In this document: positions 1-31,180 of the stretch, piece by piece | Layout: every line of letters starts with the position of its first letter | How positions within the stretch are numbered: position 1 is the stretch's first letter | IMG/VR virus record: IMGVR_UViG_3300030451_003017 | Location: 1 to 31,180 of that record | DNA: 31,180 nt | From: a virus | Strand: one strand, 5' to 3' | Made by a program: the position numbers and the translations under genes | The notes under the pieces: model-generated | Seen by the model: only the letters and a program-made list of their open reading frames with translations | What the model was told of the DNA's origin: nothing | Databases searched by the model: none

Positions 1-201
1 TTACGAAAGCAAAGGGCACAAAGACGTATGGCAACAGCTAGTTTGGTTGCAATGGCTACTTTTACTATTGCTATGTTTTTGGTCGATATCGAAAGAGTTA
101 AAGCACTTGCCGATATTAGTAATCTTTTTTATATCACAGGTGGCGGCATTGTGTCTGTATATATGGGTGCATCAGCCTTTATGAGTAGGAATGGTAAATG
201 A
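1..201 (+). CDS. Small two-span membrane protein, holin-like, 5' truncated
   Basis: The frame is open from the left edge, so the N-terminus is missing unless the ATG at 28 is the true start (57 residues). The visible product has a basic start (LRKQRAQRR), then two hydrophobic stretches, roughly MATASLVAMATFTIAMFLV and LFYITGGGIVSVYMGASAF, separated by a short charged loop, and ends in SRNGK. Small size, two membrane spans and position just before a holin and a lysozyme suggest a holin or other lysis-linked membrane protein. The stop overlaps the next start as ATGA. The function is inferred from topology and context only; no family is recognised with certainty. Confidence 0.6.
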   Translation, partial: LRKQRAQRRMATASLVAMATFTIAMFLVDIERVKALADISNLFYITGGGIVSVYMGASAFMSRNGK

Positions 202-392
202 AACCTGCTTTTTTGCTCATGTGTTATTTAGCGGGAAATCCTGCAGGTACGTTGCATTTTCAGTCAGTAAAGACAGCCGACTATTTTAAGTCATACTTAG
301 ATGGTCAAACTGTTGTGATTGGGCAAGAGCAAAAACAGTATGATTGTTTTGTAAAGTTGGTTAAAGTCAATAAAGAAATGAGATTATGGTAA
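198..392 (+). CDS. Hypothetical 64-residue protein
   Basis: This short ORF starts inside the stop of the preceding gene (ATGA), the usual translational coupling in this genome. The first 20 residues (MKPAFLLMCYLAGNPAGTLH) are mildly hydrophobic, but there is no clear signal-peptide cleavage site; the rest is mixed and soluble-looking. No Shine-Dalgarno sequence of note is visible, so translation would depend on coupling. No family is recognised. It is accepted as a gene because it fills the gap exactly between two overlapping neighbours on the same strand. Confidence 0.45.
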   Translation: MKPAFLLMCYLAGNPAGTLHFQSVKTADYFKSYLDGQTVVIGQEQKQYDCFVKLVKVNKEMRLW

Positions 393-907
393 TGTTTAAT
401 ACAATGATTATAGAAAACTTTTTTGACAATTTTGAATTATTACAGCCAGAATTAAAGAAAATACCATTATATAGTCAAGCAGATTATCCTGAAAAAAAGG
501 CAGACGAAGAATGGCCGGGCAAAAGAAGTGAGGCTTTGTTTCTAACAAATAAATTTTTATTTCAATTAATTATTAAAGAATTAAGAGCAAAAAGCCAAAA
601 TGAACTATTATCAAGAAATCAATTTAATATGCATGCTCATTTACATCTACGATTAAATGAAGATAATCAAAAAGATTTTATACATACAGATGTTTGTGAC
701 TTAACAATGATTGTATATTTATCAGAAACAAATTTAAAATCTGGCACAGCAATTTATAATGATAAAAATGAAGAAACACAATCTGCAAAATTTGTACAAA
801 ATACTGCATTTTTGTTTGCAGGCAAACAATTACATGGTTCAATATTAAATTATGGTGATAATATTGATAATGGAAGATTAACATTAAATTGTTTTATAAA
901 GTTTTGA
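386..907 (+). CDS. 2OG-Fe(II) oxygenase-like protein
   Basis: The 173-residue product looks like a prolyl-hydroxylase-type 2-oxoglutarate, Fe(II)-dependent dioxygenase. The probable metal triad is H100-x-D102 (in FIHTDVCDLTMIVYLSE) with distal H150 (KQLHGS), and R164 (NGRLTLNCF) would bind 2-oxoglutarate. Spacing and the surrounding beta-strand pattern fit the double-stranded beta-helix fold. Such enzymes hydroxylate protein side chains or small substrates; the substrate here is unknown. The gene overlaps its upstream neighbour by 7 bases; an in-frame ATG at 392 is an alternative start. It sits between lysis genes, an unexpected place for a metabolic enzyme. Family assignment rests on motif reading. 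Confidence 0.7.
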   Translation: MVMFNTMIIENFFDNFELLQPELKKIPLYSQADYPEKKADEEWPGKRSEALFLTNKFLFQLIIKELRAKSQNELLSRNQFNMHAHLHLRLNEDNQKDFIHTDVCDLTMIVYLSETNLKSGTAIYNDKNEETQSAKFVQNTAFLFAGKQLHGSILNYGDNIDNGRLTLNCFIKF

Positions 908-916
908 GGTAAACAT

Positions 917-1312
917 ATGATACAAGCATTAATAGGTCCTGCAACTAAACTATTAGGTAAGTTCATAGAGGACAAAGACACTAAGAATAAAATTGCTTTT
1001 GAGTTAAGTACAATGGCAGAGAAACATGCTCAACAACTTGCTATGGCTCAAATAGAAGTCAACAAAGCTGAAGCACAATCTGGCTCAATATTTAAAGGTG
1101 GGTGGCGGCCTGCAGTTGGTTGGATATGTGCGATTGCGTTTGCCTATCATTTTATAATTAAAGATTTAATAATGTTTATTTGTGGAGTTGCAGGCTTAGA
1201 ATTACCAGATTTGCCTGAATTTGATATGGGTACACTTTTAACTGTTCTTGGTGGCATGTTAGGAATTGGTGGATTGCGGACATATGAGAAGCAGAAGGGA
1301 TTAACAAAATGA
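917..1312 (+). CDS. Holin, 3TM gene-transfer-agent type
   Basis: This 131-residue protein resembles the 'holin of 3TMs, for gene-transfer release' family (PF11351). An amphipathic N-terminal helix (residues about 1-60, rich in K, E, A and Q) is followed by GGWRPAVGWICAIAFAYHF, a second hydrophobic stretch (LIMFICGVAGL) and a third (LLTVLGGMLGIGGLRTYEK). The GGWRP motif just before the first span and the closing GGLRTYEK are typical of this group. It would form the inner-membrane lesion that releases the lysozyme encoded 115 bases downstream. A GAGGT ribosome binding site lies 6 bases before the ATG. The stop overlaps the next small gene as ATGA. Confidence 0.85.
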   Translation: MIQALIGPATKLLGKFIEDKDTKNKIAFELSTMAEKHAQQLAMAQIEVNKAEAQSGSIFKGGWRPAVGWICAIAFAYHFIIKDLIMFICGVAGLELPDLPEFDMGTLLTVLGGMLGIGGLRTYEKQKGLTK

Positions 1313-1431
1313 AATTTGATGATAAAATTATTTGTGATAGGTGCAAAGTTGCAATGAAAAAGGTAGAATTAAAAGACGTATATAAATGTCCAGTATGCAA
1401 TGTAATAGAGAATAGGAGATTATCAAAATGA
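1309..1431 (+). CDS. Tiny zinc-ribbon protein (40 residues)
   Basis: This is a 40-residue ORF with two CxxC pairs: C9-D-R-C12 and C27-P-V-C30, 14 residues apart, as in a zinc ribbon. It begins inside the stop of the holin gene (ATGA) and its own stop overlaps the lysozyme start (ATGA), so it is locked into the lysis operon. The remainder is basic and polar. It probably binds one zinc ion; whether it touches nucleic acid or protein cannot be said. It is easily missed because of its size. Confidence 0.7.
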   Translation: MKFDDKIICDRCKVAMKKVELKDVYKCPVCNVIENRRLSK

Positions 1432-1907
1432 ATTTAAAACCAGTAGATTTAGATGTTTTAAGAAAAGAGATTACTGATGATGAAGGCTGTAAATATGAAA
1501 TATATTTAGACCATTTAGGATTGCCCACTTGCGGGATTGGTCATCTCATAAAAGAAAGTGATGAAGAATATGGCAAACCAGTTGGCACAAAGGTAAGTGA
1601 AGAAAGAGTAAAACAATTATTTGATGAAGATATAAAGGTTACTTTAGAAGAATGCCAAGATTTATTTACCACAGATGTTAGTGCTTGGGAGGGATTGCCT
1701 GAAGAAGCACAATTGGTATTGGCAAATATGATGTTTAACATGGGAAAGCCGCGTTTAAGCAAATTTGTTAAGTTGCGAAAGGCTCTAGAAGATTTTGATT
1801 ATGGTGAAGCATCAACTCAAATGAAAGACAGTAAATGGTACACACAAGTAACAAATCGGGCAGATAGATTAGTTAAAAGAATGAAAGCTTTAGAAGTGAC
1901 AGAGTAA
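1428..1907 (+). CDS. Endolysin, T4-type lysozyme (GH24)
   Basis: The 159-residue product has the length and motifs of T4 lysozyme-type muramidases, which cleave the MurNAc-GlcNAc bond of peptidoglycan. The catalytic triad is readable: E19 in ITDDEG, D28 in YLDHLG and T34 in LPTCGIGHL. The C-terminal lobe contains LANMMFNMGKPRLSKF and SKWYTQVTNRADRLVKRM, matching the conserved W-Y-x-Q-x-x-N-R-A motif. No signal peptide is seen, so release would need the upstream holin. A GGAG lies 10 bases before the ATG. Confidence 0.95.
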   Translation: MNLKPVDLDVLRKEITDDEGCKYEIYLDHLGLPTCGIGHLIKESDEEYGKPVGTKVSEERVKQLFDEDIKVTLEECQDLFTTDVSAWEGLPEEAQLVLANMMFNMGKPRLSKFVKLRKALEDFDYGEASTQMKDSKWYTQVTNRADRLVKRMKALEVTE

Positions 1908-3791
1908 ATGCCTTTAAAATTAGTACAAATACAACCCGGTGTTGTTAAAGACATAACTGATTATTCTGCAGGTAAAGATGGACCATTTTATGTGGACAGC
2001 AACCTTGTAAGATTTAAAAATGGTTTTCCAGAAAAACTTGGAGGATGGCAAAAAGAGTCATTTCATTATTCAGTAGACCCAAGCACTTCTGTTGCAGTAC
2101 AAGGCAAACCAAAGAAAGCTATATACTGGAGAGGCTTTGATAGTATTGATAGAATTGCAGTAGGCACAACAAGTCATTTATATCTAATAAAAGAAAATGT
2201 ATTGCATGATATCACACCACTTAGAAAAACATCTTCTAATTTATCTAACCCATTAACGACAGCAAGTGGTGATGCCACTATTACTGTTGCTGATACAGGT
2301 CATGGTGCAGAAACAGGAGATTTTGTAGTTATAGATAGTGCAAGTGCAATAGGTGGTATTACAGCAGGTGCATTAAATAGACCAGAGGGTTACCAGATTA
2401 CAAAGATAGATGCCAACTCATATAGTATTGAATCAGCTACTACTGCATCAAGCACAGTATCTGGTGGTGGCGGAACATTAAATATAAAATATCTTATTGG
2501 TGCAAGTGATAATATGGGTATTGAAAGTGCTGACCCTGCAACTGGTTGGGGTGTGGGTACTTGGAACGCAGGTACATGGAATACACCTAGAACTATAGCG
2601 TCAAACAGCTTGGTATTTGATGCAACAAGATGGTCACTAAATTTATGGGGTGACGATTTATTGGCAAACAACAGGAATGGTCAACTATATTATTGGGAAA
2701 GAACAGGTGGTGAAGGGGTTAGGGCAGTTCTGGTATCTTCGTTAGCAGGTGCTTCAGGTGTTCCAACACAAAATAGAATTACAAGTGTATCTTTTCCAGA
2801 TAGACATGTTATTTCTGCAGGCACAATCAATGCTGTAGATAATCAATTTGACCCTATGTTAATTAGATTTTCAGACCAAGAAGATTTTACAAATTTTACT
2901 GTAACTGCAACAAATACTGCAGGAGACCAACGACTTGAGGTTGGTAGTAAAATTATATCTGTCACACCATCAAAAGATGAAACATTAATACAAACAGATG
3001 AAGCTATATATGGCATGACCTTTGTTGGTCCACCATTTACATTTTCATTTAGGTTGTTGGCAGTTAATTGTGGTGCAGTTGCACAAGAGGGAACTATTGT
3101 AGTAGATGCTAGAGCCTACTGGATGGGTCAAAGTAACTTTTTTATATATAATGGTGCTGTTCAAAAATTACCATGTCCTGTGCAACACTTTGTTTTTGAT
3201 AGATTAAATGCTGATTTTATAGATAAAACACATGTTGGACAAAATAAAAAATTTAATGAAATAACATGGTTTTATGTAAGCACAGCAAATACTACAACAC
3301 AGCATCCAGAGCCAGACAGTTATGTAACATATAATTATGCAGAAAATGTTTGGACAGTTGGAGAGTTAGACAGAAATACATGGACAGATGCTAAAGGTTT
3401 TAGAACTGAGCCATTTGCTTTTGATGCTGATGGTCATTTGTATGTACATGAAGTTGGTACTAATGCTGATGGTGATGCAATGAGTTGTCATATAGAAAGT
3501 GCAGAGATAGAAGTAGACGCAGATGGCTCAAGACAATTTCTTATAGATAGAATAGTACCAGATGTAAGAATGTCTGGCAGTACAACACTAGCAGTTAAAT
3601 TTAAATCAAGAAAATACCCTAATGCACCAGAAATAACAAAAGGACCATTCAATGTTGTCCAGAACACAGAAAAAATTAGCACAAGGGTTAAGGGCAGGCA
3701 GATTGCTATAAGATATGAAAGCTCTGGTATAGATGACGAATGGGCTTTAGGTGACTTTAGAATTAATGCACAGGTAGATAGTGTTAGATGA
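1908..3791 (+). CDS. Tail protein, P22 gp10-like (tail stabilisation or hub)
   Basis: The 627-residue product has the opening typical of P22 gp10-like head-tail or tail stabilisation proteins: a short beta-rich start, then DSNLVRFKNGFPEKLGGWQ, after which the protein is beta-strand-rich with few charged clusters. A run of Gly-rich beta-hairpins (about residues 120-200) and strings such as DEAIYGMTFVGPPFTFSF suggest a propeller-like virion protein. It starts directly after the lysozyme stop (TAAATG), and the next gene overlaps it. In P22 gp10 plugs the portal-tail assembly; the same role is inferred here from sequence style and context, not from a search. Confidence 0.65.
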   Translation: MPLKLVQIQPGVVKDITDYSAGKDGPFYVDSNLVRFKNGFPEKLGGWQKESFHYSVDPSTSVAVQGKPKKAIYWRGFDSIDRIAVGTTSHLYLIKENVLHDITPLRKTSSNLSNPLTTASGDATITVADTGHGAETGDFVVIDSASAIGGITAGALNRPEGYQITKIDANSYSIESATTASSTVSGGGGTLNIKYLIGASDNMGIESADPATGWGVGTWNAGTWNTPRTIASNSLVFDATRWSLNLWGDDLLANNRNGQLYYWERTGGEGVRAVLVSSLAGASGVPTQNRITSVSFPDRHVISAGTINAVDNQFDPMLIRFSDQEDFTNFTVTATNTAGDQRLEVGSKIISVTPSKDETLIQTDEAIYGMTFVGPPFTFSFRLLAVNCGAVAQEGTIVVDARAYWMGQSNFFIYNGAVQKLPCPVQHFVFDRLNADFIDKTHVGQNKKFNEITWFYVSTANTTTQHPEPDSYVTYNYAENVWTVGELDRNTWTDAKGFRTEPFAFDADGHLYVHEVGTNADGDAMSCHIESAEIEVDADGSRQFLIDRIVPDVRMSGSTTLAVKFKSRKYPNAPEITKGPFNVVQNTEKISTRVKGRQIAIRYESSGIDDEWALGDFRINAQVDSVR

Positions 3792-4768
3792 TAAGATTGC
3801 CACAACCACCACAAATGATTGGTGTTCCAGCAACACCAGAACAATATGCACAAAAATTTATTGAAATACAGACGTATTTACAAAATTTAGTTACATCATT
3901 AGAGATACAACAAAATAAAAAAGAGTTTGAAACTGATGCTACAAATACAACATCAGAAGATGAGGCTACAGCAAAAGCATTTTTCTTTGATGGTAATTCT
4001 ACAGCAGAAGAAGCAGATTTATCTAACCTCAATGCCAGTAATTTAACAAGTGGCACAATACCAAATGCAAGGTTTCCTGCAACTTTACCTGCACTTGATG
4101 GTTCAAATCTTACATCTTTAAATGCTAGTAACCTTGGAAGTGGTACTGTTCCTAGTGCAAGAATAAGTGGTACATATGGTAATATTACAGGTGTAGGTAC
4201 ATTAACTAATTTTACATCTCAAGGAATAAATGATGATGCAAATGCAACTGCAATAACTATTGATGCAAATGAAAATGTAGGTATTAACAATACAAATCCA
4301 GACCAATATGTAACTACCAGTAAAGTTGTTGCTATTCAAGGTACAGCAAATCAAACTGGTTCTGCATCATTACACATGAATGGTAATACTGATGGTTCAA
4401 ATTATTATAATACACAAGTATTTTCTATAGATGGTGTTGGTTCAGCCATAGAGATTACAAGATTTACTGGAACTGGTGCTAATGGTTTTCGTGCATATTT
4501 TAAAATTATAGCAACTGGTCATACTGGTGCTGTTGGTAATGGCATAAACATAAAAGAAATTTATTATGATGGTGGTGTTACAAGTGCAGTACAAATTTCA
4601 TCTTATGTAGCAAATTTTGCACCAGTTATTTCTTATAATACCTCGACCACAAATACAATTATTATATCATTATCATCATCAAATGGTTCTAGTCCTTTTA
4701 AAGGTGTTATGAAAGTAGAGGCAATGATACCATTAGATTTTTCAAATAGCACATGGACAGTTTCATAG
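3788..4768 (+). CDS. Tail fibre-like protein with LNASNL repeats
   Basis: The 326-residue product starts with a predicted helix (PEQYAQKFIEIQTYLQNLVTS) that could trimerise or dock to the tail. It then carries two copies of a fibre repeat: LNASNLTSGTIPNARFP (about residues 77-93) and LNASNLGSGTVPSARIS (about 111-127). These repeats are typical of marine phage tail fibres. The C-terminal 200 residues are Asn-, Thr- and Gly-rich beta structure without a chaperone-type intramolecular protease motif. It is probably a receptor-binding or adaptor fibre. It overlaps the upstream gene by four bases (ATGA). Confidence 0.75.
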   Translation: MIRLPQPPQMIGVPATPEQYAQKFIEIQTYLQNLVTSLEIQQNKKEFETDATNTTSEDEATAKAFFFDGNSTAEEADLSNLNASNLTSGTIPNARFPATLPALDGSNLTSLNASNLGSGTVPSARISGTYGNITGVGTLTNFTSQGINDDANATAITIDANENVGINNTNPDQYVTTSKVVAIQGTANQTGSASLHMNGNTDGSNYYNTQVFSIDGVGSAIEITRFTGTGANGFRAYFKIIATGHTGAVGNGINIKEIYYDGGVTSAVQISSYVANFAPVISYNTSTTNTIIISLSSSNGSSPFKGVMKVEAMIPLDFSNSTWTVS

Positions 4769-4776
4769 GAAGTAAT

Positions 4777-4974
4777 ATGTCAGATTATAATGCAGAAAAA
4801 GATATATCAACATATAACAAAAAATTAAATGAATGTTTATCAAACAGATTAAATGCTTATCAAACAGAATTAGGTAATTGGCAAGAACAATTAGACATGA
4901 TTTATCACGATATAGATGCTTGGAAGTCAAAGGTTCTAGCTATAAAAAATAAATATCCAAAACCAGAGGAATAA
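4777..4974 (+). CDS. Small helical protein next to the fibre gene
   Basis: This 65-residue ORF is charged and helical (KDISTYNKKLNECLSNRL, then QEQLDMIYHDIDAWKSKV), suggesting a short coiled coil. The start at 4777 was chosen because AGGAAG lies 4 bases upstream; an in-frame ATG at 4753 would overlap the fibre gene and has no ribosome binding site. Position suggests a small tail component or a fibre assembly factor. No family is recognised. Confidence 0.6.
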   Translation: MSDYNAEKDISTYNKKLNECLSNRLNAYQTELGNWQEQLDMIYHDIDAWKSKVLAIKNKYPKPEE

Positions 4975-4977
4975 AAT

Positions 4978-5298
4978 ATGGCTAATAATTTTAAAAATGC
5001 AAAGGTTGATTTAAGCACAACAAACAATACAACAATATATACATGTCCTAGTGCCACACAAACAGTTATTAAAAGTATTTTAGTCAATGATGATAGTGGT
5101 AGTGGTGATACAATCAATTTTACACTTACTAGTGGTGCAAATGTTTTTTCTATATATAAAAGTAAATCTGTATCTGCTAATGAAACTGTTGAATTATTAT
5201 CACAACCACTTATAATACAAGAAAGTGAGATATTGAAAGCTCAGGCAACAAATGCTAATAGATTACATGTAATCGTTAGTTTACTGGAGATAAGTTAA
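4978..5298 (+). CDS. Small beta-rich virion-type protein
   Basis: The 106-residue protein is almost all beta-strand in pattern (TTIYTCPSATQTVIKSILV, SGDTINFTLTSGANVFSIY, RLHVIVSLLEIS), compatible with an Ig-like or jelly-roll sandwich. Similar small proteins lie next to fibre genes in marine phages, so a decoration or fibre-associated role is likely. It starts three bases after the preceding stop and ends directly at the next ATG. No enzymatic motif is seen. Confidence 0.55.
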   Translation: MANNFKNAKVDLSTTNNTTIYTCPSATQTVIKSILVNDDSGSGDTINFTLTSGANVFSIYKSKSVSANETVELLSQPLIIQESEILKAQATNANRLHVIVSLLEIS

Positions 5299-6687
5299 AT
5301 GGCAGAGCCTAATGGAGCATTAGACAATCTTTTAACATTAGATGAAACTAATGATGAAGAAAAAGATAATAATCTATTTAAATATGGTGTATATCAGATA
5401 GCTACGCAAAAGCCTGATGAAAATTTAAATATACAAAAAATATATGGCACTTCTGCTATGCCTATATTTGAATGGGTCAAGACCATACAAACAGGTGAAA
5501 GAACATATAATCCTAATAACCCTTCAGATGTATCACTTTTAAATCAATATGATGATTTAACAAAAAATCAAGGTGTGCCTGAAGGATACTTGACACCAGA
5601 GCAAATAGAAGCTGAATTAATAAAAGATGCCACTAGAACTTTAGGTTCGACTGTAGGAACAAATGTAGGTATGGCTCTAGGTGACCCTATGTTACAAGCG
5701 GCAGGATTTGATTTTGGTCAAAAGGTATCAGAAGGTTTAAAATCAAGTATTGGTTTTGGGTTGCCTGATACATCTGTAAGTTCTTTAACAAATGACCAAA
5801 TAAAAATACTAAAGGCAAATCCAGACGCTATATATGACCCAAAAATAGCTACAAAAGAAACTGCTGATTTATTTAAATTAGGTGATGTGTATGACCAAGG
5901 TAAGAAAATTGATTTAGGAGGTGGCAAGAGTGCCTTTCAAATGGGAACAGGTGATGTGACATTTGACACAGTAGAAGGTAAATTTGTAGGTGGTCAAACG
6001 AGTTCAGATAGAACTATTCAAGGATTAAAGCCAGAAACTCAAAAATTATATGAACAAAAGTCTAATTTTGGTACAGGTTCAGTTGGTTCTAAAGATGTAG
6101 CAGAAAGAGGTATAACAGAAAGAATAGGGGATAGATTTGCAGATAGTCGATATCAAACAGCAGGTTATGTTTCTGCAGGTATTGATTTTGGTGTTAGGCT
6201 AGTTCAAGGAGAAGACCCTATGGAAGCGGCTAAAAGTGCGGCTGATACTGGATTAGGAACATATATTGGTGGTTCATTAGGTGGACCAGTTGGTGCTGTT
6301 ATAGGTGCAACAGTAGTGCCAAAAGTTTTTGGCAGGGTTATATGTAATGAATTAAGAAGGCAAAACTTAATGAAACCTTCAGATGTTACTGCAGATTTAG
6401 ATTTTACAGTTAAGTATTTAACACCAAGACATATCAAAGGTTATCAATTTTGGGCAGTATGGGTAGTTTTAAAATTAAGAGAAGGTAAAATGGTTAAGTT
6501 TTGGCATCACATTGCTCAACATAGATGTAATGAAATCAAATACATATTAGGAAAATCTGATAAACCAGATTACCTTGGTAAACTATATAGACATATATTT
6601 GAGCCAATTTGTTATGTAATTGGAATATTTGCAAAAAAGAGAGATATATCATTTTTATGGAAAAAAGGAGAAAAACATGGCACTTGA
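5299..6687 (+). CDS. Structural-type protein with C-terminal IC-WxxW domain
   Basis: The 462-residue product has an acidic, low-complexity N-terminus (MAEPNGALDN), a Gly-rich mid region with a glycine-zipper-like membrane-active stretch (GTYIGGSLGGPVGAVIGATV, about residues 319-338), and a basic aromatic C-terminal domain of about 100 residues starting RVICNELRRQNLM and including HIKGYQFWAVW and EPICYVIGIFAKK. That C-terminal domain recurs in the protein at 29350-30459, which also begins MAEP. Hydrophobic segments suggest an internal virion or injection protein acting at the membrane. The function of the C-terminal domain is unknown. Confidence 0.6.
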   Translation: MAEPNGALDNLLTLDETNDEEKDNNLFKYGVYQIATQKPDENLNIQKIYGTSAMPIFEWVKTIQTGERTYNPNNPSDVSLLNQYDDLTKNQGVPEGYLTPEQIEAELIKDATRTLGSTVGTNVGMALGDPMLQAAGFDFGQKVSEGLKSSIGFGLPDTSVSSLTNDQIKILKANPDAIYDPKIATKETADLFKLGDVYDQGKKIDLGGGKSAFQMGTGDVTFDTVEGKFVGGQTSSDRTIQGLKPETQKLYEQKSNFGTGSVGSKDVAERGITERIGDRFADSRYQTAGYVSAGIDFGVRLVQGEDPMEAAKSAADTGLGTYIGGSLGGPVGAVIGATVVPKVFGRVICNELRRQNLMKPSDVTADLDFTVKYLTPRHIKGYQFWAVWVVLKLREGKMVKFWHHIAQHRCNEIKYILGKSDKPDYLGKLYRHIFEPICYVIGIFAKKRDISFLWKKGEKHGT

Positions 6688-7030
6688 AGACATGGGCATA
6701 AACATGCCAGAGCAAGCTAAAGAAAGACTTGCACAGCCATCAGAACAGATGAAAGTTGTTTTAATGGCAAGATTAGCAGAGATGTCACCAGAAGAATTAC
6801 AAGCTCTGGACAAGGCTATTACACCAGATGTTATGAATGTAATAATGAAACTTTTACCTGAACTTGGAGCACTAATACAGCAAGTTATGGAAAATTCTGA
6901 GCAAGATATGCCACAGGAGGAAATGCCAAGACAGGCTATGGAACAGGATGAAATGCCTCAAGAAGACATGGCTATGGCAGAGGAGAGAATGCCAGAAGAA
7001 GATATGGGTGCTTTGGCAAACATGACATGA
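6677..7030 (+). CDS. Acidic Met-rich small protein
   Basis: The start at 6677 is supported by AAGGAG six bases upstream; a longer reading from 6620 lacks this site and lies inside the previous gene. The 117-residue product has a helical N-terminal half (LMARLAEMSPEELQALDKAI) and a C-terminal tail of repeated acidic Met-rich units (EEMPRQAMEQDEMPQEDMA). The tail looks disordered. A similarly acidic Met-rich protein follows the related gene at 29350-30459, so the pair may work as partners, for example as a chaperone or scaffold-like factor. No family is recognised. Confidence 0.65.
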   Translation: MALEDMGINMPEQAKERLAQPSEQMKVVLMARLAEMSPEELQALDKAITPDVMNVIMKLLPELGALIQQVMENSEQDMPQEEMPRQAMEQDEMPQEDMAMAEERMPEEDMGALANMT

Positions 7031-7464
7031 TAGTTAGAAAAGCAACATTGCTAGATACATCAGCAATAATTTTTTTACTACAAATGATGCATAAGGAGAC
7101 AGAAATAGAAACACCAAAAATAAATACAGCAAAAATGTTAGATAAAATTAACATGTTGTTACATAAAGGTGTTGTCTTGGTTGCAGAGAAAGATAAAAAA
7201 GTTGTTGGTACGATTGGTGGACAGGTTTCACAAGATTGGTGGTCTGATGAAAACTATATTGCTGACGCATGGTATTATGTAGCAAAGGACTATCGAAAAA
7301 GTATTATTGGTAAAAAATTACTTCAAGACTTTATAAAAATAGCAAAAGAAGCTAATATGAAACTAAGATTAGGACATGTTTTTTCTGGAGATATAAAAAG
7401 AAAAGATAAATTTTTTGAAAGGATGGGCTTTGTGAGAGCAGGTTCAGTATATATGGAGGCTTAA
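7027..7464 (+). CDS. GNAT-family N-acetyltransferase
   Basis: The 145-residue product has the GNAT fold signature: IVRKATLLDTSAI at the start, a central strand pair (VVLVAEKDKKVVGTIGGQV), then AWYYVAKDYRKSIIGKKLL, which corresponds to the acetyl-CoA pyrophosphate-binding motif A (here RKSIIGK in place of the usual Q/R-x-x-G-x-G/A), and a closing FFERMGFVRAGSVYMEA. It would transfer an acetyl group to a protein or small-molecule amine; the substrate is unknown. It lies between genes for tail and injection proteins, so it may modify a virion protein or be delivered with the virion. It overlaps the preceding stop as ATGA. Confidence 0.8.
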   Translation: MIVRKATLLDTSAIIFLLQMMHKETEIETPKINTAKMLDKINMLLHKGVVLVAEKDKKVVGTIGGQVSQDWWSDENYIADAWYYVAKDYRKSIIGKKLLQDFIKIAKEANMKLRLGHVFSGDIKRKDKFFERMGFVRAGSVYMEA

Positions 7465-8427
7465 ATGGGTGGGTTGTGTACAGCATCAGCAACAGAATTA
7501 CCTAGTTATTCAGAGACAGTTCAAGGCACTACCTTACCTGCTTTTGTAGCGGCAGGGGGTAAGGAGTTATATGAACAAGCTAGAGAATTAGCAAAAAGTG
7601 AGTTCCCTAAATTTGAAGGGCAGAGAGTAGCCACATATGGAACAACTGCAGATGGAACACCACAAAGATTTACAGATAGAGAAGTAGAAGGACTAAATCT
7701 TTTAGCTAATAACACAGGTTTTGAAGATGTTATTGATGATGCAACAACAATGGCAGGCACATTAGGTCAAGGATTTGAAGGAACAGGACCTTTTACTGCA
7801 GATACTGTCAATCAATATATGGATACCTTTCAAACATCTATTGACCCTGCAATAGAGCAACTTGAGAGAGATAGACAGCTAAGGCAAAATCAAAATAGAG
7901 CAGACGCACTCAGAGCAGGAGCTTTTGGTGGCTCAAGGCTTGGTGTTAGAGAAGCTATGACAGATGCAGAAATATCTAGGGCAGGTGCAGATTTAAGAAG
8001 ACAAGCAGGTAGAGATGCACTTAATTTTGCCTCACAAAGATTTGATGCAGACAGAGCAGGTGCTAGAGCAGATTTTGAAACAGATGAAGCATCAAGATTA
8101 AGAGCAACAGAGACATTGTCTCAGTTAGCCCCACTTACTCAGTCTTTAACAGAACAGCAAGCTAGTGGACTTTTGACTGCAGGAGAGGCAGAAAGAAATC
8201 TTGACCAACAAGCTCTTGATTTAGCCTATCAAGATTTTTTAGCACAAAAGCAATTTCCATTTGAAATGGTGAATTTTGCATTGGGTGCTCTTCAAGGAAT
8301 ACCATATGAAACCTTAACCAGACAGCAGGCAAGTGGTAATCAATTTATGCAACAGCCAAGTATTTATGGTCAAACTATTGGTGGCTTAGGGTCACTAGCG
8401 GCACTATATAAGATATTAGGAACTTAA
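7465..8427 (+). CDS. Injection or internal virion protein, Ala/Arg-rich
   Basis: The 320-residue protein is helical and Ala-, Arg- and Gln-rich in the middle (RQNQNRADALRAGAFGGSRL, then LRRQAGRDALNFASQRF), ending with a mildly hydrophobic Gly-rich C-terminus (SIYGQTIGGLGSLAALYKIL). The pattern of an AGAFGGSR-type motif inside a long helical region recurs in marine podovirus structural proteins located between tail and ejection genes. It is probably a component of the ejection apparatus, like the small injection proteins of P22. It starts right after the upstream stop and the next gene starts right after it. Confidence 0.6.
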   Translation: MGGLCTASATELPSYSETVQGTTLPAFVAAGGKELYEQARELAKSEFPKFEGQRVATYGTTADGTPQRFTDREVEGLNLLANNTGFEDVIDDATTMAGTLGQGFEGTGPFTADTVNQYMDTFQTSIDPAIEQLERDRQLRQNQNRADALRAGAFGGSRLGVREAMTDAEISRAGADLRRQAGRDALNFASQRFDADRAGARADFETDEASRLRATETLSQLAPLTQSLTEQQASGLLTAGEAERNLDQQALDLAYQDFLAQKQFPFEMVNFALGALQGIPYETLTRQQASGNQFMQQPSIYGQTIGGLGSLAALYKILGT

Positions 8428-9852
8428 ATGGCAACTAGAGATGAAATAATTAAATTAGCTTTAGGTGCATCAGGCTCAGGCACACAAGATTTATCTGGTG
8501 GTGCGTTACAAAATTTAATCTTATCACGAATTGCTAAACCAAGAAATGAAGAAAGAGATAAGGCTTTTGCCTTGTTGTCAGCTTTTACAAAGATTGGAGA
8601 AGAGTCAAGCAAGCCCGGTGCAACAGCAGTAGGTGCAGGATTCGCAGGTCTCAGAGAGGGTGTTAAAGATTATATAGCAAGTGAGCAAAGACAAGACAAA
8701 AAAGACTTGCAAAATATTACTTTATTATCATCAGTTCAAAAACTAGGAAATGTAGCTAGAAAGCCATTTGAATTACAAAAAGATGACGCATCATTTGCAC
8801 AGTTTGGAGGTCAAAAAAAATATGATGTTATTTATTTAAGTAACTCAGAGTTAAATGCCTTACCTCCTGCTAAAAGAACTAATATTCTTCCATATGTAAA
8901 GCCAGAAACTAAAACAACAATTAATAATGTTGGTGATGAAATTTATATTACTGGTCCATTAAAAGGTCAAAAAGTTCTTGATAGTACAGGGCTAACCACA
9001 GCAGATGCCTATGTTGATAAAATTAATATAAACGATAAAGAAGAAGAAGTTGTTATAGATAATGATAATGTTACAGGCACAGTTCAGAAGGGATTAAAAA
9101 TAACCTTAGATGAATTAAAAGCCTTGCCACCAATGAATAAGCTACAAAATGAAAATTTTTTTAAAGTGCAAAACAACTATAATAAAGATAAATTTGTAGA
9201 AAGATATAATGAAATATTACCAAATATAGAGAATATAATTACAGCTTATGACAAAGCCTATACCTTAGACAAGCCCGGTGCCGCGGATATTTCCTTGATT
9301 TTTTCTTATATGAAAATGCTAGACCCCGGTAGTGTGGTAAGAGAGGGTGAGTTCTTAGTTGCAAGAAAAACTGGTGGTCCTGCTGATTTTTTAATTTCTT
9401 ACCTTCACAGGTTAAAAGATGGTAGCATTTTAACAGATGGTGTTAGAAGGTCATTTAGAGATATGGCATTAGGTTTATATGACAATGCAAAGAAAAATTT
9501 AAATACTTCAAATGAAAAGGTTTTAAAACAAATAACTGGTGTTTTTAAAATTCCTGAAGGATATGGAAAATCTATATTAATCAATCCTGTAGAATTTAGT
9601 AGCAAAGTTAGAGCTAAAAATTTTAAAGTAAGACTGCCAAAAACAATAAGTAAAGAGACACTAAAAGAACAGTTTATAAATAATAACGCTACTTTAGATG
9701 ATATTAATTACATGTTAAAAGCAGACAATGTTAAAGATAATGACCAAGTAAAAACAATAATTAGTCAGATACTTACTGAGATTCAACAAAATAAATTTAA
9801 ATTAGTGCCTTTACCAGTAAACCTTAACCCTGTGAAGATAAAACAAAAATGA
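8428..9852 (+). CDS. Probable internal virion or injection protein
   Basis: The 474-residue protein has an N-terminal Gly/Ala/Ser region (ALGASGSGTQDLSGGALQ, FTKIGEESSKPGATAVGAGF), a charged mid section, and a C-terminal half with helices around DAYVDK, NIENIITAYDKAY and SISLIFSYMKML-like sequence, where a 'KMLDPGSVVREGE' segment stands out; this K-x-L-D-P-x-S-V-V-R-E motif is seen in phage tail-tip or injection proteins. No catalytic motif is evident. Its position between two other likely ejection proteins supports a role in DNA delivery. The next gene overlaps as ATGA. Confidence 0.55.
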   Translation: MATRDEIIKLALGASGSGTQDLSGGALQNLILSRIAKPRNEERDKAFALLSAFTKIGEESSKPGATAVGAGFAGLREGVKDYIASEQRQDKKDLQNITLLSSVQKLGNVARKPFELQKDDASFAQFGGQKKYDVIYLSNSELNALPPAKRTNILPYVKPETKTTINNVGDEIYITGPLKGQKVLDSTGLTTADAYVDKININDKEEEVVIDNDNVTGTVQKGLKITLDELKALPPMNKLQNENFFKVQNNYNKDKFVERYNEILPNIENIITAYDKAYTLDKPGAADISLIFSYMKMLDPGSVVREGEFLVARKTGGPADFLISYLHRLKDGSILTDGVRRSFRDMALGLYDNAKKNLNTSNEKVLKQITGVFKIPEGYGKSILINPVEFSSKVRAKNFKVRLPKTISKETLKEQFINNNATLDDINYMLKADNVKDNDQVKTIISQILTEIQQNKFKLVPLPVNLNPVKIKQK

Positions 9853-11846
9853 GTGAATTAGATAAAAAAATAAATGACCAGTTAACAGAATTGTATACTA
9901 AAAATTATGCAAACAAAGAAACAGGTCTTACAATGATGGACAGAGTTCAACTTATTGCAGATGGAGCATTGATGGGTTGGTCAGATGAAGCTTACGCAAG
10001 GTTAGCATCATTGGTCCAAGACAGACCCTATGAAGAAATAGTTAGGGATATAAGAATTGGTTTAGAACAGGCAAAACAAAAAGATGGTTCATTTAAATAT
10101 CAACTAGGAGGTGCTTTTTTACCTGTACTGGTTACCTTGCCTTTTAGTGGTGCAACTGCACCATTATCTTTTGGTAGATTAGCTGTGTATGGTGGTGTTT
10201 CAGGATTAACTACTGCTATAGGTGACCAACCTAGTTTTGGTGATATGAACCCAGTAGAGATAGGTATTGAAACTACAATCAGCACAGTTGCAAGCCCAAC
10301 TTTAGCAAAAGCTGTTAATTTAGGTGGCACAGCAATAAAAAAAGCGTTTGAGAAGTCTGGTGGTCTTAGCAAAAAAGTTGAAGACAAACTTATGGAAATT
10401 GCTGAGGCATCTAATGTTAGTAAAGAATCTCTTATACAAGCAGTTTTAGAAGGCAAGACTATACCAGAAATAAGTGACCAAATGGCTATAAATATTAGAA
10501 CTGTTTATGCCAAAGCACCAAAGGCAGGAGCAATTATTTCAGAGAGCATTGAAAAAAGAGTTCAAGAAAAACCTGATGTAGCCATATCTCAAATTCAAAA
10601 AGGATTATCAAAAGGTGCACCAGAGGGCAATGTTTTAGAGGCATTTACAATGAGTGAAAAAGCCTTAATAAAAGCAGAAAGTAATGCGTACAAAAAGGTT
10701 TTTGAAAAGTTTAAAGATTTAAATAATCCAGAAGTTGATAATTTAGTATTAAGCATAGTCAACAGGATAAACCCAAAGCAATTAACAAAAGATATTAATT
10801 TAATAAACACAATGAAAGGCTTACCATCAGTCTTCAAAAAAAATAAAGATGGTTCATTTGAATTAAATAGAAGCCTATCTTTAGAAGAGGCAGAAAATGC
10901 CTATAGAGTAATAAGAGATTTAGGTGAAGGTCTAGCTAAAAAAGATGGTAAATTTAGTGTTGCAAGTGGTGTAAAAGAATTAGCTAATGAATTGAAAAAT
11001 AAATTAGATGAAGTATCTCCAGACTTAAAAGCAACAAGAGCTAATTATAGAACAATAAAAGAATCTAGGGTCGAGTTTGATGAAGGCTCAAAATTATTAG
11101 GAAATACACCTGATAAAGTTGATGTGTTGATAAATCAAAAAATTACACAATTACAAAATCAACCTGAGCTTTTTCAAGCATTTAAAGAAGGAGTTGCCAA
11201 CAACATTAGAGCCAAAATAGCTCAAAGAGGTGGCAAGCCTGCAATACTTAGAAGAATAGCAAACCCAGATTCTCAAGAATACAAAGCTATGGAAAAACTT
11301 TTTTCAGGTGAAGAGTTTGAGACTTTGATAAGAAATGTTCGTATAGCTACAGGTGCTTTAGATGCAAGAAATACTATTAAAGGTAACTCTATCACAGCAA
11401 CTGCTTTAGCCAGACAAGATGCAATCAAGCCTACAATATCTAAAACAGATGCATTACAGCTTGGTTTGGAAGCAACTAGTATGAACCCTTTTGCTATTAT
11501 GAGGTTAGTAAAATTCTTTTTTCCAAACAAAGTTTCCAATTTAAGTGATGATGAAATGAAACAATTAGCACAACTTATTATTAACGAAGATGCTGAGTTG
11601 TTGCAAAATGCACTTACTAATATGGATGCGAGAAATAGATTACTAGGAATTGTAGATAGAAAAATAGCAAATCTACAAAAGTTAAGTGTAACACCAACAT
11701 CCAGAACAGCGACAGAAGGTTTTGAGATTTCTCCACAAGGCTCTATGGAATTTGGATTTGGTGGAGATGAGAATCTCGCAAAGGAATTTTTATCAGGAAC
11801 TTCTAAGGGCACACAAAATAAAATAATGCAATCAGTTAATAATTAA
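9849..11846 (+). CDS. Large internal virion or ejection protein
   Basis: The 665-residue product is the last big gene of the tail block. Its N-terminus (LTMMDRVQLIADGALMGWSD, then YEEIVRDIRIGLEQAKQ) is followed by a membrane-compatible segment (AFLPVLVTLPFSGATAPLSF) and a glycine-containing stretch (AVYGGVSGLTTAI), and then several hundred residues of charged helix. Such an architecture, a hydrophobic region then a long helical rod, is typical of phage ejection proteins that form a conduit through the cell envelope. An N-terminal 'GDGALMGWSDE'-like motif also occurs in other phage internal proteins. No lytic transglycosylase motif is found. Confidence 0.6.
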   Translation: MSELDKKINDQLTELYTKNYANKETGLTMMDRVQLIADGALMGWSDEAYARLASLVQDRPYEEIVRDIRIGLEQAKQKDGSFKYQLGGAFLPVLVTLPFSGATAPLSFGRLAVYGGVSGLTTAIGDQPSFGDMNPVEIGIETTISTVASPTLAKAVNLGGTAIKKAFEKSGGLSKKVEDKLMEIAEASNVSKESLIQAVLEGKTIPEISDQMAINIRTVYAKAPKAGAIISESIEKRVQEKPDVAISQIQKGLSKGAPEGNVLEAFTMSEKALIKAESNAYKKVFEKFKDLNNPEVDNLVLSIVNRINPKQLTKDINLINTMKGLPSVFKKNKDGSFELNRSLSLEEAENAYRVIRDLGEGLAKKDGKFSVASGVKELANELKNKLDEVSPDLKATRANYRTIKESRVEFDEGSKLLGNTPDKVDVLINQKITQLQNQPELFQAFKEGVANNIRAKIAQRGGKPAILRRIANPDSQEYKAMEKLFSGEEFETLIRNVRIATGALDARNTIKGNSITATALARQDAIKPTISKTDALQLGLEATSMNPFAIMRLVKFFFPNKVSNLSDDEMKQLAQLIINEDAELLQNALTNMDARNRLLGIVDRKIANLQKLSVTPTSRTATEGFEISPQGSMEFGFGGDENLAKEFLSGTSKGTQNKIMQSVNN

Positions 11847-12037
11847 TGTGGGGAGTTATACTAGATTATATGCCTAAGCCATCAGTTACAGAAGTAAAAT
11901 CACAAATAGATACACACGAAGCCGTATGTGCAGAGAGATGGAAAGAAACAATTTTGCGAATCAAACGCATAGAACACATTATGATTGGAACTGCAGGAAC
12001 AACAATCGTTCTTTTAATTGGTCTATTGGTGAGATAA
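11846..12037 (+). CDS. XhlA-like small membrane protein
   Basis: The 63-residue product (55 if the ATG at 11870 is used, giving MPKPSVTEVKSQ) has a charged helix containing HEAVCAERWKETILRIKRIE and a single C-terminal transmembrane span (IMIGTAGTTIVLLIGLLVR). This matches the plan of haemolysin XhlA-type phage proteins (PF10779 style), which cooperate with holins. It overlaps the preceding stop by one base (TAATG). The choice between the two starts cannot be made from ribosome binding sites. Family call is by pattern only. Confidence 0.6.
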   Translation: MWGVILDYMPKPSVTEVKSQIDTHEAVCAERWKETILRIKRIEHIMIGTAGTTIVLLIGLLVR

Positions 12038-12520
12038 ATGGACCCGCTCACCATTGCAGGGGCTATTGGAATTGCTACAAAAGCTTTTACAGCTTTGAAA
12101 AGTGGCATTGCAGTTGGGAAAGATATACAAGATATGGCGGGAACGCTTGGAAAATGGATGTCTGCCGTATCAGATGTTGACCAAGCAGAGAAGCAAGCAA
12201 AAAACCCACCTTTATTTAAAAAGCTTATGTTTTCAGGTTCTATCGAACAACAAGCCATAGAAGCGTTTGCGGCTAAGAAAAAACTTGAACAACAAAGAGC
12301 AGAGCTAAAACAATTTTTAATTTTTACATACGGCATGTCAGCATGGAATGAGCTACTGGCTATGGAGGGAAAAATCCGTAAGGACAGGGCTGAGATGATT
12401 TATAAAAAGAAGGAAGCTATACAAAAATTCATAAATGTTATTGCTATTATTGTGCTTACCTTAACCATCTTTGGTTTTTTTGCATTACTAATTTATTTAT
12501 GGAAAAACAAAAATTCATAA
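12038..12520 (+). CDS. Conserved marine-phage membrane protein
   Basis: The 160-residue protein begins MDPLTIAGAIGIATKAFTAL, a Gly/Ala-rich hydrophobic helix, continues with KDIQDMAGTLGKWMSAVSDV and a charged helix (IEQQAIEAFAAKKKLEQQ), then YGMSAWNELLAMEGKIRKDR, and ends in a transmembrane span (VIAIIVLTLTIFGFFALLIY). The same order of motifs occurs in proteins of marine cyanophages and pelagiphages next to structural genes; their function is not established. One C-terminal span plus an N-terminal hydrophobic helix suggests a membrane-associated virion or lysis accessory protein. It directly follows the XhlA-like gene. Confidence 0.65.
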   Translation: MDPLTIAGAIGIATKAFTALKSGIAVGKDIQDMAGTLGKWMSAVSDVDQAEKQAKNPPLFKKLMFSGSIEQQAIEAFAAKKKLEQQRAELKQFLIFTYGMSAWNELLAMEGKIRKDRAEMIYKKKEAIQKFINVIAIIVLTLTIFGFFALLIYLWKNKNS

Positions 12521-12703
12521 ATGCCAAGACAAATAATTTTAGATATAGACGAACTAAAGAAGATGAAGCTCAATGAGAATCAACTTAAATTAGTTGTATA
12601 TTTAATAGATTACTTTACAGAACGTGAAAAAAACAAACCCAGAGGTTTAATATCTCTTCGAGAAAAGTGTGAGTATTTGTTAGGTTATAGGTTAAAAACT
12701 TAA
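12521..12703 (+). CDS. Hypothetical 60-residue protein ending the plus block
   Basis: The ORF starts directly after the preceding stop (TAAATG). The product is charged and helical (IILDIDELKKMKLNENQLKL, then LREKCEYLLGYRLKT) with no cysteine pairs or membrane span. No family is recognised. It is the last plus-strand gene before the convergent gap. Confidence 0.5.
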   Translation: MPRQIILDIDELKKMKLNENQLKLVVYLIDYFTEREKNKPRGLISLREKCEYLLGYRLKT

Positions 12704-12864
12704 AACTGTGGCACACTTATCTCTATCCTTCATGTGCCTATGTGAGTGGTGGTGGGAGAAAAAAATGAATTTTTCTTATAGAGACCAAACCATCTTTACA
12801 AGATATAATTCAATCTTCAAATAGGTAGATTTTGTTAAATTATATCATTTTGTATTTAACATTA
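12704..12864. other. Non-coding convergent gap between late plus and early minus genes
   Basis: These 161 bases separate two gene blocks that converge. No ORF longer than about 19 codons with a credible start is seen. The gap holds AT-rich inverted repeats: AGAAAAA/TTTTTCT at 12757-12776 with a 6-base loop, and GTTAAAT/ATTTAAC at 12834-12860 with a 13-base loop. They could help end transcription from both sides, but neither is a strong GC-rich terminator. Confidence 0.5.
12757..12776. terminator. Weak AT-rich hairpin, possible bidirectional terminator
   Basis: A perfect 7-bp stem (AGAAAAA with TTTTTCT) and a 6-base loop lie 54 bases after the last plus-strand stop. In both orientations the 3' arm is U-rich. 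The stem has only one G-C pair, so termination strength is doubtful. Confidence 0.3.
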
Positions 12865-13032
12865 TTAATCCATAAGCGTCAATGTAGTAATTTTATGATG
12901 GTCACTAATTACCATTCTAACTTCCTCTTCACTATCTGCCTTTATAATCAAGCCAACATATTCACCATGCCTAGGCATATCAGGCAAATTATCATATAAT
13001 CTTATTTTTATGTAATATTCGTTTTCTGTCAC
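12865..13032 (-). CDS. Small GTG-started protein (55 residues)
   Basis: The start is GTG at 13032, read on the minus strand, with a perfect AGGAGG six bases upstream (AGGAGGATAGAGTG); this site is the main evidence for the gene. The product begins VTENEYYIKIRLYDNLPDM (first residue Met in vivo), is beta/alpha mixed and acidic, and includes GEYVGLIIKADSEEEVRMV. Three strand-like segments and one helix suggest a small alpha/beta fold. No family is recognised. It lies downstream of a hairpin and has its own possible promoter near 13056-13090. Confidence 0.7.
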   Translation of the reverse strand: MTENEYYIKIRLYDNLPDMPRHGEYVGLIIKADSEEEVRMVISDHHKITTLTLMD

Positions 13033-13055
13033 TCTATCCTCCTTTTAGTTTGTAT

Positions 13056-13073
13056 TGTAACAAATTGTGTGAT
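13056..13073. promoter_or_regulatory. Possible degenerate operator or promoter for the GTG-started gene
   Basis: Read on the minus strand, the segment ATCACACAATTTGTTACA resembles the operator at 16869-16885 (both share ACACAATT) but is a poorer palindrome. On the same strand TACAAT lies just downstream, at 13054-13059 overlapping the site, and TTGAGA lies 19 bases before it. This gives a weak promoter candidate with the operator in the spacer. Confidence 0.3.
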
Positions 13074-13125
13074 ACTGTTCTCAAGAAGCGTAAAAACTTC
13101 TTATTAATAAAAATTTGCATCTGAG

Positions 13126-13148
13126 AAGGGGAGTTTATAGCTCCCCTT
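13126..13148. terminator. GC-rich hairpin after the lipoprotein gene
   Basis: The stem AAGGGGAG/CTCCCCTT (8 bp, loop TTTATAG) lies 4 bases beyond the stop codon of the minus-strand lipoprotein gene. Read on the plus strand, the 3' side runs into TTTTCTTT, so it is a better intrinsic terminator for plus-strand read-through; on the minus strand the tail is TTCTC. It probably separates the small GTG gene from the main minus operon and blocks antisense transcription. Confidence 0.65.
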
Positions 13149-13152
13149 TTCT

Positions 13153-13458
13153 TTAGTTTAGTTTTATCTTTGGTGCACATAAGACCTGCACAACTATAGG
13201 TACATACCTTCCATTTGCTTTTATTCTTCCATGATACATAACTGCTCTTAATCCTGCAGAATGACAATCCTGAATAGCGTTTACTGTTTCTTGTCTTGTC
13301 ATTTGGAATATTTCCTTATCATGTATGAGTTTAGCATGTCCTTCTGGCAACTCTATCTTTTTGCCTTCAGGTATAACCCTTCCAATCATAACTTCTTTTT
13401 GTGGTTGGGTGCTACAAGCAGTAACACCCAATATTAATAATATGTATAAAAGTTTCAT
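13153..13458 (-). CDS. Predicted lipoprotein
   Basis: The 101-residue product has a lipoprotein signal peptide: MKLLYILLILGVTAC with lipobox V-T-A-C and acceptor Cys15, followed by STQPQKE. The mature part (about 87 residues) contains two further cysteines (C at DCHSAG and VLCAPK) that could form a disulphide in the periplasm. A strong AGGAGG site precedes the ATG by 5 bases. Phage lipoproteins of this size expressed early can block receptors (superinfection exclusion) or assist spanin-like lysis; position at the end of the early-type operon, not with lysis genes, favours exclusion. That role is inference. Confidence 0.75.
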   Translation of the reverse strand: MKLLYILLILGVTACSTQPQKEVMIGRVIPEGKKIELPEGHAKLIHDKEIFQMTRQETVNAIQDCHSAGLRAVMYHGRIKANGRYVPIVVQVLCAPKIKLN

Positions 13459-13467
13459 AATATCCTC

Positions 13468-14370
13468 CTAAACTTTTTCTAATTTTTTCCACTCAGCAGA
13501 GTTAATCATATCTACAACTGAACTCTGTCTGTCTTGCTCAACCATATACTTTTTGGTCTCATCCTTTTGAATATCATTAAGATGAGTAGACCATGCAGTT
13601 GCTGATTGATATGCACACCATAGAGAGCCTTTAGCACCTTTTCTGCCATAATCACCCTGACCATGAATTTGTGTGACTTCTTCGTTGTATAAACCCATAA
13701 GAACAGATAACTGCTTCTTATTGATTTGATTTACACCTGCTAACCTAGAACCTGCAGATAATTTTTGCTTGGCAATAGTTTTGCTAAACATATCTGCAAC
13801 ATAGTCATCTTCAACTTTAGTATCCCACCATCTGTTAAATCTTTCTGTTTCATCAGTAACAGATTTGACAGCAGATTGTATCTTCTTATTTGATTGCTCA
13901 ATATCAAAAGACTTAGTGTGCTTACTAGCAGTATAAGCTAACTTTTGACCAGATACTAATGTATTGAAGCAAACATGATTTAACCAACCAAAAAATGCCT
14001 GAAACTTCCATTTACCATTGTAACTATTTCTGGCAACATATTTTAAAGATAAATCATGCTTACCAATTTTAGTATTATGGTCTTTGAAAACCACTTCCAT
14101 TTTAGCCATTGCTCCATTCTCGAATGAATCCAATTTCATTTCTGCATTATTAAAAGAAATACCTGCTTGCTTTATTTTTTGTAAAGCACCATCAAAAGCA
14201 TCAACATGATTAATAGGTCTGTACTTTGACTTGATAATACCTAAAGCATCATCAGTATCAGTCCTTACAATCTTCTGAGCCATTTCTCTAGGGATTGTAG
14301 GTATCTCTTTGATAGAGATAGGAAAATTTAATTTTTCCATTTCTTCTTTATAAAATTTTGTATCTAACAT
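13468..14370 (-). CDS. DUF932 phage/plasmid-like protein
   Basis: The 300-residue product matches the DUF932 family pattern: an N-terminal RTDTDDALGIIKSKYRPINH segment (about residues 36-55), a mid region with MKLDSFENGAMAKMEVVF, a SLKYVARNSYNGKWKFQAFF segment, and a C-terminal LWCAYQSATAWSTHL region. Members are found on phages and plasmids; their biochemical role is not established. It has a good AGGAG site before the ATG and is the last large gene of the minus operon before the lipoprotein. Confidence 0.8.
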   Translation of the reverse strand: MLDTKFYKEEMEKLNFPISIKEIPTIPREMAQKIVRTDTDDALGIIKSKYRPINHVDAFDGALQKIKQAGISFNNAEMKLDSFENGAMAKMEVVFKDHNTKIGKHDLSLKYVARNSYNGKWKFQAFFGWLNHVCFNTLVSGQKLAYTASKHTKSFDIEQSNKKIQSAVKSVTDETERFNRWWDTKVEDDYVADMFSKTIAKQKLSAGSRLAGVNQINKKQLSVLMGLYNEEVTQIHGQGDYGRKGAKGSLWCAYQSATAWSTHLNDIQKDETKKYMVEQDRQSSVVDMINSAEWKKLEKV

Positions 14371-14434
14371 ATTTGTCTCCTTTTTTTATTTATGATACAA
14401 GGAGAATGACCTGACATCCTCCGTTAGGTTAGGG

Positions 14435-14457
14435 GGAAGCATCATTATGATGCTTCC
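14435..14457. terminator. Stem-loop overlapping a stop codon
   Basis: GGAAGCATCA and TGATGCTTCC form a perfect 10-bp stem with a 3-base loop. On the minus strand it contains the stop codon of the 14445-15059 gene and is followed by CCCCC, not a U tract. Next to it, CCTGAC/GTTAGG at 14410-14428 forms a second weak hairpin. It may be an RNA processing or stabilising element or a partial terminator rather than a classical rho-independent one. Confidence 0.5.
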
Positions 14458-15059
14458 TTCACTTGTTTTGCAAACTTAACTCTTTTAAGAGTTGTTACAA
14501 AATATTCTCTTAAATCTTCAGTATAATCTTTTTTGTAACCACCAATCTCTGCTTCACAAAGAACTGTGTCACCTTCATCTAAAGAGTAAGCAAAATTTGA
14601 TGTGCTAAATGTTATGTACTCATTATGGTTTGCGTCAACAAACTTAACGCATCTTGTGCTACCAAATCTGCTTTGAAAACTAAAAGCATCAGTTACACCT
14701 AAGTTAAGCTGAACTTTATCGCCTTTAGCACCAACCTTTTTAGATAATGGAAATATTTGAGTTTCTTTTTCAGCTACATAAGGGCATCTTTCATATGTAT
14801 ATGTATTTTTTTGCTCTGAAGTACCATCTCTTTTTATTTCATTTAGCTCCCACTCTTCTTGAATAACAAGTTTAGAATTGTCTTTATATTCCTCAAATAT
14901 TGATTTCGCCTTAGCAACTGCTTTTTGGTAATCAGTTGAAAGATTAGCTACATGATGAGTTTTCTCAAAACAACCATATGACCTATACTCTGTAAAAGTA
15001 ATGTAAAGGCAGAACATTTTGTTTTGTCTGCCACTACCTATTGAATAAACATTTGTCAT
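14445..15059 (-). CDS. Hypothetical 204-residue early protein
   Basis: The product is mixed alpha/beta: a beta-rich start (KMFCLYITFTEYRSYGCF), a charged helical section (YQKAVAKAKSIFEEYKDNSK), and a C-terminal half with strands (CVKFVDANHNEYITFSTSNF, then DEGDTVLCEAEIGGY) that has an OB-fold-like feel. No active-site motif is recognised. It has its own strong promoter (15088-15117) and a GGGAG ribosome binding site, so high early expression is likely. A nucleic-acid-binding role is possible but unproven. Confidence 0.7.
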   Translation of the reverse strand: MTNVYSIGSGRQNKMFCLYITFTEYRSYGCFEKTHHVANLSTDYQKAVAKAKSIFEEYKDNSKLVIQEEWELNEIKRDGTSEQKNTYTYERCPYVAEKETQIFPLSKKVGAKGDKVQLNLGVTDAFSFQSRFGSTRCVKFVDANHNEYITFSTSNFAYSLDEGDTVLCEAEIGGYKKDYTEDLREYFVTTLKRVKFAKQVKEAS

Positions 15060-15087
15060 AATTTTCTCCCGTTTTTATATATATAAA

Positions 15088-15117
15088 ATTATATAATTAT
15101 AAAAAACCATAAGTCAA
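15088..15117 (-). promoter_or_regulatory. Strong sigma70-like promoter for the 204-residue gene
   Basis: On the minus strand, TTGACT (15117-15112) and TATAAT (15093-15088) are 18 bases apart. The predicted start is about 22 bases before the ATG. The leader carries TTTTATATATATAAAAAC and GGGAGAAAATT, almost the same as the leader at 16827-16860. Confidence 0.7.
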
Positions 15118-15133
15118 CACTTATTGTGTAATT
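15113..15133. promoter_or_regulatory. Operator-like palindrome overlapping the -35 element
   Basis: The plus-strand sequence GTCAACAC-TTATT-GTGTAATT is an imperfect palindrome with the same CAC-N5-GTG core as the site at 19927-19949 and with the same GTGTTGAC arm containing the -35. It also overlaps the last codon of the upstream 430-residue gene. A dimeric repressor here would block the promoter. Confidence 0.55.
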
Positions 15134-16424
15134 ATTTTAAGTTATAATCTTTTTCCACAATACCTAACTCTTTCTTGCCAACAACACAGTCTTTAACCCA
15201 TGTTTTTTTGACCACAGAGCCGTTTTCATCACGAAAGTGTCTAAAGTGACCTCTTCTATCGTGTTGCCTCTTAGGGTTGCCTTTACCAACGAATTTAGAC
15301 CTAATTACTTTTCTGACCTGATTGTTGGATAAATTAATGTCCAGAACTTTATATTCATTCCTAGGCACTCTTCTTCCAAGCTTAGTATGAACAATCTTAC
15401 TATCAGGCTGAACCACTCTTTGCTCATGTAAGTTTTGATTGATGATTGAAAACAGAGATATCAAAAATCTGGCATCACCTTCACAACTTGTCATCCATTG
15501 CTCTTCATGGAAAGTCATTTCATCTTTACTATAGCCTTTTTCAAAATGACCTTTTGGTATTTGCCAATGCATAGCTGAAGATTGAGCAGGAGATATTCTA
15601 TAGCATATTTCTTTGTAGCAATTCCACTCATGGTTATTGTCATAAGAAACTAGCTCCCTTGCTCTATCAATATTTATTTGCATGTTATTCCTAGTTTTAG
15701 TTTCAACATTATATTTCTTAAAAAACTTAGGAGGCATAAACTGCATTAAATACCAACCAGATAATAATTTAGAACCAACACCTAAACATTTTATTTTCAT
15801 TGCATCTTCAGACATTTCATCAAGCCACTCTGGAGGAAACTCTTTGAGTTGCATCTGCTTTGCTATCTCATCTTTAAAACTTGGTGTGTGATTTCTAATT
15901 ACTGCACACATGCTTGTTGTGTAAAATTTATTGATAAAAGCTTTATTAAAAGCATCAGCATCAAAAGATTTACTTGGGTCTTTCTTTGTCCTCTCATCAA
16001 TAAAATACCATGATTCATATAAGTTATAATTATCTCCAATAGGGTCAGTAAAGTTTTTGATGTGATAGCCAAGCTTATCAGGATAATCATTAATATCAGA
16101 TGGATATTCTCTATCAGGTCTTCCTTCCCAATATTTTTTTACATATTCCTGCCTAGCTAGTTCATCCCATTCAATCCAAACATTATCAAATGGCATATGT
16201 AAATTATCTAACATCTCCAACATAACTGATGGTTTTTGAGTTGAAATCTCATAAGCCTTTTCAACTATTGAATTAGTAATAACAAACTTCTTGGCATTAA
16301 TTAGCTCAAGTTGCTTTTCTCTAATCTTGGCATCTGCAATAGACCCTCCTTGGTAGAGGGCTATTGCTCTTTTAGGCTGAGATAATCCTGAGATTATCTC
16401 TGAACATAAGATTGGTTTAGTCAT
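15132..16424 (-). CDS. Large conserved phage protein of unknown function
   Basis: The 430-residue product has no nuclease, ATPase or polymerase motif I can recognise. Visible landmarks are NLHMPFDNVWIEWDELAR (about residues 73-90), CYKEICYRISPAQSSAMHW in the middle, and a C-terminal HDRRGHFRHFRDENGS followed by KKTWVKDCVVG. The His/Arg-rich H-x-x-RGHFR-x-F signature and the N-terminal WIEW motif recur in alphaproteobacterial phage proteins of similar size located in early regions. A GGGAGA site precedes the ATG. It is a candidate for host takeover or DNA metabolism, but nothing proves it. Confidence 0.7.
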   Translation of the reverse strand: MTKPILCSEIISGLSQPKRAIALYQGGSIADAKIREKQLELINAKKFVITNSIVEKAYEISTQKPSVMLEMLDNLHMPFDNVWIEWDELARQEYVKKYWEGRPDREYPSDINDYPDKLGYHIKNFTDPIGDNYNLYESWYFIDERTKKDPSKSFDADAFNKAFINKFYTTSMCAVIRNHTPSFKDEIAKQMQLKEFPPEWLDEMSEDAMKIKCLGVGSKLLSGWYLMQFMPPKFFKKYNVETKTRNNMQINIDRARELVSYDNNHEWNCYKEICYRISPAQSSAMHWQIPKGHFEKGYSKDEMTFHEEQWMTSCEGDARFLISLFSIINQNLHEQRVVQPDSKIVHTKLGRRVPRNEYKVLDINLSNNQVRKVIRSKFVGKGNPKRQHDRRGHFRHFRDENGSVVKKTWVKDCVVGKKELGIVEKDYNLK

Positions 16425-16635
16425 TATACTTCTCCCAAAATTTATTATAAATCTCTATAATTACATCATTAAAACCACAATGACTTAGATTAGGACATCC
16501 AGAGTATTGCGATTTATAAAGCTCATAGGACTTGCCTATTGCCTCCTCAATGTGGTCAGAGTTGGCAACTATCTTTGGCACTTCTACATCAAGGAACTTA
16601 TTACCTTGTTGCTCTAAAAAATTACTCATTCCCAT
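16417..16635 (-). CDS. Hypothetical 72-residue protein
   Basis: The ORF has a good GGAGG site 6 bases before its ATG and shares TAATG with the upstream stop; it overlaps the next gene by 8 bases. The product is helical and acidic, with two cysteines (SGCPNLSHCGFN). An in-frame ATG two codons in is also possible. No family is recognised. Confidence 0.65.
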   Translation of the reverse strand: MGMSNFLEQQGNKFLDVEVPKIVANSDHIEEAIGKSYELYKSQYSGCPNLSHCGFNDVIIEIYNKFWEKYND

Positions 16636-16826
16636 TATTTACCTCCCTTGATAGTTTCACATAATTCTTGAATGTGCATTGGTGCAGTCTTTTCAAAAGC
16701 TTCCACAACCTCTTGCTTTTCATTGATGTGATGTTGAATGAAATTCTTTAAAGCTTCATCATGCAAAACACCAATACCTGCTTTGATTTGCTTTAAAATA
16801 TTTATATCATTTATTAAATCGTTCAT
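16635..16826 (-). CDS. Hypothetical 63-residue protein
   Basis: The product is a small helical protein (LINDINILKQIKAGIGVL, HHINEKQEVVEAFEKTAP) that ends in GGK. It is the first gene after the promoter at 16860-16889 and has a GGGAG site before ATG. No cysteine, membrane or catalytic motif is seen, so its role is unknown. Confidence 0.65.
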   Translation of the reverse strand: MNDLINDINILKQIKAGIGVLHDEALKNFIQHHINEKQEVVEAFEKTAPMHIQELCETIKGGK

Positions 16827-16859
16827 AATTTTCTCCCACGAAAAAGTTTTATATATATA

Positions 16860-16889
16860 AATATATAGTTACACAATTCGTGATGTCAA
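16860..16889 (-). promoter_or_regulatory. Promoter of the 16826-13153 sub-operon
   Basis: On the minus strand TTGACA (16889-16884) and TATATT (16865-16860) are 18 bases apart. The leader contains TTTATATATATAAAAC and GGGAGAAAATTATG, close to that of the promoter at 15088-15117, which suggests duplication of a promoter-leader cassette. Confidence 0.65.
16869..16885. promoter_or_regulatory. Operator-like palindrome inside the promoter spacer
   Basis: The plus-strand sequence TTACAC-AATTC-GTGATG has the CAC-N5-GTG core seen at 15113-15133 and 19927-19949. Here it lies between -35 and -10 instead of upstream. It shares TTACACAAT with the minus strand of the 15113-15133 site. Confidence 0.5.
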
Positions 16890-16890
16890 A

Positions 16891-17094
16891 TTATTTTTTT
16901 ATGTTTATAAATTTTTCTATAAAAAAATGGTCAGTATTCTCAAAATTTTTAAGAATATATTTTTCTGCTTGTCGTTCAGTTTTAAAAGTTATGGGTAATC
17001 CATCATCACCTTCTAACACCTGCTCTGCTTCATATCCTCTCTTGCTATCGACAACAAACAAATAAGTAAGTCTTTTTATTAAGTAAGGCATCAT
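16891..17094 (-). CDS. Hypothetical 67-residue protein
   Basis: The ORF overlaps the preceding stop as ATGA. The product reads as strand-strand-helix (TYLFVVDSKRGYEAEQV, PITFKTERQAEKYILKNF), a compact alpha/beta mini-protein. No catalytic or metal motif is visible. Its stop lies just before the next promoter, so it ends this transcription unit. Confidence 0.6.
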   Translation of the reverse strand: MMPYLIKRLTYLFVVDSKRGYEAEQVLEGDDGLPITFKTERQAEKYILKNFENTDHFFIEKFINIKK

Positions 17095-17420
17095 ATTTTC
17101 ATTGCACGAAAATTTGCATTCTGAGTTCTCCAGATTTCTATTTTAGCTAAAGCTGTTTCTCTAAAAAATTGATTCTTATAATGTTTTTCTGAAGCAATCT
17201 TAACTGCTTTTAAATGTTGAATATAATCCTCATGTGCTTCAGCTTCTCTAGTTTGTGCTGATATGGGCAAGTCACTATACTTTTGCATAAGTTTAGCTCT
17301 GAGTGGCTTTGTAAAAGCATTTAAATAATCTAAATTAGCTCTATCTTTTGCACATTCAACTGCACTCTTTTGTAACCAATCCATAGCTTTGTGAATATCA
17401 TTTTCATTAACTATCTCCAT
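17091..17420 (-). CDS. Conserved small phage protein with IExWRTQ motif
   Basis: The chosen start (17420) has GGAG six bases upstream; an in-frame ATG at 17432 lies within the HNH gene end and a much longer reading to 17567 would overlap it by 160 bases. The 109-residue product is helical, with YLNAFTKPLRAKLM, REAEAHEDYIQHLKAVKIA and a closing KIEIWRTQNANFRAM. The EAxAxxxxxY and WRTQ pattern recurs in early-region proteins of proteobacterial phages near recombination genes; no biochemical role is established. It overlaps the upstream gene by 14 bases. Confidence 0.7.
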   Translation of the reverse strand: MEIVNENDIHKAMDWLQKSAVECAKDRANLDYLNAFTKPLRAKLMQKYSDLPISAQTREAEAHEDYIQHLKAVKIASEKHYKNQFFRETALAKIEIWRTQNANFRAMKI

Positions 17421-17760
17421 CAGGCTCTCCATAATTAAAATTGTGCCAAAGCATTTGAGAAACACCACGACCATAATTCTCTGGTAAATTAAATAAAGTC
17501 CAGAACTTATCTTCATTACCATATTTATCATGTAAAAGTGCGTGATGTTTGTAACACAATGGCACACAGTTATTATCTCTGGCTCTCATTCCCATTCCTC
17601 TAAATCCATCCCAAGGTTTAAGAAGGTGATGTGCTTGAACACCACCTCCACAACTTGATGATACTGTATCTGAAGAATGAGACATAAGACAGCAATTATG
17701 TTTTGCAACATATTCCATAAATGGTTTGTTACTAGCTTGCTTCTTCTTGGATTTCTTCAT
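17407..17760 (-). CDS. HNH-like endonuclease
   Basis: The 117-residue protein has a His-metal finger signature: VQAHHLLKPW (H44-H45), RDNNCVPLC (N63-N64) and KHHALLHDKYG (H72-H73 and H77). The C-x-x-H-H end pattern and the preceding Gly-rich CGGGVQAHH are typical of the small phage HNH-like/DUF968-type nucleases encoded in recombination regions. The product is likely a DNA endonuclease that resolves or trims recombination intermediates. It overlaps the upstream HTH gene by 29 bases without a visible ribosome binding site, so coupling is likely. Confidence 0.75.
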   Translation of the reverse strand: MKKSKKKQASNKPFMEYVAKHNCCLMSHSSDTVSSSCGGGVQAHHLLKPWDGFRGMGMRARDNNCVPLCYKHHALLHDKYGNEDKFWTLFNLPENYGRGVSQMLWHNFNYGEPDGDS

Positions 17761-18040
17761 GTCTTTGTTTTAACATGTAACAAGCAAATGTTTTGTTACC
17801 AAATGTTACAAACTCTGTAACAATATCCATACCCTCTTGTCTTAGCCTATGAATTACTGCACTAAGCCTGAAACAACCAAAAACATTCAAGGCATATAGA
17901 GGTGTAATTAAATTTAATCCCTCCAAATGTCTTTTTATGTTTTCATCTTGTGTAAGATTTTTTGCTTCAGGTGGAGCATCAGACTTACTACTGCTTGAGT
18001 GTGATTTAACATCTTTTAAAATTATATCTTTAATTTGCAT
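17732..18040 (-). CDS. Helix-turn-helix protein (HTH_39-like)
   Basis: The 102-residue product has a Ser/Asp-rich N-terminal third and a C-terminal helix-turn-helix: LNLITPLYALNVFGCFRLSA followed by VIHRLRQEGMDI and a beta-hairpin (VTEFVTFGNKTFACYML). The 'I-T-x-x-x-A-L-x-x-(F/Y)-G-x-x-R-L-x-x-x-I-x-x-L-R-x-x-G' pattern matches the HTH_39 domain (PF14090). A perfect AGGAGG site precedes ATG. It probably binds DNA as a small regulator or a replication accessory protein. Confidence 0.75.
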   Translation of the reverse strand: MQIKDIILKDVKSHSSSSKSDAPPEAKNLTQDENIKRHLEGLNLITPLYALNVFGCFRLSAVIHRLRQEGMDIVTEFVTFGNKTFACYMLKQRHEEIQEEAS

Positions 18041-18050
18041 CTATTCCTCC

Positions 18051-18521
18051 TTAAAATGGTATTTCATCAGTATCTAAATTTGATGTATCAATATCATTGT
18101 AAATACCTTTATCAGATGGGGTGTATTTATTTTTGTTACTATCAGGTTGAGCACTATCAAAAGCTCTTACTTTTAGGCTAGTGTAGTTATTTTTTTCTTC
18201 ACCATTGCCATATTCTTCCTTCCAAGCTGAAATAGTATATCCACCATTATCAACAATATTATTAACAACACCTTTCGCATCTGGGTCTTTTTCTCCAGAC
18301 TTCAAGTTATTTTTTTTGATTGTACCTATCTCACGATAAATACCAACCATACGTTCTCCATCTTTGTTAAACCTAGATATACCCACGATTCGCATCTCAT
18401 TGCCATCAATGTTTAGTTTGCCTTGTTGTATAAGACTAAACTCAGGCTTGCCATCCTTTTTCTTAGGTATTGCCCACAAAACACCACTATTGGTATTGTT
18501 GTATGTTTTACTTTTGTCCAT
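18051..18521 (-). CDS. Single-stranded DNA-binding protein-like
   Basis: The start at 18521 was chosen because AAGGA lies 8 bases upstream; an ATG at 18539 is in the ERF gene. The 156-residue product has a beta-rich body (VLWAIPKKKDGKPEFSLI, KVRAFDSAQ) and the hallmark of SSB proteins, a disordered acidic C-terminus ending in DTDEIPF, which recruits partner enzymes. Location directly after the ERF annealing gene supports a role in coating ssDNA during recombination and replication. It overlaps ERF by 14 bases. The N-terminal domain is not an obvious E. coli-type SSB OB fold. Confidence 0.75.
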   Translation of the reverse strand: MDKSKTYNNTNSGVLWAIPKKKDGKPEFSLIQQGKLNIDGNEMRIVGISRFNKDGERMVGIYREIGTIKKNNLKSGEKDPDAKGVVNNIVDNGGYTISAWKEEYGNGEEKNNYTSLKVRAFDSAQPDSNKNKYTPSDKGIYNDIDTSNLDTDEIPF

Positions 18522-19047
18522 TTGTATTTTCCTTTCCACTAGCTAAATTACCATCATCATCCTGACCTAAACCATATATTGATTGTAGACCATATCTTTT
18601 GGCATAAGTTATTGCAGAACCCATTTTCTGTGGGTCATCTTTATCAGAGCCTTTTATAAGAACTGGAACTCTACATTCAACTACACCAAGAAGAATATGA
18701 TTTACTACAGTTCTAACCCAAATATCTCTTTCAAGAACTTGAGCAGTTGTAATTGATTTAGTTCCATCTTTCATAATGTCTTCTCTTGATTTAGTAACCA
18801 GATGAGTTTCAAACTCAACAAATTGATTAAATTTTAAACCAAATTGCGTTCCTTGATTTACTGCATTTATTACTGAAGTTAAATCAGCATATGTTGATTT
18901 AAAATAAGGATTACTACTATCCTTCAATGCTGTGATGTTTAAATCCTGAAACTTATTAAAAGCTTCAGTTATGTTTTTTGGCATACCTTCTGGCATGCCT
19001 TCATCTACGATAGTTTGGTTAGTAACCACCTTTTCTTCGTTCTTCAT
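18508..19047 (-). CDS. erf: ERF-family single-strand annealing recombinase
   Basis: The start at 19047 was chosen: AAGGA is 5 bases upstream and the ATG overlaps the exonuclease stop as ATGA. The product (179 residues) has the ERF signature (PF04404): an N-terminal helix leading to NPYFKSTYADLTSVINAV, a strand set (VLERDIWVRTVVNHILLGVV), and QKMGSAITYAKRYGLQSIYG followed by LGQDDDGN. ERF proteins form rings on ssDNA and anneal complementary strands, in P22 for genome circularisation. Together with the upstream nuclease and downstream SSB it forms a complete phage recombination module. Confidence 0.9.
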   Translation of the reverse strand: MKNEEKVVTNQTIVDEGMPEGMPKNITEAFNKFQDLNITALKDSSNPYFKSTYADLTSVINAVNQGTQFGLKFNQFVEFETHLVTKSREDIMKDGTKSITTAQVLERDIWVRTVVNHILLGVVECRVPVLIKGSDKDDPQKMGSAITYAKRYGLQSIYGLGQDDDGNLASGKENTNGQK

Positions 19048-19832
19048 AATATTCCTTTCCATGCTTGAACTTTATCTTTTACTTCGTTAATCATTTCTTC
19101 TGACCACTTCCAATCATCTGCATCAGGCAGAACCATGGAAGCTAATTCTTCTTTATCACTACTGATAGATAAGAATTTCATTATACTCATAGCAATGTAT
19201 TTTACTTGCTTCTGGTAAATCTCTATATCTTGTTTGGTTATTTCAAATATTTTATGTTCTTTTGGACTAGCATAAAATACCTCTGACTTTTTATCTTTGT
19301 AATGCATTGCATAAATAGATAGTTGTCTTTTATTTGATGCTGAAGCTTTACTTGGCATTCGTGCTGTTGTTTTTAAATCTACAACTGTATCAGCAAAAAC
19401 AAAGTCAATATAACCTATAATTGGTATTGGCAGGTCTTCTAATTGTATCTCAACCTTTTCCTGATAAGCTTCTAAATCTTCATATTTAAAGTTTCTATTT
19501 ACAACTGAGCCATAGTTTTTCAATTCAATATTTTCTTTGTGTCTTTTTGCATCACCAAAATCAACACCACCAAAATTACAAAGTTCATTAAATTTACTCT
19601 CAGCTACGTCTTGGTCATAAACACCATCATAATATCTTTGAGCCAAAGCATGTTCTATAGAAGTACCTCTATGCATTGAGGCTGACGAATCGCCAGTTAT
19701 CTTAAATAACTTTTCTGCAATGTATTTAGATGGGCTTTGTATCCATGTTGTCATAGAACTATGTGACAACCAAAAAATATCGTGATTAAAAAATGGATTG
19801 TTACTTTTCATTCTTCGTTCTTCTTTCTTCAT
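19044..19832 (-). CDS. PD-(D/E)XK exonuclease (RecB/Cas4-like)
   Basis: The 262-residue product carries the RecB-like nuclease motifs: HRGTSIEHAL (H61 by the long start), IGYIDFVF (D143), VDLKTT (D152-x-K154) and QLSIYAMHY (Q170-x-x-Y174). It would resect dsDNA 5' ends to produce ssDNA for ERF. It is the first gene of the minus operon, right after the divergent control region. No strong ribosome binding site is seen for the ATG at 19832; an ATG at 19811 (MKSNNPFF) preceded by purines is equally possible. The leader contains a long stem-loop (19837-19885). Confidence 0.9.
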   Translation of the reverse strand: MKKEERRMKSNNPFFNHDIFWLSHSSMTTWIQSPSKYIAEKLFKITGDSSASMHRGTSIEHALAQRYYDGVYDQDVAESKFNELCNFGGVDFGDAKRHKENIELKNYGSVVNRNFKYEDLEAYQEKVEIQLEDLPIPIIGYIDFVFADTVVDLKTTARMPSKASASNKRQLSIYAMHYKDKKSEVFYASPKEHKIFEITKQDIEIYQKQVKYIAMSIMKFLSISSDKEELASMVLPDADDWKWSEEMINEVKDKVQAWKGIL

Positions 19833-19836
19833 TTAT

Positions 19837-19885
19837 GTGGCAACCTAAGGAACAATTATTAAGGCGAAATTCTTTAAGTTGCCAC
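19837..19885. repeat. 16-bp imperfect inverted repeat in the early leader
   Basis: Arms GTGGCAACCTAAGGAA (19837-19852) and TTCTTTAAGTTGCCAC (19870-19885) are separated by 17 bases; the outer 8 bases of each arm match perfectly. In the minus-strand RNA 15 of 16 positions pair (one G-U). It lies between the putative minus-strand start site and the exonuclease start codon, so it can act as an RNA stem-loop, a regulator binding site, or both. Confidence 0.75.
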
Positions 19886-19900
19886 GGACTTTATGTTATT

Positions 19901-19932
19901 ATTATATTTATTAAATTAAATTAGTATGTCAA
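19901..19932 (-). promoter_or_regulatory. Minus-strand early promoter (divergent)
   Basis: On the minus strand TTGACA (19932-19927) is a perfect -35 and TATAAT (19906-19901) a perfect -10, but the spacer is about 20 bases, longer than ideal; AAATAT at 17-base spacing is the alternative. It would drive the nuclease-ERF-SSB operon. Confidence 0.5.
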
Positions 19933-19949
19933 CACAAAAAGTGTTTACA
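19927..19949. promoter_or_regulatory. Operator-like palindrome covering both -35 elements
   Basis: TGTCAACAC-AAAAA-GTGTTTACA is a 23-bp palindrome (8 of 9 arm positions match). The left arm contains the minus-strand -35 (TTGACA) and the right arm the plus-strand -35 (TTTACA). A dimer bound here would control both divergent operons, a typical Cro/C1-type arrangement. The candidate regulator is encoded 31 bases downstream. Confidence 0.7.
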
Positions 19950-19972
19950 ACTAAAAAAAATTATTTTATATG
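19944..19972 (+). promoter_or_regulatory. Plus-strand divergent promoter, probably leaderless
   Basis: TTTACA (19944-19949), a 17-base spacer and TATATG (19967-19972) form a plausible sigma70-type promoter. Transcription would start at about 19979-19980, exactly at the ATG of the regulator, so the mRNA is predicted to be leaderless, as for lambda cI from PRM. Confidence 0.55.
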
Positions 19973-19979
19973 TTATTGC

Positions 19980-20213
19980 ATGAGGCTAAAAGAATTTATA
20001 AAATCTAATGGTTATAATAATAAATCTTTTGCTAATGCTTTAGGTACAAAGCTTAGAACTTTAGAAGCTTGGAGCAGAGGTGAGAGATTGCCAAGATGGC
20101 AGGAAGCCAAAAGGATTTTTGCCTTTACTAACAACGAAGTTACAGGTCAAGATTTGTATGACGAACAAATACAGAAACAAGAAACAATTTTACAAAGGAA
20201 TAAAATTCGATAG
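19980..20213 (+). CDS. Cro/C1-like helix-turn-helix regulator
   Basis: The 77-residue product starts MRLKEFIKSNGYNNKSFANA and contains an XRE-type helix-turn-helix: SFANALGTKLRTLEAWSRGE, followed by RLPRWQEAKRIFAFTNNEV. The start at 19980 is preferred over an ATG at 19926, because the 18 extra residues (MSTQKVFTTKKNYFICYC) would be encoded across the promoter. No Shine-Dalgarno sequence precedes it, in line with a leaderless message. It is the first gene of the plus operon and very likely binds the operator at 19927-19949. No lytic-lysogenic partner or integrase is visible, so it is best viewed as an early-to-late switch. Confidence 0.8.
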   Translation: MRLKEFIKSNGYNNKSFANALGTKLRTLEAWSRGERLPRWQEAKRIFAFTNNEVTGQDLYDEQIQKQETILQRNKIR

Positions 20214-20481
20214 TAAAAAAGAATTACAAAGATATTTAATTTTAGAAGAGATGCAAATGAAAAAATTAATAAGTGACTTAGAGACACAACCTGTGTTTCC
20301 ATTGTTAGTAAATGGGATTAAGATTGGCAGATATACTGCTGATTTTAAATACAAAAATCAAGATGGTGAAGTTGTGATTGAAGATGTAAAATCTAAAATT
20401 ACAAAGACCAGAGACTATATGTTGAGGAAAAAAATCCTAGCGACTTATAATCCTCCTATTGTTATTCAGGAGATACTATGA
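20158..20481 (+). CDS. DUF1064 nuclease-like protein
   Basis: The start at 20158 (MTNKYRNKKQFYKGIKFDSK) was chosen, because it keeps the conserved N-terminal block; a longer reading from 20080 is a frame over the HTH gene. The 107-residue product has the DUF1064 pattern (PF06356): KGIKFDSKKELQRYLIL, LETQPVFPLLV, RYTADFKYKNQDGEVVIEDV with K following (D-x-K-S). The family has a PD-(D/E)XK-type arrangement (E at KKE, D at ADF, E-D-V-K) and is thought to act like a Holliday-junction or structure-specific nuclease. It overlaps the regulator by 56 bases and shares ATGA with the next gene. Confidence 0.8.
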   Translation: MTNKYRNKKQFYKGIKFDSKKELQRYLILEEMQMKKLISDLETQPVFPLLVNGIKIGRYTADFKYKNQDGEVVIEDVKSKITKTRDYMLRKKILATYNPPIVIQEIL

Positions 20482-21116
20482 GTTGGTCAGCATTAGATTG
20501 GGCAAGTAAACAAGTTACTGGAAATCCAAATAGAAAATCAGTTTTAATTACTTTGGCAAACTTTGCTGATGAAGAAAATAAATGTTTTCCAAGTATAAAA
20601 ACTATAATGAAGATAACTGAGCTATCTGAATCCACAGTCAAAAGATGCCTTAAAGATTTGGAGCTTGCTAACTTTATAGCCAAAGAACAAAGATATGAAA
20701 CTTTTTTAGGTAATTCAAAAAGACAAACAAGTAATATGTACTTTCTGCAGGGTGGGGTTCAGGGTGACACCCATGGGGTTCAGAAAGACATTGGGGGTGG
20801 TGTCAGAGTGAAACCCCATGTAACCAACAATAAGAACCATATATATTGCCAAGACTTTTTAAAAGTCTGGAATGCGTATCCAAGAAAGGATGGTTCAAAG
20901 AAAAAAGCCTATGAAATATGGACAAAAATTACTGAGAAAGATTGTATAATTATAAAAAAAGATTTGTTTAATCATGTTGAAAAATATAATAAACTTAATA
21001 AGAACAAAGACTTAAAGTTCATACCACATTTTACGACATGGCTTAATCAAAGAAGGTGGGAGACTGAGACAGAAGCTCCTGAAGTTAAACCAAACCTTAA
21101 TCAATTAGTGGGGTAA
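20478..21116 (+). CDS. Replication-initiator-like protein with winged helix
   Basis: The 212-residue product starts with a helix-turn-helix domain of the HTH_36 type (KSVLITLANFADEENKCFPS, then IKTIMKITELSESTVKRCLK), as in phage O-type replication proteins and DnaD/DnaT-like primosomal proteins. A Gly-rich linker leads to a C-terminal region (FLKVWNAYPRKDGSKKKAYE, then IPHFTTWLNQRRWETE) that resembles helicase-loader tails. It stands just before the primase-helicase gene, so origin binding and helicase loading are the likely jobs. The start overlaps the upstream stop as ATGA. Confidence 0.8.
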   Translation: MSWSALDWASKQVTGNPNRKSVLITLANFADEENKCFPSIKTIMKITELSESTVKRCLKDLELANFIAKEQRYETFLGNSKRQTSNMYFLQGGVQGDTHGVQKDIGGGVRVKPHVTNNKNHIYCQDFLKVWNAYPRKDGSKKKAYEIWTKITEKDCIIIKKDLFNHVEKYNKLNKNKDLKFIPHFTTWLNQRRWETETEAPEVKPNLNQLVG

Positions 21117-21118
21117 AG

Positions 21119-22810
21119 ATGCAAATTAGAGAGAAGTTATTACAAGAAGGTATCAGAGTTGATACTAATTATGGGCAACAAAAAGTGACTTGTCCAAAGT
21201 GTTCACACACTAGAAAAAACAACAGAGAACCATGCCTTTCTATAAACATAGAAGATGATTTAGCTGTATGGCATTGTCATCATTGTGAATGGAAGGGTTC
21301 TGTGCACGAAAATATAAGGGGCAATGATTATAAGCCAAAACCAATAGATAGAAAAAATGTCATACCTTTAATACCAAAAGAAAGAGAGTTATCTCAGGAG
21401 GCTCACAATTGGTTAAATGGCAGAAGGATTAGTCCAACAACTTATGCAAAGATGGGTATATATTCTGCAAATGGCACATTATGTTTTCCATATTATTTAG
21501 ATGGTGACATTGTAAATGTGAAGCACAGAACAAAAGATAAAAGATTTTATCAAGAGAAAGATGCTAAAAAAACTTTGTATAACATAGATAGTCTTAAAGA
21601 AATATGGGATATGAAGAAGGTTATTTTTGTTGAGGGAGAAATGGATGTGTTATCACTTATGGAAATAGGTTTTCATAATGTGGTTTCATTGCCAGATGGT
21701 GCACCTAAAACAGCCAAGTTTGACATGCATGATAAAAGATTTTCTGCTTTTGAACAATCTCAATGGATATTTGAAGCTGAGGAAGTAATCATAGCCACAG
21801 ATAATGATGAGGCAGGAAACTCCTTGAAACTTGAGTTGTTGCATAGATTTGGCAGGGATATATGTAAAGTTGTCCATTTTCCTAAACATGATGATAAACA
21901 ATTGAAAGATGCAAATGAAGTGCTAATTGCTCTTGGCAATGATGCATTGAGAAGATGTATTCTAAATGCAAAGGATTTTCCAATACAAGATGTACATACA
22001 GCTAGAGAATATAAAGACCAGATACAAGATATGTATGATGGCAACGAACAAAAAGCTATCTCAACTGGATTTGAAAAGTTAGATGAAATTTATAAAGTTA
22101 TGCCTAGTACATTCAATCTAGTTACTGGAATACCTAATCATGGTAAATCAAACTTTTTAGACCAGATACTTATGAATTTAGCAGAACAACAGCATTGGAA
22201 ATTTTTTGTATTTTCACCAGAGCATTCAACTAAAAATCATCTAAGAAGACTGCTTGAGAAAAGATGCAGAAAGCCATTTGATATTGGTGCTTATGAAAGA
22301 ATAAATCAACTGGAACTAAATGCAGGTATGGACTTTTTAGATTCTCATTTTAAGTTTCTGGAGACATCTGAGGATATACCAACCATAGATTATATTTTAC
22401 AGAAAGCTAAATCAGCTAAACAAAGATATGGTGTCAAAGGAATAATCATTGACCCATTTAATCAGGTTTCAGCAACCAGAGATGTAGGCAAAAGAGAAGA
22501 TGAACACATAAGAGATATCATTGCTAAGTGTCAAAAGTTTGCAAGAAATCATCAGGTAGTAGTCTGGATGGTAGCACATCCACATAAGCTACATAGAAAT
22601 GATGCAGGTGTATTACCACCACCAGACCTTTATCAGGTTAGTGGTTCTGCACATTGGGCTAACATGTGTGATGTAGGATTAGTTATACATAGAGATTTTG
22701 AAAACAATAGTACAAAAATAATTACCAGAAAAATTAGAGAGCAAGGTATTTATGGTGAGATAGGTCAATGTGAGTTTACATTTAATTATAGGACCAGATG
22801 CTATGAGTAG
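21119..22810 (+). CDS. Bifunctional DNA primase-helicase (T7 gp4-like)
   Basis: The 563-residue protein has an N-terminal zinc-binding domain (C25-P-K-C28 and C53-H-H-C56), a TOPRIM domain (EGEMD at 172-176 and ATDNDEAG with D228 and D230), and a C-terminal RecA-like hexameric helicase with Walker A GIPNHGKSN (337-345) and Walker B GIIIDPF (441-447). It would prime lagging-strand synthesis and unwind the fork in the cytoplasm. No phage DNA polymerase is seen in the window, so it may serve a host replicase. A GGGGT purine site precedes the ATG. Confidence 0.95.
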   Translation: MQIREKLLQEGIRVDTNYGQQKVTCPKCSHTRKNNREPCLSINIEDDLAVWHCHHCEWKGSVHENIRGNDYKPKPIDRKNVIPLIPKERELSQEAHNWLNGRRISPTTYAKMGIYSANGTLCFPYYLDGDIVNVKHRTKDKRFYQEKDAKKTLYNIDSLKEIWDMKKVIFVEGEMDVLSLMEIGFHNVVSLPDGAPKTAKFDMHDKRFSAFEQSQWIFEAEEVIIATDNDEAGNSLKLELLHRFGRDICKVVHFPKHDDKQLKDANEVLIALGNDALRRCILNAKDFPIQDVHTAREYKDQIQDMYDGNEQKAISTGFEKLDEIYKVMPSTFNLVTGIPNHGKSNFLDQILMNLAEQQHWKFFVFSPEHSTKNHLRRLLEKRCRKPFDIGAYERINQLELNAGMDFLDSHFKFLETSEDIPTIDYILQKAKSAKQRYGVKGIIIDPFNQVSATRDVGKREDEHIRDIIAKCQKFARNHQVVVWMVAHPHKLHRNDAGVLPPPDLYQVSGSAHWANMCDVGLVIHRDFENNSTKIITRKIREQGIYGEIGQCEFTFNYRTRCYE

Positions 22811-22955
22811 AGTAATTAAATATACTGTAAATATTAAACCTCCATATAACAAATCACTTCAATGTAAAAAGTGTAATCATTATGTATGGTTTCCATTTTG
22901 GGGTTATGTATTTAAATCTAAATGTAATTGTAAAAGAGAATCAAAATATGAATAA
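22803..22955 (+). CDS. Small zinc-ribbon-like protein (50 residues)
   Basis: The start at 22803 (MSRVIKYTVNIKPPYNKS) overlaps the primase stop; a longer reading from 22770 lies mostly in the primase gene. C-K-K-C in LQCKKCNHYVWFP and C-N-C near the end (KSKCNCKRES) give four cysteines arranged like an incomplete or treble-clef zinc site. It is basic overall. No family name can be given. Confidence 0.65.
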   Translation: MSRVIKYTVNIKPPYNKSLQCKKCNHYVWFPFWGYVFKSKCNCKRESKYE

Positions 22956-23139
22956 GCTATATGACAATGGACTAACTGATGAACAGCAGAAGTTAGTAGA
23001 TGCTAGATATGAAGAGTTGATGGCAAAGGTTAAGGAAGTAAATCCAAAAGCTTATGAACTATTGAGACAAACTAAACCATTAGATGAAAAGATATTTGGA
23101 TTAGAAGAAGAAGAACAGTTAGATATGTTTGGAGGATGA
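22948..23139 (+). CDS. Hypothetical 63-residue acidic protein
   Basis: The start at 22948 overlaps the preceding stop by 8 bases; the frame opens earlier at 22882, but that start lies inside the zinc gene. The product is helical (TDEQQKLVDARYEELMAKV) and ends in an acidic tail (FGLEEEEQLDMFGG), a pattern seen in clamp- or partner-binding peptides (QLDMF is like a beta-clamp motif, QLxLF). It may thus tether to the host sliding clamp, but this is a guess from five residues. Confidence 0.6.
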   Translation: MNKLYDNGLTDEQQKLVDARYEELMAKVKEVNPKAYELLRQTKPLDEKIFGLEEEEQLDMFGG

Positions 23140-23140
23140 C

Positions 23141-24301
23141 ATGTTGAAGAACCCAGAGAAAGAAGATTTACAAGATAAGTTATTTCCTATCCCTTATGAC
23201 TGGGAGGAAGAGTGGAAGGATATGCCAGAATATTATAACTGGCAAGAAGCTGACCCAAAAATCACAGCTACATTTAAATTTAGGAATGAAGAAGACTTCC
23301 AAAGATTTAAAAAGATTATTAGTGAGCATGGATATGATGGAGCTAAAGTATTTGATGGAGAACAATCACTAACAAAAAAGCAGGCATGGTTTCCACATAA
23401 TGAACAGCCAAGATTTTATAGATATAAAAGTAAAGAACAGATGAACCCAAAGTATCCTATCTACATAGTGAGTAAAGGTAGATACGATATTAACCCAACA
23501 TCAAGAGCTTTAATTAAAATGGGTGTACCATTTAGAATGGTTGTAGAGGAGCAAGAGTACTGGCAGTATTGTAACCTTGTAGGCAAAGAAAATGTATTGG
23601 TATTACCTAAAAGATATCAAGACGAATATGATACCTTCTGGAAGGATGATGACCCAAGAGTAGGACCGGGTCCTGCTAGAAACTTTGCATGGGAGCATAG
23701 TATAGAAGAGGGCTTTGATTATCATTGGGTAATGGATGATAACATAGATGGCTTTAGAAGGTTCAATCAAAACATGCAGGTCTGGTGTGAGAATGGATTT
23801 GTCTTTTCACTAACAGAGAAGTTTGCTGAAAGATATGAGAACTTAGCTCAGGTAGGATTTCAGTATGATAAATTTATACCTACAAAAGATTTAAGACCAC
23901 CTTACACATTAAACACAAGAATATATAGCTGTCTGCTTATAAAGAATGACATACCTTTTAGATGGAGAGGTAGATACAATGAGGATACAGATTTGTCATT
24001 AAGAATATTGAAGTCTGGATTATGTACTATGCAAATGAATGCATTTCTTCAGGATAAGAAAACTACTACGAAAATGAAAGGTGGTAATACAGAGGAGTTC
24101 TATGATGAAGAAGGAACTAAAAACAAATCACAAATGCTTAAAGACATGCATCCAGATTTAGTAGAGTTGTCTTATAGATTTAATAGACATCATCACTTTG
24201 TAGATTACTCACCATTTAAGAAAAACAAACTTATAAAAAAGAAAAATATACATATAAAAGATGGTGTTAATGACTATGGGATAGAGCTAGTAAAGATATA
24301 A
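23141..24301 (+). CDS. TET-associated-type glycosyltransferase (TAGT-like)
   Basis: The start at 23141 is fixed by GGAGG five bases upstream. The 386-residue product has an N-terminal domain of about 90 residues (ITATFKFRNEEDFQRFKKII and KKQAWFPHNEQPRF), then a GT-A-type domain opening YPIYIVSKGRYDINPTSRAL, with RMVVEEQEYWQY, GPGPARNFAWEHS and HWVMDDNIDGF (probable metal-binding D-D), and RGRYNEDTDLSLRILKSG. This is the layout of TET-associated glycosyltransferases, predicted to sugar-modify oxidised or hydroxymethylated DNA bases. No enzyme making a hydroxylated base is visible in the window. Confidence 0.8.
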   Translation: MLKNPEKEDLQDKLFPIPYDWEEEWKDMPEYYNWQEADPKITATFKFRNEEDFQRFKKIISEHGYDGAKVFDGEQSLTKKQAWFPHNEQPRFYRYKSKEQMNPKYPIYIVSKGRYDINPTSRALIKMGVPFRMVVEEQEYWQYCNLVGKENVLVLPKRYQDEYDTFWKDDDPRVGPGPARNFAWEHSIEEGFDYHWVMDDNIDGFRRFNQNMQVWCENGFVFSLTEKFAERYENLAQVGFQYDKFIPTKDLRPPYTLNTRIYSCLLIKNDIPFRWRGRYNEDTDLSLRILKSGLCTMQMNAFLQDKKTTTKMKGGNTEEFYDEEGTKNKSQMLKDMHPDLVELSYRFNRHHHFVDYSPFKKNKLIKKKNIHIKDGVNDYGIELVKI

Positions 24302-24322
24302 TTTTCGTGGTATATAAAAAAG

Positions 24323-24418
24323 ATGGAGCAAATTTATTTAAAACTTTATGAAATGTTTAACAAAATAGGTAAATACTTTTACCAGAAATATATAAATGAG
24401 AAGATGAAAAAGAGATGA
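24323..24418 (+). CDS. Short helical peptide ORF (31 residues)
   Basis: A 31-codon ORF fills the gap after the glycosyltransferase and shares ATGA with the zinc-ribbon gene. The product is basic and helical (MEQIYLKLYEMFNKIGKYFY). The preceding AAAAAAG is a poor ribosome binding site. It may be a leader or a spacer peptide; support is only from the tight packing. Confidence 0.35.
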   Translation: MEQIYLKLYEMFNKIGKYFYQKYINEKMKKR

Positions 24419-24582
24419 ATTGTTGGCATTGTAAACATGAATTGATTTGGGGAGGAGACCATGACCTTGAGGATAATGAAGAATATCTGATTGTAACAAA
24501 CTTATCTTGTCCTGAGTGTAATTCATATGTAGAAGTTTACCTGCCTAGAGAAAGTGTTGGAAAGTATGAAACAATCAACTAA
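24415..24582 (+). CDS. Zinc-ribbon protein common in tailed phages
   Basis: The 55-residue product reads MNCWHCKHELIWGGDHD and, near its middle, LSCPECNSYVEVYLP. The two CxxC pairs (C3-C6, C32-C35) with the IWGGDHD motif recur in small proteins of many tailed phages; they are likely zinc-stabilised and of unknown role. It lies before the terminase genes and overlaps the small terminase start by 17 bases. Confidence 0.75.
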   Translation: MNCWHCKHELIWGGDHDLEDNEEYLIVTNLSCPECNSYVEVYLPRESVGKYETIN

Positions 24583-25063
24583 AAAACGATTGAAAAAAGT
24601 AGGAAGACCAAAAATAGAGCTAGATTTAAATGAATTAGAAAAATTATCATCTTTAAATTGTACTATGCCAGAGATTGCACACTTCTTTGATATACCATTA
24701 AGAACATTAGAAGACAAATATACAAATGATGAAAAGGTAAGGGCAACCATAGATAGAGGTAGAGCAGATGGTAAGATATCTCTTAGAAGGCAACAAATAC
24801 AGATAATGAATGATGGTAACCCTACAATGGCTATCTGGCTTGGTAAGCAGTTATTAGGGCAAACAGAGAGAACAGAGATATCTCAGGACATTAAAATTGA
24901 AGAAAGAAAGGTACTTGATTTAAGTAGACTTACAGATAATGAACTCAACACTATTGAAAGAGCACTTAAATATGCCGTCGTTGACGCAGATACAAGCAGA
25001 AAAGATGAGGAGGTCATTGAGCCTATTCATCAAAAAAGCTTGGTCAACGATAGAACCAAATAG
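24566..25063 (+). CDS. terS: Terminase small subunit
   Basis: The start at 24566 has GGAAAG four bases upstream; a GTG at 24554 is an alternative. The 165-residue product has a basic start (KKRLKKVGRPKIEL), an HTH (LSSLNCTMPEIAHFFDIPLR then TLEDKYTNDEKVRATIDRGR), a segment typical of small terminases with DGNPTMAIWLGKQLLGQTER, and an acidic C-terminus. It recognises the genome's packaging site and regulates the large subunit. Position just before the large subunit gene, with 92 bases overlap, supports this. Confidence 0.85.
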   Translation: MKQSTKKRLKKVGRPKIELDLNELEKLSSLNCTMPEIAHFFDIPLRTLEDKYTNDEKVRATIDRGRADGKISLRRQQIQIMNDGNPTMAIWLGKQLLGQTERTEISQDIKIEERKVLDLSRLTDNELNTIERALKYAVVDADTSRKDEEVIEPIHQKSLVNDRTK

Positions 25064-26444
25064 ATATTTCTACGATAACTGGCACATAGATGCAATATCA
25101 GACCATCTACAAGCAGTTGTTCAGGGAGATATAAAAAGATTAATTATAAATATTCCACCAAGACATATGAAGTCTATATCTGTATCTGTTGCATTACCTG
25201 CATGGACATGGACATTAGACCCAAGTAAAAAGTTTTTGTTTGCATCATATGCTCTATCATTATCAATCAGAGATAGTGTTAAATGCAGAAGGCTTATAGA
25301 AAGTCCATGGTATAAAAGTTACTTTGGAGAAATGTTTGAACTCACATCTGACCAGAACCAGAAACAAAGATTTGAAAATGATAAGACAGGTATAAGACTA
25401 GCTACATCAGTTGATGGAGCACTAACTGGTGAAGGTGGTGACATTATACTGGTTGATGACCCTCACAATGTTAGAGAAGCAGAATCAGGAACTGTTAGAG
25501 AAGGTGTGCTTGACTGGTGGAATCAAGCTATGCAAACAAGACTGAATGACCCTAAAAATGGTGCTTTTATAATTATAATGCAAAGAGTACACGAAAATGA
25601 TTTAACTGGTCATATACTGGCTAATGAATATGATGACTGGGAACATTTGTGTTTGCCTGCAAGATATGAGACTAACCATCCTACTCCTGTAAAATCTAGC
25701 TTAGGGTTTGTCGACCCAAGAACAGAAGAGGGTGAACTCCTATGGAAAGATAGAATAGATGAAAAAACTTTATCTAATCTTGAGGTGTCACTTGGTTCAT
25801 ATGGTGCATCTGGTCAGTTGCAACAAAGACCTATGCCTAAAGGTGGTGGTATATTGAAAGCAGAATGGTGGCAACCATGGACAGATAGTAAATTGCCAAA
25901 CATAGAATATTTGATACAATCATATGACACAGCCTATAGCACAAAGGATGCGTCAAGTTACTCTGCAAGAACAACATGGGGAGTGTTTAAACAAGATGGA
26001 TATTATAATACAATCGTTATTGATATGTGGTTTGATAGGGTTTCATACCCTGACCTTAGACGAATAGCACAAGAAGCATATGAAGATTATGAGCCTGATG
26101 TTGTGTTGATAGAAAAGAAAGCTAGTGGTCAAAGTTTACTACAAGATTTACGAATGGCAGGAATACCAGTTTTAGAGTATATGCCAGATAGAGATAAACA
26201 AGCCAGAGCACATGCATGTTCTGCATTACTAGAGGATGGTCGTGTTTATTACCCTGAAGGCAAAAAGTGGGCTAAAAATCTAATAGATATATGTTCTGCC
26301 TTTCCAACTGGAGATAATGATGATATAGTTGACACATGTACTCAAGCTTGGCTAAGGTTGAGAAAAGGTTGGTTTATAACTCATTCCACAGATTATGATG
26401 AGGATGAGGTAACTGAAAGAAAGAGGCTAACACTTTATGGCTAA
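24972..26444 (+). CDS. terL: Terminase large subunit
   Basis: The start at 24972 (MPSLTQIQAEKMRRSL) is preferred; ATGs at 24939 and 25005 are in frame. The product (490 residues) has an ATPase domain with Walker A IPPRHMKS (61-68) and Walker B DIILVDDPH (157-165), and a C-terminal RNase H-like nuclease with SYDTAYS (D319), VVLIEKKASG (E381) and GDNDDIVDT (D454). It packages DNA into procapsids and cuts the concatemer. Sequence style matches terminases of P22-like and marine podoviruses. Confidence 0.95.
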   Translation: MPSLTQIQAEKMRRSLSLFIKKAWSTIEPNRYFYDNWHIDAISDHLQAVVQGDIKRLIINIPPRHMKSISVSVALPAWTWTLDPSKKFLFASYALSLSIRDSVKCRRLIESPWYKSYFGEMFELTSDQNQKQRFENDKTGIRLATSVDGALTGEGGDIILVDDPHNVREAESGTVREGVLDWWNQAMQTRLNDPKNGAFIIIMQRVHENDLTGHILANEYDDWEHLCLPARYETNHPTPVKSSLGFVDPRTEEGELLWKDRIDEKTLSNLEVSLGSYGASGQLQQRPMPKGGGILKAEWWQPWTDSKLPNIEYLIQSYDTAYSTKDASSYSARTTWGVFKQDGYYNTIVIDMWFDRVSYPDLRRIAQEAYEDYEPDVVLIEKKASGQSLLQDLRMAGIPVLEYMPDRDKQARAHACSALLEDGRVYYPEGKKWAKNLIDICSAFPTGDNDDIVDTCTQAWLRLRKGWFITHSTDYDEDEVTERKRLTLYG

Positions 26445-28860
26445 AGAACCTAATGTAATCCCATTTCAAGAGGGAGCACCTGCAGATAATCTTGAAGTAG
26501 AAGAGATTGAAAATGATGATGTTCTCATAGGAGATAAATCACTAGATGATGTTGTTGAGGTTGTATCAGAACATGACAGCAATATTGCTGAACAATTAGA
26601 TGAGCTTGAATCAGCTAGAAAAGCACAGATGCTTATCGAAGCATTTGATAGTGATAAGGAAGCTAGAAGCGAATGGGAAGAAAGATATAAGCAAGGATTA
26701 GAAACACTAGAGCCTGATGGTGGCTTAACAGAAGAAGAAGAGCAAAGAGCAACTAGAGGATTATCTACTGTGGTTCATCCTATGATTGCTGAAGCGGCTA
26801 CCCAGTTCAATGCAAAAGCTATAGCAGAACTTTATCCATCAGGAGGTCCTGTAAAAACTACAATAGTTGGAGAACCAACAGAAGAGCTAGAAGACCAAGC
26901 AAGAAGAGTTCGTGATTACATGAACTACCAAATCACACAAGAGATGCCAGAGTATTTTCCAGATTTAGATACAATGCTGTTTCAGTTACCATTGATAGGA
27001 CACGCATTTAAGAAAGTTTACTTTGATAGTAATTTGGAAAGACAATGCTCACAGTTTGTTAAGGCAGAAGATTTTGTTGTGTCACCAGACAGTAAAGACT
27101 TACAAACTTCAGCAAGATATTCTCATATCATTAGAATGCCTAGAAATGATTATAATAGATATGTAGAAAGTGGATTTTATCTACCTATAAAATATATAGG
27201 TAGTGAGGAAGACCCTGCAGGAGATATTGGCTCAGATATTGAGGGTGTTAGTACATATGAAGATACTGAGTACAACGAAACAGTAACTCTGATTGAAATG
27301 CATGTTTATGAAAATTTTGATGGCATAGATGGGTACACAGATAACGAAGACAATGAAGATATTGTGGCATTCCCATATGTTGTAACAATAGACTACGATA
27401 GTCAGAAGATTGTTGCAGTTAGAAGAAACTGGGAAGAAGATGATGAAAAGAAACTAAGACAGGATTATTTTGTATCCTACAGGTTTTTGCCCGGTACAGG
27501 ATTTTATGGTTTTGGCTTGTATCACATGATAGGTGGGCTAGGTAAAGCGGCTACTGGGTCATTAAGAGCATTACTTGATAGTGCGGCTTTTGCAAATATG
27601 CAGGGTGGTTTTAAATTAAAAGGTAGGGTTACAGGTGGTGAGCTACAGGTCAATCCCGGTGAGTTTGCAGATTTAGATGCTACTGTAGATGATGTAAACA
27701 AAGCTATTATGCCATTACCATTTAAAGAACCATCAGGTACTTTGTTTCAGTTAATGAATGCAATCGTGCAAGCAGGTCAAAGATTTGCAAGTACTGCAGA
27801 TTTAAATGTAGGAGATGTAAATCCAAATGCACCAGTTGGCTCAACAGTTGCACTTATCGAGCAAGGTAGTAAAGCATTTAGTGCTATTCACAAAAGATTA
27901 CATTATTCACAAGGACAAGAATTTAAATTAATAGCAAAAAACAATGCAAAGTTTTTACCTGAGCAGTTTGAGTTTTCATTGTCAGGTGTTACTGCATTTA
28001 TTAATTCAACAGACTTTGACGCTAAGATAGACATAATACCAGTATCAGACCCAAATGTATTCTCTACAGCACAAAGGATTGCACAAGCTCAATCTGTTTT
28101 ACAACTATCACAAGCACAGCCAAATCTTTATGACCAGTATGAGGCACATAAAAGAATGCTTGAGGCAATCAGAATACCAAACATTGATGAGGTATTAGAG
28201 AAGCCACAGGAAGCCTCAAGGATAGACCCAGTTGATGAAAACATGACAGTTATGTATGGCAAGCCAATCAGGGCATTTCCTGAGCAGGACCACGATTCGC
28301 ATATCGCTGTGCACATGCAATTTTTACAAGACCCATCACTAGGAGGTAATCCCGGTGCTAGGAACTTGCAACCAATATTGATAGCACATATAGCAGAGCA
28401 CATAGCGTTATTGTACAGACAAAGAATGCAATCTGCTATTGGTATGGACTTAGCACCATTACCAGATATAAGAGACCCTAAGTTTCAGTTTAAGGATATA
28501 TCACCAGAGCTTGATATGCAGATATCACAAAGAGCATCTGAAATTGTTAAACAATCACCACAGATGGAGCAGATACAAGCTATCATGCCTAATCAGCAAC
28601 AGCAGGGTGGTAATCCATTAGACTTAGCAAGACAACTTGCACAGTTAGAAGCACAAATGCTACAAATGAAAACACAACAAGAGTTAGCTATAGAAGGTGC
28701 TAAAGCTAAGCAGGACATGGCTATAAAAGACGCTGAAGCCAAGCAGAAGATTGCAATAGATAATGCAAAAGCACAACAAGAATTGATTGCTAAAGTGAAA
28801 AAATTAGAGACAGAATTACTAATAATCCAACAAAAAAACCAAGCTAAACAAGGAGTATAA
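26437..28860 (+). CDS. Portal protein
   Basis: The 807-residue product is a large podovirus portal of P22-like plan. An acidic N-terminus is followed by STVVHPMIAEAATQFNAKAI, a typical portal segment, a long mid region including VSYRFLPGTGFYGFGLYHMI, ASTADLNVGDVNPNAPVGST, and a C-terminal barrel-like coiled coil rich in Q, A, K and E (QLEAQMLQMKTQQELAIEGA). It forms the 12-fold ring for DNA entry and joins head to tail. It overlaps the terminase gene by 8 bases. Confidence 0.9.
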   Translation: MAKEPNVIPFQEGAPADNLEVEEIENDDVLIGDKSLDDVVEVVSEHDSNIAEQLDELESARKAQMLIEAFDSDKEARSEWEERYKQGLETLEPDGGLTEEEEQRATRGLSTVVHPMIAEAATQFNAKAIAELYPSGGPVKTTIVGEPTEELEDQARRVRDYMNYQITQEMPEYFPDLDTMLFQLPLIGHAFKKVYFDSNLERQCSQFVKAEDFVVSPDSKDLQTSARYSHIIRMPRNDYNRYVESGFYLPIKYIGSEEDPAGDIGSDIEGVSTYEDTEYNETVTLIEMHVYENFDGIDGYTDNEDNEDIVAFPYVVTIDYDSQKIVAVRRNWEEDDEKKLRQDYFVSYRFLPGTGFYGFGLYHMIGGLGKAATGSLRALLDSAAFANMQGGFKLKGRVTGGELQVNPGEFADLDATVDDVNKAIMPLPFKEPSGTLFQLMNAIVQAGQRFASTADLNVGDVNPNAPVGSTVALIEQGSKAFSAIHKRLHYSQGQEFKLIAKNNAKFLPEQFEFSLSGVTAFINSTDFDAKIDIIPVSDPNVFSTAQRIAQAQSVLQLSQAQPNLYDQYEAHKRMLEAIRIPNIDEVLEKPQEASRIDPVDENMTVMYGKPIRAFPEQDHDSHIAVHMQFLQDPSLGGNPGARNLQPILIAHIAEHIALLYRQRMQSAIGMDLAPLPDIRDPKFQFKDISPELDMQISQRASEIVKQSPQMEQIQAIMPNQQQQGGNPLDLARQLAQLEAQMLQMKTQQELAIEGAKAKQDMAIKDAEAKQKIAIDNAKAQQELIAKVKKLETELLIIQQKNQAKQGV

Positions 28861-28861
28861 T

Positions 28862-29350
28862 ATGCCGGGACATTCAGACAAAAAAGCAGGACCTGTTATG
28901 GGAGCAGGAGGTATGGACATACCTGATATTTCCAGAGAAGAACAAGTAATGAGAGACTTGCCAAAAGGCAATGTACCAACTGATATGGAGGAGTTAAAAA
29001 GGTTAAATCCAACTATGGATTTTAGAACTGCTGATGAAGTGCAAGCTCAGAAAACAAAAACACTACAATCAGACATGATGATGTTGCAAAATCTTTTTCA
29101 AAATGGTGACCCAATGATGGGGGAGCAAATAAAGAAACTCATGGATATGGTAGGTGCAGGATTTACTTTAGAAGAGGTATTAGGTTTAATAAATAGCATA
29201 GACCCTAGAAGTGTTGTAAGACAGGATGAAATGCCTATGGGAGTTGACAATCAAGCAGATGCAATGAGAAATATGCAACAAGGTATGATGGGTGCTCTGC
29301 AGGGCATTGGTGCTGTGCCAACGACTAGAAAAATGGGTGATGGAACATAA
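28862..29350 (+). CDS. Met-rich structural-type protein after the portal
   Basis: The 162-residue product has an extended N-terminus (KKAGPVMGAGGMDIPDISRE), helices (TLQSDMMMLQNLFQNGDPMM then IKKLMDMVGAGFTLEEVLGL) and a Met/Gln-rich end (MRNMQQGMMGALQGIGA). AAGGAG lies six bases before ATG. Place and composition suggest a head assembly or scaffold-type factor, but no family is recognised. Confidence 0.55.
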   Translation: MPGHSDKKAGPVMGAGGMDIPDISREEQVMRDLPKGNVPTDMEELKRLNPTMDFRTADEVQAQKTKTLQSDMMMLQNLFQNGDPMMGEQIKKLMDMVGAGFTLEEVLGLINSIDPRSVVRQDEMPMGVDNQADAMRNMQQGMMGALQGIGAVPTTRKMGDGT

Positions 29351-30459
29351 TGGCAGAGCCAGAAGATAATAATTTAAAGCCACCTAATCCCCTTACCCTT
29401 GGTGAGTTTGGAACACTTAGAGAAGGTCTTTTAGCAAGTGCTAATAAATCAGCAAGACCTCTTTCTGGGGTAGGTCTTGATTTTGCAATAACACCACAAG
29501 ACGTTGTTTTTGGTAGCTTGCCATATATGGGTTCAGTTTTTAACATTGCTAATTTAGTAAATCAGGCAAGAGTAAATCAACTAGCTAGGGGGCAAGTAGG
29601 GCAAGAACCAATAAGCACTTTACAAGCTTTGACAAGTGGTGACTTATCAGCAACACAAGACTTGCAGAAAAGAATAACTGATGAGTATGGTGTTGTTAAT
29701 AGAGATACAGTTCAAAAGTATTTTATTAAGAACAACCCTGAATTAGATTTAGCACCACTACAAACTTTTCAACAAAGTTTATATGTACCAGATGATACAG
29801 CATATACAATTGACAAAAGCAGACCTAAAGGGGAACAGGTTGCAGTTACACAGCCATTTAAAAGTGGCAGTTTTGCACAAAAATATCAGGAATATAAAGA
29901 TGCAGGCAGACTTGATGAGATACCACAATCAGAGATTGATGCTAACTTGAAATCACCAGACCAGTTTGCAGAAGATAAAGTATATCAATCTAACATCAAA
30001 GGTGGTGTAAATCCCAGAACAGGAGACCCTGCATTTGACAAAAATTATGCAAGGTCAGTAACATTACAGTCACAAAGGGTTACACCCGGTCAAGATGACC
30101 AACCTCCTAGTGGAGAAACGTATATTTGTACCACAATGTACAATGCAGGATTATTACCTAGAAAAATATACATATGTGATGTAAGGTATGGGAAGAGCTT
30201 AAATTTTTATACATATAAAGGTTACAAGTTGTGGGGTAAGTGGCTTGCCAAAAAAATGCAGAAACATAAAATTATATTTAAAATCTTTTATCCACTCTTC
30301 AGTCGTTGGGCTAAGCAAATGGCATTTGAAGTTTCTGGAGGAAAACTGGGGAAAAGTAATTTTATTATTAAAGTTATCAAAAGAGTTGGTGAAGCAATTA
30401 GTTACGCAATTGGTTGGATTAGTGAAAGGAGACCAAAATGGAACACGCAATCGAAATAA
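29350..30459 (+). CDS. Second protein with the IC-WxxW C-terminal domain
   Basis: The 369-residue protein starts MAEPEDNNLKPPNPLTLG, has a disordered, Gln/Pro-rich mid part with KPFKSGSFAQKYQEYKD-like sequence, and ends with about 105 residues that match the C-terminal domain of the 5299-6687 protein: TYICTTMYNAGLLP, YTYKGYKLWGKWLAKKM and IKRVGEAISYAIGWISERR. The basic aromatic domain could bind membrane or DNA. Both proteins are followed by small acidic Met-rich proteins. It is probably a virion protein of unknown role. Confidence 0.6.
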   Translation: MAEPEDNNLKPPNPLTLGEFGTLREGLLASANKSARPLSGVGLDFAITPQDVVFGSLPYMGSVFNIANLVNQARVNQLARGQVGQEPISTLQALTSGDLSATQDLQKRITDEYGVVNRDTVQKYFIKNNPELDLAPLQTFQQSLYVPDDTAYTIDKSRPKGEQVAVTQPFKSGSFAQKYQEYKDAGRLDEIPQSEIDANLKSPDQFAEDKVYQSNIKGGVNPRTGDPAFDKNYARSVTLQSQRVTPGQDDQPPSGETYICTTMYNAGLLPRKIYICDVRYGKSLNFYTYKGYKLWGKWLAKKMQKHKIIFKIFYPLFSRWAKQMAFEVSGGKLGKSNFIIKVIKRVGEAISYAIGWISERRPKWNTQSK

Positions 30460-30740
30460 GTAATATGGAAAGAAACGAAGAATTGTTCATGGAAAAGATG
30501 GGCTTTCCAAGAGATTCAGAGGGATTAGAGCTAACAGATGAGCAGTTAGTAAATTTTCTGTTACTTTGCTACCAAGGTAAAATGTTAGGACCAGAAGACA
30601 TGGAAGAAACTGAAATGCAAGAAGGCATGGAAGAAATGGATGATGGTAACGTCAAAGTAAAGATTATCAAGATGGACAGTTCTAACGCACATGACATGAT
30701 GAACGATATTTTAGGTTCATCCAAGCCAGAGATAATGTAA
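30438..30740 (+). CDS. Acidic Met-rich small protein, second copy of the partner type
   Basis: The start at 30438 has AGGAG six bases upstream and lies 22 bases inside the preceding gene. The 100-residue product has a helical N-terminal half (ELTDEQLVNFLLLCYQGKML) and an acidic Met-rich middle (EDMEETEMQEGMEEMDDGN). The same arrangement follows the related gene at 5299-6687. No catalytic or metal motif is visible. Confidence 0.65.
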   Translation: MEHAIEISNMERNEELFMEKMGFPRDSEGLELTDEQLVNFLLLCYQGKMLGPEDMEETEMQEGMEEMDDGNVKVKIIKMDSSNAHDMMNDILGSSKPEIM

Positions 30741-30877
30741 TGCCATTTAGTAAGTATTCAGGCAAACAAAAAGCACTAGCAAGAGTTGCAAAACCTAGAA
30801 ATAAAATTACAGGTGCAGACTTTGCTAAATTGAGAAAGAAGAAAAAAAATGGCAAGAAAAAAAGCAAAAAAGTCTAG
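30740..30877 (+). CDS. Tiny basic protein (45 residues)
   Basis: The ORF shares TAATG with the preceding stop. The product is strongly basic, with FSKYSGKQKALARVAKP and a Lys-rich end (LRKKKKNGKKKSKKV). It overlaps the next gene by 29 bases in a different frame in an A-rich stretch. Such Lys-rich mini-proteins near phage head genes may neutralise DNA or bind the capsid, but this is inference. Confidence 0.6.
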   Translation: MPFSKYSGKQKALARVAKPRNKITGADFAKLRKKKKNGKKKSKKV

Positions 30878-31034
30878 TAAAAGCAAATCAATACCCACTA
30901 ATAAAGCTTTGTATGCAAAGGTAAAGGCAGAAGCAAAGAGAAAATTTGATGTCTACCCATCCGCTTATGCAAATGCATGGTTAGTGAGAACCTACAAAAA
31001 AAGAGGTGGTGGGTACAGAACAGGTAAGGCTTAG
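30849..31034 (+). CDS. Small basic protein, DUF5872-like
   Basis: The 61-residue product has a Lys-rich N-terminus (ARKKAKKSSKSKS) and then NKALYAKVKAEAKRKFDVYP with SAYANAWLVRTYKKRGGGY. The 'A-L-Y-x-(K/R)-V-K-x-E-A-K-x-K-F-x-x-(Y/W)-P-S-A-Y' pattern is seen in widespread phage and large-virus mini-proteins (DUF5872 style). It probably binds nucleic acid. The start codon lies in an A-rich stretch inside the previous gene. Confidence 0.75.
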   Translation: MARKKAKKSSKSKSIPTNKALYAKVKAEAKRKFDVYPSAYANAWLVRTYKKRGGGYRTGKA

Positions 31035-31036
31035 TC

Positions 31037-31180
31037 ATGGCTAAGGCTAGAGGAGGTCTTACTAAGTGGTTCAAAGAAGATTGGGTTGATATATCAGCAC
31101 CTAAAAAAGGTGGTGGGTTCAAGAAATGTGGCAGGAGTAAGGCAAAGGGTAGCAAAAGAGGCTATCCTAAATGTGTTCCT
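31037..31180 (+). CDS. Small basic Cys-containing protein, 3' truncated
   Basis: The 48 visible residues begin MAKARGGLTKWFKEDWVDIS and continue with GGGFKKCGRSKAKGSKRGYP and KCVP at the window edge. The TKWFKEDWVDI start and C-G-R ... YPKC-V-P end match the other half of the DUF5872-type pair that often accompanies the preceding gene in marine phages. The two cysteines may bind zinc. The gene continues beyond the window. Confidence 0.7.
   Translation, partial: MAKARGGLTKWFKEDWVDISAPKKGGGFKKCGRSKAKGSKRGYPKCVP

Follow-up and report, generated by a model that had tools for sequence, protein, structure and literature searches.

Our analysis of a stretch of viral DNA of 31,180 bases (hereafter the window) revealed that it does not contain a single GATC and that this loss is a trait of the whole clade of uncultured marine phages to which it belongs. 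The purge was probably a means of escaping host type II enzymes that attack GATC. Elimination of sites by phages is already known; what is new here is a case that is nearly complete and extends over a whole clade.

GATC is absent from the window

The first-pass annotation of this DNA had claimed that GATC is missing and that some 90 to 100 copies were to be expected. Both statements were borne out: the count was 0 in all 31,180 bases on either strand, and a maximum-order Markov model and base composition predicted 96.4 and 96.5 sites, respectively. Among 200 first-order Markov resamples of the window, the mean was 76.0 GATC (range, 47 to 99). The codon-preserving shuffle that had been proposed as a check was run for 200 rounds on script-called open reading frames of at least 90 amino acids, with protein and overall codon use held constant. 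It predicted 72.3 ± 6.1 sites (z = −11.8), so the objection that few sites were to be expected fails. With an observed/expected (O/E) ratio below 0.1 at no fewer than 15 expected sites, GATC is, by this ratio, an eliminated site in the wording used in PMC6286503. Other words also fell below the codon shuffle (GCGC, 0 versus 15.7; GGCC, 2 versus 19.1; ACGT, 6 versus 28.9; AATT, 231 versus 299), the deficit of GATC being the strongest. TCGA was weakly low in the window (16/18 by the Markov model and 13 versus 23.9 by the codon shuffle).

GATC was removed mainly by synonymous changes

The switch of Asp codons from GAT to GAC before a C, which the annotation had described for both strands, was found without exception. 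All 54 Asp codons preceding a codon that starts with C are GAC (47 in plus-strand and 7 in minus-strand genes), compared with 95 of 530 before A, G, or T, where GAT is used 435 times. The examples cited for this switch are real GACC sites, although their coordinates were 2 to 10 bases off; the true positions nearby are 5836, 8203, 10224, 25458, and 28288. In the window, Ile following a codon that ends in G is never encoded by ATC (0/94), nor is Ser following a codon that ends in GA encoded by TCN (0/5).

When G004, a GATC-rich relative, was compared with the clade member G003, 58 GATC sites could be aligned and 1 was retained in G003; the corresponding retention was 51/153 for TGCA and 25/59 for CATG. 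GATC was removed mainly via synonymous change: of 60 codon-aligned G004 sites, 1 was retained in G003, 41 were lost synonymously, and 18 nonsynonymously. The portal protein of the window is 74% identical to that of G004, yet its gene is free of GATC. The genome of G003 carries one GATC, at 48884. Recent import of this site from the sister group was considered and rejected, the gene that holds it being 88% identical to G004 and 87% to GATC-free G045.

The loss is a trait of one phage clade

The record IMGVR_UViG_3300030451_003017 is the window itself, with no larger genome of its own, and therefore relatives of 51 to 54 kb were counted instead. We confirmed at least 560 stretches as relatives by the terminase large subunit (TerL) and kept 80 of them; trees were built from TerL rows of at least 440 amino acids, shorter ones being left out. 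In a first tree of 91 rows, the depleted L097 fell outside the clade, beside the long-branched L122. A second tree omitted six rows (L122 and L116 to L118, all long outgroup rows, and L074 and L075, which repeat contigs already included), and in its 85 rows, 24 depleted rows formed one clade (SH-aLRT, 99.6). The O/E counts were 26/1419 (1.8%) in this clade versus 2467/2516 in the other 61 rows. Only a single clade and one lone row of the TerL tree show near-complete avoidance of GATC, and the loss in the window is a clade-wide trait.

The avoidance persists across TerL identities as low as 82%, and G045 contains 0/154 GATC. A residual subclade (L125, L166, and L173 to L176) has 22 sites versus 199 expected, indicating that the pressure on the clade is not uniform. 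The relative G004 has 208/253 sites at a G+C content of 35.8%, and several relatives by helicase are partly depleted (L127, 18/66; L129, 17/54; L139, 28/90). The strong, long-term selection against GATC that had been claimed from the window is upheld by its clade-wide extent and chiefly synonymous route.

Other palindromes are avoided as well

We pooled 18 contigs (526,729 bases) that were handpicked from the GATC-poor contigs available; the pool omits the residual subclade as well as three relatives by helicase (G037, G040, and G043) and includes G022, G039, and G041 through their replication genes, as these have no TerL match. In this pool, GATC occurred at 4/1552, and the next two lowest of the 256 tetramers were GGCC (69/572; 0.12) and TCGA (137/741; 0.19), so that the three rarest words are all palindromic restriction sites and not arbitrary words. 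Related lineages that keep GATC have nearly eliminated other pairs, namely, GTAC (1/84) with CCGG (1/59) and GCGC (0/44) with TCGA (0/45), and a more distant phage lacks CATG (0/118); these groups were chosen post hoc, after the contig counts had been seen. The GATC-normal L134-like group is low in both GGCC (10/81) and TCGA (0/45), and avoidance of these two words is therefore not tied to that of GATC. In G004, several palindromes were low by codon shuffle despite normal GATC (e.g., GTAC, 35 versus 134). As a separate observation, GANTC was below expectation in the clade (window, 24/54; G003, 46/89; G038, 59/76).

Host restriction is the probable cause

Under the reading that we favor, the hosts would carry a type II enzyme whose target is unmethylated GATC (DpnII/MboI/Sau3AI-like). 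The phages, apparently devoid of a recognizable methyltransferase for self-protection, would have lost their sites after the clade split from relatives with normal GATC. Synonymous changes would have been the main route, with GAT-C to GAC-C the commonest, and the weaker avoidance of GGCC and TCGA may reflect further enzymes that were met less often. We infer that host restriction is at work, which type of enzyme is responsible, and that it is constant across the hosts of the clade. Restriction systems are patchy among strains, whereas this avoidance spans TerL identities down to 82%, which counts against this reading, as do the uneven pressure within the clade and the low GGCC and TCGA of GATC-normal relatives. 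The tolerance of 208 GATC by G004 and the merely partial depletion of some helicase relatives also count against restriction.

The annotation had left the choice between a restriction enzyme and a methyl-directed system. A Dam/MutH-type effect, in which host Dam and MutH-like nicking of unmethylated phage GATC would act with no classical restriction, is unlikely. GATC-poor genomes do arise under Dam/MutH, as phiX174 is entirely without GATC according to PMC5014478 and T7 has 6/141 sites; moreover, the effect is greatest at GATC, and the 1.8% of the clade is near the 4% of T7. However, specificity for GATC only, as expected under Dam/MutH, was not what we found. This mechanism leaves unexplained why GGCC and TCGA are avoided in the pooled contigs, although both words are low in GATC-normal relatives too, and why GTAC and CCGG, GCGC and TCGA, and CATG are nearly eliminated in related lineages; in T7, GGCC and TCGA have not been lost to a similar degree. 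Restriction is favored over Dam/MutH because the words avoided most after GATC in the 18-contig pool, GGCC and TCGA, are also palindromes and because related lineages have nearly eliminated other palindromes; of the two options in the annotation, the first is therefore the better one.

Methyl-directed restriction of the DpnI-like type IIM, by which host Dam would methylate phage GATC that is then cut, appears quite improbable. In PMC6286503, GATC as the type IIM site is reported as underrepresented in every one of 46 phages that infect hosts with the corresponding enzyme, a finding that also speaks for the favored reading, and PMC9516812 reports GATC methylation in marine Caudovirales genomes. 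This route requires that phage DNA be methylated during infection, and site counts do not separate DpnI-like from DpnII-type avoidance.

No support for a phage-borne cause of the loss

A very doubtful alternative is that the phages encode their own GATC-specific nuclease, which attacks host DNA while the phage is exempt for want of the site. Its stricter version, that the clade's module encodes a GATC nuclease that destroys host DNA and that self-exemption comes from lacking GATC and not from methylation, is more doubtful still. The avoidance spans the clade and roughly tracks one replication module, and the window encodes proteins that resemble HNH nucleases, exonucleases, and resolvases (Table 1). 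Examination of the candidate module genes gave no support for such a nuclease.

Table 1. Selected genes of the window and their profile matches
Product	Position	Strand	Match
TerL, terminase large subunit (tree gene)	24939..26444	+	phrog_38, E = 6.5e-94
Portal/head-to-tail connecting protein	26437..28860	+	phrog_1216, E = 7.5e-34
DNA primase/helicase, replication module	21119..22810	+	phrog_239, E = 3.6e-87
Exonuclease-like protein, recombination module	19044..19832	-	phrog_69 (exonuclease), E = 2.3e-11
Erf-like single-strand annealing protein	18508..19062	-	phrog_2324, E = 5.3e-23
DUF1064/Holliday-junction-resolvase-like protein	20080..20481	+	phrog_190, E = 7e-30; PF06356, E = 9.1e-16
u430 (430 aa), no assigned family	15132..16424	-	No PHROG, Pfam, or PADLOC match
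DUF932 protein, module-conserved	13468..14370	-	PF06067, E = 2.2e-14
HNH-like (DUF968) protein	17407..17760	-	phrog_96, E = 1.5e-5; PF06147, E = 1.2e-7
TAGT-family glycosyltransferase	23129..24301	+	PF20691, E = 3.3e-42

Phages with relatives of the primase/helicase range from GATC-free through partly depleted to GATC-normal. The helicase module was rejected as a sufficient cause, as L134 has a related helicase (63% identity), exonuclease (38%), and DUF932 protein, together with an HNH look-alike (open reading frame 5785-6150) and a DUF1064 gene, both judged by eye, and yet contains 85/86 GATC. The structural genes were likewise rejected, many of them being common to G004 with its 208 sites. 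The TAGT glycosyltransferase, matched in 21 of 31 helicase-related records, was not found in GATC-free G045 and was discarded for this reason. All fetched loci with a u430 match are depleted (O/E, 0 to 0.31), and among contigs with the exonuclease and DUF932 genes but without u430, GATC is normal in L134 and L136 (74/79), which would fit a nuclease. L154 (41/65) and L164 (1/22) also lack u430 (L197 and L224 are the same contigs as L154 and L134), and the depletion of L164 counts against u430 as the cause. An AF2 model of u430 (18-row alignment; pLDDT, 73.4) matched no PDB entry at E ≤ 0.001. Three BFVD entries passed that threshold, the best being an uncharacterized protein of Caulobacter phage CcrSC (E = 2.6e-10; TM, 0.39 to 0.42). 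A nuclease would, in addition, need another cause for the avoidance of the other palindromes.

No methyltransferase was found among the window proteins submitted to PHROG, Pfam, and PADLOC. The methyltransferase motif [DNS]PP[YFWH], which does not cover cytosine-C5 enzymes, was absent from called proteins of at least 120 amino acids in nine clade records, with the exception of one DPPH in a 1053-amino-acid protein of G003. In G004, with its 208 GATC, no methyltransferase was detected, either among the 18 proteins scanned with Pfam or by the motif.

Finally, an origin without selection against GATC, through mutational or compositional bias or common codon use, can practically be dismissed: GGCC and several CG-containing words are likewise low in the window, as are several palindromes in G004, but composition-keeping shuffle and Markov models still predict 72 to 96 GATC, and G004 keeps its sites at a similar G+C content.

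Hosts and cultured relatives

The annotation had framed the host as SAR11-like, a framing that our counts do not support, since cultured SAR11 phages of the wider group (HTVC023P, 182/171; HTVC027P, 182/182; first 50 kb) and the nearest cultured relatives, the Roseobacter CHAB-I-5 phages CRP-901 (345/304) and CRP-902 (329/280), keep normal GATC. One TerL-alignment scan of genome contigs found no member of the clade and returned five loci of 45 to 77% identity with normal GATC. A helicase search matched 15 of 385 genomes in the class of a Rhodobacteraceae record (best E = 9.6e-74) and 11 of 369 in that of a Gammaproteobacteria record (best E = 4.7e-22), none of them close. In the same two classes, 9/385 and 4/369 genomes scored above the cutoff for the DpnII family (PF04556), which does not imply host status. 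Some Alpha- and Gammaproteobacteria thus carry DpnII-family genes, and one such locus has genes for D12 and N6_N4 methyltransferases next to it.

Within one phage group, then, related lineages differ in which palindromes are all but gone (GATC in one, GTAC and CCGG in another, GCGC and TCGA in a third), and a more distant phage has nearly erased CATG. If this is restriction avoidance, the missing sites would be a readable record of the enzymes of uncultured hosts and would predict which enzyme to seek in them, and GATC cutting would be a lasting pressure across the whole clade.

Comparison with known systems

The CRP-901-type roseophages (OQ401623 and OQ401624; described in PMC10149686) share syntenic structural genes with the clade, as seen in the gene table of G003, and their TerL is 73% identical to that of the window. 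They differ in their normal to enriched GATC, a G+C content of 45 to 46%, and unrelated replication genes: the CRP-type helicase and bifunctional primase-polymerase are not shared, the genes of the clade's replication module having no match in CRP-901/902 (blastp with a threshold of E = 1e-4; gene clusters). CRP-901 and CRP-902 each have one gene annotated as a DNA methyltransferase.

The GANTC depletion of pelagiphages reported in PMC9516812 likewise concerns marine phages grouped on a tree by motif density; it involves another motif, and in the counted records of our clade GANTC does not approach zero, its ratio being similar in GATC-normal CRP-901 (62/116). T7 and phiX174 resemble the clade in their strong GATC loss but have enteric hosts with Dam/MutH, and T7 largely keeps GGCC (68/88) and TCGA (111/133). 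Staphylococcus phage K, unrelated to the clade, also lacks GATC (0/112) and GGCC (0/13) in its first 50 kb, and its host group has Sau3AI and Sau96I (PMC6346686, on a different staphylococcal phage). In Rusinov et al. 2018 (PMC6286503), palindromic sites, GATC among them, are nearly gone from phages whose host enzymes are known; our case instead places the trait on a tree of phages, some of whose branches have retained GATC or have all but lost other sites.

Absence of GATC from the window and its depletion across the clade

The window is part of a tailed-phage genome. It carries genes for terminase, portal and structural proteins, together with a module for replication and recombination that comprises a primase-helicase, an Erf-like annealing protein and proteins resembling exonucleases and Holliday junction resolvases. 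Its nearest relatives by DNA in the phage collection are the roseophages CRP-901 and CRP-902 (66.8% across terminase and portal), and its IMG/VR relatives include contigs of 51-54 kb. From the relatives and the sample numbers, we infer a marine origin of the source samples.

As the first-pass annotation had reported, the window contains no GATC, against 96 sites expected from its own trinucleotides. When codons in the called ORFs of at least 90 aa were shuffled among identical amino acids, which preserves every protein and the codon use, 72.3 ± 6.1 sites were expected (z = −11.8). The reported switch of Asp codons was also borne out, the coordinates cited for it being 2 to 10 bases off: Asp preceding a C is encoded by GAC in 54 of 54 cases, whereas GAT is used in 435 of the 530 other contexts. 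Two further routes to GATC are closed as well, as Ile after a codon ending in G is never ATC (0/94) and Ser after a codon ending in GA is never TCN (0/5).

Comparison with related phages, which the annotation had proposed, revealed that near-complete loss of GATC characterises a whole clade. Observed over expected counts were 0/154 in G045, 0/138 in G038, 1/138 in G027, 1/167 in G003, 0/107 in G016, 0/78 in G017, 2/93 in G031 and 0/85 in G044; nondepleted phages were the relative G004 (208/253), CRP-901 (345/304) and CRP-902 (329/280). In a TerL tree of 85 rows built by a quick method, the depleted rows (ratio under 0.25) formed a single clade of 24 (SH-aLRT 99.6), with one extra depleted row, L205 (1/14), placed elsewhere, and therefore two changes are enough. 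The clade totals 26/1419, 22 of these sites belonging to one subclade (L125, L166, L173-L176; 22/199), while the remaining 61 rows, L205 included, total 2467/2516. Since CRP-901 has normal GATC numbers, as do the SAR11 phages HTVC023P and HTVC027P over their initial 50 kb, the pattern is most simply explained by loss within the clade rather than gain in others; the same SAR11 phages leave the suggested SAR11 setting unsupported. No description of this loss was found in the open-access literature searched, which was covered in part.

Route of loss

G004 and the clade member G003 share 18.5 kb of alignable DNA at 75% identity, and a 138-aa structural-region protein is 98% identical between them; TerL and portal of G004 are 79% and 74% identical to those of the window. 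Of the 58 GATC sites that G004 has in this alignment, only 1 has stayed intact in G003. TGCA (51/153), CATG (25/59), TTAA (54/138), AATT (44/139) and ATAT (65/161) were better kept, AGCT (5/35), CTAG (4/21) and ACGT (2/16) less so, and TCGA, itself avoided, was kept at 0 of 21 sites. Among 60 codon-aligned GATC sites, 1 was kept, 41 were lost synonymously and 18 with an amino-acid change; GAT to GAC ahead of a Pro codon was the most frequent change overall.

Other avoided palindromes

In 18 GATC-poor contigs chosen from those retrieved (526,729 bases), the three lowest of the 256 tetramers relative to expectation were all palindromes: GATC (4/1552), GGCC (69/572) and TCGA (137/741). In the window alone, TCGA is weakly low (16/18 by the Markov estimate; 13 versus 23.9 by shuffling). 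Related groups that retain GATC, picked as examples after the counts had been viewed, rather than as a survey, have almost eliminated other sites. L201-L203 and L219-L221, with a higher G+C content (45-48%) and normal GATC, have GTAC at 1/84 and CCGG at 1/59. L134, L140, L157, L210, L214 and L226, whose TerL is 79-80% identical to that of the window, have normal GATC, GCGC at 0/44 and TCGA at 0/45; GGCC is also low there (10/81), and thus the clade shares its GGCC/TCGA avoidance with GATC-normal relatives. The more distant relative 023Pt_psg01, a seawater phage chosen likewise, has also eliminated a site completely, with CATG at 0/118 and no other palindromic tetramer below 0.81 of expectation.

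Candidate agents of the selection

Coordinates of the features discussed
Feature	Record	Position	Observation
u430 (430-aa protein)	window	15132-16424 (-)	97-98% identical among window, G001 and G003; only 45-53% in other carrier contigs
TET-associated glycosyltransferase (TAGT)	window	23129-24301	PF20691, E 3.3e-42
Possible DNA-modification cluster	L108 (contig G037)	5299-7216	adjoins helicase module; genes: AdoMet decarboxylase-like, N6_N4 methyltransferase (weak match), PAPS-reductase-domain (DndC-like)
gp08	CRP-901 (L018)	2064-2624	annotated DNA methyltransferase
gp10	CRP-902 (L020)	2554-3108	annotated DNA methyltransferase
023Pt_psg01, stretch counted	L118 (MW574966)	1-50000

Host type II restriction would give such palindrome avoidance, and the avoidance of further palindromes indirectly supports the part of the annotation's claim that named a restriction enzyme. 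DpnII-family enzymes exceeded the cut-off in 9 of 385 alphaproteobacterial and 4 of 369 gammaproteobacterial genomes, small genomes among them and none tied to these phages, so the enzyme type is available; at one locus, two methyltransferase genes adjoin the enzyme. Bacterial genomes searched with TerL or helicase yielded no clade members. Called proteins of at least 120 aa in nine clade records contained no amino-methyltransferase motif except for a single DPPH in a protein of 1053 aa, and clade phages have no obvious means of shielding GATC. G004 tolerates GATC with no methyltransferase recognised by Pfam in 18 of its proteins or by motif scan, and its hosts therefore probably lack a GATC enzyme.

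Some contigs with a related helicase and another or unseen terminase were partly depleted (G037, 3/24; G040, 11/21; G043, 4/12; L127, 18/66; L129, 17/54; L139, 28/90; L155, 22/76). No TET or hydroxymethylase family was present among the window proteins scanned. Neither gp08 nor gp10 matched a Pfam family at E 0.001; both hit only the PADLOC mads_2 model, and weakly.

A type IIM (DpnI-like) enzyme could act at GATC instead of a DpnII-type one, and PMC6286503 treats GATC as a type IIM site; site counts fit both enzyme types equally. A self-exempting phage nuclease acting at GATC is unlikely. Wherever u430 was matched among the loci fetched, GATC is depleted, but L164 is depleted without u430, whose predicted structure matched none of the solved proteins and only uncharacterised phage proteins, a Caulobacter phage CcrSC protein being the best. 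GATC-normal L134 likewise carries related genes for the helicase and the exonuclease, with HNH-like and DUF1064 genes recognised by eye, and TAGT was not found in GATC-free G045. Dam/MutH alone, the methyl-directed part of the earlier proposal, would not produce avoidance of GGCC and TCGA, or of other sites in related lineages.

Host restriction is also the usual explanation for site elimination in phages. According to PMC6286503, GATC, as a type IIM site, is under-represented in each of the 46 phages infecting a carrier of a matching enzyme. As yardsticks, our counts were 0/112 for Staphylococcus phage K (first 50 kb) and 6/141 for T7.

Follow-up and report, generated by a model that had tools for sequence, protein, structure and literature searches.

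A candidate operator shared by early promoters of marine phages and its likely Cro/CI-like regulator

The DNA analyzed here, referred to throughout as the window, is a virus record of 31,180 bases. In the gap separating an exonuclease-like gene from the divergent gene of a small Cro/CI-like HTH protein lies the main operator, an inverted repeat in which each arm contains one -35 hexamer (Table 1). The leftward promoter is predicted to serve the exonuclease, Erf, SSB and further genes, with a -10 that is weak and not clear-cut in the window. On the rightward side, a transcription start 7 bp past the TATATG would make the HTH mRNA leaderless. A second operator precedes an accessory gene followed by a DUF932 gene. 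Searches with the exonuclease and with the 15132-16424 protein gave no useful cultured homologue, and neither Rfam families nor tRNAs were found in the window.

Table 1. Operators, promoters and neighboring genes in the window; promoter elements were read from the sequence.
Feature	Position	Strand	Description
DUF932 gene	13468-14370	-	Downstream of the second promoter, same direction; conserved in relatives
Accessory gene, 204 aa	14445-15059	-	Behind the second operator; no PHROGs function
Promoter at second operator	15088-15117	-	-35 TTGACT 15117-15112, 18-bp spacer, -10 TATAAT 15093-15088
Second operator (candidate)	15112-15134	-	TAATTACACAATAAGTGTTGACT; half-degenerate, one good half-site on the -35 of the 14445-15059 gene promoter
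Exonuclease-like gene	19044-19832	-	First of leftward early operon; phrog_69 / phrog_10230
-35 of leftward promoter	19927-19932	-	TTGACA
Main operator (candidate)	19927-19949		23-bp inverted repeat TGTCAACAC-AAAAA-GTGTTTACA; 9-bp arms, one mismatch
Rightward promoter, HTH/replication operon	19944-19972	+	-35 TTTACA 19944-19949, 17-bp spacer, -10 TATATG 19967-19972
Cro/CI-like HTH protein, 77 aa	19980-20213	+	Likely regulator; PHROGs transcriptional repressor/regulator families, E 4e-5

Relatives of the window were gathered via the primase-helicase, which identified 37 loci in IMG/VR; the same protein found no relatives in GTDB genome contigs, and no host could be named from that source. Among cultured phages, CRP-901 and CRP-902 of Roseobacter are the closest, with 67% identity in the portal protein. 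One relative, G001, comprises 52,883 bases and appears to be a complete genome with circular permutation, because its two ends lie inside the same gene. Measured against G001, roughly 60% of the phage genome would be in the window.

The main operator has by far the top matrix score in the window and is kept in nearly all relatives; in about 25 loci, its distance to the HTH start codon is 29-31 bp. Outside the core group, L030 and L041 retain the arms with changed spacing (GTAAAC-N11-GTTTAC, as opposed to N9 in the window), and L008 has two CAC-N7-GTG repeats upstream of its HTH gene. These spacing variants indicate that the element constant across the family is the outer GTAAAC/GTTTAC, and that CAC/GTG forms the inside of a single dialect. 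Immediately ahead of the exonuclease start codon, the minus strand can also form a hairpin with a 12-bp stem (19836-19886; -20.1 kcal/mol, z -5.2). This hairpin is almost unchanged in L005, L019, L028 and L038, a different hairpin takes its place in the approximately 95% relatives L003 and L004, and an 18-base key drawn from it matched no other viral contig.

The second operator shares its register with the main operator, in agreement with the original prediction that both sites place the -35 in the same arm. With the oriented matrix, whose training set included this site and its orthologues, it scores 21.4 bits. With a matrix built from main operators only, it is the runner-up in the window at 11.8 bits, a score that the best match in a shuffled window equals on average. 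Because a shuffled window reaches the same score, the window alone would not settle whether the second operator is real, and it is conservation in relatives that makes the case. Fourteen relatives carry [AT]AC(AC or C)...GTGTTGA[AC] directly after the stop codon of their 15132-16424 orthologue, a protein that is 46-98% identical among the relatives keeping the site. In L004, the same promoter, with a perfect -10, precedes a 218-aa gene without detected similarity, which stands in place of the accessory gene of the window.

The window and eight relatives, together 374 kb, were searched with a matrix trained on both operators, main and second. The scan returned 27 matches of at least 20 bits, plus one lower match (14.4 bits), while an order-3 Markov null gives a chance expectation at that threshold of 0.005 per 31 kb, or approximately 0.06 over 374 kb. 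None of the 27 was seen in a coding region, with noncoding status judged from flanking sequence and ORF lists rather than by formally calling genes in every record. A third of these matches (nine) fall outside the training set: one each in G001, G003 and G005, two in G004 and four in G002. All nine score at least 22 bits, are judged to lie in a noncoding stretch and have TTGAC or TTGAT in the same arm. Each record contains 2-6 sites, all at promoters, and the type of the left half is uniform within each genome, being CAC in the window, G001 and G002, and CC in G003 to G008.

In combination, these observations support a real regulon, in which one putative operator stands at several early promoters, but its membership differs from that first listed. 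The original prediction, whose quoted sequences are all present in the window, had proposed three or four promoters under one regulator, and had named conservation upstream of the same genes in relatives as the decisive evidence. Such conservation was found for 19927-19949 and 15112-15134, each in more than ten relatives, and these two sites are retained; those at 16869 and 13056 are not. The site at 16869-16885 has the letters of CAC-N5-GTG, yet it scores 6.1 bits and ranks 14th, at background level. The site at 13056-13073 ranks 2128th and is absent from L004. Likewise, the bare CAC-N5-GTG put forward as the operator motif occurs four times against 3.8 expected, as by chance, and a 17-bp IUPAC version allowing three mismatches was uninformative. 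The conserved element is longer than this core and consists of the GT(A/C)AAC outer arms, the GTG and the -35. At 16820-16891, the window has a TTGACA promoter with CAC-N5-GTG in the spacer, a box that is common only to the window's two closest relatives named above, L003 and L004. Several remoter relatives have a TTGACT promoter upstream of the same gene that lacks this box, and in others such a promoter is missing. The box is not a copy of the operator described here, but may be a site for something else.

The extra operators, all in relatives, lie in genome regions beyond the window and, in one relative, in a slot between the g13034-type and g13153-type genes. In G001 to G004, one operator slot adjoins a GroES-like gene; it lies on the other strand from the structural genes, and the small genes behind it have no assigned function. 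Another slot, in G002, contains three operators, and a single small gene stands behind each of them. One of the G002 slots has an operator-fronted gene of 74 aa, which reappears at 64% identity in a different slot of G004. A PHROGs search of the operator-fronted accessory genes found no function. Together with the replacement seen in L004, this arrangement indicates that several of the putatively regulated promoters front exchangeable accessory genes. More tentatively, in these apparently lytic marine phages the Cro-like shut-off operator could be a portable promoter module, in which genes swap behind a constant operator-promoter written in one dialect per genome; although we would not favor this idea at present, newly acquired genes would, if it is true, fall under the phage's own early shut-off. 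In most relatives, an operator-headed islet is closed by a conserved protein of 76-85 aa without known function (L071 6299-6556 and homologues in L061, L063, L066, L073 and L074).

The likely regulator of these operators is the HTH protein at 19980, given its adjacency to the main operator, its uniqueness and its segregating residues. The sole HTH_3-type protein found in each of the nine records is this protein or its homologue. Against the HTH_3 profile, the protein of the window scores 13.2 bits, below the 23-bit cut-off, while its G002 homologue (67% identical) scores 23.6 bits, above it. The structural model has five helices and a mean pLDDT of 75, and its best PDB matches are SinR, DdrO and lambda CI, with probabilities of 0.95-1.0, TM about 0.6 and weak E-values of 0.08 and above; the model is thus consistent with a lambda-repressor-like helical HTH fold. 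Eight residues separate the CAC from the CC genomes (9, 24, 25, 27, 30, 41, 46 and 48), and half of these (24, 25, 27 and 30) are at the turn and recognition helix. This covariation is only suggestive, because the segregating residues make up 10% of the protein, a share no higher than in SSB or Erf, and because the operator type switches only once or twice on the trees.

Taken as a whole, the observations are probably best explained by two operators of the HTH regulator at 19980 that mediate early repression and autorepression. An HTH dimer would bind the symmetric main site, whose arms contain the -35s of two operons, recombination to the left and HTH/replication to the right. The same dimer would bind the second site through a strong half, GTGTTGACT, which includes the -35, and a weak half, ahead of the accessory gene and DUF932. 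Accumulation of the HTH protein after infection would occlude the -35s, turning the early promoters off and limiting synthesis of the regulator itself. With the OR2/PR layout of lambda, a dimer of Cro or CI on the DNA can block PR. The -35 begins 6 bases from the operator centre on both strands of the main site, at the second site and at lambda OR2/PR, and it is because of this equal register that repression with autorepression is favored.

The same geometry can be read in another way, with the HTH protein as an activator, or as a dual regulator like lambda CI at OR2 that activates one divergent promoter while repressing the other. Binding sites of class II activators have their centre near -42 relative to the start. 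At both divergent promoters here, the operator centre has the same spacing from the -35 as OR2 has at lambda PR, and OR2 is also about -42 from PRM, where CI activates. By this analogy, activation of some operator promoters is possible. However, the conserved arms span the entire -35 hexamer, the helix-2 position able to hold an acidic contact varies (N, D, E or K at position 19), and the second and extra sites were each found with a single promoter, so that we consider an activating or dual role unlikely. Still less probable is that the operators are bound by a host protein or by the HTH_39 winged-helix protein at 17732, which the original prediction had named second, after the HTH protein at 19980. 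HTH_39 does occur once in each of the nine records, but its gene adjoins no operator, none of its residues segregates with operator type (in a rough alignment), and L008, without a similar ORF at that position, still has the repeats upstream of its HTH gene. No positive evidence points to HTH_39, and the protein at 19980 fits best.

It is also conceivable that the similarity among the sites reflects the conservation of sigma-70 -35 hexamers plus chance, given that a -35 lies inside every site and that the bare core is no more frequent than expected. This explanation is strongly disfavored, as the upstream half (ACAC or ACC) and the GTG are conserved outside the hexamer. Furthermore, other TTGAC promoters in the same genomes, including that of the 16869 site and its counterparts in relatives, lack these elements, and the nine out-of-sample matches far exceed the 0.06 expected for all matches of at least 20 bits. 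Repression by the HTH protein at 19980 remains our preferred reading of the layout, with binding, repression and timing all proposed from sequence.

Profiles for integrases (tyrosine and serine; PF00589 and PF00239) and for S24-type repressors (PF00717) had no match in the window and eight relatives, several of which, like the window, are fragments; positive controls were detected. CRP-901 and CRP-902 infect Roseobacter of the CHAB-I-5 lineage, and their description reports no lysogeny genes (PMC10149686). Because no integrase or S24-type repressor was found and no lysogeny genes are reported in these cultured kin, the operators more likely serve a shut-off in lytic growth than lysogeny, and the phage, a marine one, is probably strictly lytic. 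In both CRP phages, too, an early operon and the gene of a small Cro/C1-type HTH protein point away from each other, and the gap between them contains an inverted repeat. In contrast to the operator described here, their repeat is TTTACAG-N13-CTGTAAA in both (L050 5730-5853 and L051 5590-5701), and the HTH protein has 60 aa.

The likeness to lambda OR2/PR (NC_001416) extends to an identical core, AACAC-N5-GTGTTGACT, an identical register with the -35 at +6 from the operator centre, the divergent promoters and the small HTH regulator gene beside the operator. Unlike lambda, which has a tandem operator triple, the phages here have one operator per promoter, with the copies dispersed, and the arms are longer and AT-rich (GTAAAC/GTTTAC); a further difference is that neither an integrase nor an S24-type repressor was found in the nine records. 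As lambda OR2 scores only 3.5 bits with the present matrix, the likeness is one of layout and not demonstrated homology. Mycobacteriophage L5, a lysogeny system, has up to about 30 operator or stoperator sites, mostly off promoters (PMC6550527). As in the phages here, a single L5 repressor has many genome-wide sites, with a consensus that drifts with the repressor among relatives (PMC6550527); the difference is that here the sites number 2-6 per record, all stand at promoters, and lysogeny genes were not found. Precedents thus exist for dispersed operators of one repressor, and the OR2 layout itself is textbook knowledge. The distinguishing features are the apparent placement of operators at exchangeable accessory-gene slots, and the occurrence of the lambda OR2/PR layout, in phages where lysogeny genes were not detected. 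No paper on Cro-like early control by lytic phages was found in a literature search. The proposed circuit offers a testable model of control for a group of uncultured marine phages with cultured relatives among the Roseobacter phages, and its operator motif picks out early accessory genes without known function in these genomes. Elsewhere in the window, the protein at 23129-24301 matches phrog_842 (E 4e-51), which is by name a beta-glucosyl-HMC-alpha-glucosyltransferase.
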